Source: Candidatus Melainabacteria bacterium (GTDB lineage: Bacteria; Cyanobacteriota; Vampirovibrionia; 2-02-FULL-35-15). From it: a stretch of DNA of 46,051 nt. A program made the position numbers and the translations under genes. Positions within the stretch are counted from its first letter, which is position 1, and each line of letters starts with the position of its first letter. This document shows, one piece after another, positions 1 through 46,051 of the stretch. The notes under the pieces are model-generated. The model searched no databases. It was given only the letters and a program-made list of their open reading frames with translations, and was not told the DNA's origin. The stretch is taken from the NCBI GenBank assembly GCA_016201905.1, contig JACQBQ010000058.1:1-46051 (forward strand). Direction: 5' to 3'.

Positions 1-78
1 GATGAAATGATACAGGAATATATTAAAGGTCAAGAGGGAGAAAGTATAGATGGGGATATAACGGTTGAGGAGGATTAA
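1..78 (+). CDS. C-terminal end of an unidentified protein (partial)
   Basis: Frame 1 is open from the left edge to a TAA at 76-78 and gives 25 acidic residues ending in DGDITVEED. The start lies outside the window. The tail is too short to assign to a family. A repeat-like hairpin begins directly after the stop, as happens after other genes of this region, which supports it being a real gene end. Confidence 0.5.
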   Translation, partial: DEMIQEYIKGQEGESIDGDITVEED

Positions 79-350
79 CGCAAGCACTTCAGTGCGAGCG
101 TGTTCCAAAGCCCCCAACTTTTAGTTGAGGGTTGTTTACTTCTTAAATCTATAGAATTACTATTATTAGATGCCGCCTCACAGCTCCATTCAATAGCTTC
201 ATTTTCACTCCCTTTAAATTTTCCTTTTAGCCAATAGAATTCAAATCTTTTCAAGGTGTCTAACTTTTGGAGAAAATAATTCTTATCATATGTAGGTAAG
301 ATATAAATTTTTTGACCTAAAGTTTTTAAACTATTTATAAATACTCTCAT
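75..350 (-). CDS. Doubtful 91-residue hypothetical protein
   Basis: An open frame starts at ATG 350 with an AGGAA about five bases upstream, which slightly favours translation. The N-terminal 65 residues are Lys/Phe/Tyr-rich with no recognised motif. The last 20 residues are encoded by the hairpin repeat at 79-131, and the stop overlaps the end of the opposite-strand gene. The C-terminus therefore probably reads into repeat DNA, and the frame may be a remnant or chance. No function is proposed. Confidence 0.25.
   Translation of the reverse strand: MRVFINSLKTLGQKIYILPTYDKNYFLQKLDTLKRFEFYWLKGKFKGSENEAIEWSCEAASNNSNSIDLRSKQPSTKSWGLWNTLALKCLR
79..131 (+). repeat. Half copy of the intergenic hairpin repeat plus a stem-loop
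   Basis: GCACT/AGTGC forms a small hairpin, followed by GAGCGTGTTCCAAAGCC, which resembles the 3' part of the complete repeats at 13813 and 14649 (GAGCGGCGAACTTCCAACCC). The 5' half is missing, since the upstream gene ends at 78. At 111-131 CCCCCAAC and GTTGAGGG pair over a TTTTA loop with one mismatch. The stem could stop transcription of the upstream gene, but no clear T-run follows. Confidence 0.4.
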
Positions 351-424
351 TATTTCCTAAATCACTTATGTAAGTATTTTACTAATAAAATCTAAATTTC
401 TAAAAAGTCGTAGACAGTCTAGAC

Positions 425-471
425 CAAATTAAGAAAAACTAGGCGGGAAACCTTGTTCACTAGGACTCCAC
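425..471 (+). repeat. Intergenic hairpin repeat, copy A (minimal form)
   Basis: AATTAAGAAAAACTAGGC leads into GGGAAACCTTGT, two loop bases, then ACTAGGACTCC. The arms pair with the same interrupted pattern as the longer copies, but there is no inserted top. The 5' AAGCARC box is not recognisable. It sits in the 351-546 gap before the methyltransferase gene, which otherwise shows only AT-rich DNA. Confidence 0.6.
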
Positions 472-546
472 AGTTAATACAGTTATTAAATCAGCTTATA
501 ACTTAAGTTTTTGTAATTTATTCAAGTGATATTATAAAAGTCAATT

Positions 547-1368
547 ATGAAAGCTGATGTAGTTTCAATGGGAATACCTCAGATTGGACTTGGAAAAGTT
601 AGAGAACATTCTTGTCTTGCAAAAAAAGAATTCCCAGAAATAGAAGTAAGTCCTAAACTGATCGAATATCAGGGACGCACATTTCGTGTTCTTAAATCAA
701 GTGACCAGATAGGTTTCAAGGGAGACATCACATATGTAAAAAGAAAGCTAAATCAATTATTTTCACAATACTGTCTTAAGAAAAAGAGTGCTGTGCTTGA
801 TGCCTTTGCTGGATACGGTATCACAACATATGATTGGCTATTAAGTGGTGGAAGAGTTGCGGCAGTTGAGAAAAATAAAAATGTACATGCTTGCCTTACA
901 GAAAACCTAAAAGATTTTCCTGCTGATCAGCTGAAAGTACAACATGCGGATAATGTGAAAGTGATGGAACAACTCCAAGCTTCAGGTGCAAAATTCGATA
1001 CAATCGATCTTGATCCATTTGGCAATGCTTACCAACAATTTAAACTATCTTTGAAATTGCTTGATAAAGGATTTATATGGCTGACCAGTGGTGAACACAT
1101 TAATATGAGAAGAAATTGGAATAGAGATGTGCTTATTTCTCGTTATGGGGAAGAAGTTGTCAAATGTTATGAGGACAAATCAACAATTCCTGAATTTCCA
1201 AAAATAATAGAAAAACACATGAAGTCTGTCAGAAGTGATATCCAGCTTGTAACACACGTCATGAGTCATGCTTGTGCACGAATGTTATTTGCAATTGGTG
1301 CAGCTGTTCCTAGGTCCTTAAAAAGAGAATTCAGTAAGATACCAAGGTACTACGGGTATCTAGCTTAA
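547..1368 (+). CDS. Trm1-like class I SAM-dependent methyltransferase
   Basis: The 273-residue protein has a class I methyltransferase fold: motif I VLDAFAGYGI at residues 83-92, an acidic residue for SAM ribose binding in AAVEKN (E108), and the catalytic motif DLDPFG at 154-159. DPFG is the signature of the Trm1 family, which makes N2,N2-dimethylguanosine at position 26 of tRNA. The protein is clearly shorter than archaeal and eukaryotic Trm1 (about 380 residues or more), and the usual Cys-rich C-terminal part is not visible, so tRNA may not be the substrate. The ATG at 547 follows an AT-rich stretch with no convincing Shine-Dalgarno site. The gene stands alone between repeat copies A and B. 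The methyltransferase fold is certain; the Trm1-like label is moderate. Confidence 0.7.
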   Translation: MKADVVSMGIPQIGLGKVREHSCLAKKEFPEIEVSPKLIEYQGRTFRVLKSSDQIGFKGDITYVKRKLNQLFSQYCLKKKSAVLDAFAGYGITTYDWLLSGGRVAAVEKNKNVHACLTENLKDFPADQLKVQHADNVKVMEQLQASGAKFDTIDLDPFGNAYQQFKLSLKLLDKGFIWLTSGEHINMRRNWNRDVLISRYGEEVVKCYEDKSTIPEFPKIIEKHMKSVRSDIQLVTHVMSHACARMLFAIGAAVPRSLKREFSKIPRYYGYLA

Positions 1369-1416
1369 TTACCCCAGTTGAGAAAAAGGTCAAAATATAC
1401 GTTCTAGAGGCATACA

Positions 1417-1524
1417 TTAAGCAGTCCTCTTATAAAAATCAAGATTTATAAGGTAGGAAACCTTGTCCCCGCTCTGACTCGCATCGAGCGAGGCGAACAC
1501 TTTGTGAGCGGCACTAGGTCTCCA
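1417..1524 (+). repeat. Intergenic hairpin repeat, copy B (extended form)
   Basis: The 5' box TTAAGCAG is followed by CAAGATTTATAAGGTAGG and the stem AACCTTGTCCCCGCTC, which pairs with GAGCGGCACTAGGTC. The top carries two extra hairpins, CTCGC/GCGAG and CAC/GTG, giving a three-way junction. It lies downstream of the methyltransferase gene in the same orientation as the other copies. Confidence 0.75.
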
Positions 1525-1591
1525 AATCATTAAAAAATGTATTATTAATGTATAAATTCATAAGGAAATCCTGACTCTTAACCATTGCTTA

Positions 1592-1625
1592 TATCAATAT
1601 TGATATATATCAAATATGATATAAT
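1592..1625 (+). promoter_or_regulatory. Tandem operators and -10 box of the HigBA-type operon
   Basis: TATCA-ATAT-TGATA at 1592-1605 (inside a 16-bp perfect palindrome) and TATCA-AATA-TGATA at 1608-1621 are two inverted repeats with identical arms and spacer length, 16 bp centre to centre. A TATAAT box at 1620-1625 overlaps the second, and the toxin ATG is at 1632, so the transcript may be leaderless. This is the layout expected for autorepression by a helix-turn-helix antitoxin. Confidence 0.6.
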
Positions 1626-1631
1626 GCATCT

Positions 1632-1985
1632 ATGTCGTGGAATATAGAAATGTATGAAACGGAAGGAGGTAGAAAACCTGTAGAAGAATTCTTAATGGCA
1701 TTACCAAAAAATCATGAGACCAAAGCTAACATTTTAATACAAAGATTGTCTCAAGAAGGAAATATGTTTAGGTTTCCATTCACTAAAACTATATCTGGGA
1801 AATTAAAAGAATTAAGGATTCAAGCATCACCAAATATCTACAGAATCTTTTACTTTGCTCATATTGATAAAAAGTTTGTTCTATTACATGGATTTACCAA
1901 GAAGACAGAACAAACACCAAGAAAAGAAATAAGAATTGCTGAAAATAGGATGAGTGAATATATAAGGAGATACAAAAATGGCTAA
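1632..1985 (+). CDS. higB: HigB/RelE-family toxin (Gp49-like)
   Basis: The 117-residue protein has the layout of the Gp49/HigB branch of the RelE superfamily: an N-terminal YETEGGRKPVEEFL segment, a central GKLKELRIQASPNIYRIFY core and FVLLHGFTKKTEQTPRKEI near the C-terminus. These toxins are ribosome-dependent mRNA interferases. Family-typical features visible are the basic KELR and RIFY strands and the HGFTKK strand. The gene precedes its antitoxin and overlaps it by 8 bp, the inverted toxin-first order typical of HigBA. Regulation is probably through the two inverted repeats at 1592-1621. Family assignment is firm; activity is inferred. Confidence 0.85.
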   Translation: MSWNIEMYETEGGRKPVEEFLMALPKNHETKANILIQRLSQEGNMFRFPFTKTISGKLKELRIQASPNIYRIFYFAHIDKKFVLLHGFTKKTEQTPRKEIRIAENRMSEYIRRYKNG

Positions 1986-2295
1986 AAGAAAAAAAACAAA
2001 CTATGAGATATATTTTGAGAAACAAATGAAGGATCCAGAATTTAAGAGATTATATGGAGAAGAAGAAGCTAAGTTCTCTGTTTCTCAAAAGATAAAGCAT
2101 CTTAGAGAAAAACTCGGTATAACTCAACAACATCTAGCTAAGCTTACGCATACTTCACAAGCTGCAATTGCAAGAATAGAAAGTGCAGACTATGAAGGTC
2201 ATTCACTTTCTAAACTCTATGAGATTTCTGAAGCATTAGGTGCAAAATTAGTAATTGATTTTATTCCTATAAAAAATATAAGGAAATCAGCTTGA
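1978..2295 (+). CDS. higA: HigA-like XRE-family antitoxin
   Basis: The 105-residue protein has an XRE-type helix-turn-helix at about residues 38-85 (KIKHLREKLGITQQHLAK, then TSQAAIARIES as recognition helix), followed by a short C-terminal strand ALGAKLVIDFIPI. The Lys-rich N-terminal 35 residues probably wrap the toxin. It overlaps the toxin gene by 8 bp, so the two are translationally coupled. It should neutralise the toxin and repress the operon by binding the paired operators upstream. Repeat copy C begins six bases after its stop. Confidence 0.85.
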   Translation: MAKRKKTNYEIYFEKQMKDPEFKRLYGEEEAKFSVSQKIKHLREKLGITQQHLAKLTHTSQAAIARIESADYEGHSLSKLYEISEALGAKLVIDFIPIKNIRKSA

Positions 2296-2300
2296 TTTTC

Positions 2301-2370
2301 AAGTAACCTTCAAATCCAGGTTAAGGTTTATAAGGTGGGAAACCTTGAATCGAATGTAAGTCCAGATTTT
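2301..2370 (+). repeat. Intergenic hairpin repeat, copy C (3' arm decayed)
   Basis: It starts with AAGTAACCTT, which pairs perfectly (AACCTT/AAGGTT) with the following GGTTAAGGTTTATAAGG, then GGGAAACCTTG. The 3' arm is degenerate (GTAAGTCCAGATTTT). The distance from the 5' box to GGGAAACC matches the other copies (36-38 bases). It directly follows the antitoxin gene. Confidence 0.6.
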
Positions 2371-2473
2371 GTACCATCTTGGATAAGTTTAAATGGTTTA
2401 GCCAGTTCTACAAAGAGTTTGCGGTCTTTTAAATAAAAGTGGGAAACTCATTAATCAGAAAGGATACTAAGAT

Positions 2474-3610
2474 TTAACTTAATTCTTTAATTAATGATTT
2501 GAGATCAATGAATTGTACTTTTAGGTTTCCAAATTTCCTGGATAAGTTCATATCAATATCACTTGCTACCAAGTAATTATCTCCACTTGGATACTGCCTT
2601 CTAAAAGCTTCTAATCCTGAAGGATTAAAGTGATCGCTTCTCCATTTACATTCAATAGCAATTGGCTCTTTCCCTCTCTTCTTTAAGATGAAGTCTACCT
2701 CATGTCCTCTCTTATCTCTCCAATAATTTATTTGTTTTGTTTGCAAATTTGCTTGGATCTCATTTAAAACAAAATGCTCCCAAAGGTAACCCAAATCTTC
2801 ATTTCGAAGTTTTTCCCAGCCTTTGTAATAGCATATAAATCCAGTATCAAAAGCATAGACCTTTGGTGCAGAAACTATTTCAGTTGGTTTGTAGGTGCTG
2901 AAAGGCTTAATTATATGAAATACAAAAGTTGATTCTAAAATTCTTAAATAATTATTTATTGTTTGCCTACTAACCTCACAAGGTTTTGCAAATTTAGACG
3001 CTTCAAATATTCCACTACTTTGATTAAGTACAAGATCAAAAAACTTTTGAAATGAATCTTTTCTTTCTAATCTAAAAAGTTCTTGAATATCTTTAGCCCA
3101 GTAATCATCCATCCACTCCTGGAAATACCTTTCAGGAATTTTCTCTGACATAAAAAACGGTGGTAAACCGCCCATAAAAAGGCGATGTTCCAGATCTTTG
3201 TTTCTAAAATCCAATAGGTCATTAGTGATCATCGGTGTTAACCATAACTGTATTTTTCTTCCTGTCAAAGTATCTTTAAATTTCTTTGAAGCAGTAATCG
3301 TTGATGATCCGGTTGCAATTATTTTTATACTGCCAAAATGATCAGTTGCAATTTTTAACAGTTCTGATGGATTGTCAAGTCTATGAACTTCATCTAAAAT
3401 AATTCTTTTACCTTTCAATTTTTCTAAGAATTCTTCTGGCTCACTCATTAGTTTTCGTGTTTTAGGTAATTCACAATCAAAGTATTCCACTTTTTCTAAA
3501 GATTGACAAAGATATGTTTTTCCTACTCTTCTAACGCCAGTTAACCAAATCAAAGTTCTTTCTTTCCACAAGTCATTTATTTGGTTTATCCAGAAATTCC
3601 TTTTAGCCAT
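2474..3610 (-). CDS. AAA_14 ATPase with DUF4143-like C-terminal domain
   Basis: The 378-residue protein has a Walker A GVRRVGKT (residues 25-32), Walker B RIILDEVHRL with D73/E74, and a sensor-like ATGSS, followed by a winged-helix-like segment and a C-terminal region with EVDFILKKRGKEPIAIECKW (about 304-325). The D...ExK arrangement in that segment is reminiscent of a PD-(D/E)XK nuclease fold. This AAA_14 plus DUF4143 architecture is common in bacteria and archaea, often next to mobile DNA, and its substrate is unknown. ATG 3610 (MAKRNFW) is preferred; an upstream ATG at 3628 adds MLLSLH. No good Shine-Dalgarno site precedes either. The gene is alone between repeat copies C and D, opposite to the repeats. 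Confidence 0.85.
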   Translation of the reverse strand: MAKRNFWINQINDLWKERTLIWLTGVRRVGKTYLCQSLEKVEYFDCELPKTRKLMSEPEEFLEKLKGKRIILDEVHRLDNPSELLKIATDHFGSIKIIATGSSTITASKKFKDTLTGRKIQLWLTPMITNDLLDFRNKDLEHRLFMGGLPPFFMSEKIPERYFQEWMDDYWAKDIQELFRLERKDSFQKFFDLVLNQSSGIFEASKFAKPCEVSRQTINNYLRILESTFVFHIIKPFSTYKPTEIVSAPKVYAFDTGFICYYKGWEKLRNEDLGYLWEHFVLNEIQANLQTKQINYWRDKRGHEVDFILKKRGKEPIAIECKWRSDHFNPSGLEAFRRQYPSGDNYLVASDIDMNLSRKFGNLKVQFIDLKSLIKELS

Positions 3611-3676
3611 ATGTAATGATAATAGCATATAGTGCTACTAAACGCAACTATAGTATCAATTGGTACGTTATATCTT

Positions 3677-3798
3677 AAGCTGCTTTCAGTGGTATATTAA
3701 GGTTCACAAGATGGGAAACCTTGCCCCCGCCCCTTTTTGGGGCAAGGCTTGCCTCACTCACAAAGTGAGTGGGCGGCACGAGGCCTCCAGATTCTTTT
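3677..3798 (+). repeat. Intergenic hairpin repeat, copy D (extended form)
   Basis: AAGCTGCTTT opens the copy; TTAAGGTTCACAAGATG leads to GGGAAACCTTGCCCCCGCCC, which pairs imperfectly with GGGCGGCACGAGGCCTCC. Inserted hairpins include CCCC/GGGG and CACTCAC/GTGAGTG. The gap 3629-4032 otherwise contains only AT-rich DNA and a -10-like TATAAT at about 4013 ahead of the hydrolase gene. Confidence 0.75.
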
Positions 3799-4032
3799 TT
3801 ACGCAATACACAAATTTTCGATAAACAAAATCTACGCTGTGTTTATAAATTACTTTTCTTATTTAAGAGTGAGTTAAACCTAATCTTTCAAAATAAAAAA
3901 TGTGGCAGATGCCGAAAATCTAAAGTATTTACAGAGTTAATTTTATTCTGGTAATTCACATAAAACTGGTGGGGAAAAAATTTTAACGCTGTGGTGATTA
4001 AACTATTACTGTATAATTTATATAACCTATAA

Positions 4033-5334
4033 ATGACAGTAAAAATTAGCAACAATCCTTTTTTGCCAATAGGAGTACCCTATGTTACTCAGGCAGGCCT
4101 CTTTGCTGGTAGAAGTACTATTAAACATATTACAAGATTCCTGGGAGAGCACAGTTCGGTCACGCCTGTAGTAAATCCAATGATATTATTTGCCAGGAAT
4201 ATGCTAGCAGCTAAAGATTGGTTTTCAAGAAAAATTGATTCTGTTAGAAGAGGAATAGCAAAATCTAGGCTCAGAGTTGTTGCAAAAGAACTTGAATCAA
4301 AGAAAGAAATTAGTGATAAAAGAGCTTGGGTTAAAGGATTTTGTTCTTTGAAAGATTCTTCTGATTTATCTTTGTTTGTTGAAAGATATATTTTAAATCT
4401 TCTGGATAAAAAAGTGTCCGGATTTTCCCCACGGGTATTTGGAACTACCTTAAATGATAGATTGTCAGACATTGTTACTGAATACCAAGAAAATTTATTA
4501 GATGAACTTGGTAGTACAGGATTAACTTCTGGTCATATACAAAGAGGAAAAATTGCTAATAGGGTTTTTGATTTGCTTACGCCAAGAGTTGCTGTTCTTG
4601 GAGGTCACAGTCAGGGAGGATTAACAGCTTTACAGTCTTTGCAGGAAAAAAATAATGATATTTCAATTGTTCTTGGCTGGGGCATGCCAACAAATGGGGT
4701 AAATCCAGAAAGAATTCCTGCACCGTGGCTACTTAAAAGAGTATCTCCAATGGTGGGTGAATTAACAGCTGGAAGTTCTGAACTTATAAAAGCCAAAACA
4801 ACACCTTGTCCTATTGATACGACTATAATTGCTATAGACTCAAAGGACAGAAAAGATGATGTAATTCTTCCTAATAGTCTCTCCTCCGATATATCAAACG
4901 CTCATCATGTAGAGGTAGGTCCGAAAAAGGCTAAAGCTACAAATGTTTTAGGTGGCCTGCAGACTCCCATAGGATATCTATTGGATCATCCACCATGGTT
5001 CCTTAGGACAAGAGCAGAAAGAAATTTGTATCATTTTTCATATCTGGATGAAAGGCATGTCCCGTACTTCTTCTCAGAGGAAAAAGGCAGTTTAGTTTTT
5101 GAGTTTGGTATAGGGCAGAACGCAGTGGAAAATACCCGACAGCTTTTACACCCCTCTAATAATGGACTTTTACAGTCAAATTATTTGCAATGGCTCTTAG
5201 AAAAAATTAAATCCAAAGAACTTAATTTTGATCTTTCTGATATAAAGTCAGAACTGGAAGAACTACAGAAATTATCCATGCCATTTCGGGGTAGTGAATA
5301 TGAACTTGCTCAAGAAGTGTCTAATTTAATATGA
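4033..5334 (+). CDS. Alpha/beta-hydrolase, lipase-like protein
   Basis: The 433-residue protein has a nucleophile elbow LGGHSQGGLTAL with the candidate nucleophile S193, preceded by the hydrophobic strand PRVAVLGG, as in lipases and other alpha/beta hydrolases. The catalytic Asp and His cannot be fixed; the later IIAIDSKDRKDD and DERHVPYF segments hold candidates. The first 160 residues are basic and helical without recognised motifs. No clear signal peptide is seen. ATG 4033 lies a few bases after TATAT/TATAAC boxes, so the mRNA may be short-leadered. The gene stands alone between repeat copies D and E. The fold is likely; the substrate is unknown. Confidence 0.65.
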   Translation: MTVKISNNPFLPIGVPYVTQAGLFAGRSTIKHITRFLGEHSSVTPVVNPMILFARNMLAAKDWFSRKIDSVRRGIAKSRLRVVAKELESKKEISDKRAWVKGFCSLKDSSDLSLFVERYILNLLDKKVSGFSPRVFGTTLNDRLSDIVTEYQENLLDELGSTGLTSGHIQRGKIANRVFDLLTPRVAVLGGHSQGGLTALQSLQEKNNDISIVLGWGMPTNGVNPERIPAPWLLKRVSPMVGELTAGSSELIKAKTTPCPIDTTIIAIDSKDRKDDVILPNSLSSDISNAHHVEVGPKKAKATNVLGGLQTPIGYLLDHPPWFLRTRAERNLYHFSYLDERHVPYFFSEEKGSLVFEFGIGQNAVENTRQLLHPSNNGLLQSNYLQWLLEKIKSKELNFDLSDIKSELEELQKLSMPFRGSEYELAQEVSNLI

Positions 5335-5347
5335 TTATTTAAGTATT

Positions 5348-5400
5348 AAGCAGCCTGTGAACCTAGATTAAGATTTACAAAGTGGAAACCAGGCCTCCAC
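5348..5400 (+). repeat. Intergenic hairpin repeat, copy E (minimal form)
   Basis: AAGCAGCCTG is followed by GATTAAGATTTACAAA and the hairpin GTGGAAACC-A-GGCCTCCAC at 5382-5400. The arms pair, with A·C mismatches at the same place as in longer copies. No extra hairpin is inserted. It lies between the ends of the hydrolase gene and the convergent toxin gene. Confidence 0.7.
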
Positions 5401-5419
5401 CAAGTTTAATAAGTTCGCA

Positions 5420-5707
5420 TTATTTATAAACACTCTTACTACCAGAATGTCTACCAATATCTAAAAGTAAAATTACTAACTTATTTTCAATTTGCATCCA
5501 AATAATTCTTATATCACCAGTCACAAATGAGCTATAAATCTCTCCATATTGAGATAAGAAAACTTTATGAGTTTTCAAGGACTTATATTTAGGATTTGAT
5601 CTTAATAGTTCAAGCGTTTTTTCAACTGCACTCTGTAATTTCTTATTTTTTCCGGTGAGTTTCTTATACTTCTTTCTAAAGTTACTTGTAGTCTGTAATT
5701 CATACAT
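5420..5707 (-). CDS. RelE/YafQ-family mRNA interferase toxin
   Basis: The 95-residue protein matches the compact RelE/YafQ/ParE toxin fold: FRKKYKKLTGKNKKLQ helix, SNPKYKSLKTHKV loop, GEIYSSFVTGDIRIIW central strands and a C-terminal LLLDIGRHSGSK strand with His, close to the YafQ catalytic region (DIGTHSDLF-like). YafQ toxins cut mRNA on the ribosome. The gene follows its antitoxin with a 4-bp gap, in the usual antitoxin-first order. It would be regulated by the antitoxin at the operator at 6010-6037. Assignment to the superfamily is strong; the exact subfamily is an inference. Confidence 0.8.
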   Translation of the reverse strand: MYELQTTSNFRKKYKKLTGKNKKLQSAVEKTLELLRSNPKYKSLKTHKVFLSQYGEIYSSFVTGDIRIIWMQIENKLVILLLDIGRHSGSKSVYK

Positions 5708-5711
5708 AATA

Positions 5712-6005
5712 TTAGTCTTCTATTAACTGATTATGTAAGGATTTAGAAAAATTAAGCTTTCTGGTTTTTCCTTCTTTGTATTCTACAAGTCCTTCAGCAA
5801 TTATTTGTTTTAAGTTATCAACATTAGAATTTTCAAAACCCAATTTACTTACAAAGGATATAACCAAATTATTGTTTACAAAATTAGTTAGTAAAAGTCT
5901 CACTATCTCATTAACTGAGCTAAACCCGACTTCTTTAGCCTTTTTCTTAAGTTTATTATTTAGCTCTTCAGAAATAGGGACCTGTAATTTTAATTGATAA
6001 GTCAT
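5712..6005 (-). CDS. RelB/DinJ-like ribbon-helix-helix antitoxin
   Basis: The 97-residue protein opens with a short strand and helices (LKLQVPISEELNNKLKKKA, then GFSSVNEIVRLLLTNFV), the pattern of ribbon-helix-helix DNA-binding antitoxins. The remaining charged tail (EGLVEYKEGKTRKLNF) probably covers the toxin. AGAGAGG lies nine bases before the ATG. The promoter region carries three direct repeats spaced 11 bp, which suits cooperative binding by ribbon-helix-helix dimers. It is the first gene of the operon with the RelE/YafQ-like toxin. Confidence 0.75.
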   Translation of the reverse strand: MTYQLKLQVPISEELNNKLKKKAKEVGFSSVNEIVRLLLTNFVNNNLVISFVSKLGFENSNVDNLKQIIAEGLVEYKEGKTRKLNFSKSLHNQLIED

Positions 6006-6009
6006 AAAC

Positions 6010-6037
6010 TATACCTCTCTTATACCATGATTATACC
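6010..6037 (-). promoter_or_regulatory. Three 11-bp-spaced direct repeats upstream of the antitoxin operon
   Basis: TATACC occurs at 6010, 6021 and 6032 on the + strand (GGTATA on the coding strand), exactly one DNA turn apart. The array includes -10-like TATAAT/TATAAG sequences on the - strand and sits just before the Shine-Dalgarno site of the antitoxin. It is a good candidate operator for autoregulation by the ribbon-helix-helix protein. Confidence 0.55.
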
Positions 6038-6078
6038 TTAATAGGAGTATATCTAATCAAGGTACAATTAGAATAATT

Positions 6079-6155
6079 AAGCAACTTTTAATAAAGGGTT
6101 AAGATTCACTAGGTGAGAAACCTTGTCCCCGCGCTGAAAGGGCACTAGGTCTCCA
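6079..6155 (+). repeat. Intergenic hairpin repeat, copy F (near consensus)
   Basis: The box AAGCAACTTTTAA pairs with the later TTAAGATT to form hairpin 1. Hairpin 2 is GAGAAACCTTGTCCCC with GGGCACTAGGTCTCC over a short loop. The copy lies upstream of the RelE/DinJ-like operon and just after the end of the HEAT-like gene. Confidence 0.75.
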
Positions 6156-6167
6156 ATAGGTTTAAGA

Positions 6168-7058
6168 CTACACTTGTAAGTCTTTTAAAGCGTAAGCTCC
6201 TTGTTGTTTACATAGATTATAGCTCTGAGTATCCTGTGAATAAAGTATTAGTTCTCCTGAAGCTATGTTAGACAATAAATTTCTTATTAACTTAGTTCCA
6301 TACTTTTTAATGTAATAAGTTACAACGGTCTTTGCTTCTGCTTTTTGTATTAAATCGCTCTCAAGATCAGATTGAATCCCCATGTGGATAAATTCAATGG
6401 CTTCTTTTATCATTTGATCGATTGTGATACTGAAGGGTATTGTATCTAATTTGCTTTCTAATGCATGCAGTATTGTAGAATCTTTATGATGATACTGTAG
6501 TGCACTAATAACAAATTTTTGAACTCCCTCGCTCTCATCATTTAAGCATTTTATTAGAGCAGGATTTACAGGACCATCAAGTGTCCTCATGACTAATGTA
6601 TAAAAAGCAGCTGCCCTAATTTGAGGATTATTGTTATTAAGTAAGTTTAGTAATTTTGTTGTAAGTTTGGATTCATAAGATTTATCTATTTCATTTTGAT
6701 GAAATACAATCTTGCTTGTTAATTGCATATCCATAAAGTAAGTCAGGCAACAAATTGCTTGGGATCTAAGTTCTGCATCAAATTCAGATTCATCAAATGC
6801 AATCTTATTTAACACTTCAAATAGTTCATTTTCTTTATTAGCTTTTTTATATTTGTCCACAAGTTCGCATCTTAGCTCGTATTGCTTTAATTTGTCATCT
6901 AATGGAGATTTCTCATTGCTACTTTTAGATTTAATAACTTCTCTTAATTGGTTAATTACTTGATCTTTTGCAGATGCATGATAATTTTCATCTGATGCCC
7001 TTACAGGTGTACCAAATAAACCAACTATTTTTTTAAATCCACTTATTATAATTGACAT
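6168..7058 (-). CDS. HEAT-like repeat protein of unknown function
   Basis: The 296-residue protein is helical and contains HEAT/armadillo-like pairs, clearest around residues 140-200 (NPQIRAAAFYTLVMRT, then SEGVQKFVISALQYHH). HEAT repeats form protein-binding solenoids, and the partner is unknown. There is no signal peptide or catalytic motif. A strong AGAAGGAGATT Shine-Dalgarno site precedes ATG 7058. It lies alone between repeat copies F and G. The HEAT call is by pattern only. Confidence 0.55.
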   Translation of the reverse strand: MSIIISGFKKIVGLFGTPVRASDENYHASAKDQVINQLREVIKSKSSNEKSPLDDKLKQYELRCELVDKYKKANKENELFEVLNKIAFDESEFDAELRSQAICCLTYFMDMQLTSKIVFHQNEIDKSYESKLTTKLLNLLNNNNPQIRAAAFYTLVMRTLDGPVNPALIKCLNDESEGVQKFVISALQYHHKDSTILHALESKLDTIPFSITIDQMIKEAIEFIHMGIQSDLESDLIQKAEAKTVVTYYIKKYGTKLIRNLLSNIASGELILYSQDTQSYNLCKQQGAYALKDLQV

Positions 7059-7176
7059 AACTAATCTCCTTCTAAAAAATTTAAATTAATTAATGGTCCT
7101 AATATTTTACTATAAAGTAGCTTGAAACTAAGCAATAAAGATTTTGAATCAAACTCTTAATCCGGTATATACTTTC

Positions 7177-7270
7177 AAGCAGCTTTTGCTAGAAAATTTG
7201 GATTTACTAGGTGAGAAATATTATTCCTGCCTTGGCAGGTCCGCCTCGGCAGAAACCAGGTCTCCAGATT
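7177..7270 (+). repeat. Intergenic hairpin repeat, copy G (diverged)
   Basis: AAGCAGCTTTTGC is followed by GGATTTACTAGGTGAGAAA, an inserted hairpin CCTGCC-TT-GGCAGG, and the 3' arm ACCAGGTCTCCAGATTTTT. The 5' arm has changed (AAATATTATT instead of AAACCTTGTC), so hairpin 2 is weaker. It separates the HEAT-like gene from the peptidase operon. Confidence 0.65.
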
Positions 7271-7371
7271 TTTATATAGCACAAAACAAATTTATGCTTC
7301 ACTCGGTCAATCACTTTTATAAAAATTGAATTTGCTGTACAAGCTGTAAATTATTACAAACTAGAACTCGA

Positions 7372-9063
7372 TTAAATCTGAAACTTATTATCCTTTATTA
7401 AAACTTTTCTATCAGAACCGTTTACCTTTTCAGCAAATACCATTACATTTGGTCCACCAATCATAAAGTCAATGTGTACAGGAGAATTGTTGCAACTTAG
7501 ATTTCTCATATATATTTCTCTCTCATCATGATTAGCTATATCGTTTGTACCCTCAATACAATCAGAGTAAGAGTTTCCAAGAGCAAAATGACATGTGGCA
7601 TTTTCATCTAGCAATATACTATTAAATATCTTGCCCAAATCAAATATTGGAGAACCTGCTACCACAGCAATTTCTCCTAACTTATCTGCATTTTCATTTT
7701 TTTCTAACCACTCCAGGAGGACATCTGGATTTTTTGTAGCATTTGCTTTTATAAGCTTACCTTCATTAAATTCCATTTGAATACCATCAACAATAGAACC
7801 ATTTAAACTAACGGGTCTTGTCATGCTTACTGTGCCTTTAGTCTTTGTCCAATCTGGAGTTGTAAAACATTCTTCAGTTGGTATATTTGGAATATAAACT
7901 TGTCCACTGGGTGTTATTGCAGTTCCTGAAATAAAAATAGATTTTGGTGTCAAACCAACTCTTAAATCAGTTTTCCCATCTGGAGTCTCTGTATTTGGTC
8001 TAACACTTAAGAAGTGCAAAATATTGTAACCCTGTTTTACTACAGCATTAAGTTTCTCCTCTGTTTTTTTTAGATTTGCAATATGTTCAGTTAACTTACC
8101 TACGCGAGTTATTTTTCTTGCTTCAATAGCAGCATCTTTTAAACTAGCGTAACCTGCAGCACCTGCTGAAGCTGTAGTTGGTAAATAATAAATGCACCAA
8201 GGATTTTCTATTGTAAGGCGATCCTCATAGGGTTTAGTTTTTTTAAGTATACCTGTCTGTGCAAGTTGAATCTTTGCAGGATCAATATTTTCATATTTAC
8301 TTGGGTCTGTGCCCTCTAAATATAAACTGGCTGTGCCCTTTTCAAGAAACTCTTTAGATCGTGCTACCACAGATTCTGGCACCTCACTTAAAATGGACTT
8401 GCTTGCATATTTGTAAAATGGAATAGCTAAATCAAACTCTTTTTTTTCATTAATACTAATATCAATTAATTTAGTACCATTTTGATAAGCCCATTCTGCT
8501 AATTGAAGCATTTGTGGCAAGTGCTCTCTTGAACCTAAAATTGCTAGAGGCTGTCCCCTTCTTAAATTTAAACAACCACTTAGAATTTCTTCTGGATTAA
8601 TTGCAAGTTCTTTTTGCACATCATCAGGAATAAAGTCAGATATACTTTTGATTAGATCTTTTTCGTCTTGTGCAGAAAGACCTGCTTCACTATACAGAGA
8701 TGTGGTTTTATCAAAAGTAATAAAAGCTGCCCCTTGTTGTTTAAGTTCTAACTCTTTTTGTTCTTTATAGTCAAAATCTTCTCTAATACCATACCTTGCT
8801 TTTAAATCTTCTAATGCTTGCTCTTTTAAGCTAACCGAAACTAGTCCAGCGTTAAAATCCCTGTATGCTATCTCAACTGTCTTATAAACAAATGGAAGAT
8901 GATCACTGTAAGCTGTGATTTTTAGTTTTTGGTTAGGTCTTAATGCTTGTCCGCTATTAACTTGAGAAAGAAGGTTTGCAATGTAAACATTAAGATCTTT
9001 TTGTTGTTCTAGGAATAACATTCCCGGATTCAGGTTTGATGCAATAAGGGGTTTAACTTGCAT
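7372..9063 (-). CDS. M29-family metallo-aminopeptidase
   Basis: The 563-residue protein contains the metal-site motifs of M29 aminopeptidases (AmpS/aminopeptidase T): NIPTEECFTTP (E397/E398), LGEIAVV (Glu near 464), ENATCHFALGNSY (H492 and the following Tyr), and VHIDFMIGG (H530, D532). All expected ligands are present, so a di-metal peptidase trimming N-terminal residues of cytosolic peptides is likely. The N-terminal 270 residues are longer than usual and only loosely match the family; bacterial M29 enzymes are typically 370-410 residues. An AAAGGA lies seven bases before the ATG. The gene is the last of a three-gene set with GH130 and a second M29 paralogue. Confidence 0.8.
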   Translation of the reverse strand: MQVKPLIASNLNPGMLFLEQQKDLNVYIANLLSQVNSGQALRPNQKLKITAYSDHLPFVYKTVEIAYRDFNAGLVSVSLKEQALEDLKARYGIREDFDYKEQKELELKQQGAAFITFDKTTSLYSEAGLSAQDEKDLIKSISDFIPDDVQKELAINPEEILSGCLNLRRGQPLAILGSREHLPQMLQLAEWAYQNGTKLIDISINEKKEFDLAIPFYKYASKSILSEVPESVVARSKEFLEKGTASLYLEGTDPSKYENIDPAKIQLAQTGILKKTKPYEDRLTIENPWCIYYLPTTASAGAAGYASLKDAAIEARKITRVGKLTEHIANLKKTEEKLNAVVKQGYNILHFLSVRPNTETPDGKTDLRVGLTPKSIFISGTAITPSGQVYIPNIPTEECFTTPDWTKTKGTVSMTRPVSLNGSIVDGIQMEFNEGKLIKANATKNPDVLLEWLEKNENADKLGEIAVVAGSPIFDLGKIFNSILLDENATCHFALGNSYSDCIEGTNDIANHDEREIYMRNLSCNNSPVHIDFMIGGPNVMVFAEKVNGSDRKVLIKDNKFQI

Positions 9064-9223
9064 ATAGTCCTTTAATTAATTAAGGTTTTAATTGGATTAT
9101 TCAAAATTGTAAGTTATAAAGTAACACTTGTCAAATTAAAAACAGGTTATTAAACAGGGGCATTGTGATTCAAGCCCGAAACATAAATAGATACTTTATA
9201 ATTCTTAACTTTAGTTCTAACAC

Positions 9224-10342
9224 TTATTCTTGTTTTGTAGTCTCAGTCTCTATAAAATTACCATCTTTGTCAAATTGACTAAGATAATTTAAAGCATCGT
9301 TCAATCTAAATTTTGCAACACCAACATATTTATCAGCTGCTCCATAATATACATAAACTATTGGATTAGCAGGCTCTGTGTAATCTTGCTTTAAAACCAC
9401 GCCTTGTGGAAATACTACATTTTCAACCAGTCCTGCAACTTCAAACTCTAGTGTTGGTTCTAAAATAGGAAATGGTGAACGGGAAATAACTTTCCATGGT
9501 TCATGTGCATCAAGGAGAGCCATACCACCTCTATAAATTCCAAGATCGTCAACTGCATGGTAAATAAATAATCCTCCCTTAGGAGTTTTAATAGGTGGGG
9601 CACCACCACCAAGTTTTCCACCTTCCCATGTTTTTGGTATTGTTCTAAGAATTGTTTTACTGTCTAGATTTGTTGTTGAAGTTATTTTGCCCTTTGCATC
9701 AACTGGAATTTCTTGTTTCCAAAATGCTTCTCCAGCGTTACCTAGCAGCTCTTCAATACTATCAACTAGCACATATTGAATATTTCCTGTTTCACTTGCC
9801 CTATGATAAAGCATAAGTTTTGGCTTTTCATTGATATAGATTGGCTCCGGGTGGAAGAAGGCATCTTTATCATCGAAATCTCTTGGACCGATTATTCCTT
9901 TATAGTCAAACTCTTCAAAGTTCTTTGTAAGCGTTAAAGTAATTTGAGGTGTTTTACCATCATAAGCAGTTGCAACAAGGTAATTCAACCTTCCGATTAG
10001 AGTAACCCTTGCATCTTCGTAGCCATATGTAAAACGATCATTGGGAGATAAAGCATCGATTGTTCTTAAGTCTTTAATAAAAAGTCCATCTTTAACTTCA
10101 GCGAGGCAAACATAAGAAACAAATTTGCTATCTGGATATTTCTCGCCAAAAGTAATCCGAGGGAAGAGAAGAAATCTATTATTTCTATGGATTGTTGCCC
10201 CAGGATTGTAAGCTCCGTCTGGGTTTATTCCAATATTATTAGGCCTTAAAAGTGGAGCTATTTGCTTGTGGATTTTAAATCTATTTATTCTTGCATCAGC
10301 AAAATTAGTTATTTTACTTGATATTAAGTTACTTATTCCCAC
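9224..10342 (-). CDS. GH130 glycoside phosphorylase (mannoside phosphorylase-like)
   Basis: The 372-residue protein has GH130 features: GYEDARVT (residues 107-114, with the conserved ED), FHPEPIYIN, GGGAPPIKTPKGGLFIYHAV, VVFPQGVV and a final YYGAADKYVGVA. GH130 enzymes reversibly phosphorolyse beta-mannosides (4-O-beta-mannosyl-glucose, mannooligosaccharides, or mannosyl-N-acetylglucosamine); the exact substrate cannot be read. The start is GTG 10342, overlapping the end of the upstream peptidase gene by 10 bp, with GGAG at 10350-10353 seven bases upstream. This indicates translational coupling. It has no signal peptide and is presumably cytosolic. Confidence 0.85.
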   Translation of the reverse strand: MGISNLISSKITNFADARINRFKIHKQIAPLLRPNNIGINPDGAYNPGATIHRNNRFLLFPRITFGEKYPDSKFVSYVCLAEVKDGLFIKDLRTIDALSPNDRFTYGYEDARVTLIGRLNYLVATAYDGKTPQITLTLTKNFEEFDYKGIIGPRDFDDKDAFFHPEPIYINEKPKLMLYHRASETGNIQYVLVDSIEELLGNAGEAFWKQEIPVDAKGKITSTTNLDSKTILRTIPKTWEGGKLGGGAPPIKTPKGGLFIYHAVDDLGIYRGGMALLDAHEPWKVISRSPFPILEPTLEFEVAGLVENVVFPQGVVLKQDYTEPANPIVYVYYGAADKYVGVAKFRLNDALNYLSQFDKDGNFIETETTKQE

Positions 10343-12027
10343 TTAATATCTCCATATTTCTTCCAGTTAAATGTACTATCTAAATTTAGAAAATCTTCAG
10401 TAAACTCTCCTTCTCTACGAATTATTACTGGCTCTTTAGAATTATCTTGTAAACCAGAAATTGTAACTCCTGCGCCAGGACCAGATTTAAGCGACATATC
10501 AACATGAAGATCACATTTATTTTTTCCACCTGTTACTGTGTATCCATCTCCACAAGCAAAGTGTACATCCTGCTTTTCTGCAATTAATGTGTTGTGAACG
10601 ATTCTTCCATTCAAAAGTTCTGTAATCATTCTATTAAATCCAATTGCAAATTCACCAAGGCGATCAAAGTTTTCAATTTTTAAGCCTGACTTTGGACCTC
10701 TTCCTAAAATACGACCTTCAAGGTGTTCTTTATCCCCAGATTCAAGATCTAAATCAATTATTTGTCCACCTTTAAAGACTAAAGTTAGTCCATTGAATTC
10801 TTTATTATCAAGAACAAATGGCAAATCAAAATAAATCTTACCTTCAACACTATCTTCGACTGGTGATGTAAATATTTCAGCAGGAAGAGCATTTCCCGTA
10901 ATTGTTGAAGGACATACATAACGACTTTCTTTAGCTCCAGGCTCTCTTATTGAAAGGGTTACATTGGTTTTCCCATCTTCTCTTTCTACTTTTATTGTAT
11001 GAAATTTCCGTAATTGTTTTGCATAGTGATCAACAAGTAACATCATCTCTCGGTAAAAGTTGATTGGATCTGTTTCATCAAGATGTGTAATTTTCTTATA
11101 AAACTCACCAAAATCATCTAATCCTTTTTCATCAGAAGTGAATCCCATCTCAGAAGCAAGATCAAAAGAAGGAGAAAGCCCAAGGGTTCTAAAAAACTTT
11201 CCAGGTGGCAGTGCTCCCCATTCAACACGTGACATTCTTTCCATATAAGGACTGGAAGATTTTGAAGCAGCTTTTATAAAGAGTGTTTTTCTTCTTTCGT
11301 ATTCAGCATCACTAATATTAGATGGAGATATCTCAATCCTTGCGTAAGTATCCTTAGAAGTATTATAAATATCAAAGAATTTTTGCATTGTTTGAAATAA
11401 CATCAGTGTGTCTGGCTTTACAAAACTCAGTTGCTCATCACTGGCTGCATTAACACAAGTGTGGTGTTTTCCTTGAGCATTTGAGCCCATTACATAGGGA
11501 ATGCCTTGATTTTCAACTATACGTTTTACTATTTCTTCTACAAGTCTATCTGAGTCAGAAGTAACAACATAAAGCTGGACACTTTCATTAGCTTTTGCAT
11601 TACGTCCAAGCAAGCTGTTAAGTTTCTTATCATCTTCTGCAAAATCAAACCACTTGTTTAGGCTTGCAGATTTTGAAACACTACTATCTCGCATCCAGAC
11701 TATATGTTTGTATTCTTTTCCCAGCCAGCCATTTAATGCTTTATAGTCTCTTTTAAGTTTTCTTGTTTTATTTGTCTGAATAATTTTTTCTACTTCTTCT
11801 GGTCTTACGACAAGATTTACTTTGTAACCTCTCTTTAGTAAGGTGTCAAAAACATCAAGTGCATTTTGAGAAACATTGAGGTTAGAAACCCGTACAGGAC
11901 ATAACTCACCAGGATTAATCCCACCGACTGAAACTCGTGTCATCAACTCAGCACAAGACTCATACGGAAAGGTTTTTGCTGCTTGATTCCAAGCTATAAT
12001 GCTATTCGTTGTACTGCCAATTTTCAT
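10333..12027 (-). CDS. Second M29-like aminopeptidase paralogue
   Basis: The protein is about 564 residues from ATG 12027 (MKIGSTTNS). A TTG at 12096 would add 23 hydrophobic/basic residues but has less support. The C-terminal half has the M29 ligand pattern: PAEIFTSP (Glu near 384), LGEFAIG, QDVHFACGDGY (His near 488) and DLHVDMSL (His/Asp near 510). As in the peptidase at 7372-9063, the N-terminal 250 residues are extended. The two proteins look like paralogues of the same long subtype. The gene overlaps the GH130 gene by 10 bp. Peptidase family is well supported; specificity is unknown. Confidence 0.75.
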   Translation of the reverse strand: MKIGSTTNSIIAWNQAAKTFPYESCAELMTRVSVGGINPGELCPVRVSNLNVSQNALDVFDTLLKRGYKVNLVVRPEEVEKIIQTNKTRKLKRDYKALNGWLGKEYKHIVWMRDSSVSKSASLNKWFDFAEDDKKLNSLLGRNAKANESVQLYVVTSDSDRLVEEIVKRIVENQGIPYVMGSNAQGKHHTCVNAASDEQLSFVKPDTLMLFQTMQKFFDIYNTSKDTYARIEISPSNISDAEYERRKTLFIKAASKSSSPYMERMSRVEWGALPPGKFFRTLGLSPSFDLASEMGFTSDEKGLDDFGEFYKKITHLDETDPINFYREMMLLVDHYAKQLRKFHTIKVEREDGKTNVTLSIREPGAKESRYVCPSTITGNALPAEIFTSPVEDSVEGKIYFDLPFVLDNKEFNGLTLVFKGGQIIDLDLESGDKEHLEGRILGRGPKSGLKIENFDRLGEFAIGFNRMITELLNGRIVHNTLIAEKQDVHFACGDGYTVTGGKNKCDLHVDMSLKSGPGAGVTISGLQDNSKEPVIIRREGEFTEDFLNLDSTFNWKKYGDIKWE

Positions 12028-12230
12028 TGTTATATTCTTTATTATTTCAGAAAAACTAAGTCTTATTAATTTAACTTTAAATTGAGTAGATGTCAATTAA
12101 ATTTCAAATGTTACTGCCTAGGTTTTAACTAAAAAATGATAAAAGTATGCTTTTTAGAAAAGATTAAAAATATTTTAACTTCAGGGGTTAGAAAATTCTT
12201 GTTTGTACTCTTTGTCCTACCTGTTTTGTC

Positions 12231-12329
12231 AAACAACTTTCAAGTCTAGGTTAAGATTTACAAGATGGAAAGCATAGTTTCCGCTTGGGATTAGCCAGCT
12301 TTGGTGGGGAACTAGTCCTCCAGGTTTTT
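12231..12329 (+). repeat. Intergenic hairpin repeat, copy H (covarying stem)
   Basis: AAACAACTTTC, then AGGTTAAGATTTACAAGATG, then stem arm GGAAAGCATAGTTTCC pairing with GGGGAACTAGTCCTCC through a bulged A. Compared with the consensus (CCTTGTCCCC/GGCACTAGG), both arms changed together, which supports a conserved stem. It fills most of the 12097-12394 gap; the rest shows only AT-rich DNA. Confidence 0.7.
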
Positions 12330-12394
12330 ATAACACTAGCATGCTTTACAAAAAGTGTAAAAATGTGCCTGGGTTTGCAAAGATAAATTAGATT

Positions 12395-13057
12395 TTATTC
12401 TTTATCCGGATCCTTACAATGAATGGTTTCTACTACATATGATACGTCATGAGATAGATCTTCTACTGTAAACCTTGCTTGATTAAATTTTTCTGCAAGC
12501 AAATATACTTTTTCAACCTGTGATAAATCACCTGTTATAACGACAGCAGGTTCAGTGTATTTGCCTGCTGGGCGAACAGCGCAAATCTCTGCTTGTGTTA
12601 AATCAAAGCTATTGCCAAGCTCAGTACGTACTTCTTCTATAGTATGTAATTTATTTGAGGTTTCATATAATTCTCTAAGTCCAAGCACAATTCTAAACTT
12701 AGATGAATCTGAATAATCTTCTATATCTGGATCTCCATTAGTTTCTCTAGCTAATCTTTCAAGCACCTTGTCATGTTCTATTAGTTCAGCTAAAGGTCCA
12801 TATTTTTTTCTTGGATAACGGGTAAAAAAATAATCAAATGAACCATCTTGCTTATCAACAATCCATCCTGAAAAATTAAAGTTTAATTCTTTTGCAAGAG
12901 CTTCTAACTTTTTTATAAAATCTTCTTTGTTTGAATCTTTTACTGATACAAACCCTGACCACCATGCTTCAGGTTTAAGTTCTCGAAATAGAGATTTTCC
13001 CCCACTGTTTTTATAGGGGACATCTTTTGGAAGAATGAGATTAACTTTTATAGCCAT
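12395..13057 (-). CDS. Hypothetical protein, 220 residues
   Basis: This is a soluble, charged protein beginning MAIKVNLILPKD with no signal peptide, membrane segment or known catalytic motif. It shows mixed alpha/beta character, with conserved-looking aromatic patches (EAWWSGFVSV, GSFDYFFTRYP). Start ATG 13057 has no clear Shine-Dalgarno site. It is divergent from the orphan gene at 13246, with about 190 bp of AT-rich DNA between. No family is recognised. A real gene is likely from its length and its position between repeat copies. Confidence 0.55.
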   Translation of the reverse strand: MAIKVNLILPKDVPYKNSGGKSLFRELKPEAWWSGFVSVKDSNKEDFIKKLEALAKELNFNFSGWIVDKQDGSFDYFFTRYPRKKYGPLAELIEHDKVLERLARETNGDPDIEDYSDSSKFRIVLGLRELYETSNKLHTIEEVRTELGNSFDLTQAEICAVRPAGKYTEPAVVITGDLSQVEKVYLLAEKFNQARFTVEDLSHDVSYVVETIHCKDPDKE

Positions 13058-13200
13058 GGTTACTAATTCTTTGTTAGATAAATATCTTATATTAAGTTAT
13101 TAGTTTATGAGTTAAGGTTAATCGATTTATTTTAAGTTAGTTTTGTATAGTAGAAATTAGTTTTAGGTGGTTTGAGCCTGGTTTAATTTGTACTTCAATG

Positions 13201-13237
13201 TATAATATAAAAACTAATAAAAATATCTTATAAGGAG
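13201..13237 (+). promoter_or_regulatory. -10 box and Shine-Dalgarno site of the 13246 gene
   Basis: TATAAT at 13201-13206 is followed 25 bases later by AAGGAG at 13232-13237, nine bases before ATG 13246. No clear -35 is visible at 16-18 bp. The Shine-Dalgarno match fixes the start of the orphan gene. Confidence 0.5.
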
Positions 13238-13245
13238 AATTTAAA

Positions 13246-13797
13246 ATGACAACAATACCTAGTGGACCAAGTACTAACAAGCCAGCTATAAGACCTGTTC
13301 CTTGTGAGCAATTACCAGCATATTCTAGGAATTCAGATATTAAATATACTTTAAAAATGCCAGGACTAGATATTGCGTTTCTTCTTGAACCATATAATGG
13401 AGGCTACTATAGTTCTACAGAACTAAAAGAATTTACACTAAATTATGCTCCTTCTAGGTTTTGGACTGGATCACTTATTAGACGAGCACTTGGTACACAA
13501 GGGCTTAGTTATACTTCAGAAGATATTAGATCTTTTTCTAGTAGCTATCTGCTTGGTGTTGACAGTATGTTTGAGGTTTATCTACGACACCCAAAAGATA
13601 CTGATAGGACATTAGATGACGGTCCACTTATGATGATCAATAGAGATAATGGAAGCGTTTGTTTTTATCCCTCTGGGTATAATGTAGATTCATTAGCTAT
13701 AAGAACCATTGCAAAAAATATTTTGACAGATATTCAACAATCCGTAGGTAAGAAGTTTAATGGTAAATGGGAGAAGGTTTGTAACTCAAGCTCTTAA
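13246..13797 (+). CDS. Hypothetical protein, 183 residues
   Basis: The protein starts with a Pro/Ser/Thr/Asn-rich, probably disordered stretch of about 25 residues (TTIPSGPSTNKPAIRPVP), followed by a globular alpha/beta region rich in Tyr and Phe (NGGYYSSTELKEF, SFSSSYLLGVDSMFEVYL). There is no signal peptide or recognised motif. A strong AAGGAG supports ATG 13246. Similar hydrophilic N-termini occur on orphans at 15487, 31484 and 38122. Function is unknown. Confidence 0.6.
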   Translation: MTTIPSGPSTNKPAIRPVPCEQLPAYSRNSDIKYTLKMPGLDIAFLLEPYNGGYYSSTELKEFTLNYAPSRFWTGSLIRRALGTQGLSYTSEDIRSFSSSYLLGVDSMFEVYLRHPKDTDRTLDDGPLMMINRDNGSVCFYPSGYNVDSLAIRTIAKNILTDIQQSVGKKFNGKWEKVCNSSS

Positions 13798-13812
13798 TAA
13801 AATCTAGTTCTC

Positions 13813-13943
13813 AAGCCACCTTTCTAAAAATATAAGGTTTCTTATTGCAGGTACAAGTTCCCGCTCAGCCCTTGAAAAGAGCTGAGCGGGGCTCGCTCAA
13901 GCCTTGCTTGAGCGGCGAACTTCCAACCCTACAGGGAGTTTTT
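13813..13943 (+). repeat. Intergenic hairpin repeat, copy I (I/J subtype)
   Basis: The copy has AAGCCACCTTTCTAAAAATA, then a stem ACAAGTTCCCGCTC paired with GAGCGGCGAACTT, and two inner hairpins, GCTCAGC/GCTGAGC and GCTCAAG/CTTGAGC. Its core 13852-13930 differs from copy J (14688-14766) at one position in 79. With J it flanks the nucleotidyltransferase pair as direct repeats. Confidence 0.8.
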
Positions 13944-14122
13944 CAAAATCCTTCTTCTCTTAGTTTTTGTGCGATTTTCTTATTTTCAGGCGGCATTGCT
14001 GCGTTGAGGAATTGATTCATCTCGTTCAGATATTCTAATTTTTTTTCTGGCGACAAATCAATGTAACGTTTTAGGTCTTCATCATTTATATATTCGTCTT
14101 TAATTTTATTTTTATCTTTCAT
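13943..14122 (-). CDS. Small 59-residue partner of the nucleotidyltransferase
   Basis: The reading frame ATG 14122 to TGA 13943-13945 encodes a charged helical protein (MKDKNKIKDEYINDEDLKRY, then LSPEKKLEYLNEMNQF and NKKIAQKLREEGF). It overlaps the end of the nucleotidyltransferase gene by 11 bp in another frame (GATGAAAGATAA), so translation is coupled. Small acidic/basic proteins of this look, with an S/PPEEKL.WL.E.N.F core ending in KKI..KLR, are often found next to stand-alone nucleotidyltransferase genes (from memory, not searched). The pair may work together, possibly as a toxin-antitoxin-like unit; this is inference. Confidence 0.7.
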   Translation of the reverse strand: MKDKNKIKDEYINDEDLKRYIDLSPEKKLEYLNEMNQFLNAAMPPENKKIAQKLREEGF

Positions 14123-14609
14123 CTTTGAGCTCCATTATTCTAGTCAAAACATTTATATCTAACTCATCAATTTTTCTTCCAGCTTCCTTCTTTAATTTTA
14201 TAAGATCTGATATGGAAATGGTTGGTATTTCTACTTCCTGAACTCTATATACCACTTTTCTTTTATAAATCTCACTGAAATTTAAACTATACACAAGCAA
14301 TACATCTATATGTTCAAGTTCATTCTTAGGGTTATACACAGAAAATACTTTCATATTCTTTTCTTCTATCCATTTTTTTCTATTCTCTTTACTAATAAAA
14401 TCTTCTAATTCAACTGGCACTTTTGGTTTATAATTTAAAGACTTAATTACTTTTACAAATCTTGCAATGTTTTCTTCACTAAGTAGAATCACTATGTCTA
14501 GATCATTAGTTATTCTGGAGTACCCATGTAAATTAACTGCTAGCCCACCAACTACTAAATATTCAAAATGTTCATCTTGAAGTTTTTTTAAAATTTCTTT
14601 GTAAAGCAT
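14112..14609 (-). CDS. Stand-alone nucleotidyltransferase (DNA polymerase beta superfamily)
   Basis: The 165-residue protein has the minimal nucleotidyltransferase signature VVGGLAVNLHGYSRITNDLDIVI: GG at 21-22, then D36 and D38 as metal-binding residues, and a third acidic residue probably in EHIDVLL. The C-terminus ends in GRKIDELDINVL, typical of this DUF6036/AbiEii-like group. Members may act as antitoxin- or toxin-like nucleotidyltransferases or tRNA/protein-modifying enzymes; the target is unknown. No Shine-Dalgarno site precedes ATG 14609, but a TATACC lies a few bases upstream, so it may be leaderless. It forms a coupled pair with the 59-residue gene and is flanked by near-identical repeats I and J. 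Confidence 0.8.
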   Translation of the reverse strand: MLYKEILKKLQDEHFEYLVVGGLAVNLHGYSRITNDLDIVILLSEENIARFVKVIKSLNYKPKVPVELEDFISKENRKKWIEEKNMKVFSVYNPKNELEHIDVLLVYSLNFSEIYKRKVVYRVQEVEIPTISISDLIKLKKEAGRKIDELDINVLTRIMELKDER

Positions 14610-14648
14610 AGTGGTATATCTTTTATTATTCTATCTAACATTCTAACT

Positions 14649-14780
14649 AAGCAACTTTCCTAAAAATAGGAGGTTTCTCATTGCAGATACAAGTTCCCGC
14701 TCAGCCCTTGAAAAGAGCTGAGCGAGGCTCGCTCAAGCCTTGCTTGAGCGGCGAACTTCCAACCCTAGGAGGAGTTTTTA
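14649..14780 (+). repeat. Intergenic hairpin repeat, copy J (I/J subtype)
   Basis: AAGCAACTTTCCT pairs with AGGAGGTTT over AAAAAT to form hairpin 1. Hairpin 2 is AAGTTCCCGCTC with GAGCGGCGAACTT and carries the same two inner hairpins as copy I. It ends in CCTAGGAGGAGTTTTT. A 66-residue frame running through it is a shadow. Confidence 0.8.
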
Positions 14781-14910
14781 TTTCTCAAAAGCCCATTGCA
14801 ATTAGTTCTAGGCTTTTACACAACTCATACACTTGTTACACCCTTACTAAGGAAGCATTTTGTGTGCTATATAGTATATGAGTTGAAGACCTAGGATAAG
14901 GAGAGTACAA

Positions 14911-15267
14911 ATGAGCAAAGAAGTACGTAGTGTAGGAAAGCAAGTATACAAGCCAATAGACAAAGCATCATTAATAAGGCAACCTGGCGTAGAACCAAGT
15001 GAACAAGAAAAAGCTCAAGTAGCAGACAAAGTTAAGAGCATGCTTAAATTAGCTAATATTACAGTCCGTAGCATCCTTACTGCTCCATTTTTGTCAGGGG
15101 TTAATGTCTCTCTTGAAGAAGGTCAGTCTTCAAAGATTTCACAAATAATAAAATTATTGAAAGCCAATGGTGCACAGAAAACCAATAATCGTAAAGAGGT
15201 TATCTTAGATGGTGTTGTGGTTAATGTAGACCTTGTGAAATTCTATAAACCAGCTCGAAAGCCATAG
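14911..15267 (+). CDS. Hypothetical protein, 118 residues
   Basis: This is a basic soluble protein (KEVRSVGKQVYKPIDKASLI at the N-terminus, VVVNVDLVKFYKPARKP at the C-terminus). Its middle is helical and slightly amphipathic (QVADKVKSMLKLANITVR). No family is recognised and there is no signal peptide. AAGGAG at 14898-14903, seven bases before ATG 14911, makes translation likely. It is separated from neighbours by repeat J and the small stem-loop at 15278. Confidence 0.6.
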   Translation: MSKEVRSVGKQVYKPIDKASLIRQPGVEPSEQEKAQVADKVKSMLKLANITVRSILTAPFLSGVNVSLEEGQSSKISQIIKLLKANGAQKTNNRKEVILDGVVVNVDLVKFYKPARKP

Positions 15268-15277
15268 AAAAAAATTA

Positions 15278-15310
15278 AGCAGCTAATTCTAACTCAGGAA
15301 TAGAATTTTA
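15278..15310 (+). terminator. Weak stem-loop after the 14911 gene, with repeat-like 5' box
   Basis: AAGCAGC at 15278, matching the 5' box of the intergenic repeats, is followed by ATTCTA (15286-15291) and TAGAAT (15301-15306) and then TTTTATC. The stem is only 6 bp and AT-rich, so it is a weak terminator at best. The GGGAAACC hairpin of the repeat is absent, so this may be a repeat remnant. Confidence 0.35.
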
Positions 15311-15339
15311 TCTTATACCATATTACTTGGGTTCTGACA

Positions 15340-15456
15340 TTGTCAATTGTCCTATGGGGAGCCTGTCTTAGCGAAAATGAAGACTCTGATCGATTAATAA
15401 GATCTGACGCTGTAAATAAACATATCGAGGAAGAAGTTATTTGTGTTGCAGACTGA
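15340..15456 (+). pseudogene. Possible remnant of a small lipoprotein-like frame
   Basis: From TTG 15340 the frame reads MSIVLWGACLSENEDSDRL, then IRSDAVNKHIEEEVICVAD and TGA. The start resembles a short hydrophobic stretch with a lipobox-like WGAC followed by an acidic tail. There is no ATG and no Shine-Dalgarno site, and the frame is closed at 15301. It may be a decayed gene end or chance. Confidence 0.2.
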
Positions 15457-15486
15457 AACAGTCGATAAGAAAGTCTTTAATAAGGT

Positions 15487-15951
15487 TTAAAATGCTGCCT
15501 CTTCATCTTGAGCTTGTCTTCTCTTTTGTGCTTCAAATTGTGCTCTATAGTTTAATGGCTCTAATCCGGAACTTGAGTTTTTAGTGGTTGGATTATTTGC
15601 TCTTGAATCTGATGAAGATTTAGGTAATACTGCTTGCTTTAGTTTTTCTACAAAAGTTCCAGGTCCAGATATTCTAGTTATTAGTTTTTCAAGCTCTTCC
15701 TGAGGTATATTTGCTTTTGTAGTTAGTATTTTTAGTTGTGCAGTTAGTAGAGCAGTTTTATACGGATCATTTTTCTTGCTTGCAGCTTGAAGTAAGCTAA
15801 TTAGTGAACTAAATTTAACTGGATCTATTCCTCCAAATGCTTCAAGCAAGGTTTTAAAGGTTTGGATACTTGATTCATCCCTTTCTCTAATATATTGTGA
15901 TATCTTGTCAGCATAGCTTACTGGAGTGGGATTTGAGGTTATTTCTGGCAT
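15487..15951 (-). CDS. Hypothetical protein, 154 residues
   Basis: The protein begins with a Ser/Thr/Pro-rich stretch (MPEITSNPTPVSYADKIS), is helical in the middle (TFKTLLEAFGGIDPVKFSSL) and ends in a disordered Ser/Asn/Gln-rich tail. There is no signal peptide, membrane segment or recognised family. AAGGAA seven bases before ATG 15951 supports the start. The ordered core of about 100 residues and disordered ends suggest an interaction protein, but no partner is evident. Confidence 0.55.
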   Translation of the reverse strand: MPEITSNPTPVSYADKISQYIRERDESSIQTFKTLLEAFGGIDPVKFSSLISLLQAASKKNDPYKTALLTAQLKILTTKANIPQEELEKLITRISGPGTFVEKLKQAVLPKSSSDSRANNPTTKNSSSGLEPLNYRAQFEAQKRRQAQDEEAAF

Positions 15952-16072
15952 TCTTTAATTCCTTTCGATAATCAGTTGCTAAAATATTTTTCTAATATAA
16001 TTTGACTATAACTTATTTTAGTTAAGAAAAACAATAATTAGTTAGAGGAAATAGATTAATTATTTTTAATAT

Positions 16073-16165
16073 TAAATGCTTAACTTTGATTAAAGCATTT
16101 TTGAGTATGTTTTATCCTTGGTTAAGGAAAACCACCAAGGCAAACTCCTATAAGAGTTTTAAGAT
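16073..16165 (-). terminator. Cluster of stem-loops downstream of ychF
   Basis: Three inverted repeats follow each other: AAATGCT/AGCATTT, CCTTGG/CCAAGG with GGTTAAGG in its loop, and AAACTC/GAGTTT. They lie just beyond the stop of ychF on the - strand and could end its transcript. None has a clean T-run. The GGTTAAG is reminiscent of the intergenic repeat family, so this may also be a degenerate copy. Confidence 0.35.
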
Positions 16166-16182
16166 AAGCCCCCAAGCTATGA

Positions 16183-17292
16183 TTAAACATTGAACTTAAA
16201 TTCAATTACATCACTATCCTGAACGATGTAATCTTTCCCTTCAAGGCGAGCAAGACCTGCTTCTCTGACAGAAACTTTAGAACCTAGTTTCATTAGATCG
16301 CCATACTTTACAACTTCAGCTTTTATAAATCCTTTTTCAAAGTCTGTATGAATTGTACCTGCAGCTTGAGGTGCTTTTGTATTTTTTAAAATAGTCCATG
16401 CTCTTGCTTCCTTTGGTCCTGCTGTAAAAAAAGTGGTAAGTCCTAATAAATCAAAAGTTGCTTTTATTAAATCATCAACGCCAGTGTATGTTTGCTGGTT
16501 GTGATTATCGCTCCCTAGAAAAGCTGCTCTTTCTTCCTGAGTCAGTGCGATTAGTTCTGATTCTAAAGTGGCACAAATAGGTACACATTTTGAGTTTGTT
16601 TTATTTGCATAATCTTGAACTGATTGAACAAGCTTGTTTTCTTTTATATTTTTTATTTCATTTTCTAAAACATTTGCAGCATAGATTACCGGTTTGTCAG
16701 ATAAAAGAAAAAGTGACTTGTAAAAATCAACATCTTCTTTTTCTAATGCGATTGAGTTTAAGGGTAGATTTTCATTTAGTGTTTTTTGAATTTTTTCAAG
16801 TATTATTAATTCCTGCTTACTGGTTTTGTCATTTCCTTTTGCTTTTTTTGAAACATTGTCAATTTTTTTTTCAATTGACTGAAGATCGCTTAAAGCAAGT
16901 TCAAGTTTTATTATTTCAATATCTCTAATCGGATCTATTGATTGTTCAACATGAATTATATTTGAGTCATTAAAACACCTGACAACATGTACAATTGCAT
17001 CTACCTCTCTAATATGGCTCAGGAACTGATTCCCCAGCCCTTCTCCTTTACTTGCACCTTTTACCAGTCCTGCAATATCTACAAACTCAAATGCTGCTGG
17101 TACTATTTTTTCTGTGCTAACAATTTTGGCAAGGTTAGATAACCTTTCATCCGGCAGGTTTACTATGCCGACATTTGGTTCTATTGTGCAGAAAGGGAAA
17201 TTTTTTGCTTCAGCCTGATGATTTTTTATAAGTGCATTGAATAAAGTTGATTTCCCAACGTTTGGAAGCCCTACAATTCCTGCTCTGTACAT
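16183..17292 (-). CDS. ychF: YchF, Obg-family ATPase/GTPase
   Basis: The 369-residue protein has full family length. It contains G1 GLPNVGKST (residues 8-16), the G2 region NFPFCTIEPNVGIV, G3 DIAGLVKGASKGEGLGNQFL, and the YchF-type NVLE in place of NKxD, which gives these proteins ATP preference. A coiled-coil arm lies in the middle, and the TGS domain forms the C-terminal 85 residues (TFFTAGPKEARAWT onward). YchF/OLA1 associates with ribosomes and is linked to translation and oxidative stress responses. It follows the large fusion gene with a 32-bp gap and is probably co-transcribed. Confidence 0.95.
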   Translation of the reverse strand: MYRAGIVGLPNVGKSTLFNALIKNHQAEAKNFPFCTIEPNVGIVNLPDERLSNLAKIVSTEKIVPAAFEFVDIAGLVKGASKGEGLGNQFLSHIREVDAIVHVVRCFNDSNIIHVEQSIDPIRDIEIIKLELALSDLQSIEKKIDNVSKKAKGNDKTSKQELIILEKIQKTLNENLPLNSIALEKEDVDFYKSLFLLSDKPVIYAANVLENEIKNIKENKLVQSVQDYANKTNSKCVPICATLESELIALTQEERAAFLGSDNHNQQTYTGVDDLIKATFDLLGLTTFFTAGPKEARAWTILKNTKAPQAAGTIHTDFEKGFIKAEVVKYGDLMKLGSKVSVREAGLARLEGKDYIVQDSDVIEFKFNV

Positions 17293-17324
17293 TTTTGTGT
17301 TGAAAAGAATCGCTAAGTTAGGTG

Positions 17325-20300
17325 TTAGTTCCTGTTCTTTCTGAAAAGTCCTTTCTGTTCAGGTTTAGTAGTACCTGGCGGAATAATCCTTATAGTTGCC
17401 TGCCCCATTGCAGTCATAACGACTTGTTCAATGACCATTTGCTGTTCTTGTGGAGGAGGAGGCTGTGGATTCTCTTGCATTTCTATGGCATTGTTTAGTG
17501 CCTCTTCATCACTTATTGCTTTTTGATCTTTTTTTATTTCTTCTTTTTTTTCTGGTTCTTGAACTTGTTGTCTTTGCTGTTCTTGTTGGGGCGGTGGCTG
17601 GAACCGTTGAGGTTGTCTCCCGTTTTGCTGGTCTTGTAAGTTTTGTTGAATTGATCTTAATTGTTCTTGTGCATCTTCTGATTGTTTTTGGCTTAATCCT
17701 AGCTGTATAGCAGTTTGGTACAACTGATAAGCAGGTATTAAGTTGCCCTGTGTTTGTTGTATTTTTGCAGCCAGGTATCTGACTTCGGAATTTTGTGGAT
17801 TAAGTCTTCCTATTATATGGTTAAACTCTTTTTGTGCCTCACTATAACGACTGGGTCCTTGTCCATATAGAATCTTTCCGTAGTTTAAGCGACTTGGCCA
17901 GTAATTTAAATCAGCTTTAAAAGACATCTTATAAGCTTGCTCAGCTAATGGAATGTATTCAAATTGTTTAAGTCTGCTGGCATAACTAAAATAAATATTT
18001 CCTTCACCAGACCAGGCTTCTGCATTGTAAGGAAATAAATCACGACTCTTTTTAAAGTAAGATAAACTTTGTTCAAAAAGTGATTTATCGTTTGAAGACT
18101 GAGCTTTGTTAAATACTGCTTCTCCAAGCTTTGCCCAGGCTTGATTGGATTTTGGATCTACTTGTGTGGCATTTCTAAAAGCAGCAATTGCACCATCAAG
18201 ATTTTCTTTTGTAGCTCTAAGCTGACCAAGTCCAATCCAGTCGTTAACAGAGTATGTAGGTCCGCTTTCAGCTTTTTGGAAATAATAATCTGATTTTTCT
18301 TTATCACCTTTTCTTAGGTTTACAGTGTAGTTAGCCAGATAGCTCTCTACTGAAGGATTCATTTCCAAAGCTTTTTTGGCAAGGTAATCAGCAATTTTTA
18401 AATTCGGATCTTCCATAGCTTTTCCTTGATCCTGAATAGATGCTTTTTTAGCATGGAGGATTGCAAGCCTGGCTAAGAAACTTGCTTGTTGTTGTTTTGT
18501 ATTCCCATAATTTTTAAAATAGCTTTCAATATTACCGTTCGTTGCTTTACCGATTAAGGATAAATTGTCAGCAATTGGAGCATAGAATAAATGAAGTTTT
18601 TTAGGGGCTTCAAATTCAATTATTACATTATCATCGGTGTTGACGCGTTTTTCCAGAGGAAGTGATTTAAGTCTTGGAACTTGCTCTGTAGAGAGCTTAG
18701 CAAATTCCGTTACTTCAGAATTGCCCAAAAGCAATTGGGATACTACATCTGCTGCATCATGTATTGAAATTCGAGAAAGATCATCTAAGGTTTTTACCTC
18801 ATGCTCACCAGCTGTTTCACTTTTAGCAGTAAACTTTGTGTTAATCCTTTTTTCGATTTGTTCAATATCCATTTCAATAGGATCATTTGAACCAATTAAA
18901 AGTATTTCACCAGCAAGTCCCGGTCTAAATAAGTAGACATAACCATCACTGACTTTTTTACCGTTTTCATACTTTCCAAAGGCTTGCTTGAAGCTATTTA
19001 CCAGCACACCAAGGTATTCAGGTGTAATTGAATAAAGCTGTATCCATTCACAAAACAATCCATTTTCTTTTAAATGTTTTGCACCAAGTTGCCAGAACTC
19101 TTTGGTGAATAGTTGTGATGCTCCACTTACCCATGGATCTGCTGGCTGTGAAATAATTATGTCGAACTTTTCACGAGTAGTAAGCAAATAATTTCTTCCG
19201 TCGGTATGAATGGCTTTGACTTTTTCAGCTAGTGGATTTCTAAGCTTATTTAAAGGAGAGCCGTTTCCATCAAAAGGACTTTTATCAACTGGTGGTTCAA
19301 AGAATTTATTTCCATCAATAACTGCTTTTTCAATTTCACAGACTTTGACGCTTTTTATGGACGGGTATCTGACTACAGAGCCTGTAGTACACCCACTTCC
19401 AAGCCCTACAACTAAAACATTTTCAGGCTCATTTTTATGTAAGAGAAGAGGAAGCTGTCCTAAAAGAACTTGTGTAACCATATCTGCTTGGGAAGGACCA
19501 TCTCCATCTGTTGGAACGCCAGCATCTACTTTTCCATTGTTTTTTAGCAGCGTAGTGTTTCCGTTTTCATCTGCAGTAATAGAGACTACAGTTGTTAAGC
19601 CTTCTTTATAAAATTTGATTTTTTCTTTTGAATTGTCGAACTTAAACAAGTTAAAAAACTGTTCTCTTGTTAAGCTTTTGTAAGACAGTGAGTGATATAT
19701 TGCAACGCCGGTCGTCATAAGGGATTTATCCCATGGTGGTAATAATATTAAATTAGCGACAAGACCTGCTATGCCAATCATATAAACCCATGATGTGGAA
19801 ATTTTTGCTTGCTTTTCACTGAGATTGTCATTGTGCTTTACGTCGTTTGAAATTAAATAAAGCCCCATGCCAAGAGCAATTAAAATTGCTATTTTGCTTG
19901 TGGTGTGAATACCGCTGCCAAATATTCCAAAAAGTGGTATAAAAATAAATCCACTTGTAAATGAACCTAAGATGCAACCCAATGTATTTAATGAATATAA
20001 CTTACCTACTGATTCGCCAACATGATCTGGTCTTGCTGAGTAAACCCTTATGACAAGCGGAAATATCATCCCTGATAAAACTGTAGGGAGAAACATTACC
20101 ATGCTTGAAATGATAAATCTGTAAATAGTCAGTAAAAACCAGCTGGTCGATGGATCGTCAGGCAATTTTTGAGCTTGTGATAAAAACATCCACGGTAATT
20201 CATTAAAGAAACAGGCTGTTAGAAAGCCGCTTGCTGCTATGCCACACAGTATTGCACCTATCCAGAACACAGGTCTTTCAATTTTTTCTACAAGCTTTGT

Positions 20301-21257
20301 CATAATAGCTGCTCCAAGAGCAAGTCCGATCAAAAAAGTTACAAGCATTGTGGAAAAAGCATAGGTAGAAGATCCAAAAACTAAAGTTAGTGTCCTTGTC
20401 CAAACAACTTCAAAAGTCAATGCTACAAAACCACTCACTGCAAATGCCAACATACTGAGCTTGATTAGTCTTAAAGGAATTTCTTCTTGGGACTCACTAA
20501 TTAAAGTTTCAAGATCAATATTTTTTTCGCTTTTGACTTCGGGAGTATCTGCCTGAACATTTTTATTTGAGCTAGCTAGAAAAATCACAGCTGAGGCAAG
20601 AACTAAGTTTAAAAAAGCAGCAATATAAACTGTAGCGTTTACACCAAGCATTGGTAAAAAGACAAAACCTGACAGGAATGTGCCAATGACTGCACCTACA
20701 GTATTTATAGTGTACAGAGCACCTACATTAAATGGAATAATATCAGATCTAACATTAGTCAGGTAACGGCTTAGTACCGGCAAAGTGGCACCCATAAGAA
20801 CTGTTGGTAAGGCAAGTAAGCAAATTGATATAAGAAATCTGACAAGATAAGAAATAAATTGTACACCTTCAAACATTTGAACAACGGTCTGCCAAACTGG
20901 TGAGAGAAAATTTTCGCTGAAGATTACAGGGACAAGTAACCCATAAATTCCAATTAAAAGTTCTAAAGCTCCGTAAGCCAATAAAGGTTTTTTGAAATGA
21001 TCTATAAACTTCCCGCCAAGGTAACTTCCTAGTGCCAGACCACCTAAGAATGCAGTTAGAACAGTACTTACAGCAAGAGTTGTTCCGCCAAATACATAAG
21101 TTAGCATTCTGGTCCAGACAACTTCGTAGATTAAACCACTTATCCCGGATAATATAAAACAGGTAAAAACTACTGAGTATATAAATTTATAAGTGCCTGG
21201 ATCTGATTTTTTTTCATTGGCTGGTCTGTCTAATGTTGCAGAAGAAATGTTTGTCAT
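17325..21257 (-). CDS. MFS-like / spermidine synthase-like / TPR fusion protein
   Basis: This is a 1310-residue membrane protein. Residues about 25-230 and 265-510 are two related blocks of membrane segments: both carry EVVWTR followed by a VFGG/VFGS turn and, later, LPTVLMG/LPTVLSG and LYTINT/LYSLNT, so the block is duplicated. Next is a spermidine-synthase-like Rossmann domain (VVGLGSGCTTGSVV near 615; HTDGRNYL; FDIIISQPADPW). TPR-like repeats follow from about 880 to 1190 (for example GAIAAFRNATQVDPKSNQAW), and the tail is Gln/Pro-rich. Such fusions occur in many bacteria, and polyamine synthesis has not been generally shown for them. ATG 21257 is preceded by AAGGAG. It is the first gene of the set with ychF. 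Domain calls are firm, function is not. Confidence 0.8.
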   Translation of the reverse strand: MTNISSATLDRPANEKKSDPGTYKFIYSVVFTCFILSGISGLIYEVVWTRMLTYVFGGTTLAVSTVLTAFLGGLALGSYLGGKFIDHFKKPLLAYGALELLIGIYGLLVPVIFSENFLSPVWQTVVQMFEGVQFISYLVRFLISICLLALPTVLMGATLPVLSRYLTNVRSDIIPFNVGALYTINTVGAVIGTFLSGFVFLPMLGVNATVYIAAFLNLVLASAVIFLASSNKNVQADTPEVKSEKNIDLETLISESQEEIPLRLIKLSMLAFAVSGFVALTFEVVWTRTLTLVFGSSTYAFSTMLVTFLIGLALGAAIMTKLVEKIERPVFWIGAILCGIAASGFLTACFFNELPWMFLSQAQKLPDDPSTSWFLLTIYRFIISSMVMFLPTVLSGMIFPLVIRVYSARPDHVGESVGKLYSLNTLGCILGSFTSGFIFIPLFGIFGSGIHTTSKIAILIALGMGLYLISNDVKHNDNLSEKQAKISTSWVYMIGIAGLVANLILLPPWDKSLMTTGVAIYHSLSYKSLTREQFFNLFKFDNSKEKIKFYKEGLTTVVSITADENGNTTLLKNNGKVDAGVPTDGDGPSQADMVTQVLLGQLPLLLHKNEPENVLVVGLGSGCTTGSVVRYPSIKSVKVCEIEKAVIDGNKFFEPPVDKSPFDGNGSPLNKLRNPLAEKVKAIHTDGRNYLLTTREKFDIIISQPADPWVSGASQLFTKEFWQLGAKHLKENGLFCEWIQLYSITPEYLGVLVNSFKQAFGKYENGKKVSDGYVYLFRPGLAGEILLIGSNDPIEMDIEQIEKRINTKFTAKSETAGEHEVKTLDDLSRISIHDAADVVSQLLLGNSEVTEFAKLSTEQVPRLKSLPLEKRVNTDDNVIIEFEAPKKLHLFYAPIADNLSLIGKATNGNIESYFKNYGNTKQQQASFLARLAILHAKKASIQDQGKAMEDPNLKIADYLAKKALEMNPSVESYLANYTVNLRKGDKEKSDYYFQKAESGPTYSVNDWIGLGQLRATKENLDGAIAAFRNATQVDPKSNQAWAKLGEAVFNKAQSSNDKSLFEQSLSYFKKSRDLFPYNAEAWSGEGNIYFSYASRLKQFEYIPLAEQAYKMSFKADLNYWPSRLNYGKILYGQGPSRYSEAQKEFNHIIGRLNPQNSEVRYLAAKIQQTQGNLIPAYQLYQTAIQLGLSQKQSEDAQEQLRSIQQNLQDQQNGRQPQRFQPPPQQEQQRQQVQEPEKKEEIKKDQKAISDEEALNNAIEMQENPQPPPPQEQQMVIEQVVMTAMGQATIRIIPPGTTKPEQKGLFRKNRN

Positions 21258-21358
21258 TGATTTTATCTCCTTAAAAGAGTGCTTCTATGTAAATGTAGAG
21301 ACATGCTCTAGCTTACTTTGCTTGCCTCTACGATAGTATAAGGTAAGGATCAAATATT

Positions 21359-21958
21359 GTGAAGCATGAATATGAAATGGATAACAATAAGAAGAAAATA
21401 GAATATCGCTCCTGGGCAAAAAGTTTAAGACAAACTTTAGATTTAAAAAGCATAAATGCTCATATTGAAGCAAAGATAACAAAACTCGACAACTATAGAT
21501 CTGCTAAGACAGTTATGTCTTATCAGGCAAAAGATACAGAGGTCTCTTTACATGGACTTTTTAAAGATGGGTTAAAGCTATGGTTTTTGCCGGCTATTTC
21601 AGGAGGCAAAAGCCAAGAAACAAAAGATAGGAAAAAAGAAGAAATAGTCGTTGTACCGTTTTTTCCTGATAAAACAAAACTTGTAAAAAATAGATTTAAT
21701 ATTCTAGAGCCAGAAATTACAGATGATAATTTTTTTGATCAAATAAGTAAAAAAGTAAAATTGGATTTAATTTTTGTGCCAGGTCTTTGTTTTGATAAAG
21801 AAAGAAATAGGCTTGGTTTTGGAGCTGGATTTTATGATCGGTTTTTACTTTTAAATCCAAACAGTATTAAAATTGGATGCTGCCCAAAGGGATGTTTAGT
21901 TGATAAGTTGCCAGTAGATGCCTGGGATGTAAAAATGGACATTATTATAACTGACTAG
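21359..21958 (+). CDS. 5-formyltetrahydrofolate cyclo-ligase
   Basis: The 199-residue protein has the family signature DLIFVPGLCFDKERNRLGFG, followed by AGFYDRFL, and an N-terminal RSWAKSLRQTL region that binds ATP phosphate in relatives. It converts 5-formyl-THF to 5,10-methenyl-THF with ATP, returning an inhibitory folate to the active pool. The listed start is GTG 21359, with AAGGAT eight bases upstream; ATG 21368 and ATG 21377 (MDNNKKK) are alternatives. It diverges from the fusion gene with about 100 bp between. It fits functionally with MetH further downstream in folate one-carbon metabolism. Confidence 0.85.
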   Translation: MKHEYEMDNNKKKIEYRSWAKSLRQTLDLKSINAHIEAKITKLDNYRSAKTVMSYQAKDTEVSLHGLFKDGLKLWFLPAISGGKSQETKDRKKEEIVVVPFFPDKTKLVKNRFNILEPEITDDNFFDQISKKVKLDLIFVPGLCFDKERNRLGFGAGFYDRFLLLNPNSIKIGCCPKGCLVDKLPVDAWDVKMDIIITD

Positions 21959-22006
21959 GACTTAAACAGTTAACCTTCCTTTAACTAATATCTGTAATAT
22001 TACCCC

Positions 22007-22033
22007 TAAGCTGTCAGCACTTAGCTGTCAGTG
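22007..22033 (+). repeat. Short tandem repeat, two 13-base units
   Basis: AAGCTGTCAGCAC and TTAGCTGTCAGTG lie in tandem between the folate gene and the next orphan. They share AGCTGTCAG. The region has no other feature. Confidence 0.4.
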
Positions 22034-22069
22034 TTTTTGGTTAGTTATGTGTTAGTTACTAATAAATTT

Positions 22070-22384
22070 ATGTCAAGAAAATCTGCAATTTTATTGAAAT
22101 CTCATTTTAATTCTTATTCATTTAATAAGGGTATTATGCCTTTTCCTGAGCCAGTTGTGGAAAAGATTAAACCTCCAATATCTGATGTTGAAGTATCAGA
22201 TAACAGTCATCTATTTAAAGCTAAAAAAGAATTGTCTTTAGAAGAACAGGCAAGAGAATATATGAACAATTATAAAAAAGTAGAAAGAGCCGTTATAATT
22301 AATTTTTATACTGGTGGCGGAGCTTATAAAAAAGGTGTTTTAGATGCTATTTATAGAGGCTTTAATCCTTTAAACCCCAGATAG
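22070..22384 (+). CDS. Hypothetical protein, about 104 residues
   Basis: ATG 22070 (MSRKSAILLKSH) is preferred over the in-frame upstream start at 22031, which would read through the AT-rich leader. The protein is basic, with a Pro-rich linker (MPFPEPVVEKIKPPISDVEV) and a central helix (SLEEQAREYMNNYKKVERA). A short YTGGGAYKKGVLDAIYRGF segment follows near the end. No family is recognised. It lies about 95 bp before ribE in the same direction and could share a transcript with it. Confidence 0.45.
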   Translation: MSRKSAILLKSHFNSYSFNKGIMPFPEPVVEKIKPPISDVEVSDNSHLFKAKKELSLEEQAREYMNNYKKVERAVIINFYTGGGAYKKGVLDAIYRGFNPLNPR

Positions 22385-22480
22385 CCCTTGCTTAGTGCTA
22401 TACAATCTTCTTTTTCAATATTAGCTTTTTATTTCGTACAGCCCTGTTTATGTTGATCGTTTTCGATTAAAATCATTTAT

Positions 22481-23089
22481 ATGTTTTCAGGTATTGTAGA
22501 AGAAATCGGAACTGTCTTAAAGATTGAATCCAGAAGTGGTATTCAGGAGCTAATGGTTTCTTGCAGTAAAGTACTAAATGATCTTGAAGCTGGTGACAGC
22601 GTTGCAATTGACGGTTGTTGTCAGACAATAACAGAAATTGCTAAAAGTTCATTTAAAGTTCAAGCAATGCATGAAACATTACAAAAAACCAACTTCCAAA
22701 AACTAAAAGAAGGCTCAAGAGTAAACCTTGAAGCTCCATTAAAAGCAGGTGATAAAATAAGCGGGCACTTTGTTTCTGGCCATATTGATGGAACTGGCAA
22801 AATAATTGATACTTCTTCTTTTGATGAAAACAAAATTGTGCAAGTCCAATTTTCAAATGAGCTTTGTAACTATATTGCTCCTAAAGGATCAATTACTGTA
22901 AATGGAGTTAGCTTAACAGTGATTGATTTAAAAAATAAGCATTTTACCTTTACTTTAATACCTTATACCAGAGACAATACAAATCTGGGTTTGATTAAAA
23001 TTGGTGATCTTGTAAACTTAGAAATAGATCTTATAAGTCGTTATTTAGTTAATTATTTTGAAAATAAGAAATTGGAAGTTAAATGTTAA
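22481..23089 (+). CDS. ribE: Riboflavin synthase, alpha subunit
   Basis: The 202-residue protein has the two lumazine-binding repeats of riboflavin synthase: [12 protein letters not shown] with [11 protein letters not shown] in the first, and [15 protein letters not shown] with [13 protein letters not shown] in the second. Its length is typical. It dismutates two 6,7-dimethyl-8-ribityllumazine molecules to riboflavin. The ATG is preceded by TAAAAT seven bases upstream and no Shine-Dalgarno site, so the mRNA may be leaderless. It overlaps ribBA by 7 bp, starting the operon ribE-ribBA-ribH. Confidence 0.95.
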
Positions 23090-24375
23090 ATGTAAAAGAA
23101 AATAATTTAAAAGATAAAATTTTCAATACAGTTGAAGAAGCTATTGAAGCGATTTGTACTGGTGAGATGGTCATAGTTGCAGATGATGAGGATAGGGAAA
23201 ATGAAGGTGATCTTGTTTGTGCTGCAGAAAAAGTCACTCCGGAAATAATTAATTTTATGGCAAAAGAAGGCAGAGGGCTGATTTGTTTAGCTTTGCAGGA
23301 AGATATTGCAGATAAGCTTGAGCTTTTTGAAATGGTCAGTAAAAACTCTAGTTCTTTTGGAACTGCTTTTACTGTAAGTATCGATGCTGATAAAAAATTT
23401 GGAGTGACGACAGGAATATCAGCAAGCGATCGTGCTAAAACGATTCAAATTGCAGTTCATGATGAAACAAAACCAGGCGACTTATCACGTCCAGGACATA
23501 TTTTTCCACTTAGAGCAAAGCGTGGCGGCGTCCTGAAAAGAGTAGGTCAAACAGAAGCATCGGTGGATCTTTCCAGGCTGGCTGGTTTTAAAAGTGCAGG
23601 AGTAATCTGTGAAATATTAAATGAAGATGGCTCTATGGCAAGGAGACCTGATCTCTTACGCTTTGCAAGAAAACACAATTTGAAATTTATTTCTGTTTCT
23701 CAGTTGATTTCATACAGGCTAAAAAAAGAAAGATTTGTAATTAGAGAAGCAAAAGCAAAACTTCCAAGCGAGGTTGCAAAAAAATATGGTAAGGAATTCT
23801 CAATTTATGCTTATAGAGATACTTTAAACAATAAAGAGCATATAGCAATAGTGTGTGGTGATGTGTCAGCTAAAAAGGATGTTCTGGTTCGTGTGCACAG
23901 TGAATGTTTAACAGGTGATGTTTTTGAAAGTTTAAGGTGTGACTGTAATTCACAGTTACACTGGGCTTTGGAAAGAATTGCAAAAGAAGGTTTAGGTGTG
24001 GTTGTTTACTTAAAACAAGAAGGTCGTGGGATTGGACTTATAAATAAGATAAAAGCATATGAATTGCAAGATCAAGGCTATGACACTGTTGAGGCAAATG
24101 AGAAGCTTGGATTTAAAGCAGACTTGAGAGAATATGGCGTTGGTGCACAGATACTTACTGATCTAGGATTAACTACCATTAAGCTTATGACTAATAATCC
24201 AAGAAAAATTGTTGGTATTGAAGGCTATGGCTTGCAAGTAATAGGTAGAGAACCGATTGAAATCTGTACTGAGCATAATCATGAATATTTAAAAACAAAA
24301 AATGAAAAAATGGGACATGTAATTGATTTGAAGAAACAAGAATCAAAAAATAAGAAGCAAGAAGAACAAAAATAA
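23083..24375 (+). CDS. ribBA: RibBA, DHBP synthase / GTP cyclohydrolase II
   Basis: The 430-residue bifunctional enzyme has an N-terminal DHBP synthase half ([11 protein letters not shown] acidic metal/substrate loop, [23 protein letters not shown]), which makes 3,4-dihydroxy-2-butanone 4-phosphate from ribulose 5-phosphate. The C-terminal GTP cyclohydrolase II half (from about residue 215) has [17 protein letters not shown] with the three zinc Cys and KQEGRGIGL; it opens GTP. The two halves feed lumazine synthase. The gene overlaps ribE by 7 bp and is followed by ribH after 7 bp. The C-terminus ends in a Lys/Gln-rich tail. Confidence 0.97.
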
Positions 24376-24382
24376 ATTTTTA

Positions 24383-24880
24383 ATGACAAATACATACGAA
24401 GGAAAATCAAAAGCTAACTCAAATAACAAATTTGTAATTGTTGTCAGCAAGTTTAATGAGTTTATTACTGAAAAGCTTCTAGATGGTTGTTTACAGACCT
24501 TACTTAAAAATGGTGCAAATGAAAAAAACATAGATATCGTAAAGGTGCCAGGTGCATTTGAAATCCCGACAGCAGCAAAAAACCTTTTAGATTTAAACAA
24601 ATATAATGCTGTAATTTGTCTTGGCTGTGTAATTCGCGGTGAGACATCTCACTACGATCATATTTGTAATGCAATCAGTACTGAGATAAATTATCTTGGG
24701 GTTTTAAGTGGTATGCCAGTAATTTTTGGAGTGTTAACTTGCGAAAACCTGGAGCAGGCACAAGATCGCTCTGGCGGAAAAGTTGGAAACAAAGGTTCAG
24801 AGGCAGCACTTGCTGCTATTGAAATGGTTAGCTTATTGCAGCAGGTAAAATCTAAGACTCTGTATGATTCTAAGGTTTAA
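24383..24880 (+). CDS. ribH: 6,7-dimethyl-8-ribityllumazine synthase
   Basis: The 165-residue protein has the lumazine synthase motifs VPGAFEIPTAAKNLL and CLGCVIRGETSHYDHI (with the conserved catalytic His) and VIFGVLTCENLEQAQDR. It condenses the DHBP produced by RibBA with the ribitylamino-pyrimidine, giving the substrate of RibE. It is the last gene of the riboflavin operon; ribD and the phosphatase step are not in this window. Its TAA shares the TTAA palindrome with the stop of the convergent gene, so no terminator can lie between the two genes. Confidence 0.95.
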   Translation: MTNTYEGKSKANSNNKFVIVVSKFNEFITEKLLDGCLQTLLKNGANEKNIDIVKVPGAFEIPTAAKNLLDLNKYNAVICLGCVIRGETSHYDHICNAISTEINYLGVLSGMPVIFGVLTCENLEQAQDRSGGKVGNKGSEAALAAIEMVSLLQQVKSKTLYDSKV

Positions 24881-25383
24881 TACAATTCTAAAGCTCTTTT
24901 ATAGTGCGTATTTAGAGCTATAAGCCTCTCAAGTCTAATCCTTGATTCAGCTATGAAAAAATCACTTCCTGGTACTTTATCTAACCTTTCAATTTGTTGT
25001 TCTGTTTCAGTTATTACATTGTTTGCTCTTTGAATTAAATTAGAATACTCATCTATAAAACCTTGTGGGAGATCTATCTTGTCTGGATTTGGTAAACCCA
25101 GAGCTTTTTTATAATTTAATATAAGTTCTTTAAGTGCTTCTAATTTAATATGCATTTCTTCCGGAAGAGAACCATTTGTAAAAATCGCAAACTCCATCTG
25201 ATAAAGTAAAATAATAATTTCTTCAGTTGTAGCTTCTAAAAGCTCTTCTAATTTTTTATTTTCGCTTTTTCTTTCACTGATAAATTGAGAATTAATATTA
25301 AGGCATTTTTCTTTTTCTGAACCAGTCACTATTGTAAATGAATGATGTTCTAGGCTGTCATTAGTTTTTTGTTTGTGTTCCAT
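24877..25383 (-). CDS. Hypothetical helical protein, about 168 residues
   Basis: The protein is almost entirely helical and highly charged (KSENKKLEELLEATTEEIII, LEALKELILNYKKALGL, NNVITETEQQIERLDK), probably coiled coils. There is no signal peptide, membrane segment or recognised motif. Start ATG 25383 (MEHKQKTND) or ATG 25398; neither has a strong Shine-Dalgarno site. It converges on ribH with a 4-base shared stop. Function is unknown. Confidence 0.5.
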   Translation of the reverse strand: MEHKQKTNDSLEHHSFTIVTGSEKEKCLNINSQFISERKSENKKLEELLEATTEEIIILLYQMEFAIFTNGSLPEEMHIKLEALKELILNYKKALGLPNPDKIDLPQGFIDEYSNLIQRANNVITETEQQIERLDKVPGSDFFIAESRIRLERLIALNTHYKRALELY

Positions 25384-25583
25384 ACTGAAAGCTGACAAAA
25401 CAATGCCTCTATTGGCTTTGAGTCATCCTCTACCTATACTAAAAAAGCGATTATTTAACTAATGGATAAATTGTATCACACCACTTTTTGTTTTGGGTTA
25501 AGGTTTTATTTAGTTGAGCAGTAATCATTTATTTGGTTTATTTAATAAAATAAGAAAGTTATCAAAACTTTAAAGATTTATCA

Positions 25584-27080
25584 TTAGTCAATCTGTGCTC
25601 TTTGTAATTTGTCTGAATAATCTATATAAATGGTTTTGTACTGTGTATAAGTATCCAGAGCCATTACTCCACCTTCACGAGTGCCGTTTCCAGTGTTCTT
25701 CCAGCCACCAAAAGCTGTTGCACCACCACACTCAGCACCTATTGTGGGTGCATTAATATAAACGATTCCAGATTCAAACTGGTTTGCTGCTTTCATTGCT
25801 AGATTAATATCTTTTGTATAAATAGAAAGTGACAGCCCATATTCGACATTGTTTGCAACTTTAATGGCTTCAGTAGAATCACTTACTGGTATAACGGCAA
25901 GAACTGGCCCAAAAACTTCTTTGCATGCCAGCTCCATATTTGGTTTTATGTTTGAAATAATGGTGGGCTCATAAAAGTTTCCTTTGTCGTACTCGCCACC
26001 ACTTAAAAACTTTCCACCGCAAATCAGTTTTCCGCCTTCTTTAATAGCTCGTTCAGTAAAGCCATGAATGCTATCTCTATGTGAGCTTGTAATTACTGGA
26101 CCAACCTGTGTCTTTTCATTTAAACTATTTCCTATGATTAATTTTTTTGCAGCACTTGCAAGTTTTTCAATAAAAGAATCAGACCATGAGGATTTTTGAA
26201 TGATTAACCTGCTTGTAGAAGTACATCTTTGTCCTGCAGTTCCAAATGCACCCCATAGAACGCCTTCTAAAAGCAAGTCCTGATTTGCATCTTCAAGAGC
26301 TATAATTGCATTTTTCCCGCCAAGCTCAAGAGCACATTTTTTTAACATTCTTCCACATGTTTCATAAATTTGTTTTCCAACCTCTACAGAGCCAGTTAAG
26401 CTTATAACTTTTATCTCAGGATGTCTCACAATCAGATCACCAAACTCTCCTGTTCCAAATAAAACACTTGCACATCCTTTTGGCAGTCCTGCTTTGTATA
26501 AGTTTTCAATTAGCCTGTAGCCGGATATTGGAGCGTCCTTTGATGGTTTCAAAATAACTACATTTCCAGAAATCAGTGCTGGTGCAACTTTCCAGCTTGG
26601 AACAGCACTTGGGAAATTCCATGCTGTAATTAAGCCACAGATCCCAATCGGCTGTCTTATGGTAATAATTGATTTGTTTAATAGTTCACTCTGCCCAGTC
26701 AGTCCATAAATTCTTCTGCCTTCTCCTGCAAAGAATAAATAAGTGTCTATAACTTCCTGAATTTCTCCACGTGCTTCGACAATTGGTTTTCCTGTTTCTT
26801 TGGTCAGGATTTTTGCTAGTTCTTCTTTTTGATCTTTTGTAACTTCAGCAGCTCTGTATAAAACTTCTGCCCTTTTTGGAGCTGGTGTGTATCTCCAAAC
26901 CTCAAATGCTTTTTTAGCTTCGCTGACAGCTGAATCTAAATCTTTTTGATTTGATTTTGGAAATTTTCCAAGAAGCTCGTTTTTATCAGCGGGATTGTAT
27001 TTTTCAAAGAACTCTTTAGATGTACTCTCAGTGACAGTTCCACCAATATTGTTTTTAAACATTGTTGCTGTAGCCTGCAT
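25584..27080 (-). CDS. NAD(P)-dependent aldehyde dehydrogenase
   Basis: The 498-residue protein has typical ALDH length. Visible are the cofactor/catalytic segment AWNFPSAVPSWKVAPAL (Asn), the glycine turn SLTGSVEVGKQ, the catalytic Glu in ELGGKN, the catalytic Cys in GTAGQRCTSTSR, and CKEVFGPVLAV. The ending FGGWKNTGNGTREGG with LQRAQID looks like the semialdehyde dehydrogenases that oxidise amino-acid-derived semialdehydes. AAGGGG seven bases before ATG 27080 lies inside the end of the aminotransferase gene, 3 bp upstream, so the two are an operon. With the aminotransferase it could convert a diamine or lysine-derived aldehyde to the acid, e.g. aminoadipate semialdehyde; the substrate is inferred. 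Confidence 0.9.
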   Translation of the reverse strand: MQATATMFKNNIGGTVTESTSKEFFEKYNPADKNELLGKFPKSNQKDLDSAVSEAKKAFEVWRYTPAPKRAEVLYRAAEVTKDQKEELAKILTKETGKPIVEARGEIQEVIDTYLFFAGEGRRIYGLTGQSELLNKSIITIRQPIGICGLITAWNFPSAVPSWKVAPALISGNVVILKPSKDAPISGYRLIENLYKAGLPKGCASVLFGTGEFGDLIVRHPEIKVISLTGSVEVGKQIYETCGRMLKKCALELGGKNAIIALEDANQDLLLEGVLWGAFGTAGQRCTSTSRLIIQKSSWSDSFIEKLASAAKKLIIGNSLNEKTQVGPVITSSHRDSIHGFTERAIKEGGKLICGGKFLSGGEYDKGNFYEPTIISNIKPNMELACKEVFGPVLAVIPVSDSTEAIKVANNVEYGLSLSIYTKDINLAMKAANQFESGIVYINAPTIGAECGGATAFGGWKNTGNGTREGGVMALDTYTQYKTIYIDYSDKLQRAQID

Positions 27081-27083
27081 TGT

Positions 27084-28379
27084 TTACCCCTTCTTTATAA
27101 TATTTATAATTTTGTCAATGGTATTAAACAAAAGAGTTCTTTCAATATTTAGTGGTGGGATAAATCTTATTACTTTTTGTTCAGCTCCAGCACTGAGAAT
27201 TAAAATCTTTTCCTTAAAGCACTCTTCGATAACTTTTTCTGCTTTTTCTTTGCTGGTAAGTTCAATTCCAATCATAAATCCAAACCCTCTTATTTTTGCA
27301 ATGGATTTTAATTCATTTTCAAGGTGTTTCATTAGTTCAGTACCGGTTTTAGAAACATAATCAAGGAGTTTATCTCGTTCAATAACTTCAAGAGTCTTAG
27401 AAGCAGCTGCACAGGAAACAAGATTTCCACCAAATGTACTGCCATGTGCTCCAGGTGGCATAAGAGACATATATTTTTTCTTGCTTGAAAAAGCTCCCAT
27501 TGGCAGACCATTAGCAATTCCTTTTGCCATGGTAATGACATCAGGTACTACTCCATAATGTTCAATTCCAAACCATTTACCTGTTCTTCCAATTCCTGAC
27601 TGGACTTCATCGCAGATAAATAAAATGTTGTACTCGTCACAAATCTTCCTGAGTTCTTTTAAGTAATTGAACCTTGGATTTAGACTATGGCTTGGAGCAG
27701 GAACATAGCCACCTTCACCAACAATTGGCTCAATAATAATGGCTGAAATGGATTCTGGTGGAAGATTTAACTTAAACATTCTTGTTAAGAGATCTAAGCA
27801 TTCGAGCTGACAATTTTTTGGATCTTTAAAAACTGGACAACCCCAGCAATTTGGAAAATCAACAAAGGTTATCCCGGCAAGCAGTGGATCGTAGTGTTTT
27901 CTATGTAATGCTTTTGAGGAAGACAGCGCTGTCGAGCCTAGTGTTCTGCCGTGAAATGAGCCACGAAATGCAACAATATTTGGCCTGCCAGAATTTACAT
28001 AGCGACTAAGTTTAATAGCACCATCAACTGCTTCTGCACCGCTGTTACAAAAAAAAGTATTGTTTATTTCACCAGGTAAAATTTTCTCTAATTTTTCTGC
28101 AAGCTTAATATTTTCTGTATGGTGTGTAACACAGCTAATGTGAACTAGTTTTGCTAATTGCTCTTGTGCTGCTTTTACAACTTCAGGGTGACAGTGCCCA
28201 AGCTGGGTAACACCGATACCACAGGTTAGATCTAAATACTTCATTCCATCGGTTGAATAAATGTAAGAACCTTCCCCTCTTTCAGCAACTATGTGAAAGA
28301 CTCTATATAAAGCACTGGATAAAAACTGTTCGTCTTTGGCCAGCAACTCTTTTACATTTAAAGCTTGATTTGTTATCAT
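27084..28379 (-). CDS. Class III PLP-dependent aminotransferase (GabT/Lat-like)
   Basis: The protein is about 431 residues from ATG 28379 (MITNQALNVKE). A TTG at 28409 would add ten residues. It has the class III fold: DLTCGIGVTQLGHCHPEV, FCNSGAEAVDGAIKL (phosphate-binding), FHGRTLGSTALS, ICDEVQSGIGRTG and VITMAKGIANGLPMGA with the PLP Lys. The Cys-containing insert WGCPVFKDPKNCQLECLDLL resembles inserts in the GABA/lysine-type group. It removes an omega-amino group from a substrate such as GABA, lysine or ornithine to give a semialdehyde, which the following ALDH gene product would oxidise. It is transcribed divergently from the 28457 gene. Confidence 0.9.
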   Translation of the reverse strand: MITNQALNVKELLAKDEQFLSSALYRVFHIVAERGEGSYIYSTDGMKYLDLTCGIGVTQLGHCHPEVVKAAQEQLAKLVHISCVTHHTENIKLAEKLEKILPGEINNTFFCNSGAEAVDGAIKLSRYVNSGRPNIVAFRGSFHGRTLGSTALSSSKALHRKHYDPLLAGITFVDFPNCWGCPVFKDPKNCQLECLDLLTRMFKLNLPPESISAIIIEPIVGEGGYVPAPSHSLNPRFNYLKELRKICDEYNILFICDEVQSGIGRTGKWFGIEHYGVVPDVITMAKGIANGLPMGAFSSKKKYMSLMPPGAHGSTFGGNLVSCAAASKTLEVIERDKLLDYVSKTGTELMKHLENELKSIAKIRGFGFMIGIELTSKEKAEKVIEECFKEKILILSAGAEQKVIRFIPPLNIERTLLFNTIDKIINIIKKG

Positions 28380-28456
28380 TGTATTTAACTCTAACTGATA
28401 GATTACCAAAATCGTTTTTAAGGAATATAATTTTATAAGAACTTAGGAGAACATAT

Positions 28457-29104
28457 ATGAGTTTAAACCATTACCTTCAAAATGTCCTTGAAAAGTACAA
28501 GGGAGAAAAGTCAATTCATGAGCAGCTGGTCGTTTATTTTGAAAAAAATCTTGCAGCTAGAAAATATGGAGAAGTCTGCCATGAACATAACTGGGATTTT
28601 GTAATTGACCATCTTACTGTTAGAACCTATAGTATCGACAAAGCAGCAGAACATTATATAAAGCTGGGCTATAAGTATGATGAAACAATAACTTATGGAG
28701 ATGAAGGTTGGTATGCAAAAGTTTACCGACACGAGAAGTTTCCTGCATTATTTGTAGATCAATCCTATGATGATGCAAAATCAGACCAACAAATTATAAA
28801 AAAATGGGTGGATAAATTCGGTGACAAGGAATTTCATCATATAGCAGTTTTATTGCCGCAGGGTGTTGAAATTGAAGAAGCGATTGATTACTTAAAGAAA
28901 AAAGGCGTTAACTTTCCTGGAAAAGTCACAGGTCCAAAAGGTACAAGGCTTAGACAAATTTTTACACAGGCAGAAGTTATAGATAATTTTCCTTATTCTG
29001 TTCTAGAGCTGGCGCAAAGAAATAAAGATCCAAAAACTGGGAAATACTATACTGGCTTTATACATGAACAAGCAGATAGCTTAATGAAAGATAGCGTGCT
29101 TTAG
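28457..29104 (+). CDS. VOC-fold dioxygenase-like protein (HPPD / DUF1338-like)
   Basis: The 215-residue protein looks like two VOC halves. The first has DHLTVRT (H52, R56); the second has KEFHHIAVLLPQG (H127/H128) and LRQIFTQ...VLELAQRN with E184. A His, His, Glu set fits a non-haem iron site as in HPPD or 2-oxoadipate dioxygenase HglS (DUF1338). H52 and R56 keep the HxxxR spacing reported for HglS, but the protein is much shorter than HglS. AGGAGA before ATG 28457 is a good Shine-Dalgarno site. It is divergent from the aminotransferase. If HglS-like, it would turn 2-oxoadipate into D-2-hydroxyglutarate; this is inference. Confidence 0.55.
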   Translation: MSLNHYLQNVLEKYKGEKSIHEQLVVYFEKNLAARKYGEVCHEHNWDFVIDHLTVRTYSIDKAAEHYIKLGYKYDETITYGDEGWYAKVYRHEKFPALFVDQSYDDAKSDQQIIKKWVDKFGDKEFHHIAVLLPQGVEIEEAIDYLKKKGVNFPGKVTGPKGTRLRQIFTQAEVIDNFPYSVLELAQRNKDPKTGKYYTGFIHEQADSLMKDSVL

Positions 29105-29149
29105 ACTTTTCGTAAGGTATATCTTTAGAGTTCGGGGGAGGGGGTGAAT

Positions 29150-29515
29150 CTACTTACTACAAACACATCCCTGTGACCCTTGAACACACTTCAGGTAGCC
29201 CTGCTTATAACAATCAGATTGACCATAAGGACAATAACCTGCTGCAAGGGAAGTACAGAAAATTTCTGTTTTCTGTTTGCAAACACATCCTCCAATAGCA
29301 AGGACTATACAGTACTGTCCTGAAGGACATGTACCCTCACAGGAAAGAGGATCAGTGATGCTGCTACTACATGGGATAGGAGAAGAAGTAGGAAGGACAG
29401 GGGGGGGGACGTACTCAATAGGATTATAAGAACCGTCTCCCCCTGCAGCAAATGAAACACTTAAAAATACAAAAGTAAAAATTAATACCAAAGTTAAAAT
29501 TAAAACATTTTTCAT
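29150..29515 (-). CDS. Small secreted Cys-rich protein
   Basis: The 121-residue protein begins with a textbook signal peptide (MKNVLILTLVLIFTFVFLSV, then SFAAG as cleavage zone), a Pro-rich linker (EYVPPPVLPTSSPIP) and two Cys-rich repeats (CEGTCPSGQYCIV...CVCK and CTSLAAGYCPYGQSDC...CVCSK). The even spacing suggests disulphide-bonded surface or periplasmic domains. The linker is encoded by a run of nine C (29400-29408 as G), a possible slip site. Similar Cys motifs occur in the exported protein at the right edge. The family is not recognised. Confidence 0.7.
   Translation of the reverse strand: MKNVLILTLVLIFTFVFLSVSFAAGGDGSYNPIEYVPPPVLPTSSPIPCSSSITDPLSCEGTCPSGQYCIVLAIGGCVCKQKTEIFCTSLAAGYCPYGQSDCYKQGYLKCVQGSQGCVCSK
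29400..29408 (-). repeat. Nine-base poly-C tract inside a secreted protein gene
   Basis: On the coding strand GTC CCC CCC CCT gives nine consecutive C in an AT-rich genome. Loss or gain of one base would shift the frame after the signal peptide and remove both Cys-rich repeats, as in phase-variable surface genes. Confidence 0.6.
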
Positions 29516-29684
29516 AAGTTGTCCTTTAAGATTAGTTCTTAATTATTTTTTACCTCTTCCCAAGAATTCATAACTAGACTATTTGTACTAGATTATAAAT
29601 ATGAGTTAGATTTGCTTTTTTGTCTCAAAACTCTGTTTAAGGAACAGCCACTATTTTTCTGGCAAAATGGGCTTACATAAAAGC

Positions 29685-29747
29685 GGGAATCCGGAATAAT
29701 TGTCGCAAGCGTAACTATGCTGGATTCCAGGTCAAGCCTGGAATGAC
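29685..29747 (+). repeat. Dispersed palindromic repeat, copy 1
   Basis: GGGAATCCGG is followed about 27 bases later by GGATTCC and the perfect 8-bp palindrome ATTCCAGG-TCAAG-CCTGGAAT, then GAC. It belongs to the widespread bacterial class of GGATTCC...TCAAG...GGAATGAC palindromes. Confidence 0.65.
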
Positions 29748-29828
29748 AATAGGCAAAAGATATTCTACCTACTTTTGCTAGAAAAACATCAGTTTCTTTT
29801 GTAAGACTTTTGAGATGAGTTCTTGCGA

Positions 29829-29887
29829 GGAATCCAGTATTAGAGCTTTATGCTTTACCTGGATTCCCAATCAAGTTGGGAATGACA
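29829..29887 (+). repeat. Dispersed palindromic repeat, copy 2
   Basis: GGAATCCAG and CTGGATTCC are perfect 9-bp inverted repeats 22 bases apart, followed by the palindrome ATTCCCAA-TCAAG-TTGGGAAT and GAC. Same organisation as copy 1, about 85 bp away. Together they fill most of the 29516-29937 gap. Confidence 0.65.
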
Positions 29888-29937
29888 GACCCATGCTTTC
29901 TAAGTATATTCCCTTATATATTCGATATAATTTGTTT

Positions 29938-31353
29938 ATGCCAAATTTTCAATTGATTACCGACCAAGATATTGTCCGTGGTTTTTGTACAGACTCATCA
30001 AATTATCCTGGTTATGCTGAGGCTCTTGTAAGACCAAAATCAAAAGATGAAGTTGTAGAGATTTTAAAAGAAGCAAATTTAAAAAAAATCCCAATTACTA
30101 CAATTGGAAATAGAAGTAGTTTGACAGGCTCTGCGGCTGCTCTTGGCGGCTGGATTTTAGATACCAGCCAGATGACAAAAATTATTGAGATAAACCATAA
30201 AGAAAAATTTGCTCTGGCAGAACCCGGATTGATGCTATCTGATTTAAAAAAAACAATCTTAGATGAAGGATTATTCTATGCACCAGATCCTACCAGTGAA
30301 AAAGAATGTTTTTTTGGCGGATCAATTGCTACCAATGCATCTGGATCAAGAACTTTTAAGTATGGCTCTACAAGAAAATATGTAAGAGCTTTAGAGGTAG
30401 TCTTAGCTTCGGGAGAGGTTTTAAATATTAGACGCCCTGAAATTGAAAAAAACACTTTTGGCTATCTGCCTTTTCAAAATATGGTGGATATTTTTGTAGG
30501 CTCGGAAGGTACACTTGGAGTTATAACTAAAGCTGAAGTTGAGTTAATTAAAAAGCCGGAAAACTTTTTTGGTGGAATGGCTTTTTTTAAAACTCTTTCA
30601 GATGCTTTAGACTTTGTGATCAGTGTTCGTAAGGACTTGCTAAAACAAGTTCCTACGATTACACCACGTGCTGTTGAATTGTTTGATCATAATGGACTAA
30701 ATATAATTAGACCTGATTCAACTTTTAAAATACCGGAGTCTGCAAAAGCTGGAATATTTTTCGAACAGGAATATAGCTCTGAAGTAGGGACAGCCCTAGG
30801 TGGTAACCCTACATTTGAAAAGGTTTTGGATAACTGGCTTTCCTTTTTAGAATTAAATAAAGCACTAGTAGAAGATACGATAATTGCTGAGCAACCAAAA
30901 CAACAAGAAGAGCTGCGAAGACTTAGGCATAAAGTGCCAAGCCATCTTTTTGAAGAAGGAGGAGTATATGTAAAAGATGGCGGTGGAAAGATTTCTACGG
31001 ACTGGTCAGTGCCTATAGGTAAGATTCACGAGATTATAAATTATGCTCAGGAGTTAACAAGTCAGACAAAGATAAAAGAGCCGGTAATTTATGGTCATAT
31101 TGGAAATGGTCATCCTCACTATAATTTTATTGCAAAAAATGCAAATGAAAAAAAACAAATTTTAGAAGTAGTTCATAAAACTTGCCAGAAAGTAATCTCA
31201 CTGCACGGTACAATTGCTGCTGAGCATGGTATAGGAAAAATTAAAAAAGATTTTGTAAAATATCAATATCCACAGTCAGTGATTAATGCTATGAAAGCCA
31301 TGAAGCATTCTTTGGACCCAAATGGAATATTGGCTCCAGGTAATATGTTTTAA
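29938..31353 (+). CDS. FAD-linked D-2-hydroxyacid dehydrogenase (GlcD family)
   Basis: The protein is 471 residues from ATG 29938 (MPNFQLITDQD). A further-upstream start would read through a palindromic repeat, so it is rejected. A TATAAT six bases upstream suggests a leaderless mRNA. It has the FAD_binding_4 domain (TIGNRSSLTGSAAALGG; GGSIATNASGSRTFKYGSTR; FVGSEGTLGVI) and the C-terminal FAD-oxidase domain with YGHIGNGHPHYNF and GTIAAEHGIGKIK. This family covers D-lactate, D-2-hydroxyglutarate and glycolate dehydrogenases. It is close to the aminotransferase/ALDH/dioxygenase group and could oxidise the D-2-hydroxyglutarate these would make. Substrate is inferred. Confidence 0.88.
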   Translation: MPNFQLITDQDIVRGFCTDSSNYPGYAEALVRPKSKDEVVEILKEANLKKIPITTIGNRSSLTGSAAALGGWILDTSQMTKIIEINHKEKFALAEPGLMLSDLKKTILDEGLFYAPDPTSEKECFFGGSIATNASGSRTFKYGSTRKYVRALEVVLASGEVLNIRRPEIEKNTFGYLPFQNMVDIFVGSEGTLGVITKAEVELIKKPENFFGGMAFFKTLSDALDFVISVRKDLLKQVPTITPRAVELFDHNGLNIIRPDSTFKIPESAKAGIFFEQEYSSEVGTALGGNPTFEKVLDNWLSFLELNKALVEDTIIAEQPKQQEELRRLRHKVPSHLFEEGGVYVKDGGGKISTDWSVPIGKIHEIINYAQELTSQTKIKEPVIYGHIGNGHPHYNFIAKNANEKKQILEVVHKTCQKVISLHGTIAAEHGIGKIKKDFVKYQYPQSVINAMKAMKHSLDPNGILAPGNMF

Positions 31354-31483
31354 GCCTAGAGTTAACCAATCCATAATTAAGTTTTTTATACTTTATATTA
31401 AAGAGCTATCAAATACATATACCTTCTGGTTTTTTATATTTGATAGATTTGTACTATTTAAGAAACATATAAAAAACAAAAAA

Positions 31484-32821
31484 ATGTCAGATTTAACAGT
31501 TGGACAAATGGGCCATCCAGTCAGTAGCGTTGTTAGACAAGCTGCTGGTAGCAGTGATTTTTCTACCAGCAAAAATACTCCAGAATTAAGACCGGAGCAA
31601 GCTTTGAATGAACAATGTTCTCCAGCGCCAATAACTTCTCTGACGACACAAGTAACCAATTTGATAGGGTCTGTTTCAAATGTGGTTTTTAATTTAGCTA
31701 ATAGTATGTTTGATTCCTTTAAACCGCTGTTGAATTTAATATCTGGAGTGGAGGAAATAAATGGAAATAGTGATGCTGAAATAACAGCTGGACAGTTTAC
31801 TACTGTCCTGAAAGATGTTCTTTCAAAAATAAATACTGATGAGAATATAAATAGAAATCTTTCAAGCCAAAGTCGAGAAGAACTAGAAAGACTTAGGGCA
31901 ACAGTTTCAAGGCTTAGTGAAAGAAAAGACTTGCAAAGTGAGGATATAACAGGATTAATTCAAAGATGGAGAAGCAGCAGGGATACGCAAGCCATCTTTA
32001 GAATGGTTGCAATGTTAAGAAATCAAGAAGGAAATAATGGAAACAACGTACAGTTTACTGATGAAGAATTAAGAAGAGCTTTTGTAAATGGACTAGAATC
32101 TTTAGCTCTGTCCCTGGAAGAAATAATGAGTCATCCGCCAAGTGAAATAAGAGATCAGGCTCAAGGGCATATAACTCAGTCACTTGATCATACTGTTAAT
32201 GCTGTAGAGCGTCACCACACAAGAAGAGGAGATTTAAATCATGCTGATAGAGAATATATATGCCAAGAACTTGGCAGTGCGTGCAGGCATGCAGAAACTG
32301 TAATAAATGATGAAGGTATGTCTTCTTGTCTGGGCTGTTCTCGCCAGTCTTTAAGTGATTGGACGTCATATGTTCAGGAGTTTATTACCTCTTGGTTTGA
32401 AGAAAAAGCAGAAGAGGAGCGTGAAGAGGAAGTCAAAGAAGAAAAAGAAAAAGCAGAGAAATTATGTGAAGAAAGGTGTGAAGAAAAAAAACTTATAGAG
32501 GCAATGTGCAGGATGCACCGTGTCAAAAGAAAAATCGCAGAAGAGTTTTATAGCTTGATGAAGCAGGCACTTTCTAAAATACAGGGAATTATACGAGTAC
32601 GGGATGAATCAAATTTAAATTACCACAAAGATTACCGTGCTGAAAGTGAATCAAGGCACTATAGTAGAAATTATGATTATGTTAGAAACAAATATAGAGA
32701 AGAGAGCGCAAGCGAACAATATTATAAAAATCGTGAAGATGAAATAGAAGATTCGCTATCCCCGTCATATGTCTGTGAAAATATTGGTATGGGTAATCTT
32801 GAATTAGATTTACATTGTTAG
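31484..32821 (+). CDS. Hypothetical coiled-coil protein, 445 residues
   Basis: ATG 31484 (MSDLTVGQMGHPVSS) is preferred; a longer frame from 31322 runs through AT-rich leader DNA and overlaps the preceding gene end. The N-terminal 45 residues are Ser/Thr/Gln-rich, followed by a moderately hydrophobic helix (TNLIGSVSNVVFNLANSMFD), helical regions, a very acidic/basic coiled coil near residues 305-345 (EEKAEEEREEEVKEEKEKA) with Cys-containing repeats (CEERCEEKK), and a Tyr/Arg-rich end. There is no signal peptide and no known family. It converges on metH, with the stop codons sharing TTAG. Confidence 0.6.
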   Translation: MSDLTVGQMGHPVSSVVRQAAGSSDFSTSKNTPELRPEQALNEQCSPAPITSLTTQVTNLIGSVSNVVFNLANSMFDSFKPLLNLISGVEEINGNSDAEITAGQFTTVLKDVLSKINTDENINRNLSSQSREELERLRATVSRLSERKDLQSEDITGLIQRWRSSRDTQAIFRMVAMLRNQEGNNGNNVQFTDEELRRAFVNGLESLALSLEEIMSHPPSEIRDQAQGHITQSLDHTVNAVERHHTRRGDLNHADREYICQELGSACRHAETVINDEGMSSCLGCSRQSLSDWTSYVQEFITSWFEEKAEEEREEEVKEEKEKAEKLCEERCEEKKLIEAMCRMHRVKRKIAEEFYSLMKQALSKIQGIIRVRDESNLNYHKDYRAESESRHYSRNYDYVRNKYREESASEQYYKNREDEIEDSLSPSYVCENIGMGNLELDLHC

Positions 32822-35800
32822 CTGACATTAAAATATTTTGCCTGTGAGTGGTGAACAATTATTGCAGATGTACTTTGTTCAGGCTGTAACTGGTAACTTT
32901 CAGAGAGGGATATACCAATAAGATCAGGCTTTAAAAGTTCAAAGATTTTTGTCTGATCTTCAAGGTATGGGCATGCAGGATACCCGAAGCTATACCTTGA
33001 GCCTTGATAACCTTGTCCTAAAAGTTTTCTTGTTTCTTTTGCATCTGACTGGTGAATATTCATTTCGGTTCTGATTTTTTTGTGAGACCATTCTGCTAAT
33101 GCTTCTGCAGTTTCCACTCCAAAACCATGAAAGTATAAATAATCGGTGTACTGATTCGCTTCAAAAAGTTCTTTAGCATAGTCACTTGCTTTTTGTCCTA
33201 CAGTTACTACATGAAAAGCTACAACGTCGACTTCTTTACTTGAGCTGTTTTTATCTGTAAAAAAGTCTGTCAGGCAAAGCCTGTCTCTGTCCTTCTGCCG
33301 TGGAAATGTAAATCTCAGAAGTTCTGATTTTTTATCTTCTTTTAAAATTATCAAGTCATTTCCATCACTCAGACAATAATAATAACCGTAGACTATTTGA
33401 GGAGTCAGTAGGACTTTTTCTTTTGCTAATTTTTTTAAATCTTCAAAAACTGGATAAGCTTTTTGAATTAATAATTGTTTGTGAGTATCTGGTGTAAGCT
33501 TTCCTCTTTTAAACTGCCACTGTCCTACCATAAGAGCAGTCTCATTTATATAAGGATAAATTTCATCGAGCTTTATATCTTTTAATACTTTTGCACCATA
33601 GAAAGGAATAGTTGGAATCTTTTCTGCTGGTTTCACAAGAGGGCTTTTAGTTATTGTTGCAGAGCCGATAACTGACTGCTGGTTAATAACCTTAGAGATC
33701 ACTTTTGGCAAAGGTTTTTGAATGGTAGTTGGCTTTTTACTCTCAGCTTTATTTTGGAATATATCTTCCATAAATCTTAGATCAGAAAATGCATCTGAAC
33801 CATAAAACACTTTACCTTTATAAGTGCTCTGACAATCTTCTTCAACAAATCTTCTGTTTAATGCTGCTCCACCAAGTATTACTGGAATTGTAATGTTCCT
33901 TTCATTTAAAATCTCAAGGTTTTCTTTCATTATCTGCGTTGACTTTACTAAAAGCCCGCTCATGCCAATGACATCGACCTTTTCTTCAAGAGCAGTTTTT
34001 ATAATATTTTCGACAGGTTGCTTTATTCCAAGGTTAAAAACTTTATATCCGTTATTTGTTAAAATTATGTCGACGAGATTTTTTCCAATGTCGTGTACAT
34101 CTCCTTTTACTGTTGCGATTACCATTTTTCCCCTTGTGTTTACGTCCTCCTTTTCCATGAATGGTTCAAGGTAAGCTACTGCTGCTTTCATTGTTTCTGC
34201 TGACTGTAAAACAAAAGGCAACTGCATTTCTCCGGATGCAAAAAGGTCGCCAACTACTTTCATGCCATCTAAGAGAATATTGTTTATGATGTCGAGTGGT
34301 TTATATTTTTTTAATGCTTCATCCAGATCTTTATTTACACCTGACTTGTTTCCATCAATAATCCTGGATTTTAAATTTTCTTCAATAGAAAGAGTGCTTT
34401 TTGACACTTTAATTTCAGTGGTTTCTTGTTTTTTTATATCTTCAAATAAAGACATAAACTTATGCAAGGGATCATAGTTTTCCTTTCTTCTGTCATATAC
34501 AAGATCTAATGCGACTTCTCTCTGAGAAGCAGGTATTTTGAACAATGGAAGTATTTTTCTTGCATTGACAATTGCAAGATCAAGCCCATTTGCAACTGCT
34601 TCATGCATAAAAATAGAGTTTAAGACCTGCCTTGCTGGCGGAGCCAAACCAAAAGAAATATTGCTTATGCCAAGCATTGTTTTTACTTCGGGAAAGCTCT
34701 TTTTAATAAGTTTTATTCCTTCAATAGTTTCAATGCCAGCTTTTCTAAAGTCTTCATCTCCGCTGCCAAGTGTAAATGTTAATGTGTCAAAAATTAAATC
34801 TTTCCCAGCGATCTTATATTTTTTTGTAGCAAGCTCATAAATCCTTTTTGCGATTTCAAATTTCTTGCTGCCTGTTTTTGCCATGCCATCCTCATCAATA
34901 GTAAGTGCAACTACTGCTGCACCAAACTCTTTTGCTAGGGGGCAGACCTTTTTCATTCTTTCTTCGCCATCTTCTAGATTTATTGAGTTTATAAGTGCTT
35001 TGCCGCTAGTAAGCTCAAGAGATTTTTCTATAACAGGAGCTTCAGTAGAATCAATCATAAGAGGAATATTGACCTGTATGTTCAGCTTCCTTATATACTC
35101 GGTCATATCTTTAACTTCATCTCTTCCCACATAAGCAGTGCAAACATCAAGCAGGTGTGCACCTTCTTCAAGCTGTTCTTTGGCCATATTGATCATTGAA
35201 TCAAAATCTTCTTTTCCTAAGAGTTCGCGGAAGAGTTTGCTGCCATTTGCATTTGTTCTTTCTCCGACAATAATTGGTGGAGGGTTTATTACTAGTGGAA
35301 CTGAATTATATAAGCTGCTGACAGAATTCGTATATTTTGGAGTTCTCTTTTTTGGCGATGAGTTTCCTACAAGGTTAATCAGTGCCTTTAAGTGTTCCGG
35401 GGTTGTACCGCAGCAACCACCGACTATACTTACACCGAGGTCATTAACAAAATGAAAAAGTGTTTTTGCAAAGTCATGAGGTGATAAATGATAATGACTT
35501 TTGCCGCCAACATTTTCAGGTATGCCAGCATTTGGTATACATGAAACATGAAATGAGCTAGCTTCACATAAGTGTCTTATATGATCTGACATTTCAAGTG
35601 GTCCTGTAGCACAGTTCATTCCAATGACATCGATTTCATAAGGTTCCAGGGCACAAAAAGCAGTTGCAATATCAGAGCCTACAAGCATGGTGCCAGTACG
35701 CTCTATAGTAATTTGAACGATAACAGGAATACGTTTTTTCTTTTCTTCCATGAGCTTAAAAACTGCAGCTACTGCAGCTTTTGCCTGCAAAATATCCTGG

Positions 35801-36276
35801 CAGGTTTCAATTAAAAAAAGATCAACACCACCATCAAGTAACCCTGATGCTTGTGTGTAAAAAGCTTCTTTGATTTTTCTGTAGCTAATATGACCAAGCG
35901 TTGGAAGTTTTGTTGTGGGTCCAATTGAGCCTGCAACAAATCTGTGTTTAGTCTGATTGAAACTTAAAGCAATTTCTTTTGCCAGCTTCGCAGATTTAAA
36001 ATTTAATTCATATGTCTTATCAGGAATATCGTATTCAGCCAGAACAATTGAACTTGCACCAAAGCTGTTTGTTTCAATTACATCACAGCCAACATTTAAA
36101 AATGAAGCATGGATTTCTTTTATTACTTCTGGTTTGGTATTAATTAAAATCTCATTGCATCCTTCTTTCCCTTCAAAATCATCAAGTGAAAGGGGATAAT
36201 CTTGAATTGATGTACCCATTGCACCATCAAAAATTACAATTTTTTCTTTGCAAAGATCTAAAAAGTTTTTTGCCAT
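32818..36276 (-). CDS. metH: Cobalamin-dependent methionine synthase
   Basis: The protein is about 1152 residues from ATG 36276 (MAKNFLDLCKEK), full MetH length. A track-long upstream start at 36327 would overlap glpK and is rejected. Domains in order: homocysteine-binding barrel with zinc Cys in NCATGP and GGCCGTTPEH (near 289); pterin/methyl-THF barrel from about 340 (ERTNANGSKLF); B12 cap; B12-binding domain with DVHDIGKNL (near 729, the His ligand); SAM reactivation domain, ending with RYSFGYPACPYLEDQ. It transfers methyl from 5-methyl-THF to homocysteine. It follows glpK with an 8-bp gap. No cobalamin or SAM riboswitch is evident upstream. Confidence 0.97.
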   Translation of the reverse strand: MAKNFLDLCKEKIVIFDGAMGTSIQDYPLSLDDFEGKEGCNEILINTKPEVIKEIHASFLNVGCDVIETNSFGASSIVLAEYDIPDKTYELNFKSAKLAKEIALSFNQTKHRFVAGSIGPTTKLPTLGHISYRKIKEAFYTQASGLLDGGVDLFLIETCQDILQAKAAVAAVFKLMEEKKKRIPVIVQITIERTGTMLVGSDIATAFCALEPYEIDVIGMNCATGPLEMSDHIRHLCEASSFHVSCIPNAGIPENVGGKSHYHLSPHDFAKTLFHFVNDLGVSIVGGCCGTTPEHLKALINLVGNSSPKKRTPKYTNSVSSLYNSVPLVINPPPIIVGERTNANGSKLFRELLGKEDFDSMINMAKEQLEEGAHLLDVCTAYVGRDEVKDMTEYIRKLNIQVNIPLMIDSTEAPVIEKSLELTSGKALINSINLEDGEERMKKVCPLAKEFGAAVVALTIDEDGMAKTGSKKFEIAKRIYELATKKYKIAGKDLIFDTLTFTLGSGDEDFRKAGIETIEGIKLIKKSFPEVKTMLGISNISFGLAPPARQVLNSIFMHEAVANGLDLAIVNARKILPLFKIPASQREVALDLVYDRRKENYDPLHKFMSLFEDIKKQETTEIKVSKSTLSIEENLKSRIIDGNKSGVNKDLDEALKKYKPLDIINNILLDGMKVVGDLFASGEMQLPFVLQSAETMKAAVAYLEPFMEKEDVNTRGKMVIATVKGDVHDIGKNLVDIILTNNGYKVFNLGIKQPVENIIKTALEEKVDVIGMSGLLVKSTQIMKENLEILNERNITIPVILGGAALNRRFVEEDCQSTYKGKVFYGSDAFSDLRFMEDIFQNKAESKKPTTIQKPLPKVISKVINQQSVIGSATITKSPLVKPAEKIPTIPFYGAKVLKDIKLDEIYPYINETALMVGQWQFKRGKLTPDTHKQLLIQKAYPVFEDLKKLAKEKVLLTPQIVYGYYYCLSDGNDLIILKEDKKSELLRFTFPRQKDRDRLCLTDFFTDKNSSSKEVDVVAFHVVTVGQKASDYAKELFEANQYTDYLYFHGFGVETAEALAEWSHKKIRTEMNIHQSDAKETRKLLGQGYQGSRYSFGYPACPYLEDQTKIFELLKPDLIGISLSESYQLQPEQSTSAIIVHHSQAKYFNVS

Positions 36277-36284
36277 GAGTATGA

Positions 36285-37787
36285 TTAATTTTCCCAGTTT
36301 AGAGACCTTTTTACAGCCTCTTTCCACTTATTATATTCATTATCTCGACTTACTTTGGGCAAAAATAATTCATCTGGGTGCCAGAATTTTTGTATTTCTT
36401 CCTTGGAGCTCCAAATTCCTAAACTTAATCCAGCTAAATAAGCAACCCCAAGCCCTGTTGCTTCAACTTGAGAAGATCTAGTAACTGGCATTTGCAGGAG
36501 GTCAGCTTGGAACTGCATTAAAAAATTATTTTTTGCTGCTCCACCATCAGCTTTTACAAATATATCTTTTGGCAATTTATTTTTTACGGGTAAAATTAAG
36601 TCAGTAATCTGGTAAGCCATTGATTCTAGTGCTGCTCTTATAATATGTGCTCGAGTGGTACCTCTAGTGATTCCAATTATTGTTCCTCTTGCATTTTCAT
36701 TCCAGTATGGTGCTCCAAGTCCAACCAATGCAGGAACAAGGTATACACCTTCATTACTATTAATGCTTATTGCAATTTTTTCAGCTTCAGATGAATCCTT
36801 AATGAGTCCGAGTTCATCCCGAAGCCATTGAATAATGGCACCGGAGATAAAGGTACTGCCTTCAAGTGCATAAGTAGGATTTTTACCTGTAAATCCTTTG
36901 CAATTTTTTATATCCCATGCAATTGTTGTTAAGAAATTTTCGCTGAAGACAGCTTTTTCTCCTAAATTTACAAGCAAGAACCCTCCTGTGCCATATGTTA
37001 CTTTTAAATCACCTTCTTTAAAACAACATTGCCCAAAAAGTGCTGCCTGTTGATCTCCAAGAACTGCTTTGATAGGGATTTCAGTACCAAAATATTTTTT
37101 GTCAGAGTATCCAAAATCACCATTTGAGCCTATGACTTTTGGCAACATCCACTCTTCAATGCCAAAAACATTTAAAAGCTCTTTGTCATATTTATTTTCA
37201 TTTATGTTAAAGAGCATTGTTCGTGAAGCGTTTGATGAGTCTGTGTAAAAAGATCTTCCATCTGTTAACTTCCAGATTAACCAGCTGTCAATAGTTCCGA
37301 ACCTGATTCTTTTTTCACTAACTAATTCTTTAATACCTTGAACGTTATCTAATAACCATCTCATTTTAGATGCACTAAAATACGGATCAATTTCTAGTCC
37401 TGTTTTTTCTTTTATTATTTTTTTATACTTTAATTTAATCTCATTACAATACTTAGCAGTTCTTCTGCACTGCCAAACAATTGCATTGTAAACAGGCTTC
37501 CCGGTCTTACTATCAAATGCAACAATTGTTTCCCGCTGGTTTGTAATTGCAATGCCAAGAATATTTTTTGGATCGATATTATTTTCAGATATAACTTTTG
37601 TAGCTGTTTCAAGCTGAGTATTCCAAATTTCCTCAGGATTGTGTTCAACCCAGGATGGATTTGGAAAAATTTGTTTAAACTCTTTTTGTTGTTTAACGAC
37701 CAATTTAGATGTTTCATCAATTAACAGGGTTCTTGAGCTTGTTGTGCCTTGATCTAAACTTAGTATGTATTTTTTTTCTTTTTGCAT
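36285..37787 (-). CDS. glpK: Glycerol kinase
   Basis: The 500-residue protein has the FGGY-kinase ATP motif LSLDQGTTSSRTLLID (residues 9-24), GDQQAALFGQ, YGTGGFLLVN and the glycerol-binding region of the family. Length is typical. It phosphorylates glycerol to sn-glycerol 3-phosphate in the cytosol. ATG 37787 is used; no convincing Shine-Dalgarno site is seen. metH follows after 8 bp and is probably co-transcribed, an unusual neighbour. A cluster of GTTAAG-type boxes lies upstream (37865-37903) and may bind a regulator. Confidence 0.95.
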   Translation of the reverse strand: MQKEKKYILSLDQGTTSSRTLLIDETSKLVVKQQKEFKQIFPNPSWVEHNPEEIWNTQLETATKVISENNIDPKNILGIAITNQRETIVAFDSKTGKPVYNAIVWQCRRTAKYCNEIKLKYKKIIKEKTGLEIDPYFSASKMRWLLDNVQGIKELVSEKRIRFGTIDSWLIWKLTDGRSFYTDSSNASRTMLFNINENKYDKELLNVFGIEEWMLPKVIGSNGDFGYSDKKYFGTEIPIKAVLGDQQAALFGQCCFKEGDLKVTYGTGGFLLVNLGEKAVFSENFLTTIAWDIKNCKGFTGKNPTYALEGSTFISGAIIQWLRDELGLIKDSSEAEKIAISINSNEGVYLVPALVGLGAPYWNENARGTIIGITRGTTRAHIIRAALESMAYQITDLILPVKNKLPKDIFVKADGGAAKNNFLMQFQADLLQMPVTRSSQVEATGLGVAYLAGLSLGIWSSKEEIQKFWHPDELFLPKVSRDNEYNKWKEAVKRSLNWEN

Positions 37788-37864
37788 TTAATTATTTAAG
37801 GATGCTAGCTTTAATTAGAAAACCTATGAAACACTTTGATCTTTTATACTTTAGTCGTGAAAAA

Positions 37865-37903
37865 GGTTAAGAGGTTAAGGATTAAGAAGTTAAGACGCTT
37901 AAC
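37865..37903. promoter_or_regulatory. Cluster of GTTAAG boxes between glpK and the 38122 gene
   Basis: GGTTAAG (37865), GGTTAAGG (37873), ATTAAG (37881), GTTAAG (37889) and CTTAAC (37898) follow each other at 8-9 bp steps, and the last two form GTTAAG-ACG-CTTAAC. The region is between divergent genes, so an operator is possible. The intergenic repeats also contain GGTTAAG, which may be coincidence. Confidence 0.35.
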
Positions 37904-38013
37904 TCAAGTAAAAAGTGCAGTTTTAAATTGCTGCTATTACATATTTTTGTTATTATATAAAGTATATTTCAGCACCTTATAAATAGCTTTAATTAGGAAA
38001 TGAAGTTAGTAAT

Positions 38014-38106
38014 ATGAAATTTAAATTCAAACATAAACATCATGTTGAATCAGTTGAAAATAAAAAACTGATTTCTGTATTTCTTATGTCGGTATTTGAT
38101 GAATAG
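38014..38106 (+). CDS. Possible 30-residue leader peptide
   Basis: ATG 38014 to TAG 38104-38106 encodes MKFKFKHKHHVESVENKK followed by LISVFLMSVFDE. It ends 15 bases before ATG 38122, and the TAGGAG around its stop serves as Shine-Dalgarno site for that gene, which would couple the two. The peptide is very basic, then hydrophobic. It may be chance in AT-rich DNA. Confidence 0.3.
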   Translation: MKFKFKHKHHVESVENKKLISVFLMSVFDE

Positions 38107-38121
38107 GAGTTTTTAATAATA

Positions 38122-39231
38122 ATGATATCACCTGCAAATAACAATCCAGATCCTTCAAAAGGAAGCCCTGTTGCGGGTGGTACAGTAAGCAAAAATAATG
38201 ATTCGGGCATTAGAGTTAATAGTTCGGTAAATAAAGAAGTTAATAATCAAAATCCTCCAGCGAGAAAGAAACGAACTGAAAATCAAGAAAAAATATTAAA
38301 TGCTCTTGAGAAGTTTTTTGTTACACCAGTAAGTTATGCAACAGCTGGGCTTGGAGTTTTAAGTTTTTTAAAGACAAATTTATTTAAAAATGACAATGAA
38401 TTCTTAGACAAAGTCGCAACTTATGCAAGTAAAGCAGCAGTTTATGCTGTTTCAATTTTTAGCAGTTTGAATAGAGCTTGGGATAAAGATTCTTTTGGTA
38501 CTTTAGCTTTTACCACAGATTTTGTTACTACTGCAATTGCAAGTGAGGAAGATTTGTACCAATGGAAAGGGTTTGGTAGTGGGCTTGATCATAGTCCATT
38601 AATTCTGGGAGAAGTTTTTTCCAATGAAAAAATTAAGAACAAATTTGGTGAGCAAAGCAAAGAACAATTTATGACTCATAAGGGTTTTCGTGATAGTGCT
38701 TGGAAAATGCTTTATGCTTCAAATGTGATTATAGGTGATGTAATAAATGAATTTAAAACAAATGGTCTGGGAAAAGCCTTTATGAATTGTTTTATAAATG
38801 GTGAGAGAAATGCAGAAAAAAATCTTTTGCTTTCGGGAATTGGCATAATTGGTGGAGCATTTATGTCTACAATAATGGGCTTTAAGAAGATAGGCTCGAC
38901 AATGAGAGACTTGTTTGGTGTGTATGCAGACCTTGCATATATTGCTAAGGGTAAGTCTGAGGTATCAGATGGAAAGAAAAGAAATGATAAGGTCCATAAA
39001 TATTATTTAAGATCAGGTATAGAATATACTGTGGGCTCATTATTGGATTTAATTTTCAGGTGGACTGGGGTGAAGAACTTGGATTTACTTGCTCTTGGCA
39101 TAAACAGATTAGGTGCGCGTGATGGAGCCTTGGGTATTTTAGAAGAAAATAAAACTGAAGAAGTAGAAGAAGTTAGTGATCAAAAAGAACAAGTTCAACA
39201 AAAACCTGAGCTGGCTATTCAAGGAATTTAA
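38122..39231 (+). CDS. Hypothetical membrane-associated protein, 369 residues
   Basis: The N-terminal 60 residues are Asn/Ser/Pro-rich and hydrophilic (ISPANNNPDPSKGSPVAGGT), followed by hydrophobic/amphipathic segments (TPVSYATAGLGVLSFL, AAVYAVSIFSSL) and a Gly-rich membrane-like stretch (LLLSGIGIIGGAFMSTIMGF). The C-terminal 35 residues are acidic and Gln-rich. There is no signal peptide and no known family. TAGGAG eleven bases before ATG 38122 supports the start. It converges on the permease gene with a 4-base stop overlap. Confidence 0.6.
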   Translation: MISPANNNPDPSKGSPVAGGTVSKNNDSGIRVNSSVNKEVNNQNPPARKKRTENQEKILNALEKFFVTPVSYATAGLGVLSFLKTNLFKNDNEFLDKVATYASKAAVYAVSIFSSLNRAWDKDSFGTLAFTTDFVTTAIASEEDLYQWKGFGSGLDHSPLILGEVFSNEKIKNKFGEQSKEQFMTHKGFRDSAWKMLYASNVIIGDVINEFKTNGLGKAFMNCFINGERNAEKNLLLSGIGIIGGAFMSTIMGFKKIGSTMRDLFGVYADLAYIAKGKSEVSDGKKRNDKVHKYYLRSGIEYTVGSLLDLIFRWTGVKNLDLLALGINRLGARDGALGILEENKTEEVEEVSDQKEQVQQKPELAIQGI

Positions 39232-40793
39232 TCCTTCACCCTCATCTTACTAAACCAAAAACCATAAAAATAATAAATTATAAATCCTATTACCATCCAT
39301 ACTACAAAACGTATCCATGTAGCAGTAGGAAGTCCAGTCATTAAAAGGAAGTTTACTACCACTCCAAAAATTGCTGTGTATGGCATCCATGGACATCTGA
39401 ACTTTGCTTTTAAGTTTGGCTGGGTAATTCTTAAAATTAAAACTGCAGCACATACAAAAACAAATGCAGCCAAAGTTCCTATGCTTGTAAGTTCAGCTAC
39501 AGTAAGTATGGGTGTAAATGCTGCAATAAGTGCTGAAGATATTCCTGTAATTAATGTAGCTGCGTATGGAGTTCTGTACTTGTGATGAATGTTGCTGAAA
39601 AACTTTGGTAGTAGTCCGTCCCGTGAAATTGAAAATAAAATTCTTGCTTGTCCTACAATCATGACGAGAATAATACTAGTCATTCCGCAAAGTGCGCCAA
39701 ATCCTATAATCAGTGCTGCCCATTTTTCACCCAGAGCTGTAAATGCTACTGAAAGTGCTGCACCAGCTTCATGCCCTGTAAGTGCTGGGTTTGGCTTGCC
39801 ATCAATAGTTACTGGCACAAGCCCTGTTAAAATAAGTGAGACACAAAGATATAAAATTGTACAGATTACAAGACTGCCAAGAATACCAATAGGCAAATCT
39901 TTCTGAGGATTTTTTGTTTCTTCAGCTACGGTAGTCACCGCATCAAAACCAATATATGCAAAAAATACGATTCCTGCTGCTGTTAGAACACCTTGCCAGC
40001 CGTAGTGATAGACAAGATCATTATGCACACCTAAAGTGCCTTGAAAAAGCTTTACTAAAAACTCATTAAATGGAAGGTGCAAGATATCTATGCCATGGCC
40101 AGTTGGTGTAGCTACCCTTGGTGGAATAAAAGGATGCCAGTACTGAGGATGAAGGTGAAATAATCCAAAAACAATAAAAAATAAAACCACAGAAACTTTT
40201 ATGGTGACTATTATGTTATTAAACATGGTTGAGCTTTTTATTCCATAAATTGCAAGTAAAGTTAAAGCTATAGTTATGGCAAACGCAGGAAGATCCATAA
40301 GTGCGCCGGGTATATCACTTGTACCTGGAGGTGCTGTAAGAATTTTTGGAATGCTAAGTCCAAAATTGGTAAGAATATTATGAAAGTATGCACTCCATCC
40401 TATTGCTACTACTGAAACTGAAACCAGATATTCTAAAAGTAATGTCCACCCGATTAACCATGCAGCAAGCTCTCCAAGAGTTACATATACGTAAGTATAA
40501 GCACTGCCAGAAAGTGGTACCAGTGAAGCAAACTCACTGTAGACAAAAGCTGCAAGAGCACAGGCAAAGCCAGAGAGTATAAATGAAAAGAAAACGCCGG
40601 GTCCGGCATAGTTTGCTGCTGCAATTCCAGTTAAAACAAAAATACCAGTGCCAATTATGCATCCAATTCCTAAGTTAACTAAATCCCATGCTCCTAGTGT
40701 TCTTATTAATCCATGTGATCCATGAGCAGACTTATCGTCATAGGTTACAGATGCCATGGCTTTTACTCTTGCTATTGAATTTTTCTTTCCCAA
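39228..40793 (-). CDS. APC-family amino acid permease
   Basis: The 521-residue membrane protein begins with a short hydrophilic tail and then GAWDLVNLGIGCIIGTGIFV, the classic GxG(I/T)F first membrane segment of amino acid-polyamine-organocation transporters. About twelve hydrophobic segments follow, including FFAYIGFDAVTTVAEETKNP, the consensus region in the sixth. It resembles CAT-type/YfnA-like amino acid permeases, substrate unknown. The start is TTG 40793, supported by AGGAG at 40800-40804; an in-frame ATG is at 40757 (MASVTYDD). Confidence 0.9.
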   Translation of the reverse strand: MGKKNSIARVKAMASVTYDDKSAHGSHGLIRTLGAWDLVNLGIGCIIGTGIFVLTGIAAANYAGPGVFFSFILSGFACALAAFVYSEFASLVPLSGSAYTYVYVTLGELAAWLIGWTLLLEYLVSVSVVAIGWSAYFHNILTNFGLSIPKILTAPPGTSDIPGALMDLPAFAITIALTLLAIYGIKSSTMFNNIIVTIKVSVVLFFIVFGLFHLHPQYWHPFIPPRVATPTGHGIDILHLPFNEFLVKLFQGTLGVHNDLVYHYGWQGVLTAAGIVFFAYIGFDAVTTVAEETKNPQKDLPIGILGSLVICTILYLCVSLILTGLVPVTIDGKPNPALTGHEAGAALSVAFTALGEKWAALIIGFGALCGMTSIILVMIVGQARILFSISRDGLLPKFFSNIHHKYRTPYAATLITGISSALIAAFTPILTVAELTSIGTLAAFVFVCAAVLILRITQPNLKAKFRCPWMPYTAIFGVVVNFLLMTGLPTATWIRFVVWMVIGFIIYYFYGFWFSKMRVKD

Positions 40794-40962
40794 AGTATAC
40801 TCCTGGTTTTCAATATAAAAAATCCTGAAAATTAATTCACAACTAATAAATTAAATTGCAGCTAACACATTCTATACTAAAAAAATTACTAAAAGTAAGA
40901 AAATAAAAAAGTAAAAACAATAAACTTAAATACTATGGTTTATTAGTTTTTAGTTATCTGTA

Positions 40963-43860
40963 TTACTTCTTTTTTTCTTTTTCTCTATCCAAATCTAAAG
41001 TTACACTTCTAACCGGAGATTGAGAAAATAATTTTATGCCTAGTTTGTCCTTAACTAATTGACCTTTTGGTGTACTTATTGTAAATGGTATGTTATTTAA
41101 GTCACTTCCTGTGAATCTTAAAGTCACAAACATTTTACTTCCTTTATTAAGTACTCTTACCCTTAGGATCTCAAAATCTTTTTCGTTGCCAAAAGAAATT
41201 GATGTATGTGCTTTTAATGGTTCAGCTATAAAGAGCTGATTATTAATCTTTATTAATCTTGATGCAAAATTTTTCCCAACGAAAGTTAATCTGATAATTT
41301 TTCCGCCGTGATAAGAGTCACCTGCAATTCTTCCTAGTATTTTAGTTATTAAAGGTAGTTCAACTATTTTATTTGTTTCTTCTCCAGCGTTTTCAAAATC
41401 AAAAGGATTTAGTATTTTCATCTTGCTTTTTGCAATTACTTCTCTCTTTGTTCCACCTCTGTTTAGCAAAGTCGCAAGAGTTACAGTACCACTTTGTAAT
41501 ATGTTTGGAAATGTCAATGTTGCAAGTATTTTATTTGTGCTTGTTAGAGTATTTGTAGCAGGGAGTATTGTTATGTTTTTATTGTTGTCGATAACGACAT
41601 GGATAATGCTCTTTAAATCTTTTGTCTTCAAAGCCACTCCCTGTTTTAAGCTAATCAAATAAGTGCCTGTACCACCACTTATTGCACCTCTGATTTCACT
41701 GCTTTGAATAATAGGAGGCAAGGTTTCAGCTTTTGGTGTGCTTGTTTCTGCTGTTGAGTCTATTGGTGAGGCTTTTAATGTTGGGCTAGGTGATACTGAC
41801 TCGATCTTTGCTGTTTCGAGAGGCTTAGTATTAAATGAAATATAGGGTGTTCTTGGTGCAATTACGATTTGATCTTCTCCACGTAGTTCTAACGATTTGA
41901 TATCTATATTTAATGTGTTAAATGTTTTGGTTTCTGTAGGAGTTAGTACTGTGCTTGGAAATGAAGGAATCTTTTGCTGATTATTGGTCAGATCTTTTAT
42001 AAATGCGCTTGAGGGTTTATATTCTTTAAAAGCATTATTTGCAATATTAGATTCGGTTTTAAAAGGTGATGTGAAATTTTCCCACGCAGAAGGTGGTCTG
42101 CCGATATTTGTAAGTTTTGATCCAAAAGGAGGTGAGCCAAATAAAGGAGGCCTTCCGATATTTAATGTCTGTGTACCTTGAAGTGGAAAGAAATTAACCG
42201 GGGCTAAACTTGTATTTGAAGTCGACACTGAAGATGTAGAGCTTGTTTGAGCAGGTTGATTTAACTTAACGGCTTGAGGTAAGGGAGCATCTGGTTTTTT
42301 AAAAGGTTCTTCCTGTTGGGTTTCTAGAGCTGGCAGGTTACATATACTGTCAATTAATTCTTTATTTAATTGATTGCAATTTGTGGTTGATTCTTCTAGT
42401 GAATACCCAATTATTTTTGCATTTGGAGATGTCTTGGTATCTATACTTGCAATATATGCAAACTTGTTGTTTCTTGAAATTATAAGGTCGGTTGGTCTTT
42501 CTCCAGGTGATTGGGTTATTTTTTGTGGCAGTGAAGCAAGTTTCATTATCTCTGTGTCTTGTGATGCCAGTGAGGCATTATCCCAATTAACAAAATAAGC
42601 AGCAATATAATTTCCTGAGGCTGCCTGACTAGAATTGTTATCCACGATGTAGACCAAGTCATTGCTAATCCATAGAGGCCCACTGATTCCATGAAAATTA
42701 TTTGAACCACATGGCGTTAATTGAAAAGCAGTTGTAATAGCTTTTCCGGCTTGGACTATGTCTAGTGAACCGCCCAGATTGTTTTTTATATTGACTTTAA
42801 ATAATGCTAGTTTTGTTATGTAATTAAATCCTGGTAAAGAATCAGAATTGTTTTCAATATATGAAATAAAAAGAAATAGATCAGAATCTTTTTTTACAAG
42901 TTTAAAGCCTGAAAAGCCAACAAATGAGGAGGTGTTAAACAAGTCAGGCAATGGAAAGTCTGTGTCACCTTTTTTAAACTCAGCCAGGATTGTATTTGTT
43001 CCTGTTGTTTGATTTGTTTGAAATATTCCAAAGCTGTCACCGCTGGCATTTTTGCCTTGTTGTAAGTTTGCAAATGCACCGTAAACAAAGTTTAAATTTG
43101 TGTTGTCTTGCTCCTTTGCAATTTCTAAATATGTTCCAGCACTAACTGTTTGCGCCAGATCCTGTCCGACTGATGACTGGCTTAAGGATTTGTCAGCTTT
43201 TATTTCTACTGACAGAAGGCTGGCTAGGTTTTTATTTGAAGTGTTTGCCTGTAGATATACTAAGTATTTCCCGTTGGGAGTAATTGCAGTGCTTTTGGTT
43301 AGATCGGAAGGAATATAAAAATAATTATTTTCTGGCTTACTGAATACTTTTGTGCTTGTTATATTGTAAAGGTAGATACGATCATAACCAAACTTTGCAG
43401 GACCAATTCCTGGAAAAAAGAGTTGATCACCCTGTGGACTCACAGAGCAAACACCTCTTGTTGCAGCATAATTACTTGAGCTTATAGGATCAGTCAATGC
43501 AAGGCTATCAGAAAGTGACAATGCTCCGTTTGTAGGATCTAAACTTAGAATCCTAGCAGCATTATTTCTATGAATACAAAAGCTTACTTGATTTGTTTCT
43601 TTATTAGATGGGATGTCTAAGTCTGCAAACTGATCAATATTTTCAAAGGTATTATCACTGTTTGTGTCGCCGGGTGTAGTAGGGATTTCAATAGGGAAGT
43701 TTCCAAGCGGTGTTATTTTTACTTTTGTGCAGCTTGTACTTTGAGTTTTACCTGGTAGATAAAATTCAAGTTGTGCAATTGAAACAATAAGCAAAACGAC
43801 AAGCAAATTTCTTATTAATGACATGCAAATCTTTGCCCAATTTTTTATTGTGCTATTCAT
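40963..43860 (-). CDS. Large exported protein, propeller-like N-terminal part
   Basis: The 965-residue protein has an N-terminal hydrophobic export segment (SLIRNLLVVLLIVSIAQL, residues about 14-31; start ATG 43860 or 43824). Residues about 90-500 resemble beta-propeller or WD-like strands (SVSPQGDQLFFPG, AITPNGKYLVYLQ). A Pro/Ser/Thr linker rich in repeats follows, then a C-terminal module from about 700 (SGGTGTYLISLKQG; FVGKNFASRLIKINN; FTISTPKGQLVKDKL). That last region parallels the end of the neighbouring protein. It starts 3 bp after the stop of the gene at 43864, so the two are an operon. Role is unknown; a surface or envelope protein is likely. Confidence 0.6.
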   Translation of the reverse strand: MNSTIKNWAKICMSLIRNLLVVLLIVSIAQLEFYLPGKTQSTSCTKVKITPLGNFPIEIPTTPGDTNSDNTFENIDQFADLDIPSNKETNQVSFCIHRNNAARILSLDPTNGALSLSDSLALTDPISSSNYAATRGVCSVSPQGDQLFFPGIGPAKFGYDRIYLYNITSTKVFSKPENNYFYIPSDLTKSTAITPNGKYLVYLQANTSNKNLASLLSVEIKADKSLSQSSVGQDLAQTVSAGTYLEIAKEQDNTNLNFVYGAFANLQQGKNASGDSFGIFQTNQTTGTNTILAEFKKGDTDFPLPDLFNTSSFVGFSGFKLVKKDSDLFLFISYIENNSDSLPGFNYITKLALFKVNIKNNLGGSLDIVQAGKAITTAFQLTPCGSNNFHGISGPLWISNDLVYIVDNNSSQAASGNYIAAYFVNWDNASLASQDTEIMKLASLPQKITQSPGERPTDLIISRNNKFAYIASIDTKTSPNAKIIGYSLEESTTNCNQLNKELIDSICNLPALETQQEEPFKKPDAPLPQAVKLNQPAQTSSTSSVSTSNTSLAPVNFFPLQGTQTLNIGRPPLFGSPPFGSKLTNIGRPPSAWENFTSPFKTESNIANNAFKEYKPSSAFIKDLTNNQQKIPSFPSTVLTPTETKTFNTLNIDIKSLELRGEDQIVIAPRTPYISFNTKPLETAKIESVSPSPTLKASPIDSTAETSTPKAETLPPIIQSSEIRGAISGGTGTYLISLKQGVALKTKDLKSIIHVVIDNNKNITILPATNTLTSTNKILATLTFPNILQSGTVTLATLLNRGGTKREVIAKSKMKILNPFDFENAGEETNKIVELPLITKILGRIAGDSYHGGKIIRLTFVGKNFASRLIKINNQLFIAEPLKAHTSISFGNEKDFEILRVRVLNKGSKMFVTLRFTGSDLNNIPFTISTPKGQLVKDKLGIKLFSQSPVRSVTLDLDREKEKKK

Positions 43861-43863
43861 TCT

Positions 43864-46051
43864 TTAAAATTTTTCAAACCCTTTTCCTTGAGGTGCTTTT
43901 AGATCTACACTGCCAATGTCTTGTCCAACCAGTGTACTTACAGTAAAGTATCTGATGTCTTTGTCTTTTGATAAAGTGTCATCATATTCAAAGATAATTT
44001 CCATTTTGGTTCTTCTTATGTCTTTTTGATTTCTTGTAACCCTCATTCTCTTTATGGTGATTCCAGTCTTGTCTGTAAATGTAATTAAACTAAATGGTTG
44101 GAATACGATTGGTGAAACTATCAATGTCTTATTGATATTCACAGTTCTCTTTAAGAAGTTATGTCCTGTTAGAACCAGTAAGTATTGTTTCTTATTGTCC
44201 TGGGCTTTGCTTGGTAGTTTCATGAGCTTAGTATTTGTGATTTGTGGTTTTCCAATAAGTTCTTTTTCTGTAATTGATTTTGCAATTAATGCTGGTAAGA
44301 TTGTCAGACTAGTACGTGAAATAACATTTGTATTTTCGTCTTTAGTTCTGTTTAATAATAAGGTTGCATTGCCTGGAGGAATGCTGTCTGGCAGCTTAAC
44401 TTCAATGAGCAGGCTTCTTGTAGCTTGATCAAATGAAACTACCTTTGAGCCGGCTTGATATTCTTGGTTATCAAGTTCAGTTAAGAATGTGACAGCCAGT
44501 GATTTGAGATCATCTTCACTTGAAATGATTCCAGGCTTAAGCTCTAATCCAATGTAAGCTCTGCCACCTACAACTAAATTCCCTTCAAATTTCTTCTTGT
44601 TTAATACCCTGCTTAAGTAAGAAATATATTTTTGTGTGATTTCTGAGCTGCTAAGAATTGCTTTGCTTATGTCTGGAATATTTAGATCTGCAAAGTTAAA
44701 TACTTGAGGGAGGCTTGTAATTGTTGCACTTTCAATTTCAAGTATGTTGTCTTCATCTGTGCAAGCTTTCAATTTTGAAGGATTATTTATTACTGGATCT
44801 CCAGCTTTTCTGAGGATTGTAACGTTAAACGTTCTGTCAAATGATAATCCTGGTTTACCGCCATCAGTTGCTCTAATGGTTACTGCAACAGTCTTGCTTA
44901 GAGCACCATCAAGATCTTCCTGACTTGGAGTAATGCTTAAAATATAATTTATGTTATTTGTAAGTGGATTCTTTCGGCATAACATTATCCTGGAATATTT
45001 TGGATTGACTGAAACTAGGTTATAGTTAATTCTTCCAATTTTATCTTTGTTTCTGTCCGGATCAATTCCAAAATCATCAAGATTTATTACTGTTTGATCA
45101 TTCTCATGCAATGTAATAGAAGGAATTTCTTTTATATAAGGTCTGTCATTTATTGCAGGATTATCTATTGAGAAGTATATAGCGGAAGTTGGACCGTCAA
45201 TCATTCCATCGTTTGCAAAGAATGTTACTTTATAAACTCCTGATGGCAGATTGGTGTCATTAAGTTTAGCGTTTAATGTTAGGTCTTGTGGGTTTGGACC
45301 TTTTTGAGTCCATATGAACCTATCTGGTGTATCTTTATTCAGTCCTAGATCATTAAATGGAGCATCATATAAAGTCCACTTCGAATAACTTGTCATAAGT
45401 GAAGAACTTGGTGTGTCAGGATCTGTTGCTGAAACTGTTATCATTGCGGAAGATAGTGAAGTAGTATTTCTTACTATACCTTCTATCCAATAAACACCAT
45501 TAACGGCAGCTTCAGTAGAAAGATCGGGTCTTACAACAAACAGTGGGTTAAATACTGGTGCATTTGGAGATGAACTGTCTATTGTTAAATTACCACTGCT
45601 TCCGCTTGAGCTGCTGCTTGAAATAATGCCAGAAGATGAACTGCTAATTATGCATGTTCCATTTAGACACTGTGAGAATGGAGGACAGATTGATTGTTGT
45701 ATGCATGTGCCATTGTTACAAACACCATCTAAACATCTTGTTAGATCTGCAATTGATGAACAATTACTATTTTGTGTACACATTGATCCGCCAGTTGAAC
45801 TAGTAGAAGAAGAACCGGAAGAAGATCCCGAAGAGCCACCTGAAGAGGAAGAAGATGAAGAAATACCAGAGGAAGATCCAGAAGAACCACCGGAAGAGGA
45901 AGAAGATGATGAAATACCGGAGGAAGATCCCGAAGAGCCACCTGAAGAAGAAGAAGATGAGGAGCTGCTTGAACTTGAAGTGGTACTGGTTTGAGTACAT
46001 GTACCTGTAATTATGGAAGAACTACCGACACATCTTGGGTTTCCACTTGGA
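43864..46051 (-). CDS. Large Ser-rich exported protein (N-terminus beyond window)
   Basis: The - strand frame stays open to the right edge, so the ATG at 45783 is internal and the real start is outside. From the edge inwards: a short CTQT/CVGS Cys-containing stretch, a Ser/Gly linker encoded by 51-bp repeats, a Cys-rich region (CLDGVCNNGTCIQQSICPPF), another Ser/Gly stretch, then cadherin/Ig-like strands (AIYFSIDNPAINDRPYI; VTIRATDGGKPGLSF) and a C-terminal module with VLTGHNFLKRTVNINKTL and YFTVSTLVGQDIGSVDL. Secretion is inferred. The C-terminus is 3 bp before the next gene and aligns in outline with its C-terminus. Confidence 0.6.
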   Translation of the reverse strand, partial: PSGNPRCVGSSSIITGTCTQTSTTSSSSSSSSSSSSGGSSGSSSGISSSSSSSGGSSGSSSGISSSSSSSGGSSGSSSGSSSTSSTGGSMCTQNSNCSSIADLTRCLDGVCNNGTCIQQSICPPFSQCLNGTCIISSSSSGIISSSSSSGSSGNLTIDSSSPNAPVFNPLFVVRPDLSTEAAVNGVYWIEGIVRNTTSLSSAMITVSATDPDTPSSSLMTSYSKWTLYDAPFNDLGLNKDTPDRFIWTQKGPNPQDLTLNAKLNDTNLPSGVYKVTFFANDGMIDGPTSAIYFSIDNPAINDRPYIKEIPSITLHENDQTVINLDDFGIDPDRNKDKIGRINYNLVSVNPKYSRIMLCRKNPLTNNINYILSITPSQEDLDGALSKTVAVTIRATDGGKPGLSFDRTFNVTILRKAGDPVINNPSKLKACTDEDNILEIESATITSLPQVFNFADLNIPDISKAILSSSEITQKYISYLSRVLNKKKFEGNLVVGGRAYIGLELKPGIISSEDDLKSLAVTFLTELDNQEYQAGSKVVSFDQATRSLLIEVKLPDSIPPGNATLLLNRTKDENTNVISRTSLTILPALIAKSITEKELIGKPQITNTKLMKLPSKAQDNKKQYLLVLTGHNFLKRTVNINKTLIVSPIVFQPFSLITFTDKTGITIKRMRVTRNQKDIRRTKMEIIFEYDDTLSKDKDIRYFTVSTLVGQDIGSVDLKAPQGKGFEKF
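45821..45973 (-). repeat. Three 51-bp tandem repeats encoding a Ser/Gly linker
   Basis: Units at 45821-45871, 45872-45922 and 45923-45973 all start (+ strand) GAAGATCC(C/A)GAAGA(G/A)CC. Each encodes 17 residues, mainly Ser and Gly (for example SSSGGSSGSSSGISSSS). The + strand therefore reads as a false Glu-rich frame. Confidence 0.8.

Follow-up and report, generated by a model that had tools for sequence, protein, structure and literature searches.

The window, a 46,051-nt stretch of a contig from Candidatus Melainabacteria (non-photosynthetic relatives of Cyanobacteria), carries an intergenic repeat interspersed with genes in its first part. A copy of this repeat is composed of a box, TTAAGCARCYTT, followed by a middle stretch, a left arm that starts with GTGGGAAAC, a variable top and a right portion that ends in ...ACTAGGTCTCCA; the recognisable site elements include the TTAAGCAGC box, the GTGGGAAAC arm and CTCCA. 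In the list below, "site" designates a putative joint, "cassette" a putative mobile gene unit and "R1" the covariance model built from 11 copies of the repeat.

407..470, +, site B, full, with a short top (R1 match)
547..1368, +, cassette gene, methyltransferase-like (Pfam Cons_hypoth95/TRM)
1416..1524, +, site C, with a long top (R1 match)
1632..2295, +, cassette genes, Gp49/HigB-like toxin and HTH antitoxin (same unit in the array of genome G003, 87% identity)
2298..2364, +, site D, left half only (R1 match and sequence)
2474..3628, -, cassette gene, AAA_14/DUF4143 ATPase (Pfam)
3674..3789, +, site E, with a long palindromic top (R1 match; folding test of the top)
4033..5334, +, cassette gene, 433 aa, no match in the Pfam search
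5345..5399, +, site F, no top (R1 match)
5420..6005, -, cassette genes, YafQ-like toxin and a small ORF without a Pfam match (same unit in the array of genome G009, 92.8% identity)
6076..6155, +, site G (R1 match)
6168..7058, -, cassette gene, HEAT-repeat protein (Pfam)
7174..7266, +, site H (R1 match)
7372..12096, -, unit of three genes, two for M29-like peptidases and one for a GH130-like protein (exceeds the other units of the window in size)
12228..12322, +, site I, with a long top (R1 match)
12395-13057 (-) and 13246-13797 (+), two ORFs without a Pfam match (41% identity between the first and a relative in L071 of G003)
13811..13945, +, J1, a related or different repeat with the box and a large palindrome (not recognised by R1)
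14112..14609, -, gene located between J1 and J2 (matches to nucleotidyltransferases, below Pfam cut-offs)
14647..14780, +, J2, second copy of J1 (not recognised by R1)
14786..14811, +, 26-nt copy, with 5 mismatches, of the terminator-like sequence behind the tmRNA gene on contig C30 of the same genome (sequence comparison)

Detection and distribution of the repeat

R1 identified eight copies in the window, starting at positions 407, 1416, 2298, 3674, 5345, 6076, 7174 and 12228, with E-values from 2.4e-7 to 6.3e-16 under a rough calibration; seven of these belonged to the training sample of the model and the half copy at 2298 lay outside it. All eight are on the + strand and the neighbouring genes point in both directions, in agreement with the original prediction of a one-direction intergenic family with a box, stem arms and a variable top among genes facing both ways. 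That prediction counted at least ten copies (A to J), of which the one near position 79 and the two J copies at 13811 and 14647 were not detected at E<=1. J1 and J2 represent a 131-nt repeat with 92% mutual identity that, by eye, has only the box in common with the main repeat. The same scan returned no copy past 12.3 kb at E<=1; the earlier statement was that none was recognisable after 14.8 kb. We found no Rfam match at the gathering score in the window, nor any at E<=1 over positions 1-15000, in keeping with the earlier remark that no named family of this layout was known.

Scanning related genomes with a covariance model, the check proposed with the original prediction, was successful. R1 detected further copies on contigs C30 and C11 of the window's own genome, and also in ten other genomes that had not contributed to the model. 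The repeat is present in all 11 sampled genomes of the family; it was found in none of the 371 others of the class (382 genomes searched with stricter filters than elsewhere, 31 of them listed by handle). Among 49 more distant genomes scanned with R1, two contained sites. An exact site pattern matched nine stretches of genome contigs, eight in records that carry the name Candidatus Melainabacteria and one in a Blastocatellia bin, where five of the seven listed ORFs start like ORFs of a Melainabacteria contig. Viral contigs gave no match to this pattern and plasmids none to the one cassette used as a query. The single direction of the window copies (8/8) recurs in G003 (14/14) and G009 (15/15) at E<0.05; a few copies are solitary and some sites are located away from the tmRNA gene described below.

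In total, 83 sites were located, of which 56 passed a script filter for both arms, 50 had an acceptable right arm and 49 enough flank for the tests below. Because the 27 sites dropped at the first filter include real ones with a very short middle or only one half (e.g., window 5345, L176 and L180), the tests on 49 sites leave out sites of these kinds.

Gene units behind the repeat and behind the tmRNA gene

Comparisons between genomes indicate that each repeat copy belongs to a gene unit as the joint at its 3' end and is not a free-standing RNA or a REP element. Units common to different genera are 81-94% identical and have differing neighbours, whereas for the alignable chromosome upstream of the tmRNA gene identity is 70-76% in the two pairs of genomes that were compared. 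Between the window's genome and G007, four units show 85.0-92.9% identity versus 70.6-75.7% for three blocks upstream of tmRNA; for G003, the values are 87.4-91.9% for three units, 70.3 and 72.3% for two upstream blocks and 82.6% for the tmRNA block. Homology between shared units breaks at the site arms, and when the same cassette follows another neighbour, the bases preceding CTCCA differ. Cassettes lie in one direction with one site each and are exchanged between arrays, as in integrons.

Cassette starts are of about three kinds. Eight of the 49 begin with CCA, the tail of tmRNA (0.33 expected), and 29 of the 49 have TT at +6,+7 (7.5 expected); apart from weak bases at +1 and +6 to +8, no conserved element was found at the 5' ends of units. 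The arrays contain 89 ORFs, some representing one unit that recurs in several genomes. Ten match Fic, and ParE, Gp49/HigB, BrnT and YafQ also occur, among the matches listed, which cover 25 of the 87 matched families. In the arrays of the window's own genome, 14 of the 21 scanned genes are oriented against the site direction. The largest unit of the window, with three genes over 4.7 kb, is at odds with the one gene or gene pair usual for a cassette.

The tmRNA gene (RF00023) heads the array on contig C30 of the same genome and in G003 and G007, with the array beginning at its 3' end. The first same-strand site lies 1.2 kb downstream of the gene on C30 and 2.9, 5.0, 2.6 and 3.2 kb downstream in G003, G007, G001 and G002, respectively. 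A tmRNA above the cut-off was found in 8 of the 11 family genomes searched, with none reaching it in G004, G008 and G010, and physical linkage to a site was seen in five of the eight; no site was present before the contig end, 1.3 and 3.3 kb behind tmRNA, in G005 and G009, or in the 6.8 kb read behind it in G006. The gene is kept whole, the RF00023 matches extending to CTCCA in three aligned cases, and in all eight genomes tmRNA is conserved up to CTCCA and the next letters differ.

In seven of these eight genomes, the 90 nt behind the final CTCCA of tmRNA match the 90 nt behind the CTCCA of a repeat, with scores of 56-161 against null maxima of 29-36; the flank of the eighth, G001, is borderline (29 vs 27). 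None of the controls reached a score of 56 (0/3 outgroup tmRNA flanks, 0/300 random windows and 0/254 other CTCCA; 0/557 in total). Based on these matches behind both kinds of CTCCA, the repeat and the tmRNA end appear to exchange units at this motif. Five different units are represented among the seven flanks, those of the window's genome, G007 and G009 all matching one. These three also have in common a terminator-like sequence behind tmRNA, and part of the seven matches could therefore be an inherited flank later captured by a unit. In favour of exchange, a Fic unit inside the G007 array contains this terminator-like sequence as well. As to a displaced 3' fragment of tmRNA at the far end, a feature of islands, most units have just CTCCA in common with the gene, and CCA is kept in the 8 of 49 mentioned; two of the three outgroup tmRNAs read CTCCACCATTT.

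The copy of the terminator-like sequence at 14786..14811 is possibly the right edge of the window array. We also considered whether the DNA downstream of the array is the ancestral flank of tmRNA and did not retain this idea: the terminator-like copy is its sole support, and a search of 22 stretches (E<=1e-8) gave no counterpart near tmRNA for window proteins from 14911 to 28409.

Folding of the site and candidate recombinases

In the structure-fitted alignment, 78.2% of core-stem cells are paired, compared with 27.5-41.4% when the alignment is slid. The covariation of the arms claimed in the original prediction proved weak: double changes affect six pairs, compared with 2.7 in shuffles (3 of 500 shuffles were as high), yet they amount to only 9 of 577 cells. 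Of 16 long variable tops, 11 folded better than almost all of their shuffles; for the window's own tops the count was two of five. By eye, these tops look like palindromes present elsewhere in the genome. We take them for inserted ready-made palindromes; pairing there consequently says little about the core, and hairpin-tip pairing was rejected as proof of structure. The compact site, treated as single-stranded DNA, folded no better than shuffles and was not stable.

The integron integrase model TIGR02249, applied to the window's own genome, gave a best score of 64.7 bits (cut-off 265) at a chromosomal Xer-like gene. In the ten relatives, the Phage_integrase matches listed are of the same few lengths, and across the 11 genomes none of these matches lies inside an array and no array unit carries an integrase. 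A family of tyrosine recombinases of 367-393 aa is present in 10 of the 11 family genomes, with three genes in the window's genome (contigs C12, C32 and C48), two of which encode an HTH_17-like stretch below the Pfam cut-off. Since 14 of the 49 more distant genomes have this family too and G004 lacks it, we regard it as a candidate only and not as the recombinase of the arrays. The chromosomal Xer-like gene is a further candidate, with nothing found for or against it.

A putative cassette array and competing interpretations

The shared units, their boundaries, the recurrence behind tmRNA of units that also stand behind repeats, and the higher identity of units than of the neighbouring chromosome between genera make it probable that gene cassettes recombine at the repeat and form an integron-like array whose platform is the tmRNA 3' end. 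The original prediction of a structured repeat family held for the family-wide repeat and missed its role in joining the cassettes that follow tmRNA. A cassette would usually consist of one gene or gene pair and one site copy; it would begin immediately behind the previous joint's CTCCA and end with its own ...ACTAGGTCTCCA. At the same CTCCA, the tmRNA 3' end (...CGCCTCCA) would take part in recombination as attI does in integrons, so that cassettes stack one way, whatever the orientation of their genes. Cassettes would be excised as circles, and the recombinase, most probably of the tyrosine type, would be supplied in trans; the host may benefit from stocking toxin-antitoxin, Fic and other small accessory genes. 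The site may be active when folded from one strand, like attC, or in duplex form, with CTCCA and a weak T-rich right side as its core and the left boxes as accessories. Against this interpretation, the genomes, one per species, showed no circular cassette and no close strain whose tmRNA site is empty. Whether the arrays are an independently evolved integron, with the tmRNA gene as landing site and a non-IntI recombinase, nearly confined to one Melainabacteria family and recently used between genera, we consider evenly balanced.

A special form of the cassette interpretation, which does not exclude it, is that integrase-less mini-islands accrete in tandem at tmRNA through a phage-type tyrosine integrase acting in trans; CTCCA-CCA-T-run would be the duplex att core and the left boxes arm-type sites, integron-like in working and descended from a tmRNA-targeting island. 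The CCA starts, the TT excess, CTCCACCATTT in outgroup tmRNAs and the 367-393 aa recombinases, two of which in the window's genome have an HTH_17-like stretch, are consistent with this form, and tmRNA 3' ends are standard island targets (PMC4383910). With most units sharing only CTCCA with tmRNA, no integrase in array units and the recombinase family present in 14 of the 49 more distant genomes, where R1 found sites in two of the 49, we find it plausible, at somewhat below an even chance. The arrays could also be true integron arrays without their integrase (CALIN), with the repeats as divergent attC sites, given the same layout of cassettes, one site each, one direction, variable tops and toxin-antitoxin content. 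The attC R boxes are RYYYAAC and GTTRRRY. GTTRRRY over the crossover end was found in 0 of the 49 sites, and also in 0 of 49 at a background place, so there is no excess; RYYYAAC occurred upstream in one of the 49. We rejected the attC reading on this test and, with the integrase search, the folding of the compact site and a platform that is tmRNA and not an attI adjoining intI also against it, judge a CALIN very unlikely.

Two further readings seem scarcely tenable. In IS200/IS605-type single-strand transposition, the repeat would be the right end used by a Y1 transposase. A short motif that borders the joint on its 3' side and one Y1 transposase about 1.2 kb from a site in G005 agree with this, but Y1_Tnp is absent from G000, G001, G003, G004 and G008, all of which have sites (5/11 genomes), a distribution on which we rejected this transposase, and the 5' ends of units lack a conserved element beyond the weak bases noted. 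An ordinary repeat (REP, MITE or structured RNA) inserted between genes would fit the palindromic tops and the few solitary copies; however, it would account poorly for whole units that follow different joints as well as the tmRNA end and break off at CTCCA, for long one-directional arrays, and for the lack of an Rfam match.

Comparison with known systems

To our knowledge, such cassette capture has been described only for IntI and attC. The arrays resemble integrons in their small mobile units, each with one 3' site and stacked one way behind a fixed platform, as well as in exchange between genera, toxin-antitoxin genes and the variable top of the site. Unlike integrons, they lack attC R boxes and, in the window's genome, an integron integrase above the cut-off; their platform is the tmRNA 3' end with crossover at CTCCA, and 14 of the 21 genes scanned on the own-genome arrays run against the site direction. 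A second system with other sites and a tmRNA platform, if true, would mean that integron-style gene storage arose more than once, would connect cassette storage with tmRNA islands, from which it may have started, and would define a class of arrays that attC-based searches should miss. The tmRNA-anchored array is a clear target for a recombination assay. The portions of the literature searched, including parts of PMC8946536 and PMC9668308, report no tmRNA-anchored cassette array.

With the genomic islands of tmRNA (ssrA), the arrays share the targeting of the 3' end and a gene left whole after insertion. For Islander, tyrosine integrases are described at tRNA and tmRNA targets (PMC4383910). In contrast to such islands, the units here are small and integrase-less, follow one another in large numbers, have a complex site apiece and share CTCCA with tmRNA, with CCA in 8 of the 49. 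IS200/IS605 ends and REP/RAYT elements are alike in being short one-direction sequences with hairpin-like tops, and differ in that five site-bearing genomes here have no Y1 and the units no strong second end. Tycheposons, the tRNA-anchored elements of marine picocyanobacteria, are larger and carry their own recombinase; they are similar to the arrays in their tRNA-type anchor and cargo exchange, whereas no recombinase was found inside the arrays.

Site copies in the window and their distribution

The window represents the complete contig C7 of the own genome, G000 (2.28 Mb, 59 contigs). Our first covariance model, for which 11 copies of the site served as input and whose E-values are rough, identified eight site copies in the window, spanning 407–12322 and all located on the plus strand. 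The original prediction described at least ten copies in one orientation; it stands in part, since the common orientation was recovered and the copy near position 79 and two copies further downstream (J) were not recovered by the model, and its meaning is larger than was supposed. The J copies form a 131-nt repeat (13813–13943 and 14649–14779, 92% identical) composed of a box and a large palindrome, unrecognised by the model, and flank a weakly nucleotidyltransferase-like gene. The window also contains a 56-bp direct repeat (89%; 45806–45963) within a low-complexity Glu-/Pro-rich ORF (45626–45994).

Across the own genome, the first model matched 21 places at E ≤ 1, including three on contig C30 and four on C11, and the right half of a site was identified by eye at the start of C11. 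Insertion sequence ends lying inside the variable top of a site copy form both termini of C11 and one terminus of C30, so the array probably continues across the contig breaks. The insertion sequence with the end TGTGTCAACTTAAGG is represented by nine end copies (contigs C30, C11, C35, C20, C8 and C6; stretches L229–L236); of its seven junctions read by eye, three fall within site tops and four adjoin other GC-rich palindrome-like stretches.

The first model also gave matches in each of the 10 further family genomes sampled, as well as in two of 49 more distant genomes, both weak (G013, E 1.4e-5; G021, E 0.0013). A second model, with 69 hits as input and with stricter filters for the class search, identified sites in 11 of 11 family genomes and in none of the 371 other genomes sampled from the class. 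Long arrays were found in G003 (14 sites, all plus) and G009 (15 sites, all minus) at E < 0.05. One paper terms the Melainabacteria non-photosynthetic and cyanobacterial (PMC5877343). The weak match in G013, a member of another family (stretch L188, 2359–2418), lies behind an ORF that is Fic-like by eye; after it comes CTCCACCATTTTTTT, with which the G013 tmRNA also ends. Separately, five of the seven listed ORFs of stretch L199 (JAHFUF010000372.1), binned as Blastocatellia, share their first residues with ORFs of the Melainabacteria contig L078, which points to a probable binning error.

Exchange of gene units and the tmRNA gene

Sequence comparison identified gene units common to different genera, with differing neighbours. 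The YafQ unit of the window (5388–6121) was matched at 92.8% in G009, 81.1% in G008 and 85.0% in G007, its Gp49/HigB unit at 87.4% in G003 and, in part only, at 92.3% in G007, and units of C30 and C11 at 86.8–94.0% in G003, G007 and G009. The neighbouring chromosome was comparable in two of the unit-sharing genome pairs: blocks upstream of the tmRNA gene showed 75.7, 70.6 and 72.9% identity between the own genome and G007 (tmRNA block, 75.4%); for the own genome and G003 the values were 70.3 and 72.3% (tmRNA block, 82.6%). Unit homology ends at the arms of the repeat. In several pairs where one unit has changed its upstream neighbour, the bases directly before CTCCA differ, which indicates that nearly the whole site is part of the upstream unit and that crossover occurs at CTCCA. 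Ten of 89 ORFs in or beside the arrays, a total in which some units are represented from more than one genome, matched Fic; other array ORFs, among the 25 of 87 families listed, matched ParE, Gp49/HigB, BrnT, YafQ, DUF4143 and trypsin-like families.

The array starts at the 3′ end of the tmRNA gene, the proposed platform, in the own genome (C30), G003 and G007. These tmRNAs scored 68–72 bits with Rfam RF00023 against a gathering score of 47; ARAGORN made no call of the tmRNA gene found by RF00023. The first downstream site on the same strand lies at 1.2, 2.9 and 5.0 kb, respectively, and the nearest first-model sites in G001 and G002 at 2.6 and 3.2 kb, with weaker matches alongside in G002. 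In G005 and G009 the contig stops behind the tmRNA before any site, G006 showed no site within the 6.8 kb read behind it, and G004, G008 and G010 had no tmRNA above the cut-off.

In all eight family genomes with a tmRNA, the gene is conserved up to CTCCA and the letters change thereafter. In seven of the eight, the 90-nt stretch that follows matches the equivalent stretch behind the CTCCA of a site (scores 56–161 versus null maxima of 29–36; the eighth, G001, 29 versus 27), as compared with 0 of 3 outgroup tmRNAs, 0 of 300 random windows and 0 of 254 other CTCCA occurrences. The best matches represent five different units: the flanks of the own genome, G007 and G009 all match a single Fic unit in the G007 array, and those of G002, G003, G005 and G006 each match another. 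The three matches to the Fic unit are non-independent and could in part reflect an inherited flank. This unit carries the terminator-like sequence found behind the tmRNA in the same three genomes, as expected if it was once excised from there.

Site architecture and recombinase candidates

To the right of CTCCA conservation is only weak, with T rare at +1 and T present at +6 to +8. Units starting with CCA (8 of 49 versus 0.33 expected, the eight representing about three kinds of start), TT at +6 and +7 (29 of 49 versus 7.5 expected) and the reading CTCCACCATTT in two of three outgroup tmRNAs suggest that the tmRNA end itself, including CCA and the T-run, may constitute the duplex core. On the left side, GTGGGAAAC and AACTAGGTCTCCA are able to pair, with recurring mismatches, around tops that reach about 50 nt in length. 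The site may alternatively act in a folded form, consistent with the near confinement of conserved sequence to one side of the crossover, with the good folding of 11 of 16 long tops and with pairing above slid controls in an alignment fitted to the structure; however, core covariation is weak and the compact site is no better than its shuffles, 129 of 200 of which fold at least as well.

No integron integrase reached the cut-off in the own genome. By length, tyrosine recombinases of the family comprise an Xer-like group, two shorter groups and a group of 367–393 aa, plus partial genes. The own-genome members of the shorter groups (L013 and L014; contigs C23 and C32) carry no catalytic residues recognisable by eye, and matches of a length similar to these paralogues are present in relatives. 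Two own members of the 367–393 aa group match Phage_integrase, and also HTH_17 below the Pfam cut-off; 10 of 11 family genomes have the group, although 14 of 49 others carry it too. Y1 transposase was absent from five genomes that have sites. Contig C12 (stretch L083, 7089–8134) carries a tyrosine recombinase gene whose 71-nt 3′ end recurs (86%) at a distance of 975 bp, beyond an intervening ORF; G006 and G010 likewise contain lone 3′-end fragments of genes from this family.

Comparison with integrons

Of the 21 genes scanned in the own-genome arrays, seven run along the site direction and 14 are opposed to it, so that most would be expected to need a promoter of their own. Such a need in most cassette genes is a departure from the standard mobile integron. 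The system works like an integron, whereas by the tests made here it falls outside the integron family.

Follow-up and report, generated by a model that had tools for sequence, protein, structure and literature searches.

The first 15.4 kb of the window (the whole stretch of 46,051 nt analyzed here) are likely to be part of a family-specific, integron-like array of cassettes that entered by site-specific insertion where ssrA, the gene for tmRNA, has its 3' end. Integrons are the textbook bacterial platform for the collection of single genes. The present array consists of perfectly co-oriented elements that are specific to one family, and its cassettes are shared between genomes with breaks inside the elements. 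The junctions between the tmRNA gene and a cassette match array-internal junctions from CTCCA onward.

Organization of the array in the window

The window is contig C7 of a 2.28-Mb genome assembled in 59 contigs (G000, hereafter the own genome). About 11 co-oriented junction elements were found between positions 412 and 15365, separating one- or two-gene units, many of which are toxin-antitoxin-like. Reading of the intergenic regions by eye revealed the plan AAGCAGCYTT, about 20 nt, AAGATTYAYAAGGTGGGAAAC, a centre and ACTAGGTCTCCA. The element is an imperfect palindrome with the core GTGGGAAAC-7 nt-ACTAGGTCTCCA, and a GC hairpin is often placed in the 7-nt centre. The centre of hairpin-less elements is usually 7 nt long (ATCGTTA, CTTGTTC, TTTGTCC and others), and hairpin-bearing elements have a GC-rich palindrome of 20-50 nt between the sixth and seventh base of the centre. 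Because short elements were misplaced when full-length copies were aligned with MAFFT, the variable hairpin was trimmed before the covariance model, R1, was built, using own-genome copies only.

All elements in the window lie on the plus strand. Element A (412..479; type I, no hairpin, spacer CTTGTTC; R1 54 bits) is followed by element B (1419..1533; type I with a GC hairpin; 63 bits). A plus-strand cassette with a Gp49/HigB-like toxin and an HTH antitoxin (1632..2295; Pfam PF05973, PF01381) has counterparts at other positions in two relatives, with 87% nucleotide identity in G003 and 92% in G007 (blastn). It lies between B and element C (2301..2373; 39 bits), the left half of which is clear and the right half degenerate. 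A minus-strand gene for an AAA_14/DUF4143 ATPase (2474..3628; Pfam) separates C from element D (3677..3798; type I with hairpins; 61 bits), and a plus-strand ORF for a 433-aa protein (4033..5334) with no family match in Pfam or NCBIfam separates D from the short element E (5348..5408; 39 bits). Two minus-strand cassettes follow, a YafQ-type toxin with a 97-aa partner (5420..6005; PF15738) between E and element F (6079..6164; 65 bits), and a HEAT-repeat protein (6168..7058; Pfam) between F and element G (7177..7275; 63 bits). Next is a single large minus-strand unit (7372..12096; Pfam), in which a GH130 phosphorylase gene lies between two M29 peptidase genes, bounded by element H (12231..12331; 63 bits). 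Elements A to H, and a degenerate one near 15277, are the copies besides I and J that a preliminary description of this DNA had mentioned.

The unit between H and I (12395..13797) contains ORFs of 220 aa (minus strand) and 183 aa (plus strand); the 220-aa protein has a homologue inside the G003 array (41% amino acid identity, tblastn). Elements I (13813..13943; type II, two GC hairpins) and J (14649..14779; type II) enclose a nucleotidyltransferase gene and a small partner gene, and a probable degenerate element K (15277..15365) was recognized by eye against types II and III and is unscored by the model. An Rfam scan of the window gave no match. Recognized array contents comprise HigBA, YafQ, AAA_14/DUF4143, lectin- or secretion-like proteins and the nucleotidyltransferase pair; BrnT/A-like pairs and several putative Fic-like proteins, named from a reading of their sequences, may also belong to them.

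Elements in other genomes of the family

R1 matched all 11 family genomes; of 20 genomes from elsewhere in the class it matched one, weakly. The matches outside the own genome are independent, because the model was trained on own-genome copies only. The core pattern with up to three mismatches was present in 9/11 family genomes versus 1/371 in the remainder of the class, and no element core was found in viral contigs. The 58 elements on 14 contigs had the same orientation within every contig, an agreement with a chance probability of about 6e-14 (44 independent comparisons), and the genes between them run in both directions. R1 matches were clustered at 338-368 kb of G003 contig C18 and at 103-127 kb of G009 contig C7, with additional shorter runs elsewhere; in G003 and G009, across 20-25 kb, each unit of one or two genes came with a single element. 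Co-oriented sites that separate small cassettes are a property of integrons and of CALINs (cassette arrays without an integrase). The 9-pair element stem was paired in 79% of cells versus 19-45% for slid versions, and its covariation was no better than that of shuffles.

We also considered dispersed intergenic repeats of MITE or REP type inserted between genes, with I and J as two recent insertions. The hairpins are indeed palindromic and GC-rich, one occurs outside the array (contig C2, position 17227 of the own genome), and many intergenic regions hold repeats. Against this, co-orientation is perfect, the elements cluster on a few contigs with one per gene unit, the homology of units stops at the element, and the tmRNA junctions lack an element. 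We regard this explanation of the elements as very improbable; the hairpin alone may be a MITE/REP-like repeat.

Exchange of cassettes between genera

blastn comparisons between arrays showed that different genera share units (80-94% nucleotide identity), in changed order. Window positions 5388-6121, which cover the YafQ-type cassette, match a unit at another array position in G009 (92.8%), and positions 1513-2293 match G003 (87%). On other contigs of the own genome, C11 1371-2576 matches G009 (94%) and C30 1756-3083 matches G007 (92.9%). At base level, the homology of a unit starts at ACTAGG/CTCCA of one element and stops at GGGAAAC(ATCGTT) of the next. These limits fall inside the elements, indicating that the elements are the breakpoints; cassettes common to several genomes with breaks at the site are likewise known from integrons and CALINs.

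The tmRNA 3' end as entry point

A tmRNA gene heads the arrays of G003 and of the own genome (Rfam RF00023, E 1e-24 to 1e-26); diverged tmRNAs were missed by ARAGORN and detected by Rfam. The tmRNA end, GGACAGGRGGGGCAGNTCCTCCTCGCCTCCA, is conserved in eight family genomes, and the sequence that follows it varies. In at least five of these eight, the tmRNA gene is followed by an array unit of another genome, with homology that starts at the last tmRNA bases (GCCTCCA/CTCCA). The G005 tmRNA flank matches an array-internal unit of G007 from CTCCA (476 nt, 94.7%), the flanks of G006 and G002 match units of G009, and that of G003 a unit of own-genome contig C30, from exactly CTCCA, and the own tmRNA flank matches a G007 unit from GCCTCCA (1337 nt, 92.9%). 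Thus, one and the same unit adjoins the tmRNA gene in one genome and an element in another. Such units, inserted at the ssrA 3' end and restoring it, are also a feature of the ssrA islands of Dehalococcoides. Elements downstream of the tmRNA gene are oriented like it in G000, G001, G002, G003 and G007. Other data speak against this entry point: the array of G007 starts about 5 kb beyond the tmRNA gene, a stretch of 20 kb around that of G006 gave no element, and past GCCTCCA the resemblance between the element consensus and the tmRNA end was not significant (P 0.06). A distal flank in common with relatives was looked for; the regions examined around the tmRNA gene had no YchF gene.

Cassettes that begin with GGTCTCCA inside arrays begin with GCCTCCA at the tmRNA gene (G003, G006), which would place the crossover within CTCCA. 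With the crossover there, the hairpin element would be the attC-like 3' end of the preceding cassette, as judged from a few junctions. A cassette would then consist of one or two genes and one junction element at its tmRNA-distal end. For insertion, the CTCCA that ends an element would recombine site-specifically with the one that closes the tmRNA gene on its 3' side; the tmRNA gene would then stand in for the attI site of integrons and have its end restored at each insertion. Older cassettes would be displaced outward from the tmRNA gene, and cassettes would be shuffled and exchanged across genera. We infer circular intermediates, the sequence in which cassettes entered, the type of recombinase and activity at present.

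In the draft assembly, the window contig and the tmRNA contig (C30) are not physically joined; we infer that they belong to one array. The plus-strand flank of J at 14778..14817 resembles the terminator-like 3' flank of tmRNA genes (33/40 positions in G007, 28/34 in the own tmRNA); against the tmRNA terminator it scored 28/37, and the next best place in the window 23/37. This match suggests that the right side of J formerly adjoined a tmRNA gene, and the outer end of the array is therefore probably at J or close to it. The anchor of the type II elements I and J was not found. The small array contigs C11, C30 and C51 suggest that the array itself fragmented the assembly.

A second co-oriented array was observed on contig C28 of the own genome (23.5-32.6 kb, L126), with a related third subtype, GCACAAGTTC - hairpin - GAATCTGTCCAGGATGGGGTATTTTT. 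Its T-loop-like core suggests a tRNA gene as the possible anchor; the anchor itself escaped detection, as the contig stops at this point. On contig C30 (8775-13453, L042), three secreted proteins have long serine-rich SSSSSG runs; cysteine-rich domains are repeated in one of them, and one has an intein/Hint-like end.

Recombinases and comparison with known systems

No integron integrase (TIGR02249) was above the cut-off in the own genome or in 146 genomes of the class, although these metagenome-assembled genomes (MAGs) may have gaps; the best own-genome match had 64.7 bits against a cut-off of 265, and none in the family reached E 1e-20. The attC boxes RYYYAAC...GTTRRRY were present in 0/58 elements (shuffled mean 0.3). 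A true but diverged integron that has lost its integrase (CALIN), with the elements as attC sites folded as single strands and IntI acting in trans or formerly present, would account for the cassette sizes, the single site at each cassette's 3' end, co-orientation, toxin-antitoxin content, the variable central hairpin, shuffling and the single entry point. CALINs are common (PMC9024848; PMC9668308). The missing IntI and attC boxes and the lack of covariation in the stem make this origin improbable; the conserved one-sided arm is a further difference from integron arrays. We also know of no integron that inserts at the tmRNA end. As the defining features of integrons were searched for and not found, the array was not classed as one.

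The arrays examined neither contain nor adjoin a tyrosine or serine recombinase gene. For the G003 array, the closest tyrosine recombinase was 240 kb away, and there was none on the G009 array contig; serine recombinases (PF00239) occurred in 7/11 family genomes, none of them within or next to these arrays. The lack of a recombinase gene at the arrays speaks against the proposed insertion system. An XerC-like tyrosine recombinase of 311 aa is universal, but not located near the arrays. A 279-aa XerD-like protein, encoded beside a PriA-like gene on contig C23 of the own genome (about 66.2-67.1 kb, L040), is conserved in the family; it appears to lack the catalytic C-terminus, and only the 311-aa XerC-like protein looks active. 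In the sister family f2 (e.g., L095-L111), tyrosine recombinases of 350-525 aa scored 140-173 bits with the integron-integrase model (cut-off 265) and are possibly diverged IntI relatives.

The arrays could also have grown by accretion of cis-mobilizable islands at ssrA, through an ordinary phage or island integrase acting in trans, giving a tandem series in which each unit has a copy of the ssrA end on either side. In Dehalococcoides, ssrA-specific islands have been described in tandem, with 20-bp repeats of the ssrA 3' end between them; some have no integrase (PMC3146451). Like these islands and CIMEs (cis-mobilizable elements), the present units begin with the tmRNA end, form strings co-oriented with ssrA downstream of it, lack an integrase and vary in content between strains, and 370-390-aa integrases and 490-600-aa serine recombinases are variably present in the family genomes. 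In contrast to the islands, the units are gene-sized (mostly 0.6-3 kb, one or two genes), an integration module, of the CcrB-like serine recombinase type or otherwise, is missing from all units of the arrays examined, the tmRNA repeat is just 5-7 nt instead of 20, and every junction has an additional conserved arm of about 50 nt, often with a hairpin. Accretion is, in our view, somewhat unlikely; it differs from the insertion of cassettes at the ssrA 3' end proposed above mainly in the source of the recombinase. Because the 20-bp repeat and the integration module are lacking, the arrays were not classed as an ssrA island series of the Dehalococcoides type.

The system works as a cross of integron and ssrA islands, with gene-sized cassettes, hairpin-bearing sites and entry at the ssrA 3' end. 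It is possible, and we propose it tentatively, that it is distinct from integrons as a class of gene-capture platform, with tmRNA 3'-end entry, a non-IntI recombinase, hairpin sites of an origin independent of attC and, for another array in the same genome, a second site type related to the first. If so, cassette collecting evolved more than once, and the origin of integrons from Xer- or tRNA-targeting recombination becomes testable by comparison. Co-oriented hairpin sites 3' of ssrA and tRNA genes provide a handle for finding such arrays elsewhere. No report of tmRNA-anchored cassette arrays was found in open-access papers, the part of the literature that was covered.

Repeats I and J and the gene pair between them

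The preliminary description had drawn attention to direct repeats I and J, and we confirmed them as gapless, co-oriented copies 836 nt apart, identical at 120/131 positions. The differences are at positions 5, 8, 11, 21, 22, 31, 39, 77 and 120-122 of the alignment, with 1 mismatch in the 79-nt core (13852-13930 and 14688-14766) versus 10 in the 52 outer nucleotides (Fisher P = 4e-4). Beyond the 131 nt, the flanks are unrelated and nothing aligns. BLASTN of I against the own genome gave J as the sole full match, followed by partial matches of 38 and 28 nt. Both have the type II structure, ACAAGTTC - two hairpins - GAACTTCCA, and, as a point against the proposed entry site, carry CTTCCA instead of CTCCA.

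As had been reported, I and J flank a gene pair on the minus strand, consisting of a pol-beta-type nucleotidyltransferase gene (165 aa, 14112..14609) that overlaps a 59-aa gene (13943..14122); the two-gene module is conserved in seven relatives, where the small gene also adjoins the nucleotidyltransferase gene. The nucleotidyltransferase has the invariant GG, DxD and D residues, and DUF6036/DUF2204 matched just under the cut-offs. Its structural model (pLDDT 92) was nearest to MenT1 of MenAT1 in Foldseek (PDB 8an5, E 5.5e-7, TM 0.67-0.69). The pair resembles MenA/MenT and AbiEi/AbiEii in the nucleotidyltransferase fold with its catalytic GG...DxD...D residues and in the two-gene operon with a small partner. 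It differs from MenAT1 in that the nucleotidyltransferase, of 165 aa, is 18% identical and the partner has just 59 aa and belongs to no known family; the partner matched no known cognate antitoxin, with no Pfam, PADLOC or supported NCBIfam match. By this analogy, the pair is likely toxin-antitoxin-like. A contig search with the nucleotidyltransferase yielded distant homologues only, in Nitrospirae and Saganbacteria MAGs.

A second pair on contig C28 of the own genome (49% amino acid identity) also lies between two related elements, and in the seven relatives no such elements stand beside the pair. Thus, the pair seems to be a mobile module acquired in cassette form. The preliminary description had suggested a recent duplication or capture event, with both repeats in all relatives as the finding that would speak for an old arrangement; the relatives have the pair without the repeats. 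Capture is borne out insofar as the array consists of interchangeable, site-bounded cassettes and the pair forms one of them, with I and J as adjacent elements of one subtype. The data do not support that the pair was duplicated recently, since the near-identity is limited to the hairpin core and like cores flank unrelated genes elsewhere: on G003 contig C18, the hairpin cores of the element pairs 346403/347133 and 338985/343758 are 97% identical each. Such recurrence in other neighboring elements makes a recent duplication unnecessary and fits a captured cassette.

An 836-nt I-J unit produced by a purely local tandem duplication or gene conversion would agree with the single mismatch in the core, but the outer arms differ at 10/52 positions, similar hairpin pairs occur elsewhere, and the pair and its flanks have no second copy at the locus, which makes such an origin quite improbable; gene conversion restricted to the core may have occurred. 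The likeness of I and J would instead be explained by hairpins common to the sites of one genome, through recent spread or conversion. Deletion of the pair by recombination between I and J, as previously suggested, is plausible.

Other observations

On contig C2 of the own genome (17227-17264, L001), an I/J-like GC hairpin lies outside the recognized arrays, within a TAGTT...CTAACA palindrome; the GC hairpin may be a small mobile palindrome in its own right. Elsewhere in the window, a 1310-aa protein joins MFS transporter, spermine-synthase and TPR domains (17325-21257), and a REP-like palindrome (GCGGGAATCC...GGATTCCAG...CTGGAATGACA) is present at 29516-29814. At the contig end (45788-45963), a 51-nt tandem repeat encodes an acidic stretch of the EEDPEEPPEEEEDEE type.
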